64,000 bases of DNA from Pseudidiomarina homiensis (GTDB taxonomy: Bacteria; Pseudomonadota; Gammaproteobacteria; Enterobacterales; Alteromonadaceae): NCBI RefSeq assembly GCF_003987225.1, contig NZ_PIPX01000001.1, positions 1,116,001 through 1,180,000 of the forward strand. Direction: 5' to 3'. Below are positions 1 through 64,000 of this stretch, one piece after another. The position numbers were made by a program, and so were the translations under genes. The notes under the pieces were generated by a model that worked only from the letters and a program-made list of their open reading frames with translations, had not been told where the DNA came from and made no database searches. The stretch's first letter is position 1. The number at the start of each line of letters is the position of its first letter.

Positions 1-2642
1 AACTCATGCAGCGCTTTGTGATAACGACCGGCATATTCAATTGCTTCGAACGAACGTAAAGCTGCGTTCACATAACCCGACTCAAACGCATCGATGGTTG
101 GCAATTGGAAATCCGGACCGCGAACGAACATGTCGCAGAACTGGTTCGGATAGTTCGTCGCATCGTAACAAGCTTCCATGATATTCGTCAGCGAGAAGCT
201 CGTAATTGCGTCCTCAATATCGATCTCAACCCAATCCACAGATAGGTCTAAACCTTGAGCCCAGCTTGGTGCATAAACGATACCGATGTTTTTGCTTTCA
301 GCTTGTTCATTAGAAAGGTTTGGATTACCACCGGTATAGCCAAAACGCGAAGCGTTCGTTGCAATACTCACGAAGTCCTCAGGAATACCTTCGGCGTCAC
401 AGTTACGTTGGCGCGTTTCTGGATCAGGACCGTTACCGCGGTTTGCACCATGACATGGATCGGCTGCGAATGATGAAATTTGTACGCGAGGCAAGAATAA
501 CTCGGTAATTGCCGGAGAGCGCACAGTTTCAGCAACGTTAGCGCGGATGATCAAGTCTTCGATAGGTCGATAGTTCAAACCTACCGCCCATGCATTATCG
601 GTACCTGAACGACTGTTATCCATGCGACGGTACGACGTTTCCAACGAAGCCGAGTAAACCAGTGGAATATCTTGCGAAGGATCCGCTAAAGGAATGTAAA
701 GCTCGCCGAAAACGTCCTTGGTGCGATATTCACCACCTGTTGAATTATCGCTAAAGCCCATAAATTGGTCAGTACCATCAGATTTGAAGTCAGCGTATTC
801 ACGACGTGACTCAAAACCAACCAATGCGCTTACAGTACCGCTTGGCAAATAGAATAAATCACCAGAGATGTAAGCCGACAGGATGTCTTGCTCAACGCGA
901 GTCTTACCCATCGACAAATAGGAAATATAGTCGATAGAAGCTTCTGAGGCCGTTCCGAATGGGTTGAACGGTGAACAATCGCCAGGACGACCAAGGATCG
1001 ATTCGGTACCGCGCACACCACTACCTTGTGGAACTAACTCATCACCATACCCATCGACATAGTTGAACTTACAGTCGATTTGGCCGGTCTCTGGGTTGAT
1101 ACCCACATCCATGGCGGTAAGCCAACGCCAGTCATTAATCGCTGTACTTTGCGAAAATACAGACGATACGCCTCGTTGATAACTCACTTCCCAATCAAAA
1201 TAACGGTTGGCGATATCGAATTCGCCATCAAAGCCAAAACGAATACTACGTACATTTGACTCGTTAACAACTTCACGTTGACCAAGGTTCAGCCAACCAC
1301 GGTGCATGTAGAAATCACCAGGTCCACCAAGTAAACCTTCTAGCTCACTGCGCGAACTATCGGTTAAGAAAGGGTTGTCGGTAGAGAACCGCAATGCAGC
1401 ACCGGTACCACCGAAAACGCCTGAGCTATATAGCGTTGCCTGATAACCTGGGTTTGCTGCATCTGATGAATTCGCAAAGGTAGTTAAAGAGAAATTAACG
1501 TCGTCGGTCAATTCATAATTCGCTATTGCTGTAATGTTGACGCGTTCATACCCCTCTTGTGCGGTGTTTGTCGCGACAAGATCCAGGCCGTCACCACCTG
1601 ATGACCATACGGCATTACCCGTAGCAACCCCCGGATCATAACCGACTAACGAGCCAGAACCATCCATTGCAAATTGGTAGAAGTTACCGTCACCCCACTG
1701 GCCAATACCGAAGTTTGTTACCGCCAATGGCCCCGGAGTTACAAGACCGCTAAATGACAAGATACCAGCTCGCGGTTGAGGATAAAGACGCAGTTGGCCT
1801 GGGTTGTAGTTACCATCGGGATCAAGCACACGATCTGCCGCAGATGGCTGCTGGAGCGTCCAACTATCGCGTAAGCTTGGAACTTCAGACGACAAGACAT
1901 TATCGGTTTCATTGTATTCGACGGACAGCACAACGTTACCGCGGCCACCACCGAAGTTTCCACCTAACAAGGTACGGAACGAAACCTCATTCGCGATACC
2001 ATCTTTATCTTCGTAATCAACGCTAACTTCGGCGCCTTCGTAATCTTTTTTCAGAACATAGTTAACGACACCTGCGACCGCATCTGAACCGTACACGGCT
2101 GCACCGCCAACTTTTACCACTTCAACACGTTCAATCAGTGAAATCGGGATGTTGTTCACGTCAACCTGAGAACCTGGAGCACTACCGCCTCCTACAGGAG
2201 AGTTCGACGATACAAAGCGGTGGCCATTCACCAATGTCAACGTACGCTGCGAACCCAGGCCGAAAATGTTAATCGTATTCTGACCAACACCTTGGCTAGA
2301 GGCGCCAACGTTAGCACCAATGACCGGTGAAGCTGCGGCTTGAACGCCTGGAATCTCTACGACAGCGTCAGCGGCATTGGTTAAGCCACGTTCACTAAAA
2401 TATTCACCGTCAACGACAGTCATCGGCTGGGTTGGCTCTAAGTCGGTACGCTTAATGCGAGAGCCGGTAACCTCAATACGTTCGACAACTTCTTTTTCCG
2501 CAGTTTGCTCTTCTTGTTGGGTGTTCTGCGTGTTCTCTTCGCTTTCAGTCTGCTGCGCTAAAGCAACGGAGACAGGCGCCGATAATACGCCTAGCGCTAA
2601 GGCAAGCTGTATACAACTTGAGAGTTTATTTTTCTTATACAT
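1..2642 (-). CDS. TonB-dependent receptor, C-terminus cut by window edge
   Basis: Outer-membrane TonB-dependent receptor, about 880 residues visible; the beta-barrel end lies left of the window. It starts at an ATG at 2642 with a signal peptide (MYKKNKLSSCIQLALALG..., cleavage near ALAQ), then an acidic Gln/Glu-rich linker, a box-like VERIEVTGSRI segment and a plug domain with VNNIPISLIERVEVV and GSDAVAGVVNYV. The rest alternates barrel strands and loops with paired cysteines. The style (QEEQ-rich linker, VTGSRI box, IERVE/YGSDA plug motifs) matches the other three receptors here and the large class of receptors in Idiomarina/Alteromonas relatives that are thought to import oligopeptides or other large nutrients. 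The substrate cannot be told from sequence. It is divergent from rpsT, with 323 bp between the starts. Family assignment is certain, substrate unknown. Confidence 0.93.
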   Translation of the reverse strand, partial: MYKKNKLSSCIQLALALGVLSAPVSVALAQQTESEENTQNTQQEEQTAEKEVVERIEVTGSRIKRTDLEPTQPMTVVDGEYFSERGLTNAADAVVEIPGVQAAASPVIGANVGASSQGVGQNTINIFGLGSQRTLTLVNGHRFVSSNSPVGGGSAPGSQVDVNNIPISLIERVEVVKVGGAAVYGSDAVAGVVNYVLKKDYEGAEVSVDYEDKDGIANEVSFRTLLGGNFGGGRGNVVLSVEYNETDNVLSSEVPSLRDSWTLQQPSAADRVLDPDGNYNPGQLRLYPQPRAGILSFSGLVTPGPLAVTNFGIGQWGDGNFYQFAMDGSGSLVGYDPGVATGNAVWSSGGDGLDLVATNTAQEGYERVNITAIANYELTDDVNFSLTTFANSSDAANPGYQATLYSSGVFGGTGAALRFSTDNPFLTDSSRSELEGLLGGPGDFYMHRGWLNLGQREVVNESNVRSIRFGFDGEFDIANRYFDWEVSYQRGVSSVFSQSTAINDWRWLTAMDVGINPETGQIDCKFNYVDGYGDELVPQGSGVRGTESILGRPGDCSPFNPFGTASEASIDYISYLSMGKTRVEQDILSAYISGDLFYLPSGTVSALVGFESRREYADFKSDGTDQFMGFSDNSTGGEYRTKDVFGELYIPLADPSQDIPLVYSASLETSYRRMDNSRSGTDNAWAVGLNYRPIEDLIIRANVAETVRSPAITELFLPRVQISSFAADPCHGANRGNGPDPETRQRNCDAEGIPEDFVSIATNASRFGYTGGNPNLSNEQAESKNIGIVYAPSWAQGLDLSVDWVEIDIEDAITSFSLTNIMEACYDATNYPNQFCDMFVRGPDFQLPTIDAFESGYVNAALRSFEAIEYAGRYHKALHE

Positions 2643-2965
2643 GATTAACCTCAATTGTTGGATTGTAGTTTTTATTTCACCTTATAAAGAGTGCATTCAA
2701 TTTGGCATAAAGGGACAAGCGCCAGGGAGAAACACTTAGCAACTTAATGAAACATATTGAAACACTCTGAAATATTTATGCTTGTTTTGTGACCGCATGT
2801 CAACGTCCAATCTCCCGCGACTTAAAATTTTTGCGTTGTAAGCAACTAAAGACAAAGAATCATTGCGGAGGGTTATGATCTTTTCTTGACTTTAGCCTCG
2901 AAAACAGGCATATTCCCCGCCCTATAAAACCAATGCACATAGTTAACGAATTTTAGGAGTTCACC
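2643..2965. other. Divergent intergenic region, TonB receptor / rpsT
   Basis: 323 bp between two divergent starts. It holds the rpsT promoter on the right-hand side (described separately) and presumably the receptor promoter on the left. I see no gene: the reading frames that enter it lack ribosome-binding sites and look like shadows. Confidence 0.6.
2886..2914 (+). promoter_or_regulatory. Sigma70-type promoter of rpsT
   Basis: TTGACT (2886-2891) and CATATT (2909-2914) are separated by exactly 17 bp and lie about 50 bp upstream of the rpsT start. This is a near-consensus housekeeping promoter, as expected for a ribosomal protein gene. Confidence 0.65.
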
Positions 2966-3226
2966 TTGGCTAATATTAAGTCTGCGAAAAAGCGTGCGGT
3001 ACAAGCGGAAAAGAACCGTCGCCACAACGCGAGCCGTCGCTCAATGATGCGTACCCAGTTGAAAAAAGTAATTGCTGCTATTGAAGCGGGCGACAAAGCG
3101 GCTGCTCAGCAGGCATTTACTGGCCTTCAACCGATTCTTGACCGTTACGCGACGAAAGGTCTTATCGGTAAGAACAAAGCTGCTCGTCATAAGAGCCGCT
3201 TAAGTGCGAAAATCAACGCGCTTTAA
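2966..3226 (+). CDS. rpsT: 30S ribosomal protein S20
   Basis: Ribosomal protein S20, 86 residues, normal family length. It is a primary 16S rRNA binding protein of the small subunit. The sequence opens [18 protein letters not shown] and is rich in Lys/Arg/Ala throughout, as in all bacterial S20. The start codon is TTG at 2966 behind a good AGGAG; UUG initiation is the known state of rpsT in E. coli, where the weak start takes part in autogenous control, so the same control is likely here (inference). It is monocistronic, with its own promoter upstream and a strong hairpin terminator directly downstream. Confidence 0.98.
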
Positions 3227-3247
3227 GCTTCCTAGCTTTCTGAAAAA

Positions 3248-3271
3248 ACCGGCCTCATGGCCGGTTTTTTT
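3248..3271 (+). terminator. Rho-independent terminator of rpsT
   Basis: Stem ACCGGCC / GGCCGGT with a TCAT loop, followed by seven T. It ends about 120 bp before the next true start, separating rpsT from the peptidase gene. Confidence 0.92.
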
Positions 3272-3388
3272 GTGCCTGATCACATTGGCCTCCTAGGCCG
3301 TTTCTGGCAAACTACCTCTTGTTATAAAAACGATAAAAAAATTAAGTTGCTGTTCGTCGAGAACAACAATACAAGGGGGGAGATTATT

Positions 3389-5338
3389 TTGCGAAAACTG
3401 ACACTTGGTACCGCATTTGCGGCGATGGTCCTCGCTGCGGTCATTGCGCCTACGGCGCACACAAAAGAACCTGTCAAACAATACACAGTTGAAGACTTTT
3501 TCACCCACCCGGTTTATAACGGCGTTATCATTTCGCCGACGGGAAAATATTTCGCGATAAAATCAACCGAAGGCATCAATGATGCAATTTTCGTATATGA
3601 CCGCGAAGAGAAGAAAGTGGTCAGCAAGTTTGCGTTTGGGGAGTATCAACGTTTTTCCAATATACGTTGGGTCAACAACGAAAGACTCATCTTCACTGGG
3701 CGTAAGTTTGTTGGCTACCTTGACGAGCGCGGCTCGCCACCAAGTTTATATGCAGCCAATGCCGATGGCTCGAACCGCCGCGAGTTAATTCGCTGGGGCA
3801 GCTCTGGCTGGACCTTTCTAAGTTCGCTCCCCAACGAAGAGGATTATATTCTCATTGGCAAACTATACGGTGGCGAAGATGGTATGTTCGCGCATAAATT
3901 AGATGTGAATGACGGTCGCACCTATTACCTGGATGATCAGCCCAAAGACCCAGGTCGACTGCTTGCCGACAATACTGGTACGTTGCGCGCGAGCTTTAAC
4001 TATGAAGAAGACGAGGACGATGAATTTGGTAAAGGAACCTTCATACTAAACTACAAACCCTATGGTTCAGATGAATGGAAAAAATACCATATGGAACAGT
4101 TCGATGAAGGAGGCACACTCAGTTTCATCGGGTTCTCTGGCGACAACCGCTATGCTTATGTGGCCGCTGACTTCGAAACAAAAACTCGTGCTTTGTATGA
4201 GTTCGATACCAAAACCGAAGAATTCGAGCAAATTTACGTCAACCCTATCGCTGATGTCTCAAACATTATCTATGGTTCAGATGATAACCCTATTGCCGTT
4301 GAATCAATGCCTGGGGCGATTGAGCGTCATTACTTTGCAGACTCGAATGACGTAACGCTGCGTAAAAGCCTGACCGACGCTTTTAACGGTGAGAACGTTT
4401 ACGTGACAAGTACGACTGACAAAGGCGACTTAGCAGTCGTCCATGTCAGCTCAGATATAAACCCGGGCCAGTATTACATTTTCAACCTCGATACGTTAGA
4501 AGCAAAATTTATTGCGTCGCCCTACCCGACGGTCGACCCAAATGACATGGCCTCCGTGCAGCCGATTACGGTAACGGCGCGCGATGGACTTCAACTACAT
4601 GGCTATCTAACCATCCCTAAAAACTATAACCAAGACCGCGACGGCGCACTCCCTACTATCGTGAACGTGCATGGTGGCCCTCATGGCCCGCGCGACACTT
4701 GGGGATTCAGTCCTGAGAATCAGTTCTTCGCAAATCGCGGTTATGCAGTTCTGCAAATTAACTTTCGTGGCTCGGGCGGCTATGGTGACGAATTCGAGGA
4801 AGCTGGCTACCGTAAGTGGGGCCGTGAAATGCAAAATGACGTAACGGATGCCACTTTGTGGGCAATCGAACAAGGGTACGCTGACAGCGACCGCATTTGT
4901 ATCTATGGTGGCAGCTACGGTGGTTATGCTTCGCTGATGGGAGTAATTCGGGAACCTGACTTGTATCAATGCTCGGTGGGTTATGTCGGCGTCTACAGTC
5001 TGCCGGTCATGAAAAGCTCGGGCGATATCCCTAGAAGTCGCAGTGGCCGCAAGTACCTCGACCATGTCTTAGGGACTGACGAGGAGGTCTTGAAGGCGAA
5101 TTCACCAGCTGAGAATGTTGATAAGATCAAAGTCCCACTTTACATTGTGCATGGTACTGAAGACGTACGTGTGCCGATGGAGCAGTATAAGGCACTCACT
5201 GAGGCCCTTGAAAAGGAAGGAATCCCCTATCAATCGATGCTGAAAGCAGAAGGCCACGGCTATCAAATTGAAGAAAATCGCTACGAGCTCTATGAAAGCT
5301 TAGAAGCGTTTTTCAATAAACATATTGGCGCTGAATAG
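3389..5338 (+). CDS. Secreted S9 family prolyl-oligopeptidase-type peptidase (first of three)
   Basis: Serine peptidase of family S9 (DPP/acylaminoacyl-peptidase type), 649 residues with the start chosen here. I place the start at TTG 3389, 3 bp after the purine-rich GGGGGGAG: it gives a clean signal peptide (MRKLTLGTAFAAMVLAAVIA..., cleavage near AHT-KEP). A longer frame back to 3257 would begin inside the rpsT terminator and is rejected. Residues ~40-400 form the beta-propeller; ~400-649 form the alpha/beta-hydrolase with NVHGGPHGPRD (oxyanion region), nucleophile Ser509 in GGSYGGY, Asp592 in HGTEDVRVP and His623 in EGHGY. The family removes short peptides from peptide N-termini; the periplasm is the probable site. 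It shows the same layout as the enzyme at 20198-22162. Confidence 0.93.
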   Translation: MRKLTLGTAFAAMVLAAVIAPTAHTKEPVKQYTVEDFFTHPVYNGVIISPTGKYFAIKSTEGINDAIFVYDREEKKVVSKFAFGEYQRFSNIRWVNNERLIFTGRKFVGYLDERGSPPSLYAANADGSNRRELIRWGSSGWTFLSSLPNEEDYILIGKLYGGEDGMFAHKLDVNDGRTYYLDDQPKDPGRLLADNTGTLRASFNYEEDEDDEFGKGTFILNYKPYGSDEWKKYHMEQFDEGGTLSFIGFSGDNRYAYVAADFETKTRALYEFDTKTEEFEQIYVNPIADVSNIIYGSDDNPIAVESMPGAIERHYFADSNDVTLRKSLTDAFNGENVYVTSTTDKGDLAVVHVSSDINPGQYYIFNLDTLEAKFIASPYPTVDPNDMASVQPITVTARDGLQLHGYLTIPKNYNQDRDGALPTIVNVHGGPHGPRDTWGFSPENQFFANRGYAVLQINFRGSGGYGDEFEEAGYRKWGREMQNDVTDATLWAIEQGYADSDRICIYGGSYGGYASLMGVIREPDLYQCSVGYVGVYSLPVMKSSGDIPRSRSGRKYLDHVLGTDEEVLKANSPAENVDKIKVPLYIVHGTEDVRVPMEQYKALTEALEKEGIPYQSMLKAEGHGYQIEENRYELYESLEAFFNKHIGAE

Positions 5339-5364
5339 CCTTCAGCGCCGCGCGAATTCAACGG

Positions 5365-5441
5365 GTCTCCGTAGCTCAGCTGGATAGAGCAGCCCCCTCC
5401 TAAGGGGCAGGTCGCAGGTTCGACTCCTGCCGGGGACGCCA
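5365..5441 (+). tRNA. tRNA-Arg (anticodon CCT)
   Basis: Complete 77-nt cloverleaf with encoded CCA. The acceptor stem is GTCTCCG / CGGGGAC (one T-G wobble), the D stem GCTC/GAGC, the anticodon stem GCCCC/GGGGC with loop CTCCTAA (anticodon CCT, reading AGG), and the T arm contains GGTTCGACTCC. It lies 26 bp after the peptidase stop. tRNA-Arg(CCT) is a frequent integration site, but no integrase or duplicated 3' end is seen beside it. Confidence 0.97.
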
Positions 5442-5474
5442 TAAAATTGTCATCGTGACAAATGAGGAGTAAAC

Positions 5475-6449
5475 ATGGAACATTGGTCAAAGTATTGGCA
5501 TCACCACGGTGTGCTCAATAGCTTCGCCGAGGGTGACGCGAACAGCGGTTACACCGGCGATTTAAAAAAGTTCTGGGAACAGCACATCAAGACGTTACCG
5601 CAAGGAGCAACCATCGTTGATCTTGGTACGGGCAACGGGGCATTAGCCATGCTCGCTCATGACTTCGGCGTGACACATCAGAAAGACTTCATCGTGCATG
5701 GAATCGACGCAGCAAAAATCGATCCGCCACAGCAATTTTCGAAGTCGCCAGCCCTTGCTAAAAAGCTAAAAAAAATCACTTTCCATAGTGAAACGCCCAT
5801 CGAAAGATCGCCGTTCAACGAAGCAAGTGTTGACGCGTTCGTTGCACAATTCGCCCTCGAGTATGGGCAGCGTGATGAAGCGCTCAAAGCAACGCTGAAG
5901 AGCCTAAAGGACAATGGCCAGCTCATCGCTGTCATGCATCACCACGACAGTAAGCTGGTGAAAGACTCCAAAGTGGGGTTTACCGTGTTGACCTCTATTT
6001 TAGAGGAATCACCGCTGTTTCAACAAAGTGACATGCTACTCGACCTGGCAGCACAAGCCGTTCCGCAACTTGGAGCTGAGGGCTGGGCAAACTATCCCCA
6101 TAATAAAATCCTTACACGTACCGTTCAGTGGACGATGAAGACGCTACAAGAAAAATACGCTAAGCCGGCAGAACTGAATTATGTGAATGATGTGGTTCGT
6201 CGAATTGCTCGCATCTTTGAGGCTATGAATGCGGACAATATACAAGAGAGTAGAAACCGCCTCGCGCATCAGTATCACTTGCTCAATGACCATCGTTTGC
6301 GTTTGAAAGATCAACTAGATGCCGCTCTCACCAAAAAAGACGCAAGTGCATACGTGAAAGCGAGTGAAAAGCTCGGTGTGAAGGCTGAGCTCGATGTTCT
6401 TGAAATTGATGGTTCCCCCTTTGGCTGGACCCTTTCTCTAACTAAATAA
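5475..6449 (+). CDS. Class I SAM-dependent methyltransferase
   Basis: Putative cytoplasmic methyltransferase, 324 residues, start behind GAGGAG. The Rossmann motif I TIVDLGTGNGALA (Asp49-Gly55 as the SAM loop) is clear, followed by an acidic strand end (VHGIDAAKI) and a motif-IV-like stretch (VDAFVAQFALEYG). The C-terminal ~150 residues are helical, charged and not a standard substrate domain I recognise, so the methyl acceptor is unknown. It stands alone between tRNA-Arg and a terminator. The N-terminus (HWSKYWHHHG...) resembles methyltransferases annotated only as class I proteins in related marine bacteria. Confidence 0.85.
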   Translation: MEHWSKYWHHHGVLNSFAEGDANSGYTGDLKKFWEQHIKTLPQGATIVDLGTGNGALAMLAHDFGVTHQKDFIVHGIDAAKIDPPQQFSKSPALAKKLKKITFHSETPIERSPFNEASVDAFVAQFALEYGQRDEALKATLKSLKDNGQLIAVMHHHDSKLVKDSKVGFTVLTSILEESPLFQQSDMLLDLAAQAVPQLGAEGWANYPHNKILTRTVQWTMKTLQEKYAKPAELNYVNDVVRRIARIFEAMNADNIQESRNRLAHQYHLLNDHRLRLKDQLDAALTKKDASAYVKASEKLGVKAELDVLEIDGSPFGWTLSLTK

Positions 6450-6471
6450 TTTCTTCATTTTTCGCAATATC

Positions 6472-6500
6472 AAAAAGCCGCAAACAGTGCGGCTTTTTTT
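6472..6500 (+). terminator. Terminator of the methyltransferase gene
   Basis: Stem AAGCCGCA / TGCGGCTT with loop AACAG and a seven-T tail, 23 bp after the stop codon. Confidence 0.9.
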
Positions 6501-6527
6501 GTATCTGTCTTTCGCTTCGGAAAGCAT

Positions 6528-6558
6528 TAAAAAAACGGGACCCGAAGGTCCCGTTTAT
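6528..6558 (-). terminator. Terminator of the TonB receptor gene at 6586-9270
   Basis: Read on the minus strand: stem AAACGGGACC / GGTCCCGTTT with a four-base loop, ending in a T run (A run at 6529-6535 on the plus strand). It lies 28 bp past the receptor stop, so two convergent genes each have their own terminator. Confidence 0.9.
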
Positions 6559-6585
6559 CATTACGTTATGTAACTAACTTCTAGC

Positions 6586-9270
6586 TTAGAAGTTTTGTTG
6601 GAAACGTACATAGTAGACACGACCCCAGCCGTTGTATAGGCCGTAGTTGTAGTCACGACCACCGAATGGTTCAAGCGTAGGAAGTTTTTCAAACGCGTTT
6701 TGAACACCAACAGTGAATTTGTTATCCCACTGAGTATCGTATGATACTTGGATGTCATGAGTGATCCACGTGCCTAAGTGACCTGTACGGCTTACACCGT
6801 CAGCGCCATCTGGGTCAGCACTAACGTCAGTATACTGGTCGCCAATCATGTTGATATTGTAGGCAACAGTCAGGTCGTTAAGCGTGTAAGTGTTAGTGAA
6901 CACACCGCGCTGACGTGGTGTACCTGGGTCACGAGTGATGTTACGACCGCCATCAACTGAGTAGTCGAGGATGTGGCTCAACTGGAAGTTGTTGGTTAAT
7001 GCACCAAAATCACCGAAGTCCCAGTTTGCACGAAGGTTAAAGTCGATACCGCTAGTCTCAAGCGTACCCTCGTTACCGAAGCCTGCGTCGATGCGAGTAA
7101 TTACGCCGTCAGCGTTACGAGTTACACCAAGACCTGGAGGAATTGGGTCGCCCGCTTTTTCACGGTTGATCAACGTTTGTGAACCAAATGAACGGATACG
7201 CTCTTCGATTTCGATGTTGTAGTAATCGACAGCGAAGCTAATGTCTTCTGTTACGTTCATCGCTAAACCAGTTGCGAACTGTTTAGACTGCTCAGCACCC
7301 AAATCTGGGTTAGCAATGTAGTACGCACTGATTTGACATGGTTGATTTGGATCACCAACAAGTACTGAACAGGTTTCAGGGTCGTTAACTGAATCAGCAG
7401 AGAACGAAGTCTTCTGAGTCAAGATATCCAATGATGGTGCACGGAAACCTTCACCGTATGAACCACGCCAGATGATATCGTCAGTGACAGACCAACGGAA
7501 GCTTACTTTAGGAGCAAAGTTGCCACCGAAGTCAGAGTAACGGTCATAACGGCCAGCGAAGTTCAATTCGAAGTCATAAGTTACTGGAACCAATACCTCG
7601 AAGAATGCCGCGTTTACAGTACGACCACCACCAGCAGAGTTACCTGCTGAACCACCAACTAAGCCAGCTTCTGACTGTGAGTCATATTGGTCAGTGTAAC
7701 TTTCTGAGCGGTGTTCGAAACCGATGAAGCCTTGAACCATACCAGCATCAGTTGATGCGATATCGAATGCAGTGTTCGCATAGTACTCATCGATGTCGAA
7801 GTTAGAGATACGTGAAGTCGTTACAACACCAGCAGCTAGTACGCTGTCAGGGTTTTCGGTTGGGTTCTGGATATCATAACCGAAGCGGCAGTTTGCAGGG
7901 TCGAAACTGCCATCTGAACAATAACCTGGGTTAAAGTCGTTGATGTTGCCCCAAGCTGTGTTTGCTGCAAGGTAGCCATTACCGATTTCAGTGGTGTTGT
8001 TGCGAACACGGCGATAACCGAAGTCAACAACCATGTCACCGATGTTACCTTCGAAACCAAGCAACAAGTCTTTGTTTTTGTTGGTTACGGTAGTATCACG
8101 GTTACCCATCGCTGCGAAACGGTGCCACAGGTGTACTGGACGATTTTCGCCTACATAGTCTGGGTCAAATGCAACCGCGTTAGGGTTGTTTGGATCATAG
8201 AACCATGCGTCTGGGTTTGTCGGGTTGTTGTAGCTATCAGCAGGGGTATCTAATGAACCACCGTAGTAGAAGTTTGAATCTGGTGCTGGAGCGTAACGAC
8301 CAAACGACTCGGTTTCAGCAACGCTAGCGTTCGCGTAGAATTTCCAGTCCGCATTGATTTGGTGCTCACCTTTCAAGAACAAAGATTCGTTCGCTGATGA
8401 TGCTTCGTTCGCGTTAGTCGCGTTGAAGTTATAGCGGCAAAGGTCGCCCTGCTTGTAGAAGTTTTCAGACCCACAAGCACCTGGAATGCCTTGGAAGTTG
8501 AATGGTTCGTCAAGCGGGTAGTAGTTCGCACTGAAGATTGACGCGCCTGGAGTTACCCACGGGTAAGCGTTTTCGAATACGATGTCACGCTTGTTCCAAG
8601 ATACACCACCTAACAAAGAAGTGTTTGCATCAGAAGAACCGAACAAGACACTACCGTTTTCGCGGTCACCGCCTTCGCGTGGCACAGATACTTCACCCTG
8701 ACCCAAGGTGATTTGAGCACCGTTGTAGTCTTTACGAGTGATAACGTTGATTACACCACCGATTGCGTCAGAACCGTAGATTGCAGATGCACCGTCAGAC
8801 AAGATTTCGATACGCTCTACAGCACCCAATGGGATAGCGTTCAAATCTTGGCTAGAACCGGTAGATGGAGACATGGTCAAACGACGGCCGTCAACGAGGA
8901 CGAGTGAACGTGATGCACCCAAACCACGCAAGTCAACCTGAGAAACACCCTGTGCAGAGCTACCAGATTGAGGACGGAATGAACCGGTTGTGTTGAAAGT
9001 TGTGTTACGAACGATGTCAGCAACAGAGATATCACCTGAAAGGTCGATAGCTTCACGGTCGATAACTGTTACCGGAACTGCACCTTCCATATCGGTACGC
9101 TGGATACGCGAACCTGTTACTTGAATACGCTCTTGCGCTTCTTCTTGTGCTTGCTCTTCATCTTCTTCTTGTTGGTCTTGCGCCATTGCTGCACCTGACA
9201 AAGCAAGTGAGGCACCACCAAACATAAGAGCTAAGCGGATCGACTTAGCTAATTTGTTATTAGTATACAT
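6586..9270 (-). CDS. TonB-dependent receptor
   Basis: Complete outer-membrane TonB-dependent receptor, 894 residues. I choose the ATG at 9270, preceded by GGGAGAAG, over an in-frame ATG six codons upstream that lies before this ribosome-binding site. Signal peptide MYTNNKLAKSIRLALMFGG... with cleavage near AMAQD, an acidic QEEDEEQAQEEAQ linker, box-like ERIQVTGSRI, plug with IPLGAVERIEIL and YGSDAIGGVINVI, then a 22-strand-type barrel ending in aromatic FQQNF as expected for BamA-dependent assembly. It has cysteine pairs in extracellular loops. It is divergent from the receptor at 9718; the 447-bp space must hold both promoters. Substrate unknown; peptides are plausible given the peptidase neighbours. 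Confidence 0.95.
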   Translation of the reverse strand: MYTNNKLAKSIRLALMFGGASLALSGAAMAQDQQEEDEEQAQEEAQERIQVTGSRIQRTDMEGAVPVTVIDREAIDLSGDISVADIVRNTTFNTTGSFRPQSGSSAQGVSQVDLRGLGASRSLVLVDGRRLTMSPSTGSSQDLNAIPLGAVERIEILSDGASAIYGSDAIGGVINVITRKDYNGAQITLGQGEVSVPREGGDRENGSVLFGSSDANTSLLGGVSWNKRDIVFENAYPWVTPGASIFSANYYPLDEPFNFQGIPGACGSENFYKQGDLCRYNFNATNANEASSANESLFLKGEHQINADWKFYANASVAETESFGRYAPAPDSNFYYGGSLDTPADSYNNPTNPDAWFYDPNNPNAVAFDPDYVGENRPVHLWHRFAAMGNRDTTVTNKNKDLLLGFEGNIGDMVVDFGYRRVRNNTTEIGNGYLAANTAWGNINDFNPGYCSDGSFDPANCRFGYDIQNPTENPDSVLAAGVVTTSRISNFDIDEYYANTAFDIASTDAGMVQGFIGFEHRSESYTDQYDSQSEAGLVGGSAGNSAGGGRTVNAAFFEVLVPVTYDFELNFAGRYDRYSDFGGNFAPKVSFRWSVTDDIIWRGSYGEGFRAPSLDILTQKTSFSADSVNDPETCSVLVGDPNQPCQISAYYIANPDLGAEQSKQFATGLAMNVTEDISFAVDYYNIEIEERIRSFGSQTLINREKAGDPIPPGLGVTRNADGVITRIDAGFGNEGTLETSGIDFNLRANWDFGDFGALTNNFQLSHILDYSVDGGRNITRDPGTPRQRGVFTNTYTLNDLTVAYNINMIGDQYTDVSADPDGADGVSRTGHLGTWITHDIQVSYDTQWDNKFTVGVQNAFEKLPTLEPFGGRDYNYGLYNGWGRVYYVRFQQNF

Positions 9271-9717
9271 ATCTTCTCCCTGGATCACTTCTTAGAGTGA
9301 TGACTAGTTTGAACAGGCAAATAGTTCGACTAAATGCAAGTTGTGGACATAGCAAAAAACGTGATGAACTTTACGTTTTTTAACTTGTCCTTGCCCGATA
9401 CTAATCAAAAAAAACCGATTCGGCAACATAGAATCCGCCAAAAAATGAGCATTTGTGGTGTTTTTCTGCACGTCTGTTGTAGAAATATCTTTACTTGCTC
9501 TTGAATACATCAACACAAAAACTACAACTTTTTGAACTAGCGTTGATTTTTCTCTTCTCTAACACCGCTACACCCCTCTCATTGAGGACATTCTCAACTC
9601 AATTGCGAGATTTATCACTTAACCTGCGCGGTGCTGCACTTACCCCCTAGTTTGCCTGTTGCTCTACCGATTTTCGGCGAGCAACTTACAACTAAATTAT
9701 CCTAGGGAGTTTCCGCA
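9271..9717. other. Divergent regulatory region between two TonB receptors
   Basis: 447 bp with no credible gene; the 70-codon frame on the minus strand at 9304-9516 has no ribosome-binding site or recognisable product. It contains CTAGTTTGAACAGGC at 9304-9318 near one start and CTAGTTTGCCTGTT at 9647-9660 near the other; related blocks occur before the receptor at 22267-25218. GAAC and GTTC half-sites 9 bp apart (9311-9327) make a possible operator. Confidence 0.45.
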
Positions 9718-12600
9718 ATGATGCAAAAATCCTACCTTGCTCATTCAGTGCAGGCAGCTTTAGCTATTGCACTGCTTAGTGCAATGCCGATGGCAGCCAT
9801 GGCGCAAGACACGAGCACTGATACACAAGCAGAAGAAAAAGCTGATGAGCGTATTCAGGTGACCGGTTCGCGTATTCCACAATCTACTAACGTCGTAAGC
9901 TCAAGCCCAGTCTCACAGGTTACCGCTGAAGAATTTGATTTCTCGGGTACCGTGCGTACCGAAGACTTAGTGAACGACTTGCCACAGGTGTTTCCTGGGC
10001 AAGCCTCGACCGATACTAATGGCGCTACCGGTACCGCAACGATTTCGTTACGCGGTTTGGGCACGTATCGCACGTTAGCCCTCATCAACGGCCGACGCAT
10101 GGTAATGGGGTCGCCCGCCCAAGCTGGTATTGCTGCCGACCTTAACCAAATCCCAGCCGCACTCATTAAAAACGTGGAACTATTAACGGGTGGTGCCTCT
10201 GCAACTTATGGTTCTGATGCAATTGCCGGTGTCGTCAACTTCATCATGGAAGATGAGTTTGAGGGCGTAAAATTTGGCTACCAAAACAGCTTCTATCAGC
10301 ATAACAACAATAATAACGGTGAAGCTGCACAAGCCAATCTAGAAGCCGGTTTCCCATTGCCTGACAGCAATGTCACCGACGGTCACATGAACGACTATTC
10401 ATTGATCATGGGCGCAAACTCGGCCGATGGTCGTGGAAACGTTACGGTGTATGCCACCTACCGCGACATCCAAGGTATTACACAGAATAACCGTGAAAGT
10501 AGCGCTTGTGCGCTCGCCGGTGGTCCTGGCGATTGGAGCTGTTCAGGTTCGTCAACAATTCCAGACGGCCTATGGTTAGTTGGTAGCGACGCCTTGGTTA
10601 ACGAAGGTGGCGAGCTTATCCCTTACGATGGCCGTGCCTACAACTATGCACCACTTAACTACTTCCAGCGCCCTGACACGCGTACAACTTTAGGCGGTTT
10701 TGCCAAGTACTATGTGAACGAACACGCCGAGTTCTTCGCCGAAGTCGGTTACATGAAAGACCACAGCTTGGCGCAAATTGCCCAGTCAGGCTCGTTCTTC
10801 TTGGACGTAAACTTCAACTGTAGCAACCCATTGCTCACTGATTCGCAATATCAAACAATGTGTGCGGATCGCGGCTATGGTGCTGAGGATAGCTTTACCG
10901 CTACCTTCGCTAAGCGTAACGTTGAGGGTGGCCCGCGCTATGCTGACCTACAGCATATCTCACACCGGATGGTTGCTGGCGTGCGTGGTGACATCACCCG
11001 TGACTGGACCTATGACGTGTCCTTCAACGTTGGTGATGTTGCCTACACCGAAGTTTATCAAAATGATATGAGCAATACTGCGATCGTTCGCGCACTCGAT
11101 ATTGTTGCCGATCCAGAAACCGGTGAAGCGGTTTGTCGTTCTGCTTTACAGGGGCTCGATCCTTCTTGTGTGCCTTGGAACGTTTTCCAACCTAACGGCA
11201 TTACTGATGAACAGTTGGATTACTTGACCTTACCGCTGTATGCCAAAGGCGAAACACAATTGCGTGAGTTCAATGCTTACACCGTTGGTGACTTGAGCAT
11301 GAGCGACTTCAAATCACCTTGGGCCTACATGGGACCATCGGTACTGTTTGGTTACACGCACCGTAGTGAAGCCATGCGTTACGAGCCTGATTCAGCCTTC
11401 CGTAGTGGCGACGGCGCAGGTCAAGGTGGTCCATCAGTACCGGTGAATGGCGACTTGAGCGTCGACGAAATCTATACTGAAGTTCAGCTACCGCTTGTTG
11501 AAGATGCAGCGTTCGCAAATAGCATGGTTGTCGACCTTGGCTATCGTTACTCAGATTACTCAACCGGTATCACCACCGATACCTATAAGCTTGCCTTAGG
11601 TTGGGATGTCAATGACGCTTTCAAAATCCGTGCCAGCTTTCAAAGTGCGATGCGTCACGCTAACATTCGCGAGTTGTTCCGCCCACAAGGTCTAAATCTG
11701 TTCAACATGGACGAAGACCCATGTGCCGGTACTAACCCTAGTGCGACTTTCGAGGAGTGTGCTCGCACCGGTGTGACCGAAGAACAATACGGTCAGATCT
11801 TCGATAACCCAGCCGGTCAGTACAACTACATGCAAGGTGGCAATCCTAACTTGCGTCCAGAAACTTCAGAGACGAAGTCAATTGGTTTTGTCTGGCGTCC
11901 ACATTGGGACAACGACTTTGACTTCTCGGTCGACTACTTCGACATTGATGTTGAAGACGCAGTTGGCATCGTTGACTCTGAGTACGCACTAGACCAGTGT
12001 TTGACCACCGGCGCAGAAGCTTACTGCTCGCTGATCACGCGTAACGCTAATGGTTCAATCTGGCAGGGTTCAGAGGGCTATATTGCGGCGACCAACACAA
12101 ACATTGGTTACTTACGCCGTACTGGTATCGACATCAATTCGAACTACCAGATCCGTCTTGAAGACATGGGTCGTGTGAAGTTCAACTTGGTAGGTACCTA
12201 CTTCATCAACTTCGATGAATTACCGCAGCCTGGCTCAGACTTGATTGAATGTGCCGGCAAATGGGGCGGCAGTTGCTGGTCACCTAAGCCAGAGTGGCAG
12301 CATAACCTGCGTAGCACTTGGATCACGCCTTGGGATATGACTATGTCAGCCAACTGGCGTCACCTTGGCGGTGTCGATCACGTTAGTGGTGAGCGAAGCC
12401 TTGCTTCTGAAAACTACCTCGACCTGACCGCACAGTTTATGGTCTACGAAGGTGGTCGCTTTAGCGTCGGTGTGAACAACGTATTCGATAACGATGCACC
12501 TTTGCTTCCTGGCGGCATTTCTGACAACGGTAACACCTTCCCATCGTACTACGATGCCCTAGGTCGTTACTTCTTCGCCGGCTTCGAATACAAATTCTAA
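9718..12600 (+). CDS. TonB-dependent receptor
   Basis: Complete TonB-dependent receptor, 960 residues, starting at tandem ATG codons behind TAGGGAG. Signal peptide MMQKSYLAHSVQAALAIALL... with cleavage near AMAQD, short acidic linker, box-like ERIQVTGSRI, plug with DLNQIPAALIKNVELL and YGSDAIAGVVNFI, and a long barrel with Asp/Asn-rich loops ending FAGFEYKF (terminal aromatic). It is a close relative in style of the other receptors but has a longer barrel. It is followed by a terminator and, convergently, by an S9 peptidase. Such receptors in proteolytic marine bacteria are thought to take up oligopeptides or other complex nutrients; the actual ligand is not deducible. Confidence 0.95.
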   Translation: MMQKSYLAHSVQAALAIALLSAMPMAAMAQDTSTDTQAEEKADERIQVTGSRIPQSTNVVSSSPVSQVTAEEFDFSGTVRTEDLVNDLPQVFPGQASTDTNGATGTATISLRGLGTYRTLALINGRRMVMGSPAQAGIAADLNQIPAALIKNVELLTGGASATYGSDAIAGVVNFIMEDEFEGVKFGYQNSFYQHNNNNNGEAAQANLEAGFPLPDSNVTDGHMNDYSLIMGANSADGRGNVTVYATYRDIQGITQNNRESSACALAGGPGDWSCSGSSTIPDGLWLVGSDALVNEGGELIPYDGRAYNYAPLNYFQRPDTRTTLGGFAKYYVNEHAEFFAEVGYMKDHSLAQIAQSGSFFLDVNFNCSNPLLTDSQYQTMCADRGYGAEDSFTATFAKRNVEGGPRYADLQHISHRMVAGVRGDITRDWTYDVSFNVGDVAYTEVYQNDMSNTAIVRALDIVADPETGEAVCRSALQGLDPSCVPWNVFQPNGITDEQLDYLTLPLYAKGETQLREFNAYTVGDLSMSDFKSPWAYMGPSVLFGYTHRSEAMRYEPDSAFRSGDGAGQGGPSVPVNGDLSVDEIYTEVQLPLVEDAAFANSMVVDLGYRYSDYSTGITTDTYKLALGWDVNDAFKIRASFQSAMRHANIRELFRPQGLNLFNMDEDPCAGTNPSATFEECARTGVTEEQYGQIFDNPAGQYNYMQGGNPNLRPETSETKSIGFVWRPHWDNDFDFSVDYFDIDVEDAVGIVDSEYALDQCLTTGAEAYCSLITRNANGSIWQGSEGYIAATNTNIGYLRRTGIDINSNYQIRLEDMGRVKFNLVGTYFINFDELPQPGSDLIECAGKWGGSCWSPKPEWQHNLRSTWITPWDMTMSANWRHLGGVDHVSGERSLASENYLDLTAQFMVYEGGRFSVGVNNVFDNDAPLLPGGISDNGNTFPSYYDALGRYFFAGFEYKF

Positions 12601-12622
12601 GCTAGCTAGAAACACAAAGACA

Positions 12623-12650
12623 AAGCCCCGCGACGCTGCGGGGCTTTTTT
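12623..12650 (+). terminator. Terminator between receptor and S9 peptidase
   Basis: Stem AGCCCCGC / GCGGGGCT followed by six T on the plus strand. It lies in the 53-bp convergent gap and serves the receptor at 9718; the weak A run on its left may let it work for the opposite gene too. Confidence 0.9.
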
Positions 12651-12653
12651 GGG

Positions 12654-14621
12654 TTAGTCTTTTGGTAACAAGTGTTGCTCGAAAAACAGTACCGTTGCCT
12701 GTTCATAAATATCACGGTTCTCTTTCTTACGATAACCATGCCCTTCATTGAGCGCATTCATGTACCACACCGTTTTGTTAGCTTCTTTCAAGGCCGCGAC
12801 GACTTGCTCCGCTTCGGTCACAGGCACACGCGGGTCATTTTCGCCCTGCACAACAAACATCGGCACATTGATTTTATCCACATGGTTATTCGGACTAATC
12901 GCCTCTAAATGTTGGCGCATGTCTGGATCACGCTCATCGCCATACTCGGCACGACGCAGATCGCGGCGATAGCTCTCAGTGTTCGTCAAGAACGTCACGA
13001 AATTCGAAATGCCGACAATATCAACCGCCGCTTTCAGTCGGTCGCTATAGTGCACCGAACTTGCCAAGACCATGTAGCCACCGTAGCTACCACCAATGAC
13101 CGCCACACGTTCGGCATCGAGATCGGGCTGGGTTGCAATCCAGTCAAGTAAAGCGCCGATATCTTTCACTGAATCCTCGCGTTTAAAACCATTGTCCAAG
13201 CTTACATAGTCCTTGCCATAACCAGCTGAACCACGAACGTTTGGTGCAATGACCGCGGCTCCAAGTTCTTGTAACCAGAGTTGCACCGTACTACTGAAGT
13301 AAGGCCGATACTGTGACTCTGGTCCGCCATGAATTGAAATGATCACGGGATGTGGACCTTCGGTCTGCGGTTTATAAACAAATGCCGGCACTTGCAGGCC
13401 ATCAAAGCTTGCAAATCTTACCAGCTCGGGCTCAACAAAATTGTCAGTGTTCAAACCACCGACCTCACTATACGTCCACCGCGTTAACTGATCATTAGTA
13501 TCGAGTAGGTAAACGTCCGTTGGCGACTTCGGCGTATTGATACTTAACGCTAGCTTTTTCCCGTCAGGACTAAACGTCAGCCCGCTGGCCACACCAATCG
13601 GCATGCCCTCAACACGAGTAAAAGCGAAAGTCATGGGATCAAACCGATAGAGCTGACTCATACCTTCTTCATTAATGGTAAAAGCCGCTGTGCTACCGTC
13701 CTCGCTCATCGCAAAGTTATCAACATTCCAATTGATGTCCTTCGTAATCAACCGTACTTCATTCGTTTCGGTATTACGGAATGCTAACTGGGTAAAATTA
13801 GAAAATTGGTCGGTAGTAAAAAAGTAACCCTGACCATCTTTACGATACGCCAATGGGAAGTTTGCGTTCGTCCCCACGTCGCTGCCTTCAAGAAGTTGGA
13901 GCTCCCCTTCGGCTAACTCTAATTCATGGATTCTAACGTCGGTGATGCTACGGTACTGCACGACCAATAGTTTTTCGCCATTAGGATGCCAGTCTACCGG
14001 CCCCCACCAACTGCCATCAGGTGCCGCCAACACTAACTCGGCTTGCTCTGGCATGTTCGGATTCATCACCCAAATATCATTCGAACGACCATCACGTCGG
14101 GTACTTTGATAAGCAATCTTATCGCCTTCTTGATTCCATACCACCGCGCCATTACGCGACTCGCCGTCACTGATCATGTGGTAGTCGCCGGTCTCCGAAT
14201 CGAGCATGAACAACTGCGAAAATTCATTGCCTCCGGCATCCATACTGAAAATCATCGTGTTGCTATTCGGTTGGCGACTTATTCCACCGACTGGCTCATC
14301 AAAAAAGGTGAGTTGTTGCCGATAACCCCCTGCTTCGCTCACTTTATGGATTTGTGCGACATCACCAAAGCGTGTGCTGATATAAATAGCGTCACCATCA
14401 CTGGTGAACTCTCGAAAAGCAGCCGAGCGGACATTCTGAAAGCGATTCAATTGCTCGCCGATCCGTTCAGGGATTTCTGGAATGTTTTCCAGCACTAGGT
14501 TGCCGTTATTGAGCGTTCGCGTGGTGTCTGTTGCTTCACTTTGCAGAGCATGTGCTTGCGCCAGTAGCAAGATACTGGTGGCACCGAGCAGAGCGGCAAC
14601 GCTTTTGCGGTTGATGAACAT
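12654..14621 (-). CDS. Secreted S9 family peptidase (second of three)
   Basis: S9 serine peptidase, 655 residues. Signal peptide MFINRKSVAALLGATSILLLAQA (cleavage near AHA-LQ). Residues ~50-390 hold TolB/DPP-like propeller blades (for example SPDGKKLALSINTP). The C-terminal alpha/beta-hydrolase has ISIHGGPESQYRP, APNVRGSAGYG, nucleophile Ser512 in GGSYGGY, Asp596 in GENDPRVP and His628 in NEGHGY. It is an exported dipeptidyl/acylaminoacyl-type peptidase that should act on peptides in the periplasm. It is divergent from the LytTR regulator at 14900, with helically phased TTAAGA repeats between them, so it is a candidate target of that regulator (inference). Confidence 0.94.
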   Translation of the reverse strand: MFINRKSVAALLGATSILLLAQAHALQSEATDTTRTLNNGNLVLENIPEIPERIGEQLNRFQNVRSAAFREFTSDGDAIYISTRFGDVAQIHKVSEAGGYRQQLTFFDEPVGGISRQPNSNTMIFSMDAGGNEFSQLFMLDSETGDYHMISDGESRNGAVVWNQEGDKIAYQSTRRDGRSNDIWVMNPNMPEQAELVLAAPDGSWWGPVDWHPNGEKLLVVQYRSITDVRIHELELAEGELQLLEGSDVGTNANFPLAYRKDGQGYFFTTDQFSNFTQLAFRNTETNEVRLITKDINWNVDNFAMSEDGSTAAFTINEEGMSQLYRFDPMTFAFTRVEGMPIGVASGLTFSPDGKKLALSINTPKSPTDVYLLDTNDQLTRWTYSEVGGLNTDNFVEPELVRFASFDGLQVPAFVYKPQTEGPHPVIISIHGGPESQYRPYFSSTVQLWLQELGAAVIAPNVRGSAGYGKDYVSLDNGFKREDSVKDIGALLDWIATQPDLDAERVAVIGGSYGGYMVLASSVHYSDRLKAAVDIVGISNFVTFLTNTESYRRDLRRAEYGDERDPDMRQHLEAISPNNHVDKINVPMFVVQGENDPRVPVTEAEQVVAALKEANKTVWYMNALNEGHGYRKKENRDIYEQATVLFFEQHLLPKD

Positions 14622-14632
14622 GGTTTTATCCT

Positions 14633-14686
14633 CGTTATTCGTTGTTCGTTATTCGTGCGCTGCGCTGTTCATCCGCTGCGCTGTTC
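14633..14686. repeat. Short tandem and dispersed repeats upstream of the S9 gene
   Basis: CGTTATTCGTTGTTCG at 14633-14648 recurs inverted at 36947-36962 beside a REP. It is followed by CGCTGCGCTGTTC twice (14658-14670 and 14674-14686, period 16 bp). These lie in the leader of the S9 gene just upstream of its start. Confidence 0.7.
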
Positions 14687-14780
14687 GATAGTTAAGGCCT
14701 CTTAAAGATAGGCTGTAAATGAAAAAAAGGGAAAGTTTGGAAGTATAATTAAATGTTTAATATTTAAATAAAACAATGAT

Positions 14781-14816
14781 TTAAGATGTTTTAAGAACGA
14801 TTAAGAAGGCTTAATT
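14781..14816. promoter_or_regulatory. TTAAGA direct repeats at exact 10-bp spacing
   Basis: TTAAGA begins at 14781, 14791 and 14801 and a related TTAATT at 14811, one helical turn apart, in the 278-bp gap between the S9 peptidase and the LytTR gene. LytTR proteins bind direct repeats on one face of the helix, so this may be an autoregulatory operator. The spacing is observed; the regulator link is inference. Confidence 0.4.
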
Positions 14817-14899
14817 AGTATTTCGTCCCAGCCATTGCCATAGTTTTCCCACCGAGCACAGAAGCAACCGGAACAACACTGCTAGAAACGAGGTAAGCT

Positions 14900-15250
14900 A
14901 TGACAACTCCAATAAATTACATCCCTGTGAAGTCCATTGGCCGGATTCGTTTTATTGCCGTTGATGACATTGTTTGGATCAAAGGCGCAGCCAACTACGT
15001 AGAAATTCACCTACCTGATGGTATGGTTCTGCACCGCGAAACTTTATCTTCATTAGAAGAACGACTGGATCCCGAGCTGTTTGTGCGGGTGCATCGTTCA
15101 GCAATTGTAAATATTGAACATTTGCACGAAATCACCAGTGAACTTGGCCGTTATTCGTTGGTCGAACTCAAGAACGGGCAAGAAATTCGCATTGGTAACG
15201 CCTATCGCCGCGATCTGTTTCAAAGTTTAGGCTTAGATGCGGTCAGTTAA
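14900..15250 (+). CDS. Stand-alone LytTR DNA-binding protein
   Basis: 116-residue protein that is almost entirely one LytTR domain: FIAVDDIVWIKGAANYVEIHL, the central LEERLDPELFVRVHRSAIVNIEHL and the ending ELKNGQEIRIGNAYR are signature stretches. LytTR domains bind DNA through beta-strand loops and usually sit behind a receiver or membrane domain; here no receiver, kinase or membrane segment is attached, so the input signal is unknown. Start ATG at 14900 behind GAGGTAAGCT. It is followed by a terminator, so it is monocistronic. Its likely targets include its own promoter and possibly the divergent S9 peptidase gene. Confidence 0.9.
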   Translation: MTTPINYIPVKSIGRIRFIAVDDIVWIKGAANYVEIHLPDGMVLHRETLSSLEERLDPELFVRVHRSAIVNIEHLHEITSELGRYSLVELKNGQEIRIGNAYRRDLFQSLGLDAVS

Positions 15251-15394
15251 CTGCCGTATTGATGAAGGCAATTGCTCCGTTCGTAACAAATTAAGTTTGC
15301 ACAGCGCACATTGCAGTAACCTTGAAGGCGGTTGATGCAGTTATCCACTCTCCCTGGATCGCGATGACTGTTTAAAACCATCCTTCCGTTTTGG

Positions 15395-15424
15395 CCGCTC
15401 TCCACTGTTGGGGAGCGGTTTTTT
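15395..15424 (+). terminator. Terminator of the LytTR gene
   Basis: Stem CCGCTC..CC / GG..GAGCGG with an internal C-C mismatch possible, loop ACTGTT, followed by a run of six T. It sits just before the stop of the convergent exonuclease gene. Confidence 0.85.
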
Positions 15425-16052
15425 ATTTCAACAACTCTTTCAACGGTGCGTCGTCACTTCCTGCGTACTGATAAGCTTGCGCCAGAAAGAGTTCACCGCA
15501 AGCAACGGCATCAGAAAACGCATGGTGCGCGGCATAATCAGGTAAATGAAAACGCTGACGACAAGCCTTTAAGGTGAGTGAACCTCGGGCGATGTGATGT
15601 TGTTGCTGGTGCAAACGCTGCGCCTCAAACGTCAAAGTGTCAAACTTCGCCAGCGGCTGTAACTTTACTTGATATTGCTTGGCAAAACGTTGCAAGAACT
15701 GCCAATCAAATTGCACATGATGACAAATCAACACCGCGCCTTGTAGCTCGCGAGCAAGTTGCGCCAATGCCATCTGAGGCGCCTCAGCAGCTTCGAAATC
15801 CCGTTGCACCATGCCATGTACCACCGGTGACTGCTTAAGTTCTGGATTCACTTGGGTCACAAAATAGTGCGCACTACGGTGATCGATAACAGGGGGCCTT
15901 ATGGTAACCCAGCCCATCGCTAAAACCTGATCCGTTTTCGGATCTAAACCACTGGTTTCCAAATCAAGAGCGATGTAGCGATGCGCGCGCCAGCTCTGGT
16001 TGAGCTGTCGGTGACGTTGCCAATAACGTCGTAAGCCTAGCCAAATGCTCAT
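15423..16052 (-). CDS. DEDDh 3'-5' exonuclease, DnaQ/PolC-epsilon-like
   Basis: Predicted 3'-5' exonuclease, 209 residues from ATG 16052. Motif Exo I is YIALDLETSGLDPKTD (Asp-x-Glu), Exo II is CHHVQFDWQFLQRF, and Exo III with the DEDDh histidine is AHHAFSDAVACGELF. The start overlaps the upstream stop as TGATG, which argues for translational coupling and against a TTG start 14 codons upstream. It ends the operon symporter - CNMP/CBS/DUF294 protein - exonuclease. That pairing of a DnaQ-like nuclease with acetate-permease genes is common in gammaproteobacteria, but why they are linked is unknown. Confidence 0.9.
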   Translation of the reverse strand: MSIWLGLRRYWQRHRQLNQSWRAHRYIALDLETSGLDPKTDQVLAMGWVTIRPPVIDHRSAHYFVTQVNPELKQSPVVHGMVQRDFEAAEAPQMALAQLARELQGAVLICHHVQFDWQFLQRFAKQYQVKLQPLAKFDTLTFEAQRLHQQQHHIARGSLTLKACRQRFHLPDYAAHHAFSDAVACGELFLAQAYQYAGSDDAPLKELLK

Positions 16053-17908
16053 CACCCAGTACGCCCAAACTTCAAACTGACGCCTTGCTGGCAATCTTTT
16101 AAGATACGAAACGCTGACTTAAGCTGTCGCCGTGACAAGGTGCTAAGGTCATCGGGATCAAGCGCATTCTTCGGTTGCTCAGTTCCCCATACTGCTAACT
16201 GGTGCTGCAATCGCAGTTGCGTAAGAAATTGCCAAGCTTCGGCCAACGCCTGATTGTCTTTGCGGTTAAGGAGTTTGCTGGCTTCCAATAAGTGCAGTCG
16301 TGCAAGAGTACGAGGCTCGGTCAACCCAGCATGCAAACTGTAGAGTCGCACAATGTCATTGATCAGGGCGAGACCATGGCGTTTGATATCGACCAAATCA
16401 CTGTCTTTACCAGATTCAGTGCCTCGAAACCGATTGAACAAACCCAAAGGAACCTGCACGTTGGCCTGCAGTCGCGCTAAGTTACCCAAGAAAAACTCGG
16501 ACTGACCAAGTCGCGCAACATCTTCTCGGTAGGCCTGGTACAAACGCTTATTACCTTGCACATTGCGACTATCGAAGAAAATTTGGCAATACATGAGCGC
16601 CTTCGGTGTGGGTGACTCCGTCCATGAGGTGAAACGCTCCAGCCAACCTGCCCGCGTACGTCGGCAATCCGGATTGGATGCCATAATATTACCTGGGCAT
16701 TTGGGCACCCCGCAGTCGGCAAGACCTTCACAAACGTAGTCTCCTAAACCGGCAAACCATGCGAGCTGCTGTTCGTTCAAATCGTTAGCAAGTAGTAACC
16801 CATTATCTTGGTCAGAGCTAAGCGTCTGGTCCTCGCGCCCCTGCGAGCCAAACGCTAACCAAACATAAGCCGCAGGGGCCACACCATGCTCACGCTCGTA
16901 AAAATCAATAAGCTTGCGCGTCATGGTATCCGTCAAACTCGCTAACAAGCGGCCCACCGCCGCCGCGTCATTCATTCGCAACGCGAAACTATGCATATAA
17001 TCGGGAATATGCTGCGCTTCATCGACCAAAGCCTGGCGGCTCTGTGCCTTGTTTAGCGCACTGATGAGCATCACCGGTTCACTTTTTTGCTGCCGCATCA
17101 AATCCGTATTGGTCAACATACCCATCGGCCGATCCTGCTCATCAAGCACCGGAAGGTGATGAATATTTTCCTGTGTCATCAACGTTAATGCGTCCAGTAA
17201 CGTTTGCTGCCCACGAATAGTCGCTGGCGCTTGCGTCATCACCGCATTCACGTGAATGCCATAATCAAGTCCCTGCGCCACCACCCGATTGCGCAAGTCA
17301 CGATCCGTTAAAATTCCTACCAGCCGCTCATCATCCACCACGAGTACCGATGAAATCTTCTCATCGCGCATACACTGCGCAGCTTCTTGGATCGTCGCCG
17401 TACTTGCCAGCCCAATCGGCGTCCGCGTTACTACCTCACTCACCAATCGCTGCAACGAATCTCCATATGCATTAGCAGGGGCCGCTCGCTGTCCTTGCTG
17501 AGAAAGTAAGCGTTGTTCGTGCGCTCGAATAAAGTAATGTTCAAAGGCGCGTGAATGTTGGCGTAACTGATCGAAAACATCAGCACTCAAGATATAAACG
17601 ATACCGTCTTCAATCACTTCAAGTTTATTGACGACCCCGCGCCCCGTGAGCAATGAAGGAAAACCGAAGAGGTCGTGGGATTCCAGGCGCTCAATCAATG
17701 CACCATCAGGCGTAAGCAAATCAAAACCGCCTGAACGCACAATGTAAAGCGCCGGACTGTGTGCCCGAAATAGCTCATCGACATTATGTTCGTTTAGGTA
17801 AGCGGCTTTAATTTGCCCCGCTGCCCATTGCCGTTGTTCTTGACTGAGTTGGTCAAACGGCGGGCAATCGAGCAAAAAACGATTCAACTCCGCAAAATCT
17901 GGCTGCAT
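16052..17908 (-). CDS. CNMP-binding / CBS / DUF294 nucleotidyltransferase-like protein
   Basis: 618-residue soluble signalling protein. Domains in order: cyclic-nucleotide-binding fold (~20-140, YIVRSGGFDLLTPDGALIERL), two CBS domains (~160-275, with ILTDRDLRNRV and PMGMLTNTDLMR), a DUF294 nucleotidyltransferase-like domain (~310-450, with AFGSQGREDQTLSSDQDNG, a pattern of the GlnD/GlnE nucleotidyltransferase superfamily), and a helical DUF294 C-terminal domain (~480-618). These proteins sit next to acetate/solute symporter genes in many proteobacteria and are supposed to regulate the transporter or its metabolism; the reaction, if any, is not established. A REP pair and a terminator separate it from the symporter gene upstream. 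Confidence 0.9.
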   Translation of the reverse strand: MQPDFAELNRFLLDCPPFDQLSQEQRQWAAGQIKAAYLNEHNVDELFRAHSPALYIVRSGGFDLLTPDGALIERLESHDLFGFPSLLTGRGVVNKLEVIEDGIVYILSADVFDQLRQHSRAFEHYFIRAHEQRLLSQQGQRAAPANAYGDSLQRLVSEVVTRTPIGLASTATIQEAAQCMRDEKISSVLVVDDERLVGILTDRDLRNRVVAQGLDYGIHVNAVMTQAPATIRGQQTLLDALTLMTQENIHHLPVLDEQDRPMGMLTNTDLMRQQKSEPVMLISALNKAQSRQALVDEAQHIPDYMHSFALRMNDAAAVGRLLASLTDTMTRKLIDFYEREHGVAPAAYVWLAFGSQGREDQTLSSDQDNGLLLANDLNEQQLAWFAGLGDYVCEGLADCGVPKCPGNIMASNPDCRRTRAGWLERFTSWTESPTPKALMYCQIFFDSRNVQGNKRLYQAYREDVARLGQSEFFLGNLARLQANVQVPLGLFNRFRGTESGKDSDLVDIKRHGLALINDIVRLYSLHAGLTEPRTLARLHLLEASKLLNRKDNQALAEAWQFLTQLRLQHQLAVWGTEQPKNALDPDDLSTLSRRQLKSAFRILKDCQQGVSLKFGRTG

Positions 17909-17917
17909 ATACCCCCC

Positions 17918-18005
17918 GTAACCCGTGGTTCAACCACGGGGTATTTCGAATTCAACCAACATGATCAAAACGTCAGGTTAGACCCGTGGTAGAACCACGG
18001 GCTAC
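17918..18005. repeat. REP pair (inverted), CCCGTGGT-stem type
   Basis: Two REP palindromes facing each other: 17918-17940 (head GTAA, stem CCCGTGGT, loop TCA, stem ACCACGGG) and 17983-18005 in reverse orientation ending in CTAC. They are separated by a ~42-bp linker. They sit between the symporter terminator and the DUF294 gene. Confidence 0.85.
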
Positions 18006-18014
18006 CCATTTACA

Positions 18015-18044
18015 CAAAAAAAAGCCCGGCGGCAGCCGGGCTAT
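18015..18044 (-). terminator. Terminator of the symporter gene
   Basis: Minus-strand stem AGCCCGGC / GCCGGGCT with a four-base loop and an eight-T tail. It lies immediately downstream of the symporter stop, so the DUF294 gene may need read-through or its own promoter near the REP pair. Confidence 0.9.
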
Positions 18045-18048
18045 GCAT

Positions 18049-19764
18049 TTAGTGACTTGACGCGCCGCCCGCTCCTTTCGGATAACGAATCGACTCAACC
18101 AAGTCTTGGGTGTCTTGCGGTGCATCACCGGTGAGCTTATGGACCACGTAGGCAACGATGAAGTTAATCAACATACCTAGAGTACCAATACCCTCTGGTG
18201 AAATACCGAACAGCCAGTTCGCCTCGACGTTCGCTGCTGGATTCACAAACTTGAAGTAAATAATGTACGCCAAGGTGAAGACAATACCAACAACCATACC
18301 AGCGATAGCACCTGTGCTATTCATACGCTTGTAGAAAATACCCATGATGATCGCAGGGAAGAAGCTTGCCGCGGCTAAGCCGAAGGCAAAGGCCACCACC
18401 TGCGCCACGAAGCCTGGCGGATTAATACCAAACCACGTCGACAAAGCGACAGCTACAGCGGCCGCAATCCGCGCCCACATGAGCTCTTGGCGATCCGTGA
18501 TATCGGGGGCCAAGGTGCGCTTCAATAGATCGTGCGAAACGGATGTCGAAATAACCAACAGCAAGCCCGCGGAAGTTGACAATGCAGCAGCGACACCACC
18601 GGCCGCTACAAGCGCCACTACCCAAGCTGGCAAGTCAGCAATCTCCGGATTTGCAAGGACCATAATGTCGCGGTCGACGGTCATTTCATTGCGCTCGTCA
18701 CCCGAGTAGAACATCTTGCCGTCGCCGTTCTCGTCTTCCCAAGAGATTAAGCCGGTTTTTTCCCAGTTCTTAATCCACTCAGGAGCATCAGAATACTCGA
18801 CACCCGTCAATTCTGGGCCATTCACAGTGTTAATCAGATTCACTTTGGCGAACGCCGCAATCGAAGGCGCAGTCAAATAAACCACCGAAATAAACACTAA
18901 CGCCCAACCCGCTGAACGACGTGCATCGCGTACTTTCGGTACGGTGAAGAAGCGTACAATAACGTGCGGCAAGCCAGCAGTACCAACCATCAAGGCACAG
19001 GTAATGGCAAACACGTCAATCTTGTTCCGTACGCCTTCTGTGTAGGCAGCTAAGCCCAACTCTTCAGACAAGCCATCCAAGCGCGCCAGCAAGTAATTAC
19101 CCTCGCCTGCCACACCTTCAGCAATGGTCGCACCAAAGCCGGTTTGCGGCAAAATGTGACCCGTCATGTAAATCGAGATGAAAATCGCTGGAACCAAGTA
19201 CGCAAACGCTAACACGCAATACTGCGCGACTTGGGTATAGGTGATCCCCTTCATGCCGCCAAGTACGGTATAGAAGAACACGATGACTGCGCCGATGAAG
19301 ACACCAGTGGCGATTTCAACTTCTAAGAAGCGCGAAAACACCACACCCACACCGCGCATTTGCCCGGCAATGTAAGTGAACGAAATCAAAATTGCGCAAA
19401 TAACAGCAATGGTACGTGCGGTTTGCGAGTAGTAACGGTCACCGATAAAGTCGGGCACCGTAAACTTACCGAATTTACGTAGGTAAGGTGCTAGGCACAG
19501 TGCCAACAACACGTAACCACCGGTCCACCCCATCAGGTACACACTACCGTCGTACCCAGCAAACGAGATAATCCCTGCCATCGAAATAAACGATGCCGCA
19601 GACATCCAGTCAGCCGCAGTTGCCATACCATTCATCACCGGATGAACACCACCACTGGCAACATAGAAGTCATTGGTAGAACCTGCACGCGACCAAATTG
19701 CAATGGCAATATAGAGGGCGAAAGTCGCGCCAACGATAATAAACGTGAGAGTTTGAATATCCAT
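18049..19764 (-). CDS. Sodium:solute symporter, VC_2705 type (probable acetate/monocarboxylate uptake)
   Basis: 571-residue inner-membrane transporter of the SSS family with about 13 transmembrane helices. Family landmarks are ASGGVHPVMNGMATAADWMSAASFISMAG near the N-terminus and the sodium-site region LPHVIVRFFTVPKVRDARRS. A hydrophilic insert of ~50 residues (about 315-365) is typical of the VC_2705 subfamily. It is preceded at 11 bp by its DUF4212 small partner. The genome neighbourhood (CNMP/CBS/DUF294 protein, CrbS/CrbR and acs further on) supports acetate or a similar short carboxylate as substrate; in Vibrio the orthologous genes belong to the acetate-switch set. The substrate is inferred and not read from the sequence. 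Confidence 0.88.
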   Translation of the reverse strand: MDIQTLTFIIVGATFALYIAIAIWSRAGSTNDFYVASGGVHPVMNGMATAADWMSAASFISMAGIISFAGYDGSVYLMGWTGGYVLLALCLAPYLRKFGKFTVPDFIGDRYYSQTARTIAVICAILISFTYIAGQMRGVGVVFSRFLEVEIATGVFIGAVIVFFYTVLGGMKGITYTQVAQYCVLAFAYLVPAIFISIYMTGHILPQTGFGATIAEGVAGEGNYLLARLDGLSEELGLAAYTEGVRNKIDVFAITCALMVGTAGLPHVIVRFFTVPKVRDARRSAGWALVFISVVYLTAPSIAAFAKVNLINTVNGPELTGVEYSDAPEWIKNWEKTGLISWEDENGDGKMFYSGDERNEMTVDRDIMVLANPEIADLPAWVVALVAAGGVAAALSTSAGLLLVISTSVSHDLLKRTLAPDITDRQELMWARIAAAVAVALSTWFGINPPGFVAQVVAFAFGLAAASFFPAIIMGIFYKRMNSTGAIAGMVVGIVFTLAYIIYFKFVNPAANVEANWLFGISPEGIGTLGMLINFIVAYVVHKLTGDAPQDTQDLVESIRYPKGAGGASSH

Positions 19765-19775
19765 GTCGCGGCCCC

Positions 19776-20042
19776 TTAGTCTTCGTGAACTTCGTATTTA
19801 TTATCAAGCGCCGCCATGCGTTTCACATAAATGAAGATCAACACAACAAACGTGATAATGGAGCCTTGTTGGGCAAACCAAAAGCCCAACTTAAAGCCGA
19901 AAAAGGTAAACTGATTGAGCCAGTCCACCAAGATGATGCCAAATCCATAAGACACTAGAAACCAGACTGCCAACAGCTTAAGTACCAGTCCGATATTCTC
20001 GCGCCAGTAGGCTTTAGCGAGTTCTTCGCTTTTGAAAGCCAT
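19776..20042 (-). CDS. DUF4212 small subunit of the sodium:solute symporter
   Basis: 88 residues with two transmembrane helices (about 20-42 and 52-74). The opening AKAYWRENIGLVLKLLAVWFLVSYGFGIIL and the middle GFKLGFWFAQQGSI are the DUF4212 signature. Members are always encoded directly before VC_2705-type symporters and are taken to be an accessory subunit, comparable in place to YjcH before ActP. The 11-bp gap to the symporter implies co-translation. It has normal length and an intact start. Confidence 0.93.
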   Translation of the reverse strand: MAFKSEELAKAYWRENIGLVLKLLAVWFLVSYGFGIILVDWLNQFTFFGFKLGFWFAQQGSIITFVVLIFIYVKRMAALDNKYEVHED

Positions 20043-20154
20043 AACGCCCTCCAGGTTGTTCTGTTATTTTTTATTGTTGCTTTGTGCATTTAGCAATCTA
20101 GTCGGCAATTGCCTAGCGAGAAATACGACATTGGTCGAAGGCCACTTCATAGCT

Positions 20155-20184
20155 ATAAAAAAACACCGCCGAAGCGGTGTTTTC
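20155..20184 (-). terminator. Terminator of the third S9 peptidase gene
   Basis: Minus-strand stem AAACACCGC / GCGGTGTTT with a CGAA-type tetraloop and T tail. It lies 16-40 bp after the peptidase stop and separates it from the DUF4212-symporter operon, whose promoter must be in 20043-20155. Confidence 0.9.
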
Positions 20185-20197
20185 TTTGGAATCTCGC

Positions 20198-22162
20198 CTA
20201 TTCACCAAGATGTTTGGCAAAGAAGGCCAACATCTTCTGCCAACGTTCAATATTGTTCTCGGGCAAAAAGAAACCATGCCCTTCATCCTCTTTATATAAC
20301 CACTCGTAAGGGTGATTCCGTTCTTTCAAAGCATCACGTAAACGAAATGCATGGGTTTCAGGAACACGTCGATCGGCCCCACCTTGAATGATAAACACCG
20401 GAGCCTTGAGCTTTTCGACATTATGCAGTGGTGACTGAGCTTTGCGTTCTTCCGCTTCAGCTGGCAAGACACGGTTTAAGTAATTACGACCCGCCAACGC
20501 TTGCGGAATGTCGCCCTCTTCAAACATTAAATCAAGGTCATAAACACCCACAAAACCGACAATACATTGGTACTTATCCGGTTCACGAACGCCGCTTTGC
20601 AGCGCCGCATAGCCCCCATAAGAAGCACCGTAGACGCACACGCGATCAGGGTCGACCATACCTTGGTCAATCAGGTAATCCACCCCGTCCGTCATATCGT
20701 CAATCATGGTTGTGCCCCAGTTCTTATAACCGGCCTCAAGAAACTCTCGGCCAAAGCCACCAGAGCCGCGAAAATTCGGTTGTAAGACTGCGTAACCATG
20801 CTCAGCAAATACTTTCGCGTCGCTATCTATCCCCATTAGACTGTCTTTAACGCCATGGGGGCCACCGTGCGGCAATAAAATCAACGGCAAGTTTTCGGCT
20901 TCTTGATCTTTAGGAAGCGTTAAAATGGCCTGAATCTCTCGTCCGTCTCGGCTCTCGTAAATAATAGCTTCTGTCTTCGGGAATTTGTGCTTCGCTAACC
21001 AAGGTCGTGACTCCGCAACAGGAACCAACTTGCCCGCGCTCCGATCAAACATATAGAACGACGGCGATTTGTTGGCTGAGCTAACACTCACAATCAATTT
21101 ACTGTTATCGCGTGTGGCCGAGGTAATACCTACTGCTTGTTCAGGAAAGGTAGCCATTAAGCTTTGTAACAATCGTGAATAGTCAGCGTCTTCAACGTCC
21201 GCAAAAAAGAAACTATCAATCGTCGCATATTCAAATGCCGCACCAATGAGCTCGTTGGCGCGACCATCCTTGATGCTCATAATGGGTAACAGGTCAACGT
21301 TCGGGTGCGTCGCCAGCACGGTCTCCTGACGCTCACTCAAATCCATCACACTCAATGAACGGGTATCGGTTTTGCTGTTGCTCAGGCCGACCACTTGATC
21401 GCTATTTGGCAGCATCCGCAACGGAACAAAACCTCCTTCGTCCGAAGCATAGCTCGTCACTTCATACCATTCTTGATTTGCGCCATCACGCCCTAAAATA
21501 ACGGTTTTGTTATCTTCTTCAGGATCAACACCCACAACCATGCGCGATACCCCGTCACTATCAAGGATTACCGACACATTGGTATTACGATAAGCGCGCA
21601 ATGGGATACGTCCTTCAGAGCGCTTACGTCCAGAATCGATTTTTATGGTATACAAATCAAGGTAGGGTTCTTGTGAGGTAAAACTACGTTGATAAATCAT
21701 CACCGCATCAGGTTCTTGCGGCAAATAATCAACCACTTGCGCGAACACGTATTCACCACTTTTGGAACGCGGCCCAGTCAGAATAATTTGATTCGAGCCA
21801 TCGGCATCCATGGCGAAAATTTCGCCAGTAGCTGCGGGCATTTCCAACGGTCCTACTTCACGCGCCATAGAAAAAATAAGCCGTTCATCATTTGCCCAAT
21901 TAAATGATGCGACGGACTCACCCTCGCGGCCTTGAGTAATACGCAAGATTTCATTGTCATCGATGGCGATAACAGTTAACTGCACAGTACCCTTTTCGGT
22001 TCGCGACGTAGCGGCCAAGTAATCCCCACCTGGGGAAATTTTTACATCTAAATATTGTGACGGACGAGCGTATAGCTCCAGCAGCTCATCGTTAATTTCG
22101 AAGCTCTGCGCAACACTGCTTGAGGTTAGAGCAATCAACCCCAGTAAAATGAATCGTTTCAT
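20198..22162 (-). CDS. Secreted S9 family peptidase (third of three)
   Basis: S9 serine peptidase, 654 residues, start behind AGAGGG. Signal peptide MKRFILLGLIALTSSSVAQS. Residues ~30-390 form a propeller domain. The alpha/beta-hydrolase has LLPHGGPHGVKD, LQPNFRGSGGFG, nucleophile Ser514 in GASYGGY, Asp597 in GGADRRVP and His629 in EGHGF. Much of the catalytic domain resembles the enzyme at 3389-5338 (VCVYGASYGGYAAL against ICIYGGSYGGYASL; VGFVGVYDL against VGYVGVYSL), so the two are likely paralogues, while the one at 12654 is a more distant type. It sits 104 bp downstream of a TonB receptor on the same strand, with a terminator between, a pairing that suggests peptide import and cleavage together. 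Confidence 0.94.
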   Translation of the reverse strand: MKRFILLGLIALTSSSVAQSFEINDELLELYARPSQYLDVKISPGGDYLAATSRTEKGTVQLTVIAIDDNEILRITQGREGESVASFNWANDERLIFSMAREVGPLEMPAATGEIFAMDADGSNQIILTGPRSKSGEYVFAQVVDYLPQEPDAVMIYQRSFTSQEPYLDLYTIKIDSGRKRSEGRIPLRAYRNTNVSVILDSDGVSRMVVGVDPEEDNKTVILGRDGANQEWYEVTSYASDEGGFVPLRMLPNSDQVVGLSNSKTDTRSLSVMDLSERQETVLATHPNVDLLPIMSIKDGRANELIGAAFEYATIDSFFFADVEDADYSRLLQSLMATFPEQAVGITSATRDNSKLIVSVSSANKSPSFYMFDRSAGKLVPVAESRPWLAKHKFPKTEAIIYESRDGREIQAILTLPKDQEAENLPLILLPHGGPHGVKDSLMGIDSDAKVFAEHGYAVLQPNFRGSGGFGREFLEAGYKNWGTTMIDDMTDGVDYLIDQGMVDPDRVCVYGASYGGYAALQSGVREPDKYQCIVGFVGVYDLDLMFEEGDIPQALAGRNYLNRVLPAEAEERKAQSPLHNVEKLKAPVFIIQGGADRRVPETHAFRLRDALKERNHPYEWLYKEDEGHGFFLPENNIERWQKMLAFFAKHLGE

Positions 22163-22201
22163 GTTGCCCTCTACGATTTATTCGACAAAAAATCTATTCG
22201 A

Positions 22202-22229
22202 CAAAAAAGCCCCACCGAGGTGGGGCTTT
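22202..22229 (-). terminator. Terminator of the TonB receptor at 22267-25218
   Basis: Minus-strand stem AAGCCCCACC / GGTGGGGCTT (short loop) ending in six T, 38 bp past the receptor stop. Together with the short leader to 22163 it means the S9 peptidase gene has its own promoter or is fed by read-through. Confidence 0.9.
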
Positions 22230-22266
22230 TATCAGTTCACAACATTCTCGGTGACCGCAGCTTAAC

Positions 22267-25218
22267 TTAGAAGCTGTAAGTAAGGTTAAAGAATGCGCGA
22301 CGGCCTAAGTAATCCAACTGTGAAGCAAACAATGGTACGTTACCCACTGTATAAGATGCTGCTGGACTGACTAACGGCGGCTGCTTGTCAAACAAGTTAG
22401 CAATACCGAAAGTCACTTCCATACTGTTCGACAACTGCGTATTCGCAGACAATGAATGCAGCACGTAAACTGGTGTTTCAGCGACGAAACGTACTTTATT
22501 GCCACGATACGTAGTGTCATCAAAGCCGTAATAGTCATACTCGTCAGTCTTGTCGTAGTACGTGATGTTCCAGTTGTAGCTCCAATCGTCACGGCTCAAG
22601 GTAGTGTTGATGCTACCAATGTGACGTGGGTTACCGATGCGGCCAATGTACTGGCTTGGCTCGTCAGTAGAGAAGCGCTGGAATGAACGTTGGATCTGGT
22701 TGGTATGATCCCACTTCACGCGTAAATCACCAAACTCGAATGAGTCTTGGTAAGTCACAACAAAGTCGATACCACGAACGATCTGCTCAGCAGTATTCAA
22801 GTAACCGCCACGTACTTCGATGATACTCCAGTCGCCATCTTCAGAGCCGTCACGACGGTCAAACTGATCGCAGAATGGTTCATTGGCAAAATCTTCAGAA
22901 GTGTAACATTGACTCAATACCGCAGAACCGGCAACACTTGAGATTTGGTCGTTGATGACGACGTCATAGTAGTCAACAGACGCTGCAAAAGTGCCTTCTG
23001 GGCTGGTATAAACCAAACCAATGCCTTCTGAAACTGAAGTTTCTGCTGCCAACTGACCTGCACCACCACCAGTGATTGAGGTCATTGAACCACCGCTACC
23101 AATCGCATCAGTGTAACTTTCTGGAATGCCATCTGCCGCACAGTTCTCACGAATACGCGGGTTAGTTGACTCAACCCAGTTCAAACATGGATCCGCGGTT
23201 TGCCCGATGAAGCCTGTTTGGTTTTCAAGATACAGCTCATACAAAGCTGGCGCACGGAATGATGTGCCGCGTGAAGCGCGTACACGGAAGCCGTGACCAA
23301 TACTCCAGTTCATGCTGGCTTTGTAAGTGGTATCGCTACCGTACACGTTAACATCAGTCCAACGACCTGAAGCGGTTAAATCTAGCGCTTCAATCATTGG
23401 TAAGTCACGTAACAACGGCAGTTGGAACTCGGCATAAACCGCACGAGTAAAGGCTGAACCAGCGGTAATACCTGCACCTGTTAAGCCCCAAGAATTACCG
23501 TTACGGGTATGAATCCCTGGCGTATCGTCGATTTCGTCACGCTGCCAGTAAACACCCATTGCCGCACCAACCGGACCTTCAGGAAGGTTAAACAAGTCAC
23601 CTGTGATGTAAGCATCCAACGTGTCTTGGCGGTACATAGTGTTACCAGTGTCGATACCGAACAAGAAGTCAGCTGCTTCTTGGCTTGGGTTACCGTAGAT
23701 GTTGCTTGGATCAAACCAGTCGTAAGTCACACATTCTTTGTTTGAGAACTCGGTCACTTGGCCTTCACAAGGTACGCCAAGCAATTGGTACTGAGCCATC
23801 AACATTGAGTCACGGAAGATGATATCTTGCTCGTACTCACCGCTGTTATGTGAACGTTGATACGAAACGTCCCAGTTCCAAAAGCCAATCGCACCTTCTA
23901 GACCGATAACCGCACGGCTGTAATCAACAGTCGTTTTATTACCGTAATGCTTGGCATTGTAATGTACCGGCATAACATAGCTCGTACCGTTACCTGACCA
24001 ACCCTCTACAGAGTTGACTGGAACATAACCACCGATGTCCGCAGTCCAGAACTGACGAACACTTTCCGACTTAGTCACACGACGGCTATGCAAGAGCTCG
24101 CCGTACATTGACATCGAGTCAGTTAAGTCATAATCAGTTTGGAAGTAAACCGACGATACTGTGGTACGCGGGATCATGGTTGCGTTTAAGCGGCCTGGGT
24201 GACCGCCACCATCCATCAAGGCGTCCGTTTCGCGATCGTAACCAGCCCAATACCAGCCATCTGGTGCTGAGTCTACGCCTGGGTTGGTTTCAGAAACATG
24301 TGTGTAACCAAAGTCGTTATAGTCGTACTGAATACGGCCGCTTGCCACGCCTGGCGCGATGCTGGCATGCCATAAACCGAAACCACTCTCACTACAGTGG
24401 TAATCACCGGTTTCAGGATCGATTGGATCATAACGCTGACCAGTATCGTAATCGAACAGGTAACGTTGTGAACAATCAAAATAGTCACGGTCTTTGCGTT
24501 GTAGACCAGTGTTGACGTTGTGGTCGGCCACTACACGCCATGAGCCACGGTCAAATGCTTCACCGTAAGTCGCATTCACACGAAAACGCTCGCCGCCTTT
24601 TTCAAACGGTTGCGTACCAGAGATATTGACTTCACCACCTTCGCCACGCTTGGTGATAATGTTAATAACACCAGCTACCGCGTCAGAACCGTAAAGTGAA
24701 GATGCACCGTCTTTCAGGATTTCAACACGCTCAACCACACTGATCGGCAAGGCGTTCATGTCGAATGCAGAAACTGCACCACGGGTACCTGCTGGTCCGG
24801 CACGACGGCCATTCAACAGAACTAAGGTACGGTTTGCACCTAGACCACGCATTGAAATTGATTCAGCACCGCTACCACCGTTAGTCACAAAACCTACAGA
24901 GTAAGCAGAAATGAGCTGATCCGAGCCCGCAGCGACTGTCGACGTACGTAGCAATTCGCCAAGAGTGTTCAAGCCTTGCTCTTCAGCTAGTTCAGCGGTA
25001 ATGATTTCAACTGGGGTTGGGTTATCTAAACCGTCAGTACGAATACGAGAACCTGTGACTAAAATTTTCTCAGCAGGTTCTTCTTGTTGTGCTTCGTCTT
25101 GCTCTTCTTCAGAGCCTTGATCTTGCGCATAGACGGGGGCACCCGCCAAAAGCACAGAGCCGAATCCGGCCATCATAATGGTACGGATCGAGCTCGACAA
25201 ATATGACTTCTCAATCAT
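22267..25218 (-). CDS. TonB-dependent receptor (983 residues)
   Basis: Complete TonB-dependent receptor, 983 residues, ATG behind GGGAGAGA. Signal peptide MIEKSYLSSSIRTIMMAGFG... with cleavage near VYAQD, acidic EEEQDEAQQEEPAE linker, box-like EKILVTGSRI, plug with MNALPISVVERVEIL and YGSDAVAGVINII, and a barrel ending AFFNLTYSF. The paired loop cysteines (for example FDCSQRY and YHCSESGF) and aromatic-rich loops are as in large nutrient receptors. It is followed on the same strand by a secreted S9 peptidase. Upstream 84-98 bp lies GCCTGTTCAAAACTAG, a block shared in inverted form with the receptor at 6586-9270. Confidence 0.95.
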   Translation of the reverse strand: MIEKSYLSSSIRTIMMAGFGSVLLAGAPVYAQDQGSEEEQDEAQQEEPAEKILVTGSRIRTDGLDNPTPVEIITAELAEEQGLNTLGELLRTSTVAAGSDQLISAYSVGFVTNGGSGAESISMRGLGANRTLVLLNGRRAGPAGTRGAVSAFDMNALPISVVERVEILKDGASSLYGSDAVAGVINIITKRGEGGEVNISGTQPFEKGGERFRVNATYGEAFDRGSWRVVADHNVNTGLQRKDRDYFDCSQRYLFDYDTGQRYDPIDPETGDYHCSESGFGLWHASIAPGVASGRIQYDYNDFGYTHVSETNPGVDSAPDGWYWAGYDRETDALMDGGGHPGRLNATMIPRTTVSSVYFQTDYDLTDSMSMYGELLHSRRVTKSESVRQFWTADIGGYVPVNSVEGWSGNGTSYVMPVHYNAKHYGNKTTVDYSRAVIGLEGAIGFWNWDVSYQRSHNSGEYEQDIIFRDSMLMAQYQLLGVPCEGQVTEFSNKECVTYDWFDPSNIYGNPSQEAADFLFGIDTGNTMYRQDTLDAYITGDLFNLPEGPVGAAMGVYWQRDEIDDTPGIHTRNGNSWGLTGAGITAGSAFTRAVYAEFQLPLLRDLPMIEALDLTASGRWTDVNVYGSDTTYKASMNWSIGHGFRVRASRGTSFRAPALYELYLENQTGFIGQTADPCLNWVESTNPRIRENCAADGIPESYTDAIGSGGSMTSITGGGAGQLAAETSVSEGIGLVYTSPEGTFAASVDYYDVVINDQISSVAGSAVLSQCYTSEDFANEPFCDQFDRRDGSEDGDWSIIEVRGGYLNTAEQIVRGIDFVVTYQDSFEFGDLRVKWDHTNQIQRSFQRFSTDEPSQYIGRIGNPRHIGSINTTLSRDDWSYNWNITYYDKTDEYDYYGFDDTTYRGNKVRFVAETPVYVLHSLSANTQLSNSMEVTFGIANLFDKQPPLVSPAASYTVGNVPLFASQLDYLGRRAFFNLTYSF

Positions 25219-25745
25219 TTGTCTCTCCCTGGGATTATTGATTAACTCTTTACGAGCTTATTATTAGGCAGAACCTTAAGGTTGCTTTAGCCAAGTCTAT
25301 GCCTGTTCAAAACTAGACTTGTGAACAGAAGTGAACCATAGAAAGCGAGCAATGACAACAAAAATTAACATAGTTGTATCGTTCGATTGTACTTTTTTTG
25401 TTGCTTACCAATAGCGTAGATTTAACAAACTAGACCACTACTAGACCACTAAGTATAGAGCTATTAACTAGAGACAGAATGTCGGATAAATGCGTTAAAA
25501 AGCATTAAATTTTTATGCGTCGCTATTAAAGGATCGGTGTAAATACGAAGAGAAAATAGTTATCGAGCAAAGCTTTATTAACATTTCGTAACAAAATCGG
25601 TAGCTAACACCAGTTCAAACCCTTTAAGTTGTATATTTTTCAACCAAGACATTTTCTTCAGACGCTCCACCAAAGTCGAGCTTGACCCCAGGTCACTCCT
25701 CAAGCTAACTTCGATAAGTTCGAATCCACGCTTTTGGAAGCCACA
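25219..25745. other. Divergent regulatory region, TonB receptor / crbS
   Basis: 527 bp, A+T-rich, no credible gene. It holds an inverted repeat CTGTTCA (25303-25309) / TGAACAG (25322-25328) with 12 bp between, placed 85-110 bp upstream of the receptor start, and an exact 11-bp tandem repeat CTAGACCACTA at 25430-25451. Promoters for both genes must lie here; I could not single out one with confidence. Confidence 0.5.
25303..25328. promoter_or_regulatory. Possible operator: CTGTTCA-12bp-TGAACAG
   Basis: Perfect 7-bp inverted repeat with centre-to-centre distance of 19 bp, upstream of the TonB receptor. Similar GAAC/GTTC half-sites occur before the receptor at 6586-9270 and the sigma-factor gene at 53890. 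The binding protein is unknown. Confidence 0.35.
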
Positions 25746-28700
25746 ATGACCCTAGTCCTAATTTTCGCCGCACTTGCCTATATCGCAACACTATTCGGCG
25801 TCGCCCACTACGGCGATAAACCGGGTACATGGGCAAATCGACTGAGTTATCGTCCGTCGGTTTATAGTATGTCATTGGCCATTTACTGTACTTCGTGGAC
25901 GTATTACGGTGCGGTAGGTAACGCTGCCAGTTTTGGCTGGGCTTACCTACCAATTTTGTTAGGCCCGTTTTTACTATTTCTGATTGGTCTCCCGCTCATC
26001 GAAAAGCTAGTATCGGTCAGTAAACAACAGAACATCACCTCGATTGCGGACTTTATTGCCAGTCGCTACGGCAAGCGCCAACGCCTTGCCCTATTCGTCA
26101 CCTTAATTGCTGCGTTAGCGACCATTCCGTATATCGCCTTGCAACTCAAAGCGGTGGGAATGACGTTTTTGGTGCTTACCGAAAACACCACAGCGCTTAC
26201 AGAATTCTCCATCAATGAGCTGGCTGCTGCCGCGCTTATGGCAGTTTTCGCCATGCTGTTCGGCACGCGCCACATTGAAGTCACCGAGTATCGCAATGGG
26301 ATGATCCTCGCGATTGCTTTTGAGTCAGCGGTTAAATTGGTTGCGCTACTTGCAGCGGCTTGGTTCGCTTGGTCGCTCTTTGCCGACGTCTCGCCTGTCA
26401 GTATGTGGGAGCAAATCAGTCGCCCCGAGCGCCCAGAATGGTCATGGCAAGCCGTCGGTGAGTTTGATTTTATCGTGCAAACACTGATGGCAGCTGGGGT
26501 TATATTGTGTCTGCCGCGGCAATTCCACGTTACCGTTGTGGATAACGTCAACGTCGACCATCTGCGTACCGCGCGATGGGGCTTTCCGCTCTATCTTGCA
26601 CTCATTGCCGCAGCCATAGTGCCCATCGCGTTAAGCGGTAATTTGTTTTTGGGTAACGGCGTTGACGGCTCAACCTACGCTTTGCAGTTACCCTTGCTGC
26701 ACGATCAGACTTGGCTCGCAGTTTTTATCTTTATTGGTGGTTTTTCGGCTGCCACCGCAATGGTGATTATTGCCTCAGTAACGCTCAGCACGATGGTCAC
26801 CAATGACGTCATCATGCCGCTAATTCTACAGCGCGGCCAACGCTTCCCGTTTGCCACTCCAGAAAGCCGCAAGACCTCAGAAGTGCAATCTTTTCAAGGG
26901 CGACTACTGCTGATTCGTCGGATTGCCATTGGCGTGATCCTATTACTCTCCTATTTATGCTATTACCTGTGGGCGGCTAACACAGGCCTCGTCAGCATAG
27001 GTCTGTTAGCCTTTTCCGTCGTTTTACAATTGCTGCCCGCTATCCTTGGCGGCCTCTATTGGCGACGCGGGCATGCGCGCGGTGTTTATATTGGTCTTGG
27101 TGTCGGTCTGATGGCGTGGTTATTCAGTGTCGCCTTGCCTATGTACCTGCCACACGAGATCAACGATACCAGCATCATCACCCAAGGTACGGTCATCAGC
27201 TTGTTACTCAACACCGCCGCGTACGTGGTGTTTTCCTATGTTGCCCAACCACGCCTGGTCGATCGCATCCAAGCAACCGCTTTCGTGATGCCGCGTAACG
27301 CGGTGCAAGAACACACCATAGGCCGGCATCACCAAGCCACCAATGGTGACATGTTACTGCTACTAAAAACCTTTGTCGGCGAAGAACGTACGCGCCAATT
27401 GCTTGCGTATTTCAATGATGCCCAACAAGCATTCATCGATGACAGTAATAAAGAGGATGTCGCCCGCCGCGAATTCATCGACTACGTTGAACGCGCGCTC
27501 ACCGGAGTGCTCGGGGCAGCAACCGCGCGCTCGTTGATTGAAGCAGCCCTACGTGACCGCCGACTCCACCTTGAAGAAGTCGTGCACTTCTTCGACGACA
27601 CGACACAGGCCCTGCAAACCCAGCAGTCCATTTTATTCAGTTCACTCGAAAACTTAGCGCAAGGCATTAGCGTGGTCGATGCCGAGTTGCGCTTAGTGGC
27701 GTGGAATAAACGTTACCTTGATCTCTTTGACTACCCCGAAGGCATGGTCAAACCGGGACAGCCTATAGCAACACTTATTCGCTATAACGCCGAACGCGGT
27801 GAGTGTGGACCCGGTGAAATTGATGAGCTGGTCAGTAAGCGTTTGAACTACATGCAAATGGGCTCACCACACCGTTTTATTCGTCGGCGTGGCGATGGCC
27901 GAGTCATTGAAATGGTCGGCAACCCGCTGCCCAATGGTGGCTTCGTCACCAGTTTTACCGACATTACCGAGCACGTTGAGACGGCCCAAGCCCTCGAAGA
28001 GGCCAATATTGACCTTGAGCAACGCATGAATACTCGGCAACGTAAAATTCGTGAGATCAATAATGAGCTCACCGAAGAGATTGAACGTCGTCGCAAAGTC
28101 GAGGTGGAGCTCAAACAAGCCAAACAGGAAGCCGAAGAGGCGAATGCATCCAAAACCCGCTTTTTGGCGCTGGCGAGTCATGACATTCTGCAGCCCCTTA
28201 ATGCCGCACGGTTGTATTTATCGGCAATGGACGAGAGCAACCTGAGTTCCCACAACCAACAACTGAGCAGCAAGCTCGATACCGCATTGGCCTCGACAGA
28301 ACACCTACTTAGTACCTTATTGCAAATTGCGAAAATGGACCAAGGCGCACTACAACCGAGTTTTCGGCATGTACAACTGAGCTCGGTGTTGCAACCGCTG
28401 ATCCATGAATATACCGTGCTTGCGCAGCAACGCGGAATTGAGCTGCGCAGCCATTGGCGCGATGCTGTTATCTACACGGACCCAACGTACCTACGGCGGA
28501 TTATCCAAAACTTTCTTTCCAATGCCATCAAGTACAACCGCGATCATGGCAAAGTGTTGCTAAGTGTGCGGCAACGGGGCGAGCACCTACAAATGGCGGT
28601 GTGGGATACCGGGCCCGGAATTACCAGTCAACAGCGCCATCGAATCTTTGATGCCTTTTACCGCGGCCAGAACACTCGCGTTGAAGGCGTGGGCCTCGGG

Positions 28701-29234
28701 CTTAGCGTTGCCAAACGTATGAGTGAGCAACTGCACTGTGAACTTAAACTTAGCAGTGTTGAAGGACGTGGAAGTTGTTTTATGGTGACCGTGCCGAAAG
28801 GTGCCGAAGCACAGGTTTATCAGCCGCAGGCTGAGCAAGAACACGGCACTCCAAGCGATCATCTGACCTTGGTGTGCGTCGACGATGACCCCGAAAACCT
28901 CAGTGCCTTGCGCGCCTTGCTGGAAAAATGGGGCTGCACGGTCGAAACCTTTACCAGTAGCACAACTGCTTTGCAGTATGCGAGCACGCACAGCGCACCC
29001 GATGGTGTCTTGTTAGACTACCAACTTGGCGATGATGAACATGATGGACTCACACTGGTGCAGGCGCTGCGCGAGTTTTGGGGCGAGACATTAACCGGCG
29101 CACTGGTCACTGCGATGCGTGACGACCACGTGCGTCAACAGGCACGCCAACAGCAGTTACTTTTTATCGCCAAGCCGGTCAAGCCTGCGCAACTCAAAGC
29201 CCTGCTGCGGCACTTACAAAAACTAGCGGTCTGA
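25746..29234 (+). CDS. crbS: Hybrid sensor histidine kinase with sodium:solute symporter input domain (CrbS/MxtR type)
   Basis: 1162-residue membrane sensor kinase. Residues ~1-500 form an SSS-family transporter-like domain with ~13 helices (TSIADFIASRYGKRQ is typical). After it come a STAC-like helical linker, a PAS domain (~620-730, LAQGISVVDAELRLVAWNKRYLDLF), a coiled coil, HisKA with His812 in SHDILQPLNAARL, a HATPase with NAIKYN and DTGPGI boxes, and a C-terminal receiver with Asp1091 (LLDYQL). ATG 25746 is chosen because GGAAG lies 5 bp before it; a TTG four codons upstream overlaps that site. The architecture is that of Vibrio CrbS / Pseudomonas MxtR, which sense acetate-related state and drive acs expression with CrbR/ErdR. 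crbR and acs lie 5 kb downstream. Its 3' end overlaps the convergent lipoprotein gene by 12 bp. Confidence 0.9.
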   Translation: MTLVLIFAALAYIATLFGVAHYGDKPGTWANRLSYRPSVYSMSLAIYCTSWTYYGAVGNAASFGWAYLPILLGPFLLFLIGLPLIEKLVSVSKQQNITSIADFIASRYGKRQRLALFVTLIAALATIPYIALQLKAVGMTFLVLTENTTALTEFSINELAAAALMAVFAMLFGTRHIEVTEYRNGMILAIAFESAVKLVALLAAAWFAWSLFADVSPVSMWEQISRPERPEWSWQAVGEFDFIVQTLMAAGVILCLPRQFHVTVVDNVNVDHLRTARWGFPLYLALIAAAIVPIALSGNLFLGNGVDGSTYALQLPLLHDQTWLAVFIFIGGFSAATAMVIIASVTLSTMVTNDVIMPLILQRGQRFPFATPESRKTSEVQSFQGRLLLIRRIAIGVILLLSYLCYYLWAANTGLVSIGLLAFSVVLQLLPAILGGLYWRRGHARGVYIGLGVGLMAWLFSVALPMYLPHEINDTSIITQGTVISLLLNTAAYVVFSYVAQPRLVDRIQATAFVMPRNAVQEHTIGRHHQATNGDMLLLLKTFVGEERTRQLLAYFNDAQQAFIDDSNKEDVARREFIDYVERALTGVLGAATARSLIEAALRDRRLHLEEVVHFFDDTTQALQTQQSILFSSLENLAQGISVVDAELRLVAWNKRYLDLFDYPEGMVKPGQPIATLIRYNAERGECGPGEIDELVSKRLNYMQMGSPHRFIRRRGDGRVIEMVGNPLPNGGFVTSFTDITEHVETAQALEEANIDLEQRMNTRQRKIREINNELTEEIERRRKVEVELKQAKQEAEEANASKTRFLALASHDILQPLNAARLYLSAMDESNLSSHNQQLSSKLDTALASTEHLLSTLLQIAKMDQGALQPSFRHVQLSSVLQPLIHEYTVLAQQRGIELRSHWRDAVIYTDPTYLRRIIQNFLSNAIKYNRDHGKVLLSVRQRGEHLQMAVWDTGPGITSQQRHRIFDAFYRGQNTRVEGVGLGLSVAKRMSEQLHCELKLSSVEGRGSCFMVTVPKGAEAQVYQPQAEQEHGTPSDHLTLVCVDDDPENLSALRALLEKWGCTVETFTSSTTALQYASTHSAPDGVLLDYQLGDDEHDGLTLVQALREFWGETLTGALVTAMRDDHVRQQARQQQLLFIAKPVKPAQLKALLRHLQKLAV

Positions 29235-29654
29235 TGCATGCACCGCAACACAGCGACCACCTTGCAAGGTAACCACTGGGCGAGGGAGCACTTCACAGGT
29301 GCCCATGATGCCAAACTCTTGTTGATAAGCTTGCTGTAACTCACGATGCTCATTAATGAGCTTCGTTAAAACCTCTGCATCCACCGTCGACGTCGAGTAA
29401 CCCAAGTAGTAGTCGGGGCCACCACAAGGACGGTGGCCGACCTCTGCTAAACGACATTGTTTGGCGTCTTCGGCGTACGCCATTCCTACCATTGAGCGGA
29501 TCTGTTGGTCCATCTCAGTGATCTGATTTTGCATCTGCTGTTGATCTTGCAGCGCAATTTCTGGTTCCGCCACCGTCTCTTGTTGGGGTGGCTGGCACCC
29601 CATCACGAGCAGCGATAGCCCCATCACGCCAAAGGTTTGCCATACCGTGTTCAT
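29223..29654 (-). CDS. Small lipoprotein of unknown function
   Basis: 143-residue predicted lipoprotein: MNTVWQTFGVMGLSLLVMGCQ has a lipobox (LVMG-Cys20). The mature part has a Gln/Glu-rich helical stretch (QDQQQMQNQITEMDQQI) and a C-terminal half with four cysteines (KQCRL, RPCGGPD, GTCEV, GRCVA) that may form two disulfides. No family recognised. Its ATG overlaps the stop of the upstream S8 protease gene (ATGA), so it is co-translated with the protease and may assist its export, folding or inhibition (inference). It overlaps crbS by 12 bp on the other strand. Confidence 0.75.
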   Translation of the reverse strand: MNTVWQTFGVMGLSLLVMGCQPPQQETVAEPEIALQDQQQMQNQITEMDQQIRSMVGMAYAEDAKQCRLAEVGHRPCGGPDYYLGYSTSTVDAEVLTKLINEHRELQQAYQQEFGIMGTCEVLPRPVVTLQGGRCVAVHASDR

Positions 29655-32600
29655 ACTTCGACTCCCTTACGACGGCGCACGAACGCCAACCCAGAAGCAG
29701 CTAATGCGAGCCACCACGAGAAGCTCCCTGAGCTCTCAGTATCTGGATCTGGGATATTTCCTGACGACGGTGAAACAACAACATTCACCGTAGCGGTGTC
29801 CTCAAACTCACCATCACTAGCGGTTAACTCAAAGCCGAGAGTTGAGATACTGCTAACGATCGGCGCAGTAAAGCTTACCTCTTCACCTTCTGAGGCCGAT
29901 AACGTGACATTAATCCCCGAGGTTTGACGCCACGTATAAGTTAAGGTATCCCCGTCTGGGTCGGTGCTTTCCGTAGCACTTAGCACGACGCTACCACTAC
30001 TTTCTACGTCAGATGGTGTTGCGCGAGCAAAGGCTGTTGGTGCCTGATTTGCGCCACGCAAATCTACAGTGATAGAGGCCTCGCTACTACTCAAGCCATC
30101 CGATACCGTTAAACCGAAGGTAACGCTGGCGGCTGTTTCCAATTCCGGTACCACAAAGCTCGCTTGGGCACTGTCTGCGTCAATTAACTCAACCACTGGA
30201 CCGTCGGTTTGCTCCCAGTTGAAGCTAAGCACATCCCCCTCAGCGTCGGTCGAGGCACTGGCATCCAGCACAACCGTCGCAGCGGTTGCTTGTGCGCTAT
30301 CAACTTCCGTAATCAAGATGCTTGGTGCGGTATTCACAACCTGCACGCTTACCGTACCAAGGGTAGTTTCTTGACCCGCTTCATCCACGCCGCGATAGGT
30401 GAAACTATCATCGCCAACGAAACCTGCATTAGGCGTATACTCAAGGTTATTATTGCTGAGCACGGTTACGGTACCATTGCTCGGCGCCGCAACCACTTCT
30501 GCAGTCACCGCACCCGTGGCGCTAATTTCTTGCGGTAATACCGCGTTATAGCTCTGCGCCGCGTTGGCAACCGTCACTAAGGTCAGCAGTTCACGGCCTG
30601 GCGCCGCAAAGGTTTCACTTAAGTCGATCGCCGTAGGTCGCTCCCATGCGGTCGACACAGCGCGATCAGGCGCATCAGCGATGGTGTCCACCTGCATGTC
30701 AAAAGCAATTTCGACTGCGGCACGTTCGCCTCTTAGTAACCGCGGTTGTAGTACATCACCGGCACTCGGATACTGCCCTGAACCTTCAAAGTAGTGCTGC
30801 ACACCAACCACACCAAGAGCATCTGCTGCCGTCTCGGCACCAATCGTCAGATCGTCAGGCGCCGCTACCGGAATATCAATGTAGTTGAAGTAAACATTGT
30901 CCGTACCCAACTCGGCCCAAAACGCAAAGCTGTAGCGATCACCACCGACGTCGTCGTATTTACGGACGCTCTCAAATTCAATAGCCAAATAACTTACGTC
31001 ATTCGTATCGGTTAATACCGCGTAATTTATTTGGCCACCACCGGCCTCTGGGCCCATCTCGAGATCAGTCCAGAACGGCGCCCAAAATGCATTCGGTTGG
31101 TCAACATCTGGAATCGCACGATTTGTAGCAGTGCTCCCAAAGCCACTGGTATTATCGCCAGCACCAATGATGCCGTTGGTTGAAATGACCACCGAGTCAT
31201 AGCGCACACCATCGAGATACAGGCCCCCGTTAGAACTGATATCAAAGGTAAAAAGAGTGTCATCACAACCATCTGCACAAACATTGTTGGGCACCGAACC
31301 ACTCAGCTCTTCAATGGTTGCCCCAGCAAAGAACTCATTATTGGCGTTGTTCACCTCAGCTACGTCAGCTTGGTCGGTTTGTTGACCACGCCACACAATG
31401 GTATCGCCCTCAAGCCCCGAACTGGTAGTCGTCGAGCGGACACTTGTAACATCAATAGATGCTTCGTCTGCACTCGCACCTGCGGGCAACTGCACCGTCA
31501 ACTCGACTTCACTTGAGCTAGTGCCCAGTGCCCCGCGAGCGTTAACGCTTATAGGCTCACCTACAGCAACGGTGCCAGCGGTATGCGCGACGCTCACAAT
31601 AGCTTCGTTATCAGAAGAGCGAGCATAAATGGCAATCGGTAAGCGCATATCTGGATGATTGTCTGAGCTACTTAGTAACAACTCGCCGAAATGCCAGCCT
31701 TCCTCGGCATAGCGTGAATCAACTTCGATCGCCATGCTCAGCGACTCACCACTGTCGAGTGCAATTAAACTTTCCGACAAAGTCGCCGTAACGTCCGGAT
31801 TCGCAAAGATAACTGATGCATTAAAGCTGACAGCGGCATTACCAATATTGGTGAACGTACGGTCGAACGTACAACCAATCGCACAGCCGTTGTTCGCGAG
31901 TGACGGTTGATCAACCACGACATTGGTTGCGGCTGCATTTGCCACATTTAGACGACCCGTACCACGGTCAAATGGCGTTGTCTCAGAGACCAAATCATGA
32001 CTGCGTAAACCACTTTCCGTTGAGGTCATCAGCAATGATTTCAATTGTTCTGGAGTCAAGTCAGGACGTTGTTCAAGCAGTAAGGCGGCGGCACCCGCAA
32101 CATGCGGTGAAGCCATCGACGTGCCTGACTTCAAACCGTAGGTATTATCGGGTACTGGCGCAATAATTGAACTTCCTGGCGCCGCGAGGTCAGGCTTCAA
32201 GAACGTTGAGTCGCCATTCGGCCCACGGCTACTAAAGCTTGACATGGCATCAACCAAATTCTCATCGATCCGCAGAGCCGGTGCGTTAATCGTTGCCGTA
32301 TCGCCACTTTGCCATTCTTGTACGATAGCCACGCCGGCATCTTGCGTAATCGATACCGATGGTAACGTGGCTTCACCCATATTCATGGTCACGGTACCTG
32401 GTTCGTTGTTGTAGACGATCATCGCCACCGCACCAGCCGCTTGTACATTGTCAGCTTTGACACTGAAGTTACATGAGCCGCGCTGAACCAAAACGATTTG
32501 CTGCGCAAACTCGCCGCTGGCAAAACTTGAACACGCCAAGCTATCACCGGCATTGCCGGCAAGTGCTAACGAACCACTAATCGGATCGGTAATCGTAAAG

Positions 32601-33898
32601 TTACCAACACCAATAATCGCATCGAGGCCACTAAATGGACCAGCATCCACGGTAAGGCTAATCGCTCCACCATGTTGACTACTCGCAACACTCAAGCCAT
32701 CTTCAATACAGGCTGGGCAACCAACGGTGCGCTCGCCTGGACCATCGTTACCCGCTGCTGTTACGGTTAACACCCCCGCTTCTTTAGCTGCGGTAAATGC
32801 CGCGCTGTATGGGCTATCTGCTGGATCTCCACCAGGGCCACTACCCCATGAGTTATTGATGATATCGGCGCCATCGGCCACCGCATCTTCCAACGCTGGC
32901 AACAGCATCGAGGTACTACCTGAGCCTTGTCCTTCTGGGTCGCTAAACAGCGCCTTGTACACCATCAAGTGAGCGCCTGGGGCAACACCGGTAATATTCA
33001 CACTGGCACCATTCAAGGTCACCGTCGTCGGATTTGCCGCTGCTGTACCAGCCACATGCGTACCATGACCGTTGTAATCCGCGGGGGATTCGACTTCATC
33101 AGGATGAATCTCGCCAGTTGGCTCATACCAACGGGCAACAATGATTTTGTCATTACAGAACGTTGGCGTAGTGGTGCAATAATCGTCCTTGGTAGGGCGT
33201 GCCACCGGCGGATGACCATTATCAGCAAAGGAAGGATGGTCTTGGTCGATACCGCCATCAATAATAGCAATCTTTACGCCACGGCCCGCGTCAGCTTGCC
33301 CACCAAGCTGACTCCACACCGCCGGAGCATTAATGAGATCCATTGAGGTCGCTGTCGTGGCGTAAAAACGTTCATCTTCATAAACCCGCTTCACCCCAGG
33401 AACTTGCGCTAATTGCGCGCGCATGGCCGCGGCATCTGCAACTTTCCCTGGAAGTTCAACCACCAAACCATTAAAGGTTAGTGTTAAATGATGCTTGGCT
33501 TCAAGATTACCAACGCGGGCTTTGAGGTTGCGTAAAACCTCGTTTTGCTTGCTCAGCAAATGCGCTTGGTAAGTCTGCACAGGGGCCGATGCGAGCTGCA
33601 ACTTTGCTGTTCCTGTGGCTACTGGACTGGTCGGTTCGAAGCCCGCTAAACCACCTTTATACACTGCTGCGGCTGGATCGTGCAGCTCGACAATAAAGCG
33701 CGTCACATCATAACTGCGTACCATTTTGCGCGCCAACTCATCGCCCTTTTCGGGCTGATGTTGTTGAATAAGTTGTGGTGTCTGCACTGGTGTTTGCTGG
33801 ACTTGTTGCGCAGCCACACCAGTCACCGTAAGCGACGACAAAACTGCCAACGCTGCCGCCGAAGGCCGCAAAATGAAGCCGTTAGTACTCATGGTCAT
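29651..33898 (-). CDS. Giant secreted subtilisin-like serine protease (S8) with PA, repeat and C-terminal sorting domains
   Basis: 1415-residue exported S8 protease. Signal peptide ends near VAAQQ; propeptide inhibitor domain (I9-like) at ~60-180 (RFIVELHDPAAAVY, LTFNGLVVELPG). The catalytic domain has Asp214 (IAIIDGGID), His278 (GHGTHVAGTAA) and Ser594 (GTSMASPHVAG), with a PA insert at ~420-540 (LVQRGSCNFSVKADNVQAAGAVAMIVYNN class). Then come Fn3-like and beta-sandwich domains, a cadherin-like/Ig-like repeat (PSNGTVTVLSNNNLEYTPNAGF...DSFTY) and two PKD/REJ-like repeats. The C-terminus is a sorting tail: SSGSFSWWLALAASGLAF then RRRKG. It should digest extracellular protein and feed the TonB receptor/S9 system. 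It is followed by a coupled lipoprotein gene. Confidence 0.94.
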   Translation of the reverse strand: MTMSTNGFILRPSAAALAVLSSLTVTGVAAQQVQQTPVQTPQLIQQHQPEKGDELARKMVRSYDVTRFIVELHDPAAAVYKGGLAGFEPTSPVATGTAKLQLASAPVQTYQAHLLSKQNEVLRNLKARVGNLEAKHHLTLTFNGLVVELPGKVADAAAMRAQLAQVPGVKRVYEDERFYATTATSMDLINAPAVWSQLGGQADAGRGVKIAIIDGGIDQDHPSFADNGHPPVARPTKDDYCTTTPTFCNDKIIVARWYEPTGEIHPDEVESPADYNGHGTHVAGTAAANPTTVTLNGASVNITGVAPGAHLMVYKALFSDPEGQGSGSTSMLLPALEDAVADGADIINNSWGSGPGGDPADSPYSAAFTAAKEAGVLTVTAAGNDGPGERTVGCPACIEDGLSVASSQHGGAISLTVDAGPFSGLDAIIGVGNFTITDPISGSLALAGNAGDSLACSSFASGEFAQQIVLVQRGSCNFSVKADNVQAAGAVAMIVYNNEPGTVTMNMGEATLPSVSITQDAGVAIVQEWQSGDTATINAPALRIDENLVDAMSSFSSRGPNGDSTFLKPDLAAPGSSIIAPVPDNTYGLKSGTSMASPHVAGAAALLLEQRPDLTPEQLKSLLMTSTESGLRSHDLVSETTPFDRGTGRLNVANAAATNVVVDQPSLANNGCAIGCTFDRTFTNIGNAAVSFNASVIFANPDVTATLSESLIALDSGESLSMAIEVDSRYAEEGWHFGELLLSSSDNHPDMRLPIAIYARSSDNEAIVSVAHTAGTVAVGEPISVNARGALGTSSSEVELTVQLPAGASADEASIDVTSVRSTTTSSGLEGDTIVWRGQQTDQADVAEVNNANNEFFAGATIEELSGSVPNNVCADGCDDTLFTFDISSNGGLYLDGVRYDSVVISTNGIIGAGDNTSGFGSTATNRAIPDVDQPNAFWAPFWTDLEMGPEAGGGQINYAVLTDTNDVSYLAIEFESVRKYDDVGGDRYSFAFWAELGTDNVYFNYIDIPVAAPDDLTIGAETAADALGVVGVQHYFEGSGQYPSAGDVLQPRLLRGERAAVEIAFDMQVDTIADAPDRAVSTAWERPTAIDLSETFAAPGRELLTLVTVANAAQSYNAVLPQEISATGAVTAEVVAAPSNGTVTVLSNNNLEYTPNAGFVGDDSFTYRGVDEAGQETTLGTVSVQVVNTAPSILITEVDSAQATAATVVLDASASTDAEGDVLSFNWEQTDGPVVELIDADSAQASFVVPELETAASVTFGLTVSDGLSSSEASITVDLRGANQAPTAFARATPSDVESSGSVVLSATESTDPDGDTLTYTWRQTSGINVTLSASEGEEVSFTAPIVSSISTLGFELTASDGEFEDTATVNVVVSPSSGNIPDPDTESSGSFSWWLALAASGLAFVRRRKGVEV

Positions 33899-34012
33899 CC
33901 TTCCTACATCAATGTGATCATTATTATTAGGACTAAGTTATCACGAAAAAATTCGATCAGGTACGGGATTTGTGTAAAGAATGTTACAGGAATTTACAAT
34001 AGCGTGAGGCGC

Positions 34013-34660
34013 CTAGCTCACTGGCGCTTCAAGTTGTAAACGTTCAGCCAGCAAGACCGCCTGCGTGCGGCTGTAGACACCGAGCTTACGGAAAATCGCC
34101 GTAATATGCGCTTTTACCGTGGCTTCGGTAATATTGAGTTGGTAGGCAATTTGTTTGTTCAGTAAACCTTCGTGCAATAGATAAAGCACCCGATATTGCT
34201 GCGGTGTGAGATCAGCGACTTTGCGCGCCAATTCTTGATCTTCATCGCTAATACGATCAAGGCGACCACGAACCTCAGCAGGAACCCAAGTATCACCTTG
34301 TAAAATGGCATCAATTGCCTCGGCAATTTGTGCCGACGGTAATGACTTAGGAATGAAGCCTAAAGCACCAAAGCCGATACACTTGGCGACCACGCTGGCC
34401 TCTTCCGAACCAGAAATCACTGCAACGGGTAGTAAAGGAAAGTCTTCACGAATACGAATCAAACCGTAGAGATCGCCACTACCCGGCATGTGCAAATCGA
34501 GCAGCAACAAATCAAGGTCGTCGTCATCGTTGAGTGCGGCTAAAGTTGCGTCAAGATCGCCCGCCTCACGCAATTCCAGATTGCCATAATGATTCGCGAG
34601 CGCGCCTTGCAACGCCTCGCGAAATAACGGGTGATCATCAGCAATTAAAAATTTAGCCAT
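34013..34660 (-). CDS. crbR: NarL/FixJ-family response regulator (CrbR/ErdR type)
   Basis: 215-residue response regulator: receiver with acidic pocket Asp8-Asp9 and phospho-acceptor Asp55 (LLLLDLHMPG), switch Ser84-type (VAVISGSE) and Lys (FIPKSLP), then a LuxR-type HTH (LTPQQYRVLYLLHEGLLNKQIAYQLNITEATVKAHITAIFRKL). It lies directly downstream of acs on the same strand, separated by a REP array, and about 5 kb from crbS. Vibrio CrbR and Pseudomonas ErdR activate acs in response to acetate. The name rests on this synteny plus the kinase type; it is likely phosphorylated by CrbS. Confidence 0.88.
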   Translation of the reverse strand: MAKFLIADDHPLFREALQGALANHYGNLELREAGDLDATLAALNDDDDLDLLLLDLHMPGSGDLYGLIRIREDFPLLPVAVISGSEEASVVAKCIGFGALGFIPKSLPSAQIAEAIDAILQGDTWVPAEVRGRLDRISDEDQELARKVADLTPQQYRVLYLLHEGLLNKQIAYQLNITEATVKAHITAIFRKLGVYSRTQAVLLAERLQLEAPVS

Positions 34661-34665
34661 GGTAT

Positions 34666-34873
34666 GTAGCCCGTAGTTCTACCACGGGCCAAATCTCCCA
34701 CATCGAAGATAGTGATTTAATTCAAGTTACCCCGCAGTAGAACTGCGGGCTACGACTCCACATCAACGGTAGCGATTCAAATCAAGTTACCCCGCAGTAG
34801 AACTGCGGGCTACGACTCTACATCAACGATAGCGATTCAAATCAAGTTACCCCGCAGTAGAACTGCGGGCTAC
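34666..34873. repeat. REP cluster: one REP plus three tandem 60-bp units
   Basis: A forward REP at 34666-34688 (GTAG, stem CCCGTAGT with one changed base in the partner arm ACCACGGG) is followed by three reverse REPs of CCCGCAGT type at 34731-34753, 34791-34813 and 34851-34873. The last three sit in near-identical units of exactly 60 bp. The block fills the gap between acs and crbR and begins 2 bp after the acs stop codon. Confidence 0.93.
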
Positions 34874-34875
34874 CG

Positions 34876-36819
34876 TTATTTATTCAAACGATTATCAATC
34901 AGGGAATCTACCACACTTGGATCGGCGAGCGTAGAAGTATCGCCAAGGTTTTCGAACTCATTGGCGGCAATCTTGCGCAGGATCCGACGCATGATTTTAC
35001 CCGAGCGCGTTTTCGGCAAGTCCGGTGCCCAGTGAATAAAGTCTGGCGTCGCAATCGGACTCAGCTCTTTACGCACCCAGTCCCGTACTTCTTTGGTCAA
35101 ATCATCGCTGACTTCTGTGCCCGACATCGCGATCAAGTACACATAGATACCCTGCCCTTTCAGGTCATGCGGATACCCCACTACGGCAGCCTCAGAAATC
35201 GCCGGATGTTCGACCAGCACACTTTCTATTTCTGCCGTACCCAAGCGGTGACCCGAAACGTTCAAGACGTCGTCCACGCGACCGGTAATCCAATAATAAC
35301 CGTCTTCGTCGCGACGCGCGCCGTCACCAGAAAAATACAGGTTCTTGTACGCAGAGAAGTAAGTCTGTTCAAAGCGCTCGTGATCACCCCATAACGTGCG
35401 AGACTGCCCCGGCCAAGAATCTTTAATCACCAAATTACCATCAACTGCGCCCTCTAGCTCATTACCGTCAGCATCAACTAATGCGGGCTGAACCCCAAAG
35501 AATGGGCGCGTCGCAGAGCCAGGTTTCAAATCGGTTGCGCCTGGCAACGGCGTAATCATGATCCCACCAGTTTCGGTTTGCCACCACGTATCGACAATCG
35601 GACAACGACTGTCACCCATGACTTTGTGGTACCACTCCCACGCTTCTGGATTAATCGGTTCCCCGACGGAACCTAGCGTGCGCAGCGATTCACGCGAGCT
35701 TGTATCCGCGGCAGCAGTGCCTTTCGCCATCAGTGCGCGAATCGCGGTTGGCGCGGTGTAGAGAATATTTACACTGTGTTTGTCGACAACCTCACCAATA
35801 CGGCCGACGCCTGGATAGGTTGGTAATCCTTCAAACACCAGCGTCGTTGCACCATTCGCCAACGGCCCATAAACGATGTACGTATGCCCAGTGATCCAGC
35901 CTACATCTGCTGCACACCAATAAACGTCGTCTTCATGGTAATCAAATACATATTCGTGCGTCATCGACGCCCACACCATGTAACCACCGGTCGTGTGCAA
36001 GACCCCCTTCGGCTTACCCGTCGAGCCAGAGGTGTACAAAATAAATAGTGGATCTTCGGCATTCATTACTTCTGGCTGGCATTCAGTGGCCACATCTTTC
36101 ACCAACTGATCCCACCATACGTCGCGACTGTCGTCGAAACCCACATCGCCATGGGTGACTTTGGCAACCACGACATGTTCAACGGTTGGACACCGGTTAT
36201 CTTTCAGCGCTTCATCAACGTTTGCTTTCAAAGGGGTGGTTTTACCACCACGGCGACCTTCATCGGCAGTAATGACAACCTTCACGCCACAGTCATTCAC
36301 ACGGTCAGCAATCGCATTCGGTGAAAAGCCACCGAAAATAACCGTATGTACGGCGCCAATCCGCGCACAAGCCAACATTGCGTAAGCAGCTTCCGGTACC
36401 ATCGGCATATATATTGCAACGCGATCACCTTTCTCGACACCCAACTTTTTAAGGCCATTGGCAAAACGAGACACTTCCGCATGCAGCTGCTTGTAACTAA
36501 TTTCTTCACTAACCGACGGGTCATCGCCTTCCCAAATGATCGCCGTTTTGTCACCACGTTCAGCTAAGTGCCGATCGACGCAGTTATAGCAAGCATTCAA
36601 AGTGCCGTCTTCAAACCATTTTATGGTGATATCGCCCGGCGCAAAGCTGGTATTTTTGACCTTGCTGTAAGGGCTAAACCAATCGATACGCTGCCCTTGC
36701 TCACGCCAAAAGCCTTCAGGTTCTTCAACACTTTGTTGATACATCTGAAGGTAACGATCGTTATCAATGTGTGCTCGGTTCTTCGCTTCGGCCGGCACTT
36801 TGTATATGTTCTGCTGCAT
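34876..36819 (-). CDS. acs: Acetyl-CoA synthetase (AMP-forming)
   Basis: Acetate + CoA + ATP to acetyl-CoA + AMP + PPi, cytoplasmic, 647 residues as expected. ATG 36819 is chosen because AGGAGG lies 5 bp before it; a frame start nine codons upstream has no such site. Motifs: adenylate P-loop [21 protein letters not shown], acetate pocket [19 protein letters not shown], hinge [20 protein letters not shown] and catalytic Lys608 in [12 protein letters not shown], the residue acetylated by Pat-type enzymes in other bacteria. Upstream, 36820-37089 holds the promoter and a REP pair; crbR follows downstream. Expression is expected to be driven by CrbS/CrbR. Confidence 0.98.
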
Positions 36820-36860
36820 AAAACCTCCTAAAGCCTGTAACTGCATTGTTCGCTGTCTAG

Positions 36861-36947
36861 GTAGCCCGTGGTTCTACCACGGGGCCATCTCATTTAACGT
36901 ACATGGTCAAACCTTCCGGTGTGACCCGTGGTGGAACCACGGGTTAC
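36861..36947. repeat. REP pair (inverted), CCCGTGGT-stem type, plus shared 16-mer
   Basis: Forward REP 36861-36883 (GTAG head) and reverse REP 36925-36947 (ending TTAC) with a ~41-bp linker, in the acs-porin intergenic region. The reverse REP runs straight into CGAACAACGAATAACG (36947-36962), an inverted copy of 14633-14648. Confidence 0.9.
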
Positions 36948-37089
36948 GAACAACGAATAACGCATTTTTGTTTTGCTATACCTTCAGTTATTGGGCCGCG
37001 TTCGACCATTAGACCATAGTCTAGATTGATTATTTGCCCCAACCATTCGATGCTTTTCTGCGCAACTGCAAACAACAAGGAGCATCGCA

Positions 37090-38250
37090 ATGCTGCCAAA
37101 AACATTAACAAAATCGCTGATTGCCAGTGCCGTACTGGGCGGAATCGCCATGACACCGGCCCATGCTGCTGACCCTGAGTGGAGTTTCAGCGGCTACATT
37201 AAACTTGATGCCTTTATGTCAGATTATCAAGATGGCACCGCACCATCTAGTGGCTTTATTGGTCGACAATTCTACATCCCCAGCACCACACCTGTGGGCG
37301 GTAATGGAGACGACGTCGTCACCGACGTGCATGCACGGCAATCCCGTTTCTTCTTCGATGTTAGCCAAGAGTTGGACAACGGTGAAACCGTAAAAGCCCG
37401 TATCGAACTCGATTTTATGACGGTACCCGTCGGTGACGAACGTATCACCAACTCCTATGCACCGCGATTGCGCCAAGCCTATTTCACCTACGGCAATTGG
37501 TTGGTGGGACAAGCTTGGTCAAACTTTCAGAATCTCAGTATCTTACCTGAATCAGTTGATTTCATTGGTGCGACCGACGGTATTATCTTTGCCCGTCAAC
37601 CGCAAATTCGCTACACCCAAGGCGGATTTAGCGTCTCGGCCGAAAACCCCGAAACCACAGTCACACCATTTGGTGGCGGTGGACGCATTACGTCGAGTGA
37701 TGGGGTAATGCCTGATCTGACTGCTAAGTATGTCGGTAAAGCCGGTGATTTGTCATACAGCATTGCCGGCTTAGTGCGCCAGCTTGCCCATGACGTTGAT
37801 GGCGACGGTAGCGACGAAACTGCATCAGGCTACGGTATCTCGGTAGGTGCAAAATGGCAGCTTGGGAAAAACGACATCCGAGCCTCGTTTCAAACCGGAT
37901 CAGGATTTGGTCGCTATTTAGGTTTAAATACCTTCAACGCTGCCGTAGTTGATGCCAATGGTGACCTCGAAACGATTGATTCTTCGGGTATTACCTTTGC
38001 GTACCGACACGTATGGAGTGAGAAAGCGCGTTCCAACTTTGTTTACAGCCGAGGCTGGGCCGACAATGATACGGCTTTGACCGGCGTGAACGGCACTGAA
38101 TACACCCAACGTATCGGCGCCAATTACATGTACTCCCCAGCTAAAAACCTGACCTTTGGGGCTGAAGTCTCGCGCGCTACTCGTGAAACCGAAGCGGGTG
38201 TCGATGGCGACATGACGCGCTTGCAATTCATGGCCATGTACAGCTTTTAA
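37090..38250 (+). CDS. DcaP-like outer-membrane porin
   Basis: 386-residue predicted outer-membrane channel, ATG behind AAGGAG. Signal peptide MLPKTLTKSLIASAVLGGIAMTPAHA-AD. The mature protein opens with WSFSGYIKLDAFMSDY and carries RQSRFFFDVSQELDNGETVKARIELDF and RLRQAYFTYGNWLVGQAWSNF, hallmarks of the DcaP family of trimeric porins for dicarboxylates and similar small anions. It ends in a terminal aromatic (FMAMYSF). It is divergent from acs with 270 bp between, so it may serve carboxylate entry in the same physiology (inference). REP pairs lie on both sides. Confidence 0.85.
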   Translation: MLPKTLTKSLIASAVLGGIAMTPAHAADPEWSFSGYIKLDAFMSDYQDGTAPSSGFIGRQFYIPSTTPVGGNGDDVVTDVHARQSRFFFDVSQELDNGETVKARIELDFMTVPVGDERITNSYAPRLRQAYFTYGNWLVGQAWSNFQNLSILPESVDFIGATDGIIFARQPQIRYTQGGFSVSAENPETTVTPFGGGGRITSSDGVMPDLTAKYVGKAGDLSYSIAGLVRQLAHDVDGDGSDETASGYGISVGAKWQLGKNDIRASFQTGSGFGRYLGLNTFNAAVVDANGDLETIDSSGITFAYRHVWSEKARSNFVYSRGWADNDTALTGVNGTEYTQRIGANYMYSPAKNLTFGAEVSRATRETEAGVDGDMTRLQFMAMYSF

Positions 38251-38254
38251 AACG

Positions 38255-38340
38255 GTAGCCCGTGGTTCTACCACGGGTTCAATCTGACGTTTGACCATGT
38301 CCGTGGAATTCGAGGCCCCCGTGGTAGAACCACGGGTTAC
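38255..38340. repeat. REP pair (inverted), CCCGTGGT-stem type
   Basis: Forward REP 38255-38277 (GTAG head) begins 4 bp after the porin stop codon; the reverse REP 38318-38340 ends 15 bp before the stop of the convergent GGDEF-EAL gene. As the only structures in this 105-bp convergent gap, they may act as bidirectional transcript ends. Confidence 0.92.
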
Positions 38341-38355
38341 CACGAGCAACAGTTT

Positions 38356-41088
38356 TTAAAGGTTTTTTAAAGGCATTGGGCGGCCGAAGTAGTAGCCCTG
38401 CAGGTAGTTACACCCCAGTTCGGTCACAAATTCGGCCTGCTGGGGTGTTTCAATTCCCTCAGCTAACACTGCAAAATCAAGACTTTGTGCAATTTTTATC
38501 ACACTCTCGATCAACACCCGATCACCTTTGTGATGGCGAATTCCGGCAATAAAGCTGCGGTCGATCTTAACCACATCAAGCGGCAAACGCTTCAGATAAC
38601 TTAAGCTCGAGAAGCCCGTGCCGAAGTCGTCAAGCGCAATACTCAAGCCATGTTTGCGTAGCGTCTGTAAGCGTTCAATCGCGTATTGGCTGCCCTCAAG
38701 TAGGATACTTTCGGTCAGCTCAAGCTCAATCCATGTACCACGACAGCCGGTTTCAGCCAAAGTGTTAAGCACAAAATCGACAAAGTTAGCGCGATTAAAG
38801 TGTAATGCCGAAATATTCACCGACATCCGCAGTTTAGGCTCGCGCTCTTGCAGCTTAACGGCGTCCTCGCAGGCACGTTTAAAGACCCACTCACTCAACG
38901 GAATGATCTGCCCAGTCATTTCCGCTACCGGAATAAAGTCATCAGGTGCAATTAAGCTGCCGTCGCTTTGAGGCCAGCGAATTAACGCCTCGACTTGTAT
39001 TGTTTGTTGATCATTACTGCGGACAATCGGCTGGTAATGTAACTCCAACTCGTTGTTATCTATCGCTTCTTGCAAATTACTACGCATTGCCGACGTGGTA
39101 AGCAAGCGCTTAGCCATGTTCGGTTCATACTCTAGTACGTAGTTGTAGCCGAGTTTTTTCGCTTGGTGCATTGCCATATCAGCCCGTTGGATGAGCTCCA
39201 ATGGCGTACTTACGTCTGGTGTCTGATGGGCGACGCCAATGGTTGCCGTGAGATAAACTTTGTTGTCACCCACACGATAGGGCTGAGCCACTAAATTCAT
39301 GATGTCTTGCGCCAAACTCTTTACCCGCTCAGGGAAAGCCGTGGCCCCGTCGAGCACTAAAATAAACTCATCACTCGCAAAGCGCGCTAATTCACTCCGC
39401 CGCGGTTGTTCACTTTGCAGACGCTCAGCCAATTGGTTCAGAATTTCGTCGCCGACATGCAAACCAAGACCATCGTTAATGAGCGTAAACCCATCGAGGT
39501 CGATAAACAGCACCGTGACATCTTTGGTTTCGTAAAACTTTGAGCCGATATACTGCTCAATACTCGCGCGATTCCACAGACCAGTAAGTGCATCATGGTG
39601 GGCTTGATAGAATAACTGTCGGCCTTGTACTTCTAACGAGACATTTCGCTCCACTGCAAGCACCACAAGCAACACTAAGCCAATGCCGCCGACGATAATG
39701 AGCATCTGTAAGTTGGAAGTTTCTTGCAAGGTGTCGAGACGATACAGATAGGCTTCGGTGGGGACACCAGAGCTGTAATACATCGATAATTCGCTGTCAT
39801 ACAGCTTAATAGCCTTGTCGCGCAGATACCTTGCCGTCGGCTCAGTAACCCAAAAGCCAGCGCGATCCATCCACCGCCCAGGCCTTACTAACGTGTACGT
39901 TTCAATATCGCTGTCGACCGTATTTAGCATAGCAATGCCCAGCATTGCTCGGACATCGAGCACGGCCAGCACCGAGTAAATCCCCGTATCAGGCATGCCC
40001 TCAGGGTCGACAAAATCCACCGGAACACGGACGACAAGCTTCGCAGTAAGATCCTTGACCGCGAATTCAGGAACAAGAATTTCCGTCTTAGAAACGTTGC
40101 GTTCCAAGCCATCCATTATCACCTTGTCGCTCATTACGGCTTCAAAATAACTCATCCTCGACGGCTTAAGACGCTCAAAGACTACGGTTTTGTCAGGTGC
40201 AACAAGGAATAACGCATCCAAATAATCGACATCTTTCAAATAAGTTACGATGTCGACTTCCATAAGCTCTGAGTGGTCCTGCAACGGATAGGTTTCCCAG
40301 CGCTGGCCTAACCGTTCAAACAGTTCAATGATGCTCTCCCCCATCGCCGTCCGACTTTGCCGGAGTTGCTGTACCGCACGTTCGCCGTCAGAGCGTAACT
40401 CAGTCATTTGCGTGTGGAACATGCCCACGCCGAAAACCATCACAGTGAGCACAGCTAAGGTGGTAAAATTGGCCGAGGTTGGCGACAAACGGGGCAAGCT
40501 ACGGCGACCGCGATAATGGGTCGCGTAAACAGCAACACCGGCAAGAATTGCGGCCACACAGACGACCAAACTGCCGGTTGGGTGCTTCGCTAATAGCGGC
40601 GCCTTCAAAAACAAATGCATCAACAAGAACGCAAAGCCGATACCCGCAAAGGCTAAGCTATAGCCCGCATTGGCTTGCAAAAACAGTTGCTGCCAGGGGT
40701 TACGTTGCGAAGCTTCGGGAAAAATCGGTAAGAGTCCGATCGCAAGCGGGGCAAAACTAAGGTAAGCAAACCAAGGAATTTGAGCGTCGAAAGCGTCAAA
40801 AAAGCTTCCTGTACAGCCATCGATAATGCCCACTAAACAGAGTACTGCGAAGCCTGATGATAGCCGCTGTGCCTGCTTGTTTTGCCGGAAGTAGCTACGC
40901 AGCAATACTGCTGTGCCTATGCTCACCATCATGACTTGAAAAGACGAGCTAATAGAGTGATAAAGCAGTTGTTGCGACGGTTCTAAAAGACGATAACTAA
41001 GGATCAGCACCCCTGCGAAGAATAACGCAGTGGCCGCTACCAGTTGGAGGACAGCTCTAGCCTGTATATCAGTATTTATTATTTTCAT
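38356..41088 (-). CDS. Membrane GGDEF-EAL protein, probable c-di-GMP phosphodiesterase
   Basis: 910-residue inner-membrane signalling protein. N-terminal ~240 residues have about seven helices (MASE-like). A periplasmic sensor region spans ~250-455, then a transmembrane segment (IIVGGIGLVLLVVLAVE), GGDEF (~490-650) and EAL (~660-910). The GGDEF signature is degenerate: Arg-Phe-Ala571-Ser572-Asp573-Glu574-Phe575 instead of GGDEF, so cyclase activity is doubtful. The EAL domain is complete: EAL at 700-702, VNIS, LELTES, DDFGTG, VVKIDRSF, AEGIET and QGYYF. It should hydrolyse c-di-GMP in response to a periplasmic signal; the degenerate GGDEF may be a GTP-binding regulator as in other hybrids. 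Confidence 0.9.
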   Translation of the reverse strand: MKIINTDIQARAVLQLVAATALFFAGVLILSYRLLEPSQQLLYHSISSSFQVMMVSIGTAVLLRSYFRQNKQAQRLSSGFAVLCLVGIIDGCTGSFFDAFDAQIPWFAYLSFAPLAIGLLPIFPEASQRNPWQQLFLQANAGYSLAFAGIGFAFLLMHLFLKAPLLAKHPTGSLVVCVAAILAGVAVYATHYRGRRSLPRLSPTSANFTTLAVLTVMVFGVGMFHTQMTELRSDGERAVQQLRQSRTAMGESIIELFERLGQRWETYPLQDHSELMEVDIVTYLKDVDYLDALFLVAPDKTVVFERLKPSRMSYFEAVMSDKVIMDGLERNVSKTEILVPEFAVKDLTAKLVVRVPVDFVDPEGMPDTGIYSVLAVLDVRAMLGIAMLNTVDSDIETYTLVRPGRWMDRAGFWVTEPTARYLRDKAIKLYDSELSMYYSSGVPTEAYLYRLDTLQETSNLQMLIIVGGIGLVLLVVLAVERNVSLEVQGRQLFYQAHHDALTGLWNRASIEQYIGSKFYETKDVTVLFIDLDGFTLINDGLGLHVGDEILNQLAERLQSEQPRRSELARFASDEFILVLDGATAFPERVKSLAQDIMNLVAQPYRVGDNKVYLTATIGVAHQTPDVSTPLELIQRADMAMHQAKKLGYNYVLEYEPNMAKRLLTTSAMRSNLQEAIDNNELELHYQPIVRSNDQQTIQVEALIRWPQSDGSLIAPDDFIPVAEMTGQIIPLSEWVFKRACEDAVKLQEREPKLRMSVNISALHFNRANFVDFVLNTLAETGCRGTWIELELTESILLEGSQYAIERLQTLRKHGLSIALDDFGTGFSSLSYLKRLPLDVVKIDRSFIAGIRHHKGDRVLIESVIKIAQSLDFAVLAEGIETPQQAEFVTELGCNYLQGYYFGRPMPLKNL

Positions 41089-41237
41089 CGGCCAGTGTGA
41101 AACTTTTAGTTAACGATACTAACTCATATAAACACAAAATTATTCGCTTGAATAGCCTCTAAAGGTTATGTTACCTTTTTGTTTATCTCGTGTAGCGTGT
41201 TATGGATAAAACCCACTAAAGAAGGATCTTCTCTCCC

Positions 41238-41615
41238 ATGAAACTACTGCTGATACTATGCGCCTGTGTCGCATTATTAACAGCGTTTTGGGTCGCAAAC
41301 ATGTTCGTCTGGCTATTTGTTGGACTTGGACTGATTTGCGCATTAAGTTTAGGCATAGTACAGCGTCATAGTGAACTCTCGAGCCTCGTTGCCAGCGCTT
41401 TCTTCATCGCCAGCGGCTTTACCTCTTTGCATGTAACGATTACCAGCATGGCAAGCAGCTCGGTTAGCCCACAGGTGACCACTTTTGCCGCTCCTGTGGT
41501 ATTGATCCTGATGTCGTCCTTGCTCTTCTGTGTGGCAATGGTTGAGCGTCATGCAGCAATGAGTGACGATGCTCCTGTGAGTACAAAAGCCACGTTAAAA
41601 AGGCAAGTGCTGTAA
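41238..41615 (+). CDS. Small inner-membrane protein of unknown function
   Basis: 125 residues with three or four hydrophobic segments (about 4-38, which may be two helices, 48-68 and 84-105) and a short polar tail. ATG at 41238 with AGAAGGAT upstream. No family recognised. It lies 22 bp before the beta-CASP nuclease gene on the same strand and is probably co-transcribed with it. It is divergent from the GGDEF-EAL gene. Confidence 0.65.
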   Translation: MKLLLILCACVALLTAFWVANMFVWLFVGLGLICALSLGIVQRHSELSSLVASAFFIASGFTSLHVTITSMASSSVSPQVTTFAAPVVLILMSSLLFCVAMVERHAAMSDDAPVSTKATLKRQVL

Positions 41616-41637
41616 ACACCTAATTGGAGGCAGGCCT

Positions 41638-43014
41638 TTGCCCGCAGCGCGCAGTGTTATTCATCATGGTGCCTTTCAAGGTGTCACCGGTTCGTGTCAT
41701 CAGTTGTTTCTCACTGCTGAAGACTCGGTATTAATTGACTGCGGGTTGTTTCAGGGAGTTGAAAGTTCCGCTGGTTCGCAGGGCTCGGCGTTAGCGCCGG
41801 CAATTGATTTTCCGCTTGATTCAGTTCGAGCACTGGTCGTTACCCATACGCATATTGACCATGTCGGTCGCATTCCTTATTTACTAATGGCTGGGTTTCG
41901 CGGTCCGATTTATTGCACACGCGCGACCGCGCTACTGTTACCGTTAGTGATTGAAGATGCGCTCCGTTTGGGGCTCACTCGCGACGCAACATTAATCGCT
42001 TCAGTACTTGAGCTGCTGCGTTCATTACTCATTCCAGTCGAGTATGATACCTGGCTAGCTTTAGAGGTTGGCGCAGCGGTTGAGGTTCATCTTCGCTTTC
42101 GCCAAGCCGGTCATATCCTCGGATCAGCTTACGTCGAGTTTGAATGGATAAACGGCGTCGATGCCGGCTTTCGCATCGTCTTTTCCGGCGATATCGGCTG
42201 TCGCGGTACTCCTTTATTACCTGATCCAGAGCCACTTGAGCGTGCCGATATCCTTTATTTAGAAAGCACCTATGGCGATCGTTTACACGAGTCACGCCAC
42301 GACCGCGAAGAACGACTGCGCAAGGTCATTGAGCGCTGTGTGGCTGATGGTGGCGCTGTGCTTATACCGGCCTTCAGCATCGGCCGTACCCAAGAATTGC
42401 TGTACGAAATCGAGGACATCATTGCCACCCACGGTTCCTTTTGGCCAGCAATCACCGTTATCTTAGACTCGCCCATGGCCGCCGCCTTTACCAATCTGTA
42501 CCAGGAGCTAAATAGCCTATGGGACGCTGAAGCGCTCGCCCGTAATGCCAGTGGCCGCAATCCATTGGACTTTGCTCGCTTACACGTGGTCGAAAGCCAT
42601 GCCGAGCACGAACGCGTCGTTAATTATCTGCGTAGTACTGGCGACCCCTGCATCGTCATCGCAGCCAGCGGCATGTGCGCCGGTGGCCGTATGCAGAACT
42701 ACTTACAAGCACTCTTGCCGGATCCGCGTACCGATGTCGTTTTTGTTGGCTACCAAGCCGAGGGCACCCCTGGTCGCGAAATCCAAGAGTATGGCCCGCA
42801 AGGCGGTTACGTCGTCCTCGATGGCGAGCGCATTTCGATTCGCGCTGGCGTGCACACTCTTGGCGGCTACTCCGCTCACGCAGACCAACGTGAATTACTC
42901 GACTTCGTCTTAACAGCCTCGCACGTTGGCCGCGTCCGCCTCATTCACGGCTCACCCAGCGCTCAACAAGCCCTCACGGCTCTGCTCCGTCAACACCACA
43001 TCACCAGCCCCTAG
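41638..43014 (+). CDS. Metallo-beta-lactamase / beta-CASP RNA-processing nuclease
   Basis: 458-residue protein of the CPSF73-like beta-CASP group. Start is TTG 41638 with GGAGG 7 bp before it; there is no in-frame ATG near. The metal-binding motif is THTHIDHVGRIPYL; later ligands include GHILGSAYVEF and FSGDIGCRG; the beta-CASP part has LYLESTYGDRLH, PAFSIGRTQELL, DSPMAAAFTNLY, ASGMCAGGRMQNYL and the final GYSAHADQREL. Predicted endo/exonuclease acting on RNA in the cytoplasm; the specific substrates are unknown. Its last 63 bp overlap the convergent asnA gene. Confidence 0.92.
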   Translation: MPAARSVIHHGAFQGVTGSCHQLFLTAEDSVLIDCGLFQGVESSAGSQGSALAPAIDFPLDSVRALVVTHTHIDHVGRIPYLLMAGFRGPIYCTRATALLLPLVIEDALRLGLTRDATLIASVLELLRSLLIPVEYDTWLALEVGAAVEVHLRFRQAGHILGSAYVEFEWINGVDAGFRIVFSGDIGCRGTPLLPDPEPLERADILYLESTYGDRLHESRHDREERLRKVIERCVADGGAVLIPAFSIGRTQELLYEIEDIIATHGSFWPAITVILDSPMAAAFTNLYQELNSLWDAEALARNASGRNPLDFARLHVVESHAEHERVVNYLRSTGDPCIVIAASGMCAGGRMQNYLQALLPDPRTDVVFVGYQAEGTPGREIQEYGPQGGYVVLDGERISIRAGVHTLGGYSAHADQRELLDFVLTASHVGRVRLIHGSPSAQQALTALLRQHHITSP

Positions 43015-43959
43015 GTGTGCCGTTGGCGCCTGAACCAGTTGAATATGTTCCTGTTGCAATAGCCACATTGTCACACGCGACTGCCCGATACCTCCGCCAA
43101 TCGTGGTTGGGAATTCTCCTGCGATAAGCTTTTTATGCCAAGGAAGATCTAGGGAAGGTAGCGCGCCCTTCAGGGCCAGTTGCTTGACCATCACCTCTGG
43201 AGTGACGCGTATCCCCATCGACGAGAGCTCTAGGGCATCATCTAAACCTTCGTGCCAAACCAGTAAATCACCGTTTAAACCATATAAACCGTCATCGTTG
43301 GCGGATGTCCAATCATCGTAATCAGCGGCTCTATCATCGTGCTTGTCACCATCACTTAACACACCGCCAATGCCAATAATAAAAACCGCTCGGTGCATAC
43401 GCGTTATTTCTCGTTCACGCTGTTTTGCAGATAAGTTCGGATACATTTCACGCAGCTCTTCACTATGAATAAAAAATACCTCATCAGCATAACTGTCGCG
43501 CCAATGCTCAGTGGCAATAGCCGCTTCTCGTAGCGCTGAATAGATCGCCCGAACTCGGTCTTTTAACGTGGATAAAGTTCGCATCTCTGCAGCAACAACC
43601 TGCTCCCAATCCCATTGATCAACTTGAACGGAATGACGCGAGCTCAAAGACGCTTCATCAGGTCGCAGTGCTAACATATGAGCAATGACCCCCTCGCCCG
43701 GTTGCGCTTGATACTTTGCTAAAATTGCACGTTTCCATTTCGCTAACGAATGCACAACCTCATACTTTTGTCCTTCAGCACGGACGACCAAGCTCACCGG
43801 CTTTTCATGGCCACTAAGCGTATCTTGTAAACCACTTTGGCTAGGTACAATGAGTGGAGCCTGAACGATAGCTAGATTTAGTTTTTTACATAGCCGTTGG
43901 GTGATTTCATGTTTAAGCGCATAAGCCTGAGAATGCAGTTTTAATTGAGTTATAGACAT
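42952..43959 (-). CDS. asnA: Asparagine synthetase A (aspartate-ammonia ligase)
   Basis: 335 residues, the usual ~330 for AsnA. It makes asparagine from aspartate, ammonia and ATP in the cytoplasm and belongs to the class II aminoacyl-tRNA-synthetase fold. Landmarks: LSGHEKPVSLVV, VHSLAKWKRAIL, SVQVDQWDWEQV, EELREMYPNL, REREITRMHRAVFIIGIGG and the C-terminal TIGGGIGQSRVTMWLLQQEHI. It is divergent from asnC, as in E. coli, and should be activated by AsnC when asparagine is scarce. Its 3' end overlaps the nuclease gene at 41638-43014 by 63 bp on the opposite strand. Confidence 0.97.
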   Translation of the reverse strand: MSITQLKLHSQAYALKHEITQRLCKKLNLAIVQAPLIVPSQSGLQDTLSGHEKPVSLVVRAEGQKYEVVHSLAKWKRAILAKYQAQPGEGVIAHMLALRPDEASLSSRHSVQVDQWDWEQVVAAEMRTLSTLKDRVRAIYSALREAAIATEHWRDSYADEVFFIHSEELREMYPNLSAKQREREITRMHRAVFIIGIGGVLSDGDKHDDRAADYDDWTSANDDGLYGLNGDLLVWHEGLDDALELSSMGIRVTPEVMVKQLALKGALPSLDLPWHKKLIAGEFPTTIGGGIGQSRVTMWLLQQEHIQLVQAPTAHLGAGDVVLTEQSREGLLSAG

Positions 43960-44122
43960 GGTTCTTTCCTTTCATTAATTGTTTTGTCTATAATCTTCCC
44001 AAAACCGGTAAAACTTCAATAGCATTTAAAACATAAAGGTATACAACAATATTTTGATTAATATAAAGTGCATTTGGTGATACTTTATTTATTTTTATAG
44101 TCGGTAGAGGTGGATAATTTAA
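43960..44122. promoter_or_regulatory. asnA/asnC divergent control region
   Basis: 163 bp, A+T-rich, between divergent asnA and asnC starts. In E. coli AsnC acts at the equivalent place on both genes. I cannot define the operator, but no gene fits here. Confidence 0.6.
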
Positions 44123-44569
44123 ATGATCGATAATCTGGATAAATTCATCATGCGCACACTGCAGCACGATGCTCGTGTTTCATACGCCGAAATCGCGAAA
44201 AACAGTAACGTCAGTCCAGCCACCATTCATGTTCGCATCGAAAAGCTGCGCAAAGCTGGCTATATAGACGGCACCCATGTCCACCTCAATGCCAAAAAGT
44301 TGGGTTATGACGTTTGCTGCTTTATCGGAATTAACTTAGCGCGAGCCGGTGATTACCCTAGCACATTGAAGAAACTTGAAGCGTTACCAGAAGTTGTTGA
44401 AGCACATTATACGACGGGGCAATACAGTATTTTTATTAAAGTGATGGTCCAATCCATTAGCGATTTACAGCAACTTTTGATTGAAAAAATTCAACCCATT
44501 GATGAGATACAAGCAACAGAAACCTTGATCAGCCTGCAACAGCCCATACTGCGCCAAGTTTCAGTTTAA
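44123..44569 (+). CDS. asnC: Lrp/AsnC-family regulator AsnC
   Basis: 148 residues. N-terminal HTH (DARVSYAEIAKNSNVSPATIHVRIEKLRKAGYI) and C-terminal RAM ligand domain (GYDVCCFIGINLARAGDYPSTLKKLEALPEVVEAHYTTGQYSIFIKVM) match E. coli AsnC nearly segment for segment, including the IDEIQATETLISLQ ending. It binds asparagine and controls asnA and itself. It is divergent from asnA. The last 4 bp overlap the convergent galE stop. Confidence 0.96.
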   Translation: MIDNLDKFIMRTLQHDARVSYAEIAKNSNVSPATIHVRIEKLRKAGYIDGTHVHLNAKKLGYDVCCFIGINLARAGDYPSTLKKLEALPEVVEAHYTTGQYSIFIKVMVQSISDLQQLLIEKIQPIDEIQATETLISLQQPILRQVSV

Positions 44570-45600
44570 CTGCGGTGCGATTCCGTATCGTCACTTTTAT
44601 GGTCACGTAAGTTTCGCAACTGCCAGTTCCACGTATCGCGCATCATGTCGTCTAGCGAGTAACTGGCACGCCAGCCAAGCCGCTCTGTCGCATAAGTCGG
44701 ATCAGCATAACACTGCGCAGTATCGCCGGGCCGACGCGCTACGACTTCATAAGGAACAGTGCGCCCAGACGCCGCTTCAAAGGCTTTTATCATTTGCAAC
44801 ACCGACACCCCAACACCGGTACCCAGATTGACCACGTCGTAGCCCCGAGACTCGAGCCCTTGCAGTGCCGCCAAGTGTCCTTTGGCCAAATCAACAACGT
44901 GGATATAGTCACGCACGCCAGTGCCATCTGCAGTCGGGTAGTCGCCACCATAAATTGGTACACGCTGCAACTTGCCACTCGCTGCTTGCACGATTTGCGG
45001 CATGATATTGGTCGAAGCCGCGCTGAACGTTTCTCCTATGAGCCCTGACTGATGTGCTCCTACGGGATTAAAGTAGCGCAAAGCAATGGCCGCCCACTCA
45101 GGATCAGCGTCGCAAAGGTCGGCAAGCAACTGCTCAACCATGTATTTCGATGCGCCGTAGGGATTTGTCGTCGCGCCCGTCGGACTCGATTCTTTCAATG
45201 GCACCGATTGCGGTTCGCCATAGACCGTCGCCGACGAAGAAAAAACAAGTTTTTTGACACCGTGCTTCGCCATGGCCTGACAAAGTTTTAAAGTGCCAAC
45301 AAAATTATTCTCGTAGTATTGAAGTGGGTTCTGAAGACTATCAGCTATCCCTTTTAAACCAGCAAAATGAATGACAGCTTCGATGTGATACTGCGAAAAC
45401 ACCTGGTTCAGTAGTTCGCTATCGCACACGTCACCGGTAATCGAAACCAGTTTACGGTCGGTGATTTTTTCAATCCTACACAGATTGTCTTGTGAACTAT
45501 TGCAGAAGTTATCGAGGACAACCACCTCACTTCCACGGCTGAGTAATTCGACAACCGTGTGCGAACCAATGTAGCCGGCTCCGCCTGTCACTAGGATCAT
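44566..45600 (-). CDS. galE: UDP-glucose 4-epimerase
   Basis: 344 residues from ATG 45600; the longer frame adds 24 residues without a family match and is rejected. Interconverts UDP-glucose and UDP-galactose with bound NAD. Rossmann motif ILVTGGAGYIGSH at the N-terminus, catalytic YGASKYMVEQLL (Tyr-x3-Lys) with SSSATVYG before it, and substrate-site NPVGAHQSGLIGE. Length equals the family norm (~338). It likely supplies UDP-galactose for surface polysaccharide. It stands alone: a long inverted repeat upstream (45668-45700) and a convergent gene downstream. Confidence 0.96.
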   Translation of the reverse strand: MILVTGGAGYIGSHTVVELLSRGSEVVVLDNFCNSSQDNLCRIEKITDRKLVSITGDVCDSELLNQVFSQYHIEAVIHFAGLKGIADSLQNPLQYYENNFVGTLKLCQAMAKHGVKKLVFSSSATVYGEPQSVPLKESSPTGATTNPYGASKYMVEQLLADLCDADPEWAAIALRYFNPVGAHQSGLIGETFSAASTNIMPQIVQAASGKLQRVPIYGGDYPTADGTGVRDYIHVVDLAKGHLAALQGLESRGYDVVNLGTGVGVSVLQMIKAFEAASGRTVPYEVVARRPGDTAQCYADPTYATERLGWRASYSLDDMMRDTWNWQLRNLRDHKSDDTESHRS

Positions 45601-45916
45601 CGGTGGTAAATTCCTTTCTCGTTGATACTGAAAATGAACTTGGCAGGATTCCTTGTCACGATTCCTTGTCACGAAGGGAGGCCTGCTCTCCCTTCGTGAC
45701 CCCTATGACTTCACACCTCTGGCATCCATGCCAGCGCTGTTCCATAGCTTGGTGCAGAATAGGAAGCCTTACTTCACTATTCAGTTAAAACAACGCCATA
45801 CAAATCAATAAAATAGATTGTTTGTTCAGCATTATTTGAGTTAACCTTACATGAATAAAATCAAAATTGGAACAACTTGTTAACACCAAAAAAACATTGA
45901 TCCTAAGCAGCTTCTC
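45601..45916. other. Intergenic region galE / phosphatase-lipid kinase
   Basis: 316 bp, no gene. It carries the 13-bp tandem duplication and inverted repeat at 45647-45700 (listed separately) and, to the right, A+T-rich DNA. Both flanking genes are on the minus strand, so this holds the galE promoter and the end of the upstream transcript. Confidence 0.6.
45647..45700. repeat. Tandem 13-mer leading into a perfect 13-bp inverted repeat
   Basis: GATTCCTTGTCAC occurs twice back to back (45647-45659, 45660-45672). The second copy runs into GTCACGAAGGGAG (45668-45680), which pairs perfectly with CTCCCTTCGTGAC (45688-45700) around a 7-base loop. There is no T run, so it is not a standard terminator. 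The arms resemble the hairpin at 47578-47604. Confidence 0.85.
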
Positions 45917-47563
45917 TCAATATTCAGCTTGTTCTGGAATCAAGATTTTAAGTGCTCTCGCTTCAAGCGAGACACGCAACTCATCATCGCAGTACACCTC
46001 ACCGTCAATCACATACTTTACTTTAGAACCATCAGCATGGCGAACGATAACCGACTGCGCCTGAGTATGCCCAGTATTCGTGCCGATACTGTCCTCGGTA
46101 AGTCCTGAATAAAGCAGCTCGAGCAAACTCAATACGTTTCGTTCACCAGATTCTTGTGGTTCGAGCCAGGTCAAATCGAGCTTGCCGTCATCCATCATCG
46201 GGTTACCTCGGCCCTGCGCCAACAACGTCGTCAGTGGCGCGGCATTGGCAATAATTAAGCTGCTCGTTTGCCACGTTTCAAATGGCTCGCCGTTCAACGC
46301 CACCTCAAGCTCCATCACTTTATTCTCGTTGACCGCTTGCCATAACCCGCTCAAGTACGCCAGCTGTCCAAGTTTATCTTTAGCCTTGCGATCAGCCTTA
46401 GAAATCATCTGTTCTTCAAAGCCCACCGCAGTGCACAGCAGCATCGGTTGGTCATTCACAATGCCGACATCAACTGCGTGACAGCGCCCCTCAATGACCG
46501 TGGCGCACGCTGCATTAACCGGCGAAATTTTCGAACTCAGACCCCACAATGCCTGGCTCAATGAGTTCGCCGTACCCATTGGAATAATGGCCATGACCAC
46601 ATCGGTATTTCGGAGCACACTTGCTACCTCGGTAAGCGTACCATCACCGCCAACCGCAATGACCAATTCAGCACCCTGTTGCAGCGCAACCTTGGCTTGT
46701 TCTGCAGCACTCGTTTCTTCTGTCGTTTCAAGTACCTTCGTTGCAAAATAAGGCGCTAGAAAGTCGAGTATTTTATCCCGTTCCTGCCCCCATTTGCCGC
46801 CGCCAGAAACTGGGTTTGCGATAATCCATACAGCCTTCGCCAACATAGGTTTATTGCTCGCAGCAAATTTCTCGAGTGCACGCTCTTGCAAACTATTGAG
46901 GCGTGCAATTGAACGCTCACGCTGAATTGACGCCAGCACTTTATCTACGCTCTTTGCATCCGTTCGCATAAGCATATAGGCAGCAACCATGAACACGGAA
47001 CGTCCACGGCCAAGCGCGCAGTGTACCAACACCTTACGGCCTTCATCATGCTGGTGTTGAATCCACTGTAATGCTTCATGAATTTGATGATCGGATGGCG
47101 CAACATGATCAAGCACAGGCAAGTTAAGATACGTCATTTCTGCTTCTTCAGAAGCCCAGTCCAGCGCATCAAACTCAGCCGTCACATCAAGAATCGCACG
47201 GATGCCCTCGTGTTTGAGCTGTTCTACATCAGACGCGAACAAGCGACGACCAACGTACAAGCCATCTGACACTTCATGCCATGCAGCGACGTTATCGCGG
47301 CGGCGCGCCAACCAGTTGTAAATGCTCACGCCAGCTAAGAACGGAAACAGCAACCACCTAATATACCAAGGAATTCTGCCACCTTGCCGCTTACGAAATA
47401 CGCCCGCAATGTTAAACCAATAGGCAGCCGAAATAAGCGACAGCGCCACAACGCACCACAACAACACTACCTTAGCGAGCCAAAAAGGCGTGTAAATGGC
47501 AGCAAACAGCGCCACTAGAGCACCAGCCAAATAAGCCGTTGGAACCTCGGGGCGGATGTGCAT
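45917..47563 (-). CDS. Membrane protein fusing a dual-specificity phosphatase to a diacylglycerol-kinase-like lipid kinase
   Basis: 548 residues from ATG 47563, which has AAGGAG 7 bp upstream; the frame upstream of it only translates hairpin and REP DNA. N-terminal region with three or four transmembrane helices (~1-95). A cysteine phosphatase domain (~105-235) has the active site HCALGRGRS with Cys182. The C-terminal DAGK/LCB5 catalytic domain (~245-548) has NPVSGGGKWG, GGDGTLTEVAS with Asp307 and PMGTANSLSQAL. It should work at the inner membrane on lipids or phosphoinositol-like heads, removing one phosphate and adding another; the real substrates are unknown. It is divergent from cysC. 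Confidence 0.9.
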   Translation of the reverse strand: MHIRPEVPTAYLAGALVALFAAIYTPFWLAKVVLLWCVVALSLISAAYWFNIAGVFRKRQGGRIPWYIRWLLFPFLAGVSIYNWLARRRDNVAAWHEVSDGLYVGRRLFASDVEQLKHEGIRAILDVTAEFDALDWASEEAEMTYLNLPVLDHVAPSDHQIHEALQWIQHQHDEGRKVLVHCALGRGRSVFMVAAYMLMRTDAKSVDKVLASIQRERSIARLNSLQERALEKFAASNKPMLAKAVWIIANPVSGGGKWGQERDKILDFLAPYFATKVLETTEETSAAEQAKVALQQGAELVIAVGGDGTLTEVASVLRNTDVVMAIIPMGTANSLSQALWGLSSKISPVNAACATVIEGRCHAVDVGIVNDQPMLLCTAVGFEEQMISKADRKAKDKLGQLAYLSGLWQAVNENKVMELEVALNGEPFETWQTSSLIIANAAPLTTLLAQGRGNPMMDDGKLDLTWLEPQESGERNVLSLLELLYSGLTEDSIGTNTGHTQAQSVIVRHADGSKVKYVIDGEVYCDDELRVSLEARALKILIPEQAEY

Positions 47564-47577
47564 ATCAATACTCCTTA

Positions 47578-47604
47578 CAAAAGAGAGGGCTGCCCTCCCT
47601 TTTG
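47578..47604. repeat. Hairpin just upstream of the phosphatase-kinase ribosome-binding site
   Basis: Inverted repeat CAAAAGAGAGGG / CCCTCCCTTTTG (one mismatch, 3-base loop) ending next to the AAGGAG of the downstream gene. It resembles the arms of the inverted repeat at 45668-45700, which flanks the other end of the same gene. Confidence 0.75.
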
Positions 47605-47662
47605 TAGCACAAAATGCCGCCGACCTCCCGAATCCGAGTAGCCTACCTCCGACCCGTTTGAA

Positions 47663-47761
47663 GTAGCCCGCAGTTCTACTGCGGGGTATAGTCGACCCGT
47701 TTGAAGTAGCCCGCAGTTCTACTGCGGGGGAGAGTCGACCCGTACTAGAAGTACGGGCTAC
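47663..47761. repeat. REP cluster of three, CCCGCAGT and CCCGTACT types
   Basis: Two forward REPs of CCCGCAGT type at 47663-47685 and 47706-47728 (43-bp period, sharing the linker GTCGACCCGT) and one reverse REP of CCCGTACT type at 47739-47761. They lie in the divergent gap between the lipid-kinase fusion and cysC, 60 bp before the cysC start. Confidence 0.92.
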
Positions 47762-47820
47762 ACATATGTGCCGCATGTCGCTATGATACGGGGCTTGATG
47801 CGCAGAGAGATGCAAAAGAA

Positions 47821-48420
47821 ATGAGCACAAACAATATTGTGTGGCACAACCACCAAGTGGCGCGCGAACGGCGCGCCGCGCAAAAGCAGCAGAAACCTGT
47901 CGTGTTATGGTTCACAGGACTTTCAGGTTCCGGTAAATCGACGATTGCCAATGCCGTCGACGAAATGCTCAATCGTAATGGCAACCACACCTACCTGCTC
48001 GATGGCGATAATATCCGCATGGGCCTCAGCAAAGGCTTGGGGTTCACTGAGGAAGATCGCATCGAAAACATCCGCCGTATCGGCGAAGTCTGTAAGCTTT
48101 TTGCTGACGCTGGGCTGATTGTACTGAGCGCTTTTGTCTCACCCTTTGCCAAAGACCGTGAGCAAGTGCGCGAGCTACAACACGTTAACGAATTTATTGA
48201 AATATTCGTGGATACTCCTTTAGAAACCTGCGAGCAACGCGACCCTAAGGGGTTATACAAAAAGGCTCGTGAAGGCGCGATTCCAAACTTCACGGGGATC
48301 AGCTCACCTTATGAGACTCCCTCGAGCCCTGAAATCCACATCAAAACCGCCGAGTTGAGCATTGAAGATGCCGCCCAGCAGGTTATCGACTACCTACGTA
48401 CTCACGCCTACATCGATTAA
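47821..48420 (+). CDS. cysC: Adenylylsulfate kinase
   Basis: APS + ATP to PAPS + ADP, cytoplasmic; 199 residues, normal length. P-loop GLSGSGKST at 33-41, the APS-binding stretch LLDGDNIRMGLSKGLGFTEEDRIENIRR, VSPFAKDREQVR, and FIEIFVDTPLETCEQRDPKGLYKKAR. It is first gene of cysC-cysQ-(REPs)-cysD-cysN. PAPS is the sulfate donor for sulfotransferases and the substrate of PAPS reductase; no cysH, cysI or cysJ is present in the window. Confidence 0.98.
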   Translation: MSTNNIVWHNHQVARERRAAQKQQKPVVLWFTGLSGSGKSTIANAVDEMLNRNGNHTYLLDGDNIRMGLSKGLGFTEEDRIENIRRIGEVCKLFADAGLIVLSAFVSPFAKDREQVRELQHVNEFIEIFVDTPLETCEQRDPKGLYKKAREGAIPNFTGISSPYETPSSPEIHIKTAELSIEDAAQQVIDYLRTHAYID

Positions 48421-48435
48421 ATTAAGGGACTAAGA

Positions 48436-49209
48436 ATGCTAAGCCATGACAGCTTAAAAGAACTCGAAGCCATTGCACGCAAAGCCGGTGACGCAATTAT
48501 GAAGATTTATGATGCGCCAGATTTCGAAGCGCGCATTGCGGTGCAGGCCAAAGGTGATGACAGCCCTTTGACTCAGGCTGATTTAGCCGCGCACGAAGTG
48601 ATTAAGGCCGAACTTACCAAGTTATCCGACAGGGCGCTGGCGGCATTACCGCAATTGTCGGAAGAATCGGCCAATATTGACTGGCAAGAACGTCAGCGAT
48701 GGGAAAACTATTGGCTCATCGATCCGCTAGACGGCACGAAAGAATTTATTAAGCGTAACGGCGAGTTCACTGTCAACATCGCACTCATCGAGAAAGGGCA
48801 GCCCGCCGCTGGGGTGGTGTACGCACCAGCGACGCAGACCATGTACAGTGCCGCCGCCGGCAAAGCCTACAAAAATGGCGATGTTATCAAGGCGCGCCAA
48901 GAGGCCGACCCAGCGACGTTGAAAGTTGTTGGTTCGCGCTCGCACGCTTCACCCGACATGCAGGAGTACCTTGATCAACTCGACAAGCCTTATGAAATGG
49001 TGCCAATGGGTAGCTCGCTGAAGTTATGCTTAGTGGCCGAAAGCGAAGCGCACCTGTACCCGCGTCTTGGGCCAACCAGCGAATGGGATACAGCCGCAGC
49101 ACATGCCGTGGCATTAGCAGCGGGGGCGGAGGTGATGACCCTCGACGGTGAACCGCTGCAATACAACCAGAAAGAGTCGCTGTTGAATCCGTACTTCATT
49201 GTGAAGTAG
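48436..49209 (+). CDS. cysQ: 3'(2'),5'-bisphosphate nucleotidase
   Basis: 257 residues of the inositol-monophosphatase superfamily. It hydrolyses PAP (left by PAPS use) to AMP. Metal-binding motifs: EESANI, LIDPLDGTKEFIKRNGEFTVNIALIE and TSEWDTAAAHAVALAAG. It starts 15 bp after cysC. Its stop codon TAG (49207-49209) is part of the GTAG head of a REP at 49206-49228, so the REP provides the end of the protein. Confidence 0.97.
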   Translation: MLSHDSLKELEAIARKAGDAIMKIYDAPDFEARIAVQAKGDDSPLTQADLAAHEVIKAELTKLSDRALAALPQLSEESANIDWQERQRWENYWLIDPLDGTKEFIKRNGEFTVNIALIEKGQPAAGVVYAPATQTMYSAAAGKAYKNGDVIKARQEADPATLKVVGSRSHASPDMQEYLDQLDKPYEMVPMGSSLKLCLVAESEAHLYPRLGPTSEWDTAAAHAVALAAGAEVMTLDGEPLQYNQKESLLNPYFIVK

Positions 49210-49349
49210 CCCGTACTTCTAGTACGGGTCTAACCACCCACCGACTCGGTGCTAGTAACAACCACCCCAGTGAGCCCCGTAGCTCCCCCGCAGTAGAACT
49301 GCGGGCTACATGGATTCCAAACATCCCCCGTAGTAGAACTACGGGCTAC
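49206..49349. repeat. REP cluster of three between cysQ and cysD
   Basis: Forward CCCGTACT-type REP at 49206-49228 (its TAG is the cysQ stop), reverse CCCGCAGT-type at 49287-49309 and reverse CCCGTAGT-type at 49327-49349. Three stem versions in one 187-bp gap that breaks the cys operon into two halves. Confidence 0.92.
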
Positions 49350-49396
49350 ATATATGTACAATCAAACGCAATCAAGAATGCTGTAGGGATGCGAAA

Positions 49397-50302
49397 ATGA
49401 GCAAAAAACTGACCCACCTAAAGCAATTGGAGGCGGAGTCGATTCACATCTTCCGTGAGGTGGCCGCCGAGTTCCAAAATCCGGTGATGCTGTACTCTGT
49501 CGGTAAAGACAGTTCTGTGTTGCTCCACTTAGCGCGCAAAGCATTCGCACCAGGCAAAATACCCTTTCCACTGATGCACGTCGACACCACGTGGAAATTC
49601 AAAGAGATGATTGCGTTTCGCGACCGCATGGCGAAACAACACGAGTTTGAACTCATTACCCACAGCAACGCAGACGGCATCAAGCAAAACGTCGGGCCAT
49701 TCAGTCATGGCAGCGCAGTGCACACCGACATCATGAAAACTCAGGCGCTCAAACAAGCCCTCGACAAATACCAATTTGATGCTGCTTTCGGCGGCGCCCG
49801 GCGAGACGAAGAAAAGTCCCGCGCGAAAGAACGGGTGTACAGCTTCCGCGACCAGAAGCATCGCTGGGACCCGAAAAACCAGCGCCCAGAGCTCTGGAAC
49901 ATCTACAACGGTAAAGTCCACAAAGGCGAAAGCATTCGTGTGTTCCCGCTAAGTAACTGGACTGAGCTCGACATCTGGCAATACATCTACTTAGAAAATA
50001 TCGAAATCCCAGAGCTTTATTTCGCCAAAGAGCGCCCCGTCGTGCAAAGAGATGGCACACTGATCATGGTCGACGACGACCGTATGCCGCTCGAACCTAA
50101 CGAGAAACCAGAACTGAAAATGGTGCGCTTCCGCACCCTCGGCTGCTATCCGCTCACCGGTGCCGTTGAGTCCAGCGCGGCGACATTACCAGAAATCATT
50201 CAAGAAATGCTGCTCACCACCACATCAGAGCGCCAAGGCCGTGTTATCGACCACGATAGCGCCGGTTCAATGGAAAAGAAAAAGATGGAAGGGTATTTCT
50301 AA
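49397..50302 (+). CDS. cysD: Sulfate adenylyltransferase subunit 2
   Basis: ATP sulfurylase small subunit, 301 residues, normal length. PP-loop SVGKDSS at 34-40, then [37 protein letters not shown] and the C-terminal [14 protein letters not shown]. With CysN it forms APS from ATP and sulfate, driven by GTP hydrolysis. ATG at 49397 with TAGGGA upstream; cysN follows with a 1-bp gap. Confidence 0.98.
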
Positions 50303-50303
50303 C

Positions 50304-51716
50304 ATGAGCCACGCATCGCCATTAATCGAACAAGACATCCTGAAATACCTCGAGCAGCACGAAAACAAAGAGCTTCTGAGGTTCATTACCTGCGGTAGTG
50401 TCGACGACGGCAAAAGCACCCTGATTGGGCGCCTGTTGCACGACAGTAAAATGATCTTTGAAGATCAGCTCGCTGCGATCACCAAAGACAGCAAGACCAT
50501 GGGAACCACCGGCGATAAAGTCGACCTCGCCCTGCTCGTTGACGGCCTCCAGTCTGAACGTGAACAAGGCATCACCATTGACGTGGCCTACCGCTATTTC
50601 AGTACCGACAAACGTAAATTCATCATCGCCGATACTCCAGGGCATGAGCAGTACGTTCGTAATATGGCCACCGGCGCCAGTTCCAGCGACCTTGCCGTGA
50701 TCCTTATCGACGCACGCCACGGGGTCCAAACCCAAACCAGAAGACACAGTTTTATTGTCAGTCTGCTCGGCATAAAACACGCTATCGTAGCCGTGAATAA
50801 AATGGACCTAGTCGATTACCGCCAAGAACGCTATAAAGAAATTCAAGACGAGTACCTTAAACTCGCTGGTCAACTCGATATTCCCGATATTCACTTCGTC
50901 CCGATTAGTGCCCTTGACGGCGACAATGTCGTCAACCGCAGTAAGAATACGCCTTGGTTCCGTGGTCGCACATTGATGGAGTATCTCGAAACTCTAAAAA
51001 TCAACCGAGAGCCGGAACATCAAGACTTTCGCTTCCCAGTTCAGAGTGTCAGCCGTCCCCACCCAAATTTTCGCGGCTATGTCGGCACCATCGCCTCAGG
51101 CAAAATAAAGAAAGGTGACACCATACGTGTGCTACCGTCAGGTAAAGTAAGTACCATAAAAAGCATCGTCACCTTCGACGGTGAGCTCAATGAAGCTGAA
51201 GCCCCGCAAGCCGTTACCCTTACGTTAAACGATGAGATTGATATTAGTCGTGGAGACATGATCGTAGAGAAGGACGCTCTACCTCACATGTCTGATCGGT
51301 TACGTGCCAAAGTCGTATGGATGCATGATGAACCCTTGGTACCTCATCGCGACTACTACGTTAAAATGGGTAGTAAACTCACCAACGGCAGTTGCGAAAT
51401 AATCCACCATCGCATCGACGTTAACACGCTTGAAGAGCAAGCCACAGCCATTCTTGGACTAAACGAAATCGGTACACTCGATATTAGCCTACAAGAGCCG
51501 GTAGTCTTTGATAAATACAAAACAAACTCAAAAACCGGAGCCTTTATTATCATCGACCGCATGACCAATGTAACGGTTGGTGCGGGGATGATCGAACAAC
51601 CATTGGTTGAGGCAACACAAAAACCAAAAGCTTTCAGCGACTTTGAAAAGAGTTTAAATAGCTACGTGCGCAAGCACTTCCCGCATTGGGGCGCCAAAGA
51701 CATCACCAAACGTTAA
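50304..51716 (+). CDS. cysN: Sulfate adenylyltransferase subunit 1 (GTPase)
   Basis: GTPase subunit of ATP sulfurylase, 470 residues from ATG 50304, which directly follows the cysD stop; the longer frame back to 50160 runs inside cysD. G1 GSVDDGKST at 31-39, G2 region [15 protein letters not shown]3 DTPGHEQY, G4 NKMDLVD, then EF-Tu-like beta-barrels. It ends normally ([13 protein letters not shown]) and is not fused to CysC as in some bacteria. Two bases after its stop begins a remnant of an SLC13 permease. Confidence 0.98.
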
Positions 51717-51718
51717 CG

Positions 51719-51847
51719 CAAACCAACCTAATGGTCATGAATGCCGGCAACTACCGTTTCAGCGACTTCAGCCGCATCGGCATCGTCGTACTGCTAGCCT
51801 ATAGCGTAACCGCGGTACTTCTTATACCGCGGGTGTTCACTTGGTAA
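51719..51847 (+). pseudogene. Remnant: C-terminal end of an SLC13 (DASS-type) permease
   Basis: An open frame directly after cysN reads QTNLMVMNAGNYRFSDF, then SRIGIVVLLAYSVTAVLLIP and RVFTW, then stop. The QTNLMV....YRFSDF...G...LL......LIP pattern is the ending of SLC13-family permeases, which commonly follow cysN in sulfate operons as the sulfate importer. Only about 42 codons remain, without ribosome-binding site or N-terminus, so the gene was lost by deletion. Family match is from memory of the motif and could be tested directly. The short ATG-initiated frame inside it (38 codons from 51731) is unlikely to be translated. A hairpin at 51806-51833 lies in this coding remnant. Confidence 0.75.
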
Positions 51848-51849
51848 AA

Positions 51850-53577
51850 TTACTGCGACGTCAGTTGCATTGTTTTATAACTTCCGGTCACCGACAAGGT
51901 TTTCACTTGCACATCGCCGATGGTTTCTTTAACAACTAAGCGCGAACGCATGTAGTCGGCGTCACTGCCGTTTTGCACACGAATATTAAAAACAGCGGGC
52001 AAATCAATTTTCACCACACCACGACGATCCTCTAGTCGGTAGACGTCAACGATACCATAGCTCTCGGTACCACTCTTGGTGGTCACTTGGATGTCGCCAC
52101 CATCAGCGAGGCACGCCTGCATCGAAACTGAGCCACCATGGCCCACCTCACAGGAAATCTCAGCATAATACGGATACTCTGCCGCGTGGCGGCGCTGCGC
52201 AGCAAGCTCACGCTGGCGTTGGCGCTCTCGTTCTTGCTTGCGTTCCGCCACTAACTGACGATAGTTTGCGTTTACGGCTTGCGCCGAAATGTTGACTTGC
52301 AACGGCTCAAGCATGAGTGGCACCACCTCAGATGCCTCTGGCTCCTTGTCATCAAACACCACAATGGCCGCGTCCCGCAAAGTCAATAACTGTCGGTCGT
52401 CACTGATTTGCAGCGCAACCCATACTTCACCGGCCTCCGACTTCACCGCCTGTTCCAAGGCTTGTGCAGTTTCGCGCGCAAGCTGCGCATCAGCAATTAA
52501 TTCAGGATCTAACGCCATCCCTTGTTGCAGTTCAAAACGACCGGCCTTGACCGCGACGTTGAACAATCCTTGCTCGCTATCATAAGCAAAGCGGCTGAGC
52601 CGCAACGGTTGACTCGCCCTCGTAATGGCTTCTTTATAAGCACTAAGCTGACTCGTCGCCTTGCTATTGCCATTCCCCGTCCCCACAACATCATGCAAGG
52701 CTAATTGCACCAACGACGGATAGTCGTCAACGTTAAAGTTCCAACGGCTGCCTGCAGTCCCTGATCTGACGAGCACAACTGCTTCATCGTCAGCGCCCAG
52801 CTGGCTCTTTAAATCCGCATAAAAAGTCTCAGTTTCCGCCGCAATACGCTTAGCTTCTTGCTCCTTGCGCAACTCAGCTAGTCGCGCCTGCTCAGCCTCA
52901 CGTTCTAAGCGCGCTTTACGCTCCGCTTCGCGTTGCTGGCGCAAGGCTTCTTGGCGCTTCTGTTCAGCGATCAACGCACGTTGCTCTTCTTCAAGTTTTG
53001 GCACTACAGCGGCGGCTGACTGCAACTGCTGTTTGACCTCCAGCATATAACGCGAGCCCGCACAAAAGCTGTACAATAAAACACCCTCAGTTCGTGTAAC
53101 CTGCATGCGCTTGTAACGACGGCGCGCGTCGATATAGCTATTGGTCGCCTCAACCATATCGTTAAAGTTCACATCGATGAAATTAAACACCTCGTTGAAA
53201 CCTTGGTTGGCATTCGCCTGCCATCCTTGCAAAGCTTCAAGGTCTTTCACTTCACAGTCGCCGTCTTCCAGACAGCTGGGCGGACGATGGTAGTCCACCC
53301 CCTTGATATAGCTTCTTTTAACATCCGACCATTTGTATTGTAACGTGCCCTCAAAGACCTCACTCGGACCCGATTGGTTATAGGAAAAGAAGTCACTTTC
53401 GTACTTTAAGCATTCCGCTTTGAAGTCTTCGAGCTCCTTAAGGCCTATACGCTCACTGGCAGGTCCATCGGCACTAGCGGCTTCATCAGCTACTGCCGCA
53501 TTGATGGGGAGTAGCATCACCGCCATCAGGGCGGCACGGGACATAGTTAAAGACCATTTAGGGGCAGATAATTTCAT
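51850..53577 (-). CDS. Exported coiled-coil protein of unknown function
   Basis: 575 residues. Signal peptide (MKLSAPKWSLTMSRAALMAVMLLPINAAVA-DEA). Residues ~40-190 contain paired cysteines (CLEDGDCEV and others). A long charged coiled coil spans ~195-255 (KQEALRQQREAERKARLEREAE...), followed by a TPM/LPP20-like middle part (~260-410) and a second charged helix near 435-460. The C-terminal ~110 residues are beta-rich (AEISCEVGHGGSVSMQACLADGG). No family recognised as a whole; the TolA-like coiled coil fits a periplasm-spanning or envelope-stress role but is not proof. It stands alone and converges on the permease remnant. Confidence 0.8.
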   Translation of the reverse strand: MKLSAPKWSLTMSRAALMAVMLLPINAAVADEAASADGPASERIGLKELEDFKAECLKYESDFFSYNQSGPSEVFEGTLQYKWSDVKRSYIKGVDYHRPPSCLEDGDCEVKDLEALQGWQANANQGFNEVFNFIDVNFNDMVEATNSYIDARRRYKRMQVTRTEGVLLYSFCAGSRYMLEVKQQLQSAAAVVPKLEEEQRALIAEQKRQEALRQQREAERKARLEREAEQARLAELRKEQEAKRIAAETETFYADLKSQLGADDEAVVLVRSGTAGSRWNFNVDDYPSLVQLALHDVVGTGNGNSKATSQLSAYKEAITRASQPLRLSRFAYDSEQGLFNVAVKAGRFELQQGMALDPELIADAQLARETAQALEQAVKSEAGEVWVALQISDDRQLLTLRDAAIVVFDDKEPEASEVVPLMLEPLQVNISAQAVNANYRQLVAERKQERERQRQRELAAQRRHAAEYPYYAEISCEVGHGGSVSMQACLADGGDIQVTTKSGTESYGIVDVYRLEDRRGVVKIDLPAVFNIRVQNGSDADYMRSRLVVKETIGDVQVKTLSVTGSYKTMQLTSQ

Positions 53578-53666
53578 TGCAACAACCTTTTAATGCGTTC
53601 GAGAACTCCTCGCACTATAACTTTATCGATTCATCGTTACAAATACTCAACAACCAACACGCTTAC

Positions 53667-53832
53667 GTAGCCCGTAGTTCTACTACGGGGTTCGCGTAAA
53701 TCATCGACAATAGCGGAAACGTCAGATTGGCCCCGTGGTAGAACCACGGGCTACGTCCGAGTCCATACACCCCGTGATGGAGCGACCGACGGCGGGCGAT
53801 TCGGGATATCCCGTGGTAGAACCACGGGCGAC
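53667..53832. repeat. REP cluster: 88-bp pair plus a single REP
   Basis: Forward CCCGTAGT-type REP 53667-53689 and reverse CCCGTGGT-type REP 53732-53754 form a unit of 88 bp (53667-53754) that recurs, same length and same linker core (AATCATCGACAAT, AACGTCAGATTGG), at 58487-58574. A further reverse REP with CGAC instead of CTAC tail is at 53810-53832. Confidence 0.93.
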
Positions 53833-53854
53833 GTGCTAGGCTGAATTCGAGGCT

Positions 53855-53867
53855 GTGAACAGTTCAC
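53855..53867. promoter_or_regulatory. Palindrome GTGAAC-A-GTTCAC before the sigma-factor gene
   Basis: Perfect 13-bp palindrome 22 bp upstream of the sigma-factor ATG. It could be an operator or a leader hairpin. The GAAC/GTTC half-sites also appear upstream of two TonB receptors. Confidence 0.4.
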
Positions 53868-53889
53868 GGCGACAGCATGAGGAAACCCC

Positions 53890-54441
53890 ATGGCGACTAT
53901 CCGCACGACGCCCGAGGAGCTTGCGCGCGCTTTACAGCGCGTGGCCCTTGGCGACCGACAAGCATTTAAAACGCTTTACGGCGCCACTGCCGACAAGCTC
54001 TATTCGGTAAGTTTACATATTTTACGACGCGCCGATTGGGCTGAAGAAGCTCTGCAAGACACCTTTATCAAAGTTTGGCACGGCGCCGGTGACTACTCGA
54101 GCAACCGTGGTTCGGTGATGAGCTGGCTCATCAGTATGATCCGCTACCGCTCCATCGATATGCTGCGCAATAAAAATAACCAGTCGGTGAATGTTGACGA
54201 TCTGCCGGAACTGCAGACCGATACCCAGCTGGATCAGGCCGTTGCCAATAGCGAATATGCGCAACAACTCGAAAACTGCTTGCAAGAACTCCAGCCTGAC
54301 TCACGCCAAAGCATCCAACTCGCCTTCTTATACGGACTTAGTCATAAAGAAGTGAGTGATCACCTGAGCACCGCCTTAGGAACGGTCAAAAGTTGGATCC
54401 GCCGTGGGCTGGATAGTCTCAAGAGGTGCCTGTCAAAATGA
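53890..54441 (+). CDS. ECF RNA polymerase sigma factor (SigK-like)
   Basis: 183 residues, ATG behind GAGGAAACCCC. Region 2 (LYSVSLHILRRADWAEEALQDTFIKVWHGAGDY and SWLISMIRYRSIDMLR) and region 4 (LAFLYGLSHKEVSDHLSTALGTVKSWIRRGLDSLKRCL) are intact; there is no region 3, as usual for ECF sigmas. It heads the operon sigma - anti-sigma - DUF4331 - lipoprotein - TPR - HupE-like. The following gene overlaps its stop (ATGA) and encodes an RskA-like anti-sigma factor, so activity is released by an envelope signal. Likely targets are its own operon; no promoter consensus is known. Confidence 0.93.
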   Translation: MATIRTTPEELARALQRVALGDRQAFKTLYGATADKLYSVSLHILRRADWAEEALQDTFIKVWHGAGDYSSNRGSVMSWLISMIRYRSIDMLRNKNNQSVNVDDLPELQTDTQLDQAVANSEYAQQLENCLQELQPDSRQSIQLAFLYGLSHKEVSDHLSTALGTVKSWIRRGLDSLKRCLSK

Positions 54442-55127
54442 ACTATCAAATTACTGAACTACAACACGCTTTGGCGGCACGCTTCGTCATTGGCAGCATG
54501 CGTGGTAGCGCACGCCAGCGTTTTATTCGTCTGCAAATGCAGTTTCCACGATTACGCGACGAAGTTATCTTTTGGGAACAGCACCTTAATGAACTAACGC
54601 AGCAAATCCCTACGCAGCCAGCCCCGCAATCAGCTTGGACCAGCATCCAACAACGTCTTGGTTGGGATGCTGCACCCACAACAGCATCTGGCAAAACCTC
54701 ATGGTGGGCATGGCTGAGTAGTATCGCTGCAGCGGTCTTGTTGGTCGTGCTGGTGCAACAAACACTCCTCACTGAACCGACGCCAAGCACTGATCGCATT
54801 GCGGTGATTCAGAACGAGAGTGCTCGCACGCTATGGTTAATTGAGCAACGCGACCAACAGCTGTACGTCTCGGCAACCGCCAACGTCGATCCGCTGACCA
54901 ACGAGGACTACCAGCTCTGGATGTTGCCAGCCAATGGTGAAGCGCCGATTTCGTTGGGTCTACTGCCGCAACAAGGACAACGCACTTTAACCGTGCCGGC
55001 CGATCTCGATCTTAGCCAAGTCGCAGCGCTTGCGGTAAGCCGTGAACCACTCGGTGGCTCGCCAGAAGCAATACCGACTGGACCGGTTGTGTTCACTACG
55101 GATTTACTGAGCGCACAAAAAACTTAA
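54438..55127 (+). CDS. RskA-like anti-sigma factor
   Basis: 229 residues from ATG 54438, which overlaps the sigma stop (ATGA); a GTG four codons upstream is less likely. The N-terminal cytoplasmic domain (~1-90, ELQHALAARFVIGSMRGSARQRF...) lacks the His-Cys-Cys zinc motif, as in RskA-type factors. One transmembrane helix is at ~97-115 (WWAWLSSIAAAVLLVVLVQ). The periplasmic C-terminal domain has the RskA_C pattern NEDYQLWMLPANGEAPISLGLLP and LAVSREPLGGSPEAIPTGPVVFT. It should hold the sigma factor at the membrane until a periplasmic signal triggers release. Confidence 0.92.
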   Translation: MNYQITELQHALAARFVIGSMRGSARQRFIRLQMQFPRLRDEVIFWEQHLNELTQQIPTQPAPQSAWTSIQQRLGWDAAPTTASGKTSWWAWLSSIAAAVLLVVLVQQTLLTEPTPSTDRIAVIQNESARTLWLIEQRDQQLYVSATANVDPLTNEDYQLWMLPANGEAPISLGLLPQQGQRTLTVPADLDLSQVAALAVSREPLGGSPEAIPTGPVVFTTDLLSAQKT

Positions 55128-55145
55128 AAAAAGTTGCATCCAAAA

Positions 55146-55224
55146 GTTCCTCTCATTCGGAGTTAGTACTGCAGTAGTAAAAAAGCAGTAACAACATGAA
55201 GTAAAACTCCGTAATGAGAGGAAC
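55146..55224 (+). promoter_or_regulatory. Long leader hairpin that covers the DUF4331 ribosome-binding site
   Basis: GTTCCTCTCATTCGGAGTT (55146-55164) pairs with 55205-55224 as 12 + 7 bp with one bulged A. The loop is ~40 nt and itself contains ACTGCAGT. The 3' arm includes AGAGGAA, the ribosome-binding site of the DUF4331 gene (ATG 55230). Formation would hide the site. The pairing is observed; a control role is inference. Confidence 0.6.
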
Positions 55225-55229
55225 TTACA

Positions 55230-56828
55230 ATGAATACAACACAACGTTTTAAAACCCATACCACCGCTGCGGCGGTTGCGGCTGTCATGCTTGGCACCCT
55301 CAGTCACGCAGCTATCGCCTCGAGTCACCGCGAAGCGCCAAATATTACCCGCTTCCCCACGCTCGACTCGACGGACTTTTACGTCTTTAACAGCTACGAG
55401 CCAGGCCGCGAAGGCTATGTAACCTTTTTAGCCAACTATGTGCCGTTACAAGACGCCTACGGTGGCCCGAACTACTTCGCCATGGACCCCGCAGCCGTTT
55501 ATGCGATTCATATCGATAGTGACGGTGACGCCAGCGAAGACTTGAGTTTTGAGTTTCGCTTCCAGCAAGAGTTGCCAAACGGTGGCGTGAAACTCACCAT
55601 TGGTCCAGACGGCAATACGCGCGATGTAAGCGTACCGCTCAAGCACGTCGGTGGGATTAGTGCAGGTGATTCTAGTGCACTGAACTTCAATGAAAGCTAC
55701 ACCTTAGAAGTGGTCGGCAGCAGCGGCTCAAGCAGCACTGTTACCGGTGGTAGCGGCGAAACCGCGTTCACTAAACCCTATGCTTATGTAGGTAACAAAA
55801 CCTTCAGTAGCCCAAGCGCCTATCAAAACTACGCCGATCAGTATGTCTACGACATTTCGATCCCCGGTTGTAGCTCCATGGGCCGCGTGTTCGTTGGTCA
55901 ACGCAAAGACCCGTTCACGGTCAACCTTGGTAAAACTTTTGACCTCGTGAATTACGTTCCAGTGGAAGGTGACAGTGCACCAGGAGCCGGCGACGGCGGT
56001 GGTTTTCCGGGCGGCATCACCCAATCAACTGACAACGACGACTTGCGTGACAAAAACGTCAACACTATCGCCCTTGAAGTACCAGCCTCATGTGTGACCG
56101 GCAGTGGTAATGGCGTGATTGGCGCGTGGACCACGGCGAGCTTGCCACAAGCACGCGTGCTGAATCCTGAAGCCAACTTGGCGAAACCAGAAGTCAACGG
56201 CGGTGCTATGGTGCAGGTCTCACGACTCGGTTCACCATTAGTTAACGAACTCGTGATTGGTATCGACGCTAAAGACACCTTTAGCGGTGCTCATCCAAGC
56301 GACGATGGCCAGTTTGCCGACTATGTTACCCACCCATCCTTGCCAGCGATTTTAGACTTGCTGTTCCGTGATGCGGTGAACAACACCCTTGGTACGAACT
56401 TCGAGACCATCGCGCCAACGAACTTCCCACGCGAAGATCTGGTCGCTGCCTTCTTGACCGGATTCCCCGGCGTCAACCAACAAGCCATGGTGACCGCATC
56501 TGAGATGTTGCGCCTGAACACGGCCATTCCAGCTACGCCAGCCTCGTTGCAGTCGCCGTATGGTGTCGCAGGTGATGACTTAGCGGGCTTCCCAAATGGT
56601 CGCCGTCCAGGTGACGATGTGGTCGATATTGCGCTACGTGTAGTGATGGGCGCTCTGTGTCACGAGATTCCAGTGAATGGCACACCGGTCAACCTTGGCT
56701 ACTGCGCACCAGAAGATGCCAATGTCGGTAACGTACCGTTCACCGATGGCGCACCACTGGATGCTAGTTTCGTTGACGATAGCTTCCCGTACCTAGTAAC
56801 GCCATTGTCAGGTTCAGGCGCGGAATAA
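55230..56828 (+). CDS. DUF4331 exported protein
   Basis: 532 residues. Signal peptide with cleavage near AAIASS; the mature protein begins SSHREAPNITRFPTLDSTDFYVFNSYEPGREGYV, the DUF4331 signature (the SHREAP start and DSTDFY are strongly conserved). The domain spans nearly the whole protein and is beta-rich with Gly/Asp-rich loops. Function is unknown in general; the protein is periplasmic or secreted. It lies in the sigma/anti-sigma operon and is followed within 10 bp by a small lipoprotein. A leader hairpin precedes it. Confidence 0.93.
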   Translation: MNTTQRFKTHTTAAAVAAVMLGTLSHAAIASSHREAPNITRFPTLDSTDFYVFNSYEPGREGYVTFLANYVPLQDAYGGPNYFAMDPAAVYAIHIDSDGDASEDLSFEFRFQQELPNGGVKLTIGPDGNTRDVSVPLKHVGGISAGDSSALNFNESYTLEVVGSSGSSSTVTGGSGETAFTKPYAYVGNKTFSSPSAYQNYADQYVYDISIPGCSSMGRVFVGQRKDPFTVNLGKTFDLVNYVPVEGDSAPGAGDGGGFPGGITQSTDNDDLRDKNVNTIALEVPASCVTGSGNGVIGAWTTASLPQARVLNPEANLAKPEVNGGAMVQVSRLGSPLVNELVIGIDAKDTFSGAHPSDDGQFADYVTHPSLPAILDLLFRDAVNNTLGTNFETIAPTNFPREDLVAAFLTGFPGVNQQAMVTASEMLRLNTAIPATPASLQSPYGVAGDDLAGFPNGRRPGDDVVDIALRVVMGALCHEIPVNGTPVNLGYCAPEDANVGNVPFTDGAPLDASFVDDSFPYLVTPLSGSGAE

Positions 56829-56838
56829 GGAGGACGTT

Positions 56839-57138
56839 ATGAAAAGCTTATTCTCAAAAAGCGCCTTGTTGTTAGTACTCGCTTCGGCGTTTGCCTTGGC
56901 AGGGTGTGGCGGTAGCTCTACTAAAGCTGGCGATGATAACGGTGGAGACGGTGGCGGCGATGGTGGAGGTGGAGGTGACACCAGCACCTCATACCGCCAA
57001 TTCGTTCGCGATGCGTACGCTCAAGCACCAAGTGACATGCCCTTGACCGTCAACGACAAGGAATTCACCTTTGACGTGATGGATACCGCCGAGTTCAACG
57101 ATCTCGTACAAGGAGGTACCATCGATGGCGGCTCATAA
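56839..57138 (+). CDS. Small glycine-rich lipoprotein
   Basis: 99 residues. Lipobox in ASAFALAG-Cys23; then a low-complexity Gly/Asp linker (residues ~32-47) and a C-terminal acidic domain of ~50 residues (YRQFVRDAYAQAPSDMPLTVNDKEFTFDVM...). No family recognised. The start has AGGAGGACGTT upstream. The gene overlaps the next one by 14 bp. It is likely a membrane-anchored partner of the DUF4331 protein. Confidence 0.82.
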   Translation: MKSLFSKSALLLVLASAFALAGCGGSSTKAGDDNGGDGGGDGGGGGDTSTSYRQFVRDAYAQAPSDMPLTVNDKEFTFDVMDTAEFNDLVQGGTIDGGS

Positions 57139-58069
57139 CACACTCATGTGCGTTATTGCCGGTGCGCTGCTCCTGTTCGGGGGCAGCGCCCTTGCCGGCG
57201 AACGTCACCTCAGCGAGCACGGAAGAGAAGACAGCACTCTGCTGCAACAAGCTGACGCATTGCAGTACAACCATGAGTTTGATGCTGCGCTAAAGCTGCT
57301 CTCGCGCATCGTTGCGCAAGGCCAGCATGTGGAACAAGCACGGTTGATGGAGGCACGGATTTTTCTTGCGCAAGGTCGTATTGATGCCGCACGTGAAAGT
57401 TGTGCCGCATTAATGGGAAAAGCTTCGCTAACAATCACTGGTACTTGTTTGCTTGAGGTCAGAGGTCGTGCGGCTTTCTCGGAAAATGACCAACAAACAC
57501 TCGAGCAAACCTATACCCAACTGCAACAACTGGCCGTTCCGCTGCGAGCTGAGCGAAGTGCTCAGATGTCACCAGCGATATTCGTTTGGCAACGTCAGTT
57601 ACTCGCCGAACAAGCCTTTCTGTTAGGGCGCTTTGCAGAAAGCATTCAATGGTTAAGTTATGCCAGCTACAGCGTGCACCCGACCGTGAACCAGATCAGA
57701 CTATTAGATAGTTGGTTGGCGATGCAGCAACCTCAGAAGATCTTCGAAGTGCATGAGGACTGCCCGCAGGTTGGCGAACTGCCAGCTGACAGTATTATTG
57801 TGCGTCTTGCGGCGGCTGAACTTGCGCGAGGTACTGAGGAATGTTGGCAAAAGCTGGCAGCAGAACGCATGGAGATTCGGATCGCACGTGCAGATCCGTT
57901 ACATACCTCTGACCTTGCTTTTTATTTTGTACATGTTGTGCCGAATGCGGCGCAAGCGCAGCAGTATGCTTCGCAAAATTATGCGGTAGCGCGCGAGCCT
58001 GCCGACCAGCGCTTACTCCTTGCTGCGCAGGCATTACCGACTCAACCGGAGACCGCTAATGAAGACTAA
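57125..58069 (+). CDS. Exported TPR-like protein
   Basis: 314 residues, ATG overlapping the lipoprotein 3' end with AAGGAGG upstream. Signal peptide MAAHNTLMCVIAGALLLFGGSALA-GE. The mature part is all-helical with TPR-like hairpins (QADALQYNHEFDAALKLLSRIV, ARLMEARIFLAQGRIDAARES) and a few cysteines. TPR proteins with DUF4331 and HupE-like neighbours occur together in several gammaproteobacteria (as I recall), suggesting one complex, but no function is known. Its last 11 bp overlap the start of the HupE-like gene. Confidence 0.85.
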   Translation: MAAHNTLMCVIAGALLLFGGSALAGERHLSEHGREDSTLLQQADALQYNHEFDAALKLLSRIVAQGQHVEQARLMEARIFLAQGRIDAARESCAALMGKASLTITGTCLLEVRGRAAFSENDQQTLEQTYTQLQQLAVPLRAERSAQMSPAIFVWQRQLLAEQAFLLGRFAESIQWLSYASYSVHPTVNQIRLLDSWLAMQQPQKIFEVHEDCPQVGELPADSIIVRLAAAELARGTEECWQKLAAERMEIRIARADPLHTSDLAFYFVHVVPNAAQAQQYASQNYAVAREPADQRLLLAAQALPTQPETANED

Positions 58070-58490
58070 TTCACTTTCACTGGTGCGGAAGCTGTGCGTT
58101 TGCAGCTTTGCCATTCTGCTTGTTCCTCTGCTTCAGCAAAGTGCCGCAGCACACAGTTTCAGCACCAGTTTTTTAACCCTAAGTGCGCATGAAGACAACG
58201 CACAGTTGCGCTGGAGTTGGCGTTTTACCGCGCATGACATCGAAGCGTTAACCGGCAGCCCGGATGCCGCAGCGGCATTGCCGTTGCTCGGCGAGTGGCT
58301 GCGCTTTAATGACGACTGCCGTCCTGAGCCGAGCACCGCGATCGACGCCGGTGTGCATGCGGGTGAGCAAACCTACACCTACAGCGGCACCGCGCCCTGC
58401 GCGTACAGCACAGACATCGACTACACCGTGCGGCACATCTTCGGCCCCCTGCCCGACCATAAAGTCCTGCAGCGCAAAAGTAGCCCGTAG
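58059..58490 (+). pseudogene. HupE/UreJ-like membrane protein, truncated by a REP
   Basis: 143 residues from ATG 58059 (overlapping the TPR stop). Signal peptide ending QQSAA-AHS; then AHSFSTSFLTL...WSWRFTAHDIEALTG, the N-terminal part of HupE/UreJ_2-type proteins. Those normally continue into six or seven transmembrane helices, all missing here. The frame ends RKSSP with a TAG that belongs to a REP (58487-58509), which itself is preceded by a partial repeat of its GTAGCCC head. After the REP pair a different frame is open for about 24 codons (ending near 58647), which may be leftover coding DNA. Most likely the gene lost its 3' part through a REP insertion or REP-REP recombination. Confidence 0.7.
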
Positions 58491-58574
58491 CCCGTAGTTC
58501 TACTACGGGGTTGGTTCCAATCATCGACAATCGTGGCAACGTCAGATTGGGCCCGTGGTAGAACCACGGGCTAC
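58487..58574. repeat. REP pair, 88-bp unit, near-copy of 53667-53754
   Basis: Forward CCCGTAGT-type REP 58487-58509 and reverse CCCGTGGT-type REP 58552-58574. The linker shares AATCATCGACAAT and AACGTCAGATTGG with the unit at 53667-53754, same total length and same orientation. The two units bracket the sigma/DUF4331 operon. Confidence 0.93.
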
Positions 58575-58652
58575 CAAGCGCGAGCGTGAGTTGACCCGCT
58601 CGGGAATTGCGGGCAACATGAGCGGCACTGTAGCGCAACTGAAATAACAAGC

Positions 58653-59222
58653 ATGAGCAAGACGTATCGTGGCGATCACCGCCTGGGCGAGATTGAGATT
58701 CTGGAAGAAATCAAAGTTTTTGAGAATCGCTTCGCGACTCTTTACAACGACAAAGTTGTTTTTCCTAGCGGGGCCACCGGCGAGTATCTACGTTTTTGGT
58801 GGAACGCTCCGTATGGCGTGCTTATTATCGCAACCACCGCGCAACACCAGCTCCTACTGCTCCGCAACTTTCGTCATGAAGACCGCAACTGGCAGTGGGA
58901 GATCCCAAAAGGTTTTGGTGAACCAGAGCTTACCCCCGAAGCCTGCGCCGCAAAAGAGCTGCACGAAGAAACAGGCTTCGCTGCCAGCAGTTGGCACAAG
59001 CTGCACACGCTCGACACACATGGCACGCCAACCCACGTTTTCCGTGCGACGCTAGCCGCTGAACAACTTGCCTCGCCGGAAACGTCTGAAGCCATCGCAC
59101 AAGCCAAATTATGCAGCGTAGACGAATGCCGCCAGCTGATTGCTGCCGGCCAAGTTCACGATCCCATCACCTTGTACGCGATCACCCTGCTAGAGCTCGA
59201 GCAAGTGCAACAGCAGGCCTAA
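58653..59222 (+). CDS. NUDIX hydrolase (ADP-ribose/NudE-like)
   Basis: 189 residues. Nudix box G87-F109 with core KELHEETGF: the catalytic glutamates are present, while position 7 is Leu and the usual Arg is Lys. LLLLRNFRHEDRNWQWEIPKGFGEPELTPEACAA upstream of it is typical of ADP-ribose pyrophosphatase-like enzymes including NudE. It should hydrolyse nucleoside diphosphate-X compounds in the cytosol. NudE genes often neighbour cysQ; here cysQ is 9 kb away. Its 3' end overlaps the next convergent gene by 4 bp. Confidence 0.88.
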   Translation: MSKTYRGDHRLGEIEILEEIKVFENRFATLYNDKVVFPSGATGEYLRFWWNAPYGVLIIATTAQHQLLLLRNFRHEDRNWQWEIPKGFGEPELTPEACAAKELHEETGFAASSWHKLHTLDTHGTPTHVFRATLAAEQLASPETSEAIAQAKLCSVDECRQLIAAGQVHDPITLYAITLLELEQVQQQA

Positions 59223-60523
59223 GAGCTCGCAACTACCGAGGTATACACCGTTTCTGGCCGCTCACTCAGGCGCCGCTCCGCACCAATTTTTTCATCTTGT
59301 TGCGAACGCTCTAACTGCGCCGCATACAAATGCCGTTCAGCATCCAGTTTCCGCTGGTCACGCTCATGCATTTTATCCAGCACCGAGCCGACAAAGAAGT
59401 TCGCCATGGTCAGCGCTCCGCCAGTCAACGCATCACCAGTGAGCGCCAAGCCAAGTGAGTAAGCGCCAGCCTCTTGGCCGACTTTACGCATGCTCTGCAA
59501 ATGCCGATAAACCTTCTCAGCACGTCGTAATTTAATGCCAAGTTTGCGCCGAATAATCATGTTATCAATCAAGCGCTGATACACAATTAGCGCTTCCGTC
59601 ACTTCGCGCAGTTCATCTTCGTTACGGACCGGATTTTTACTGCGCTTTTGGTAATCTTTGTATTCAGGCGTACTGCGTAAATAAAACACGTCTTCCAGCT
59701 GCAATTGCGCCAACGCCTGTTGATAAGAGCTCAAGTTCAAGTCGGTTTGTAGTGCCAGTACCGAGGTGACTTCAGTGGCTGTTGCCGCAGTTGTCGCATC
59801 GGTGCCGGTGACGAGGTTAAAGGCTTCTTCGTGCAACGGTGAATAAATCGGGTCCGCCGCCATCACGGTAGGAATGCCGGTAATATACGGTGCATCAGAA
59901 ATTTTCATTAGCAAATCGCGGTGGCGCGCCCACGTTTCGGCGTGGCCGTTAGCGGTCAAATCGGCGCCTAATCCTTGCTGTAAGTAAATACGTCCGAGCC
60001 CTTGGTTACGCTCGCTTTCTTGATTTAAGAGTTCGACGATATAGGCATGGTCATCGATGCCAAACTGCCCCATCACGTGGGGTAGATTCATGATGCGCAT
60101 CACGCCGTTGGTGTAATTGTCGCGAAGCTGGGTGTAGTTGTAGAGTGCGATTTCACAGCGTGAATTGATCAGTTCAAGATCGTCATTGGCTTGGAATTCA
60201 TCAGCATTTTGGGTGCGCTGCTTACCCTCAGCAACAAAGGCATCACGTACTTGAGTTAACGCATGTCCTTGTGGTGCATCGTCTGGTGCGCGTACCGCGA
60301 CCGACAAAATATCTTTGTTCAAGACTTGGCGAAAGTCTTCATTTTTGGTCAGTAGGCGGCGGAAATTCATGCAATTGACGGCTTGTGCATCAGAGAGCAT
60401 CAGTTTCTCATTGAACAGCAGCGCATGCTTGAAATAGCTGGCGAAGCTATCGAGTTTGCTATGATCCCACGCCAGCGGCACTTCAGTGTCCGCGAGCATC
60501 CAATACGATGGGGCTTGTTTCAT
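59219..60523 (-). CDS. Conserved-looking protein of unknown function
   Basis: 434 residues from ATG 60523 (AAGGAA 5 bp upstream); the longer frame runs into REP DNA. No signal peptide and no certain transmembrane helix; the Ala/Gly-rich stretch at ~370-390 (SLGLALTGDALTGGALTMANFF) may be a membrane-active or glycine-zipper-like segment. Mostly helical with a charged C-terminal helix (DKMHERDQRKLDAERHLYAAQLER). No family recognised. Residues 1-30 (SYWMLADTEVPLAWDHSKLDS) are rich in aromatics. It lies alone between nudix and REP array. Composition resembles the neighbours, so no sign of recent transfer. Confidence 0.75.
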   Translation of the reverse strand: MKQAPSYWMLADTEVPLAWDHSKLDSFASYFKHALLFNEKLMLSDAQAVNCMNFRRLLTKNEDFRQVLNKDILSVAVRAPDDAPQGHALTQVRDAFVAEGKQRTQNADEFQANDDLELINSRCEIALYNYTQLRDNYTNGVMRIMNLPHVMGQFGIDDHAYIVELLNQESERNQGLGRIYLQQGLGADLTANGHAETWARHRDLLMKISDAPYITGIPTVMAADPIYSPLHEEAFNLVTGTDATTAATATEVTSVLALQTDLNLSSYQQALAQLQLEDVFYLRSTPEYKDYQKRSKNPVRNEDELREVTEALIVYQRLIDNMIIRRKLGIKLRRAEKVYRHLQSMRKVGQEAGAYSLGLALTGDALTGGALTMANFFVGSVLDKMHERDQRKLDAERHLYAAQLERSQQDEKIGAERRLSERPETVYTSVVASS

Positions 60524-60935
60524 CAAAATTCCTTGGCTCTTCAATTTATAACGCACCAGCAGTGTAGCCCGTACTTCTAGTACGGGGGGCGCATCAACCA
60601 TCCCCCGCAGTAGAACTGCGGGCTACGTCACAACGCACCAGCAGTGTAGCCCGTACTTCTAGTACGGGGGGCGCGTCAACCATCCCCCGCAGTAGAACTG
60701 CGGGCTACGTCACAACGCACCAGCAGTGTAGCCCGTACTTCTAGTACGGGGGGCGCATCAACCATCCCCCGCAGTAGAACTGCGGGCTACGTCACAACAC
60801 ATCAGCAGTGTAGCCCGTACTTCTAGTACGGGGGGCGCATCAACCATCCCCCGCAGTAGAACTGCGGGCTACGTCACAGGGTCGAAATCGGTTATGCTAG
60901 CAGGCAGACAACATTAGGTATACTAGGGAATAACA
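60524..60935. other. 412-bp divergent region filled by the REP array
   Basis: Contains the four-unit array (60564-60872) and, at 60873-60935, the leader and presumed promoter of the ATP-grasp gene. No gene seen. Confidence 0.7.
60564..60872. repeat. Tandem array: four 82-bp units, each a pair of opposed REPs
   Basis: Forward CCCGTACT-type REPs begin at 60564, 60646, 60728 and 60810; reverse CCCGCAGT-type REPs begin at 60604, 60686, 60768 and 60850, so the period is exactly 82 bp. Units are almost identical, differing only in a few linker bases (GCGCATC/GCGCGTC; CAACGCAC/CAACACAT), so amplification was recent. Each unit pairs two different stem versions. Confidence 0.95.
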
Positions 60936-62747
60936 ATGGATTATCAACTAAAATGGTTCAAGCCTGGTGAGCAGCGCTACGTCAAAGGCTATCTAAATGG
61001 CCGCCGACAACCGTCGATGTTGATGCATCTTACGCCTTCGCCACAACTTTTAACCTTTTTCGCAAACGAAACAACGCAGGCGCCGCAGCTATTCCAACAA
61101 ATCCAGCAATGGTGGCAAACCCATTTACACCGTGAGTTTCCAACTACACGCCAGGTACACGACTGGCAAACCCTCCTGTTGCTACTGAGCGACTGTACCG
61201 AGCACTTACTTAGCTATCTCGGCTATCGCATTTTGCCACACAATGACCACACCACGCTGCCGCCGCAAGCCCAGCTCACGCAAGCCGAATCAACGGTGTT
61301 GGTCAGCGTCCCCCATTGCTCGCCGCAACTCGTAGCGCGTGCATGGAGCGTGGTCGTCATGGTTGCTGAACTTCACCTACGTGAAAAGCATCGCCAAACA
61401 AACGACAACATGCCCGCCGAAGATTGGTTGATGAAAGTCCTCACGCCCCTACGTGAGCCAATGAAAGAAGGCATCCACGAGAACTTTTCTAGCGCCGCCT
61501 ACGAATTGGATATTCCCATGTATCCACTGCATGGACGCCTCACGCAGTTCGGCCAAGGCCACCGGTCACAATGGCTCGAACACAGCTTTACCGAGCAAAC
61601 CAGTGTCTTGCCCGTGCGAGCCGCACGACATAAATGGTACGCCAACCGCCTATTACGGCGCGCCGGACTACCAGTACCCCCGCAGTTTGCCGTAAAAGAT
61701 CAAGCAGAAGCCTGCACCGTCGCCAAACGCATCGGTTATCCAGTGGTCGTGAAACCAGCCGATCTCGATGGCGGCGTCGGCGTTGCCGCCCACCTAAGCA
61801 ACGAAGCCGAGCTCATCGAAGCTTACAAGAATGCCCGCGAGCACAGCCAAAATATCGTCGTTGAACAACACGTTGAAGGGCGTGACTATCGCATCCAAGT
61901 GCAAGACAACGAAGTGGTCTTCGCGGTCGAGCGCGTTCCTGCCGGCGTCATCGGTGACGGCAAGCACACCATCGAACAATTAACTGCCATTGAGAACAAT
62001 CATGAGCGGCGCCGCGAAGGTCCGAAAAAGAATTTAGCCACCCTGAAGCTCGACGACGAAGCCTTAAAATTACTGCAAGCCCAGCAAATGACCAAAACAA
62101 GCATTCCGCAACACGGCCAATTTGTCATGTTTCGTCGCATCGCCAATATGTCTGCGGGCGGCCGCCCCGTGCCAGCGCTTGACCACATGCATGAAGACAA
62201 TAAACGACTCGCCATTCGAGCCACGCAAGCACTACGCCTAGACGTTGCTGGCGTCGACTTGATCATTCCCGATATTAGCGTGTCATGGTTGGAATCTGGC
62301 GCGGCGATTTGTGAAGTTAATGCCTGCCCAGACCTTGGTCATACAGCGGGGCTACTTTTGTACCGCAACCTGCTGCGCAATCGTATCGAAGGTAATGGCC
62401 GCATCCCCGTTTATGTGGTCATCGACCAAGCCAACCCCGACGCGCCGTCAACGCTGCTGCAACAAACCGTCGCCAAGCTTAACCAGCAAGGACTAACCGT
62501 AGGCTGGAGTGACCACCATGGTGTCAGTGTCAACCAAGAAACCCTCACGCGCGGTCTACAACACTTCGCCACCGCCTTTAATATGCTGAATTCGCAACAG
62601 AACGTTGCCGCTATGGTGTTACGCTTGAACGACCCCAGCGTACTCGAACGAGGATTACCGATGGACAGAATTGATGAGGTGCTATGCGCGACCGAGGCCG
62701 ATCACGCAACTGCTTTGTATGAACTCGCAGAGCAACAGGTTATTTAA
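60936..62747 (+). CDS. Cyanophycin-synthetase-like ATP-grasp ligase with degenerate Mur-ligase end
   Basis: 603 residues. N-terminal CphA-like domain (~1-200), ATP-grasp (~215-485) with PVRAARHKWYANRLLRRAGLPVPP, the Lys-rich YPVVVKPADLDGGVGVAAHL, VVEQHVEGRDYRIQV and the metal site AAICEVNACPDLGHT. The last ~110 residues follow the start of the CphA Mur-ligase module (GRIPVYVVIDQ..., VGWSDHHGVSVN, ERGLPMDRIDEVLCATEADHA), but where the ATP P-loop GTNGKTT should be there is DQANPDAPST, and the rest of the module is missing. CphA1 is ~870 residues. It therefore has one likely ATP site and should form amide bonds between amino acids or peptides; the product is unknown. It is convergent with the hydroxylase (8-bp overlap). 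Confidence 0.85.
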   Translation: MDYQLKWFKPGEQRYVKGYLNGRRQPSMLMHLTPSPQLLTFFANETTQAPQLFQQIQQWWQTHLHREFPTTRQVHDWQTLLLLLSDCTEHLLSYLGYRILPHNDHTTLPPQAQLTQAESTVLVSVPHCSPQLVARAWSVVVMVAELHLREKHRQTNDNMPAEDWLMKVLTPLREPMKEGIHENFSSAAYELDIPMYPLHGRLTQFGQGHRSQWLEHSFTEQTSVLPVRAARHKWYANRLLRRAGLPVPPQFAVKDQAEACTVAKRIGYPVVVKPADLDGGVGVAAHLSNEAELIEAYKNAREHSQNIVVEQHVEGRDYRIQVQDNEVVFAVERVPAGVIGDGKHTIEQLTAIENNHERRREGPKKNLATLKLDDEALKLLQAQQMTKTSIPQHGQFVMFRRIANMSAGGRPVPALDHMHEDNKRLAIRATQALRLDVAGVDLIIPDISVSWLESGAAICEVNACPDLGHTAGLLLYRNLLRNRIEGNGRIPVYVVIDQANPDAPSTLLQQTVAKLNQQGLTVGWSDHHGVSVNQETLTRGLQHFATAFNMLNSQQNVAAMVLRLNDPSVLERGLPMDRIDEVLCATEADHATALYELAEQQVI

Positions 62748-63348
62748 ATTCGCGCTCGTGGAACCACAAATTGAACGCCCACTTCTCACCGGCAACGACG
62801 GGCATCCCCGCATGCAGCGACTTTGGATGTACATCCGTAGTACCGCGCACCACATTTTCAAAGACCAATAAGCGGCCTGGCTTGGGGGCCACATTGATAT
62901 CGAGTTTAGAAAAGTAGGTGGAACCGCCGCTTGCTGGCGAATTGATATAACCCAACGCGGTAAACAGCCGTTGCCCGCCACGCGCAGTACAACGTTTACC
63001 GCGCTCAGTATTCATATCGTAGGCATCAAAATGCGAACGGTATTCCTGACTTTGGTCGTAATGAATCACCTGAAAGCTCTCGGCATTGCGTAACGGCAAG
63101 CCAACCTGCTGCGCAATACGACTACCAAGGTCTGTCACGACCATTGAATGTTTGTGGCTAATCCATGCCAATTGATTGGTTCGCGCTTTACTGTAAACGC
63201 CTTCGGCGTCTGAGCTGACTTTCGCACGTTGCATTTGCTCACGGGCGGCATTGATCAGCTGCTGCGCCTCAGACTCAGTGAAAAAGTCATCAATGATATA
63301 AACAAGTGGATCCTGACTGAGCACGTACTTTCGCAATTCAAGCATCAT
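62740..63348 (-). CDS. 2-oxoglutarate/Fe(II) dioxygenase, prolyl-4-hydroxylase type
   Basis: 202 residues. Iron ligands His106 and Asp108 (YRSHFDAYD) and His179 (KSLHAGMPV), 2OG-binding Lys189 (EKWAFNLWF), on a double-stranded beta-helix core (QRLFTALGYINSPASGGSTYFSKLDINVAPKPGRLLVFENV). It belongs to the P4H alpha-subunit family. Substrate could be a peptidyl-proline or a free amino acid; unknown. It lies 4 bp after the sulfotransferase gene on the same strand, so the two are co-transcribed. It overlaps the ATP-grasp gene end by 8 bp. Confidence 0.92.
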   Translation of the reverse strand: MMLELRKYVLSQDPLVYIIDDFFTESEAQQLINAAREQMQRAKVSSDAEGVYSKARTNQLAWISHKHSMVVTDLGSRIAQQVGLPLRNAESFQVIHYDQSQEYRSHFDAYDMNTERGKRCTARGGQRLFTALGYINSPASGGSTYFSKLDINVAPKPGRLLVFENVVRGTTDVHPKSLHAGMPVVAGEKWAFNLWFHEREFK

Positions 63349-63352
63349 GTTC

Positions 63353-64000
63353 TTACCCTTTTGCTACCGAGCCCCACAAGGCTAAAGCATCATCTATTTG
63401 CGCCAATTCTTCAGCGGTCAACGCATCGCGTTTATGCAGCGATTCCTTTTTAAACGCCAAAAACTCAGACGGCGGTGGCGTCGCAATAAAATCAGCAATA
63501 GCTGCCATAGTGCTTTTCATCGATTCGCCGACGTCTTCATAGTGCAAGACCATAACATTATCCGGAAAACGCTTCGCGACTTCATCAATTCTTTCCATAT
63601 GACTCGCCCACCGAAACACATCGCGTTGCAGGTCAGAAAGTTGCTCTTGGTAAACTTTAGCGTTTTGCGGAGTTACCCCTAAAAAACCATTGGGTTTGGG
63701 GTAATGGGTGTGGTTTTTGACCCACTTCAAAACCCCGCCATGCTTTTTCATCGAATAACTCACAGACTGCACATTACGCTTGAGCGCTAAAAACTTTGCC
63801 TTTGGAAACGCTGCAAGCAATTGCTCAACATTCCATAAGTTGGGGTGCGTTTGATCAAGAAACAAACCGTCTACTTTGCGCATCATGTAGGCGTAATAGC
63901 CAAGCTGAAAAATCGACAGCTGCTTTTGCGCAACCGTGGCATTACTGATCGACCAAAACATCTCCGGGCTTTCCACCCCGCCATAGTAGTCTGACACCTG
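63353..64000 (-). CDS. Sulfotransferase, N-terminus beyond the window
   Basis: About 215 residues of the C-terminal part are visible, and the frame runs off the right edge (the GTG at 63997 is probably internal). The 3'-phosphate-binding segment of PAPS sulfotransferases is recognisable in FLALKRNVQSVSYSMKKHGG; the PAPS 5' loop would be upstream of the visible part. The region DVFRWASHMERIDEVAKRFPDNVMVLHYEDV is typical of Sulfotransfer-family folds. It transfers sulfate from PAPS to an acceptor hydroxyl or amine. It is co-transcribed with the hydroxylase, which may create the acceptor. CysC/CysDN in this window make PAPS and CysQ removes PAP. Confidence 0.8.
   Translation of the reverse strand, partial: QVSDYYGGVESPEMFWSISNATVAQKQLSIFQLGYYAYMMRKVDGLFLDQTHPNLWNVEQLLAAFPKAKFLALKRNVQSVSYSMKKHGGVLKWVKNHTHYPKPNGFLGVTPQNAKVYQEQLSDLQRDVFRWASHMERIDEVAKRFPDNVMVLHYEDVGESMKSTMAAIADFIATPPPSEFLAFKKESLHKRDALTAEELAQIDDALALWGSVAKG

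Follow-up and report, generated by a model that had tools for sequence, protein, structure and literature searches.

GTAG-class REP families, including SMAG of S. maltophilia, have by the description given in PMC3733652 a GTAG head, a short perfect hairpin and a small loop; they form head-out dimers with a conserved spacer, including heterodimers, they fall into stem subfamilies with complementary changes, and their heads supply TAG stop codons. The repeats analyzed here resemble them in each of these features, and covarying stem subfamilies and heterodimers are already known for REPs. Most families in that account are found genome-wide, the exception being GTAG-23 of T. roseum, which forms blocks at few loci, whereas the copies described here crowd around the gene of their RAYT (TnpA-REP) transposase. 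According to the experiments reported in PMC8266576, group-3 TnpA-REP enzymes require the GTAG and certain loop bases, and a mismatch in the stem is harmful, whereas the exchange of whole stem blocks affects them less.

Two described systems bear on the relation between stem versions and transposases. The REP/BIME repeats of E. coli (Y, Z1 and Z2) combine one RAYT with several REP subfamilies and heterotypic pairs, as we find here, although the REPs of E. coli (group 2) are long and bulged, whereas those reported here resemble group 3 in having a perfect stem of 8 bp (PMC8266576, PMC6006769); more than one REP subfamily lies beside the RAYT gene in nearly half of the sample described in PMC6006769. 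In the account of Pseudomonas fluorescens SBW25 (PMC3116915), the REP doublet is the unit and repeats lie beside the RAYT, which is also the case here. However, each SBW25 RAYT is linked to one REP group (three groups, three RAYTs) and the account has the doublets placed at random through extragenic space, whereas here several stem versions accompany one RAYT and form a zone around it. Finally, the local hopping of insertion sequences described in PMC4369082 likewise leaves mobile DNA near its origin, but those elements are self-mobile and their similarity falls with distance, while the present case involves a stationary transposase gene and dispersed non-autonomous repeats.

The hairpins and their paired stems

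The window, a stretch of 64,000 nucleotides from Pseudidiomarina homiensis, contains 30 hairpins in nine clusters between positions 17918 and 60872 (Table 1), which bears out an initial annotation of at least 24 palindromes in nine clusters with a GTAG-type head. The pattern CCCGNNNT-NNN-ANNNCGGG gave 58 matches on both strands, equal to 29 palindromes, compared to 0-2 in 30 dinucleotide-preserving shuffles. The middle triplet was fully paired in 28 of the 30 hairpins (9 TGG, 10 CAG, 3 TAG and 6 TAC), as the annotation had described for four stem middles with a partner arm that matches in nearly all copies; the other two are the hairpin at 34666, where TAG faces CCA, and the degenerate copy at 58595. 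The hairpins had been placed only between genes, and this holds for most of them, but four of the 30 fall within ORFs that a crude caller predicted (45917-47830 and 59219-60601, both on the minus strand), near 5′ ends that are probably over-extended. At gathering scores, Rfam found only a tRNA in the window.

Table 1. Hairpin clusters of the window (positions count from the first letter of the window; strands in brackets).
Position	Elements	Remarks
17918..18005	head-out REP pair TGG(+)/TGG(-)	42-bp spacer
34666..34873	REP cluster: mispaired TAG/CCA(+), then 3 tandem CAG(-)	
36861..36947	head-out REP pair TGG(+)/TGG(-)	41-bp spacer
38255..38340	head-out REP pair TGG(+)/TGG(-)	40-bp spacer
47663..47761	REP cluster CAG(+), CAG(+), TAC(-)	within 5′ part of crude ORF 45917-47830 (minus)
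49206..49349	REP cluster TAC(+), CAG(-), TAG(-)	head TAG of first copy serves ORF 48436-49209 as stop codon
53667..53832	REP cluster: heterotypic TAG(+)/TGG(-) pair and TGG(-) with head GTCG	42-bp spacer in the pair
58487..58617	REP cluster: heterotypic TAG(+)/TGG(-) pair and one degenerate copy at 58595	head TAG of first copy serves ORF 58020-58490 as stop codon
60564..60872	4 tandem 82-bp units, each TAC(+)/CAG(-)	17-bp spacer in each unit

The whole genome holds 151 exact REP copies. Within a 330-kb region, the head was GTAG in 112 of 142 copies and mostly GTAC or GTAA in the remainder, an unmatched middle triplet was present in only 3 of the 142, and 24 of 137 copies lay inside crude ORF calls, so that the REPs are mainly intergenic. 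A hundred of the 142 copies belong to 50 head-out pairs, whose spacer was exactly 42 bp in 24 cases and allowed 38 pairs to be oriented; the two ends differed in stem in 18 of these 38, and CAG was confined to the A end (12/12, Fisher P 1.7e-4). With GTAG at their 5′ base, a high copy number, a mainly intergenic location and inverted doublets with a conserved spacer, the palindromes are GTAG-type, probably mobile REP repeats, the family to which they had been assigned, and mostly form REPINs, in which two inverted copies enclose an oriented spacer.

We also considered whether the hairpins could be of an ordinary kind that the host maintains, either transcription terminators or RNA-stability elements, since they sit in gene gaps and the TAG of the head is the stop codon of a gene in 18 of 137 copies of the region and in 18 of 56 copies of the related genome G011, although in only 1 of 43 of G020. 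We regard this as very improbable. The bases listed after the stem contain no T run in nearly all region copies, as an intrinsic terminator would have, one exception being the copy at 1210927, and there is no clear preference for convergent gaps (9 of 51 clusters versus 35 of 290 gaps); moreover, such a role would neither crowd copies around one gene nor yield oriented paired units.

The covariation of the stem was assessed on 10 distinct rows, in which 95% of cells pair compared to a shuffled mean of 87.5%, both sides have changed in 3 of 8 pairs, with a covariation score of 0.217 (0.096 after shuffling). In 500 shuffles the paired percentage, the count of both-sided cells and the covariation score never came up to the observed values, while two weaker measures did so in 32 of 500 (count of both-sided pairs) and 459 of 500 (further pair types). 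The covariation test that the annotation had proposed revealed paired changes, which copies outside the window show as well, and neither of the outcomes it had named as contrary to its reading, a genome-wide lack of paired changes and the lack of a RAYT, was encountered. Its claim that compensatory change means selection of the hairpin itself stands insofar as pairing matters; covariation alone is no proof of selection, because templated arm correction or gene conversion would look alike.

That the paired changes arose in this way, by quasipalindrome repair or conversion between copies and without hairpin selection, nevertheless seems unlikely. A comparison with another strain, G018, which nearly repeats the genome under study, bears on this point: stem version differs in 6 of the 43 clusters common to the two strains, and at 1165327, the TAG copy of the 49206..49349 cluster, both arms differ (TAG here, CAG in G018) while the flanks are nearly identical. 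However, this was the one clean in-place paired switch among 51 comparable copies (116 of 142 aligned, 51 passed; those at 1186567 and 1334516 look misaligned and were not counted as changes), the other stem changes lying in mosaic or diverged stretches, and six clean single-arm changes had been left uncorrected. Furthermore, mispaired stems cost activity in the published enzymes of PMC8266576, and selection as a substrate is therefore to be expected in any case. Copy number differed at 18 of the 43 mapped clusters, G018 having a single unit at the place that matches the four tandem units, and no insertion polymorphism was seen between the strains (0 in 43 mapped of 53 clusters; reverse, 0 in 45 of 52).

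The RAYT gene and its flanking repeats

One RAYT gene, the sole Y1 match in a genome that is 99.95% complete, lies 65 kb outside the window, in agreement with the annotation, which had found none in the window and had suggested that one or several may lie elsewhere. Its assignment as a RAYT (TnpA-REP) follows from the family model NF047646 (151.3 bits, cut-off 80), the HuH pair, the Y---NP motif and its occurrence as a single gene flanked by REPs. The residues H59, H61, Y132, N136 and P137 are invariant in 8 aligned RAYTs, a signature that agrees with the description in PMC6006769, and REPs lie on both sides of the gene within ~0.5 kb here and in 7 genus relatives with an intact match. The gene does not fit a mobile multicopy IS200/IS605 transposase, since there is one copy, the neighbours are the same (common to G003 and G007 and, by homology to the stretch of the genome under study, also to G010, G011 and G019) and the IS200 model gave 33.3 bits, below its 55-bit cut-off.

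The copies that flank this gene are of the CAG, TAG and TGG versions, and across the 8 RAYTs the flanking type differs by species (CAG/TAG/TGG, TAC/TAG, TGG, GCG and CCTG-ACG). The suggestion that several RAYTs might each read one stem was not upheld: several RAYTs in the genome are rejected by the single match, three stems flank that gene, and REPINs combine two stems. One RAYT per stem is also not needed, because oriented pairs mix stems with CAG on one end only, and a single enzyme that would read head, loop and intact pairing fits the published biochemistry. The initial interpretation is therefore supported in its GTAG REP family and its RAYT and not in a RAYT for each stem.

The stem versions might still be separate REP families, each with its own RAYT, present or since lost, that spread in successive waves. 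The stem type does vary between species along with the RAYT, and none of 7 TAC copies on contig 1 lies within 50 kb of the RAYT here, yet TAC flanks the RAYT of G003; some versions may therefore be relics of an earlier specificity. A further stem-version comparison used inner and outer limits that were set after the list had been seen. We consider separate families quite improbable, given one RAYT in a nearly complete genome, the three versions that adjoin it and the 18 of 38 pairs that hold two stems in one unit.

Distribution of copies around the RAYT gene

On the contig that carries the RAYT, 37 of 59 sites lie within 100 kb of the gene, compared to 6.2 expected. The corresponding observed and expected numbers were 28 and 6.8 in G011, 11 and 1.7 in G020, 15 and 3.1 in G007, 13 and 2.2 in G010, 9 and 2.7 in G003 (TCT-loop copies only), and 13 and 3.5 in Idiomarina fontislapidosi (29 of 45 copies, one contig). 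In six of these seven genomes the zone test reached its lowest attainable value, P 5e-5, and in G003 it gave 7e-4; P remained ≤0.0055 once sites ≤2 kb from the RAYT were dropped; G019 (91 copies) and G018, which nearly repeats the genome under study, were left out. The RAYT is near, not at, the best zone centre (2-44 kb off, within the top 0.7-5.3% of centres). A zone is not general among RAYT genomes: in the control, Massilia sp. 9I, for which the two RAYTs among 80 loci retained of 570 were used and others may exist, copies spread over the chromosome, with 9 of 48 sites no farther than 100 kb away where 3.5 would be expected (P 0.12) and, once the RAYT-flanking sites are removed, 5 of 44 (P 0.41). 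Of the 13 copies in G047, 7 sit no more than 1.2 kb from the RAYT and 6 are scattered.

The zone could instead mark a permissive or attractive chromosome region in which the RAYT only happens to lie. Consistent with this, the REP-bearing region is partly syntenic among the genome under study, G011 and G020, with the G020 RAYT elsewhere within it, and REP-bearing gaps are common to G011 and the genome under study (7 of 11 versus 6 of 64, P 2e-4), these two species having different stems in the same gene gaps. For G020, 1 of 2 REP-bearing conserved gaps is in common with the genome under study (P 0.40) and 0 of 1 with G011, and looser flank mapping placed 4 of 6 mapped clusters (of 13) in common gaps. 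For six of the seven zones the chromosome region is broadly similar, or is assumed to be so from the RAYT neighbours, and the evidence against a regional cause therefore comes mainly from I. fontislapidosi, whose RAYT is at a non-syntenic locus and has its own REP zone. An origin or terminus was rejected as the cause, since GC skew is negative in all 33 10-kb bins of the region, which is therefore without an origin or terminus switch; more gene-gap space was likewise rejected, gaps per 10 kb being about equal inside the zone and in samples elsewhere (3.55 versus 3.21). Taken together, a merely regional cause appears doubtful, and the crowding around a single RAYT, here and in relatives, suggests an enzyme that acts mainly on its own chromosomal neighbourhood. 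Unlike the insertion sequences of PMC4369082, however, the REPs show no fall of spacer similarity with distance once pairs closer than 2 kb are set aside (Mantel r 0.02, P 0.36, compared to P 0.045 for all pairs together), which counts against simple stepwise local hopping.

Proposed mobilization and its meaning

We propose, with a probability of roughly 0.6, that the REPINs are moved by the one RAYT of this genome, acting mostly near its own gene, and that the middle of the stem is free as long as it is paired. This proposal draws on the observations that the repeats are paired around an oriented spacer, that the one RAYT found has such repeats on both sides, that single units mix stems and that copies crowd near the gene. 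Against it stand the lack of insertion polymorphism between the two strains, the flat spacer similarity, the offset of the RAYT from the best zone centre, the largely similar chromosome region of the zones, the distributions in Massilia sp. 9I and G047, and G016, which has 51 REP copies and no RAYT match. The hairpins would be the ends of short non-autonomous mobile units, each with a GTAG-headed hairpin at one end, an inverted hairpin at the other and, between them, an oriented spacer that usually measures 42 bp; these units are predicted to move as single strands. The enzyme would read the GTAG head, the stem base and the T-A pair with the leading loop T, and would need a paired stem while tolerating the identity of the middle pairs. 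Stem versions could then drift by single-pair steps (TGG-TAG-CAG, TAG-TAC) with the same protein still mobilizing them, and mispaired copies would mostly be dead ends. If the enzyme works mostly on DNA near its own gene, through cis preference or local hopping, new REPs and renewal in gaps that already hold REPs would concentrate within about 100-150 kb on either side.

More tentatively, the RAYT might be a neighbourhood-bound editor over ~100-150 kb that renews REPs at fixed gap addresses, so that sister species differ in stems at the same sites and the zone follows a moved gene. As far as the accounts cited here go, the literature describes REPs as dispersed through the genome; a RAYT-centred zone provides spatial evidence that the RAYT drives them and suggests a length scale for its action. 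The mixed-stem units display in sequence what the published biochemistry predicts, namely that pairing is required and the stem middle is free, and they caution against taking each stem version for a transposase system of its own.

Stem versions of the hairpin family

The initial annotation had described a palindrome family with four covarying stem versions, and this description was borne out: 30 hairpins of the form GTAG-CCCGxxxT-TCT-Ax'x'x'CGGG were found in nine clusters in the window (contig 1, 1116001-1180000), with the middle triplet fully paired in 28. The motif matched the window 58 times (29 palindromes on two strands), as against 0-2 matches in 30 shuffled trials. Across 10 distinct rows, the paired cells, the both-sided cells and the covariation score all exceeded those of every one of 500 shuffles, while among weaker measures the both-sided pair number was reached by 32 of 500 shuffles and the pair-type number by 459. 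A search of the whole P. homiensis genome (G000; 2.61 Mb, 6 contigs, 99.95% complete), sorted by stem as had been suggested, recovered all four versions, TGG being the commonest (exact copies: TGG 77, CAG 37, TAG 27, TAC 9 and CAC 1). As read from the sequences, the stems can be arranged in two series, TGG-TAG-CAG and TAG-TAC-CAC, in which each step changes one base pair. In the 330-kb region around the transposase gene, the middle triplet fails to match in only 3 of 142 copies. An earlier paper already describes stop-codon heads of REPs, heterodimers and stem subfamilies that covary (PMC3733652).

Coordinates of features in the window and its surroundings
Feature	Reference	Position
tRNA gene, sole Rfam match in the window at gathering score	window	5365-5438
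Tandem TAC/CAG units	window	60564-60872
RAYT gene	G000 contig 1	1244758-1245306
RAYT stop codon in GTAG head of downstream CAG REP	locus L001	2017-2023
Stretches matching the two flanks of the G020 RAYT	G000	1.150-1.154 and 1.133-1.144 Mb

The RAYT gene and its distribution in the genus

It had been proposed that several RAYTs (REP-associated Y1 transposases, TnpA-REP) might each read one stem. This was not supported, since G000 has one Y1 gene, 65 kb past the window end, with CAG, TAG and TGG all beside it; the search for a RAYT flanked by REPs was thereby successful. CAG copies flank the gene on either side, TAG and TGG copies adjoin them, and a REP head supplies the TAG at which the RAYT reading frame stops. 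The gene was recognised by the REP-associated tyrosine transposase model, and its product carries the HuH pair together with the Y---NP signature, which a published study gives for the TnpA-REP class; that study also reports more than one REP subfamily next to one TnpA-REP (PMC6006769). The closest named RAYT among the matches listed, from which very near records may be missing, was that of Idiomarina fontislapidosi (54%).

The RAYTs of the relatives G003 and G007 are set, like that of G000, among genes that, judging by their protein sequences, are probably hslO, hslR and der, and among the matches listed those of G010, G011 and G019 lie amid stretches homologous to these genes. Next to its RAYT, I. 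fontislapidosi showed no synteny with the G000 region; apart from RAYT, only a short response-regulator-like stretch matched. RAYT/hslR order and orientation vary between relatives in one neighbourhood (L036 of G019 and L080 of G011, among the matches listed); these differences look like short-segment inversions, perhaps between inverted REPs.

RAYT was intact in 8 of 26 genus genomes (G000 included) and broken in one (G002). Exact G000-type copies numbered 130, 133, 45, 36, 22, 22, 10 and 0 in the eight, 19 in G002, and 51, 15, 8, 6, 2, 2, 1, 1 and nine times 0 in the 17 genomes without a RAYT match. The RAYT genome with no such copy, G020, has 60 copies of its own stem type. The exception is G016, with 51 exact copies and no RAYT match; an assembly gap may conceal its gene, given that contig ends carry some of these copies, several of them at most 250 bp from the start of a contig.

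Crowding of REP sites around RAYT

Contig 1 (1.9 Mb) carries 142 of the 151 exact G000 copies, and 105 of these 142 lie within 100 kb of RAYT, compared to 14.9 expected; after merging at 500 bp, the figures were 37 of 59 sites and 6.2.

REP sites near RAYT in six relatives
Genome	Sites within 100 kb	Expected	Copies on RAYT contig
G011	28	6.8	64 of 80
G020	11	1.7	50 of 60
G007	15	3.1	34 of 42
G010	13	2.2	31 of 35
G003	9	2.7	20 of 45
I. fontislapidosi	13	3.5	29 of 45

The zone test, which takes in RAYT-contig copies only, gave P = 7e-4 in G003 and, in the other six genomes, 5e-5, the test floor. The search patterns were derived from RAYT-flanking REPs, and the test was therefore rerun without sites within 2 kb of RAYT (P ≤ 0.0055). 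Among possible centres, RAYT stood within the best 0.7-5.3% and lay 2-44 kb from the optimum. GC skew kept one sign across the whole G000 region, which was only slightly richer in gaps (3.55 per 10 kb vs 3.21 in 21 samples elsewhere). TGG makes up a fraction of 0.84 in the outer clusters of the G000 zone (n=20), where it dominates, as against 0.37 (n=31) in those at 1.145-1.275 Mb, where it does not; adjacent clusters resemble each other (P 0.0015), and spacer similarity in the zone showed no decay with distance past 2 kb.

In Massilia sp. 9I, an outside control with at least 2 RAYTs, 9 of 48 sites fell inside the 100-kb limit against an expectation of 3.5 (P 0.12), or 5 of 44 without the RAYT-flanking sites (P 0.41), and in the genome G047, 7 of 13 copies lay within 1.2 kb of RAYT and the remainder were scattered; the zone is thus not universal among RAYTs. 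Most REP families are dispersed genome-wide, according to an earlier paper (PMC3733652), and our search of mainly open-access papers found no report of a RAYT-centred zone.

Paired units, turnover and the possible reach of one enzyme

Head-out pairs numbered 50 and used 100 of the 142 copies of the 330-kb region. The most frequent spacer, of 42 bp (24 of 50 pairs), is oriented, its B end resembling TCCAACCTGACG and its A end TTGAATTCGGCATAC. Alignment to two consensus spacers assigned an orientation to 38 pairs and left 12 unassigned; among the 38, all 12 CAG stems stood at the A end (12 of 12; Fisher P 1.7e-4, tandem copies being not fully independent), and the two ends differed in stem in 18. 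TAC is paired with CAG in the short tandem units of the window and, likewise with two stems, CGG with ACG in the units of G020. Two hairpin types surround the RAYT of G047 and flank that of I. fontislapidosi (L120; GTCGCGC- and CGTGCGC-stemmed).

In the sister strain G018 (96.1% identity to G000), 43 of 53 G000 clusters mapped and none was missing; copy number differed in 18 of the 43 and stem version in 6. The tandem array consists of four 82-bp units in G000 vs one in G018. Strict alignment, covering 51 of 142 copies, revealed six changes confined to a single arm and one clean switch of both arms; two further rows appear misaligned. The REPs of G011 have a GCG stem and a spacer unlike that of G000, and of the conserved gaps that bear a REP in G011, 7 of 11 do so in G000 as well, as against 6 of 64 gaps that are REP-free in G011 (P 2e-4); looser mapping gave 17 of 25 mapped clusters (of 33). 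For G020, the shared gaps (1 of 2 and 0 of 1) gave no significant signal, and looser mapping placed 6 of 13 clusters, 4 of them shared. Shared REP gaps could reflect either new units drawn to REP-bearing gaps or the overwriting of old REPs.

Published assays of group-3 TnpA-REP enzymes indicate dependence on GTAG, particular loop bases and a mismatch-free stem, with milder effects of pairing-preserving stem changes (PMC8266576). In the six relatives tallied, the loop starts with T in perfect-stem copies. Their stems share the foot CC[CT]G and a T-A pair at the top, and differ in the middle triplet. By inference, all four stem versions would be cleaved by a single enzyme, and one RAYT may be enough for them all.
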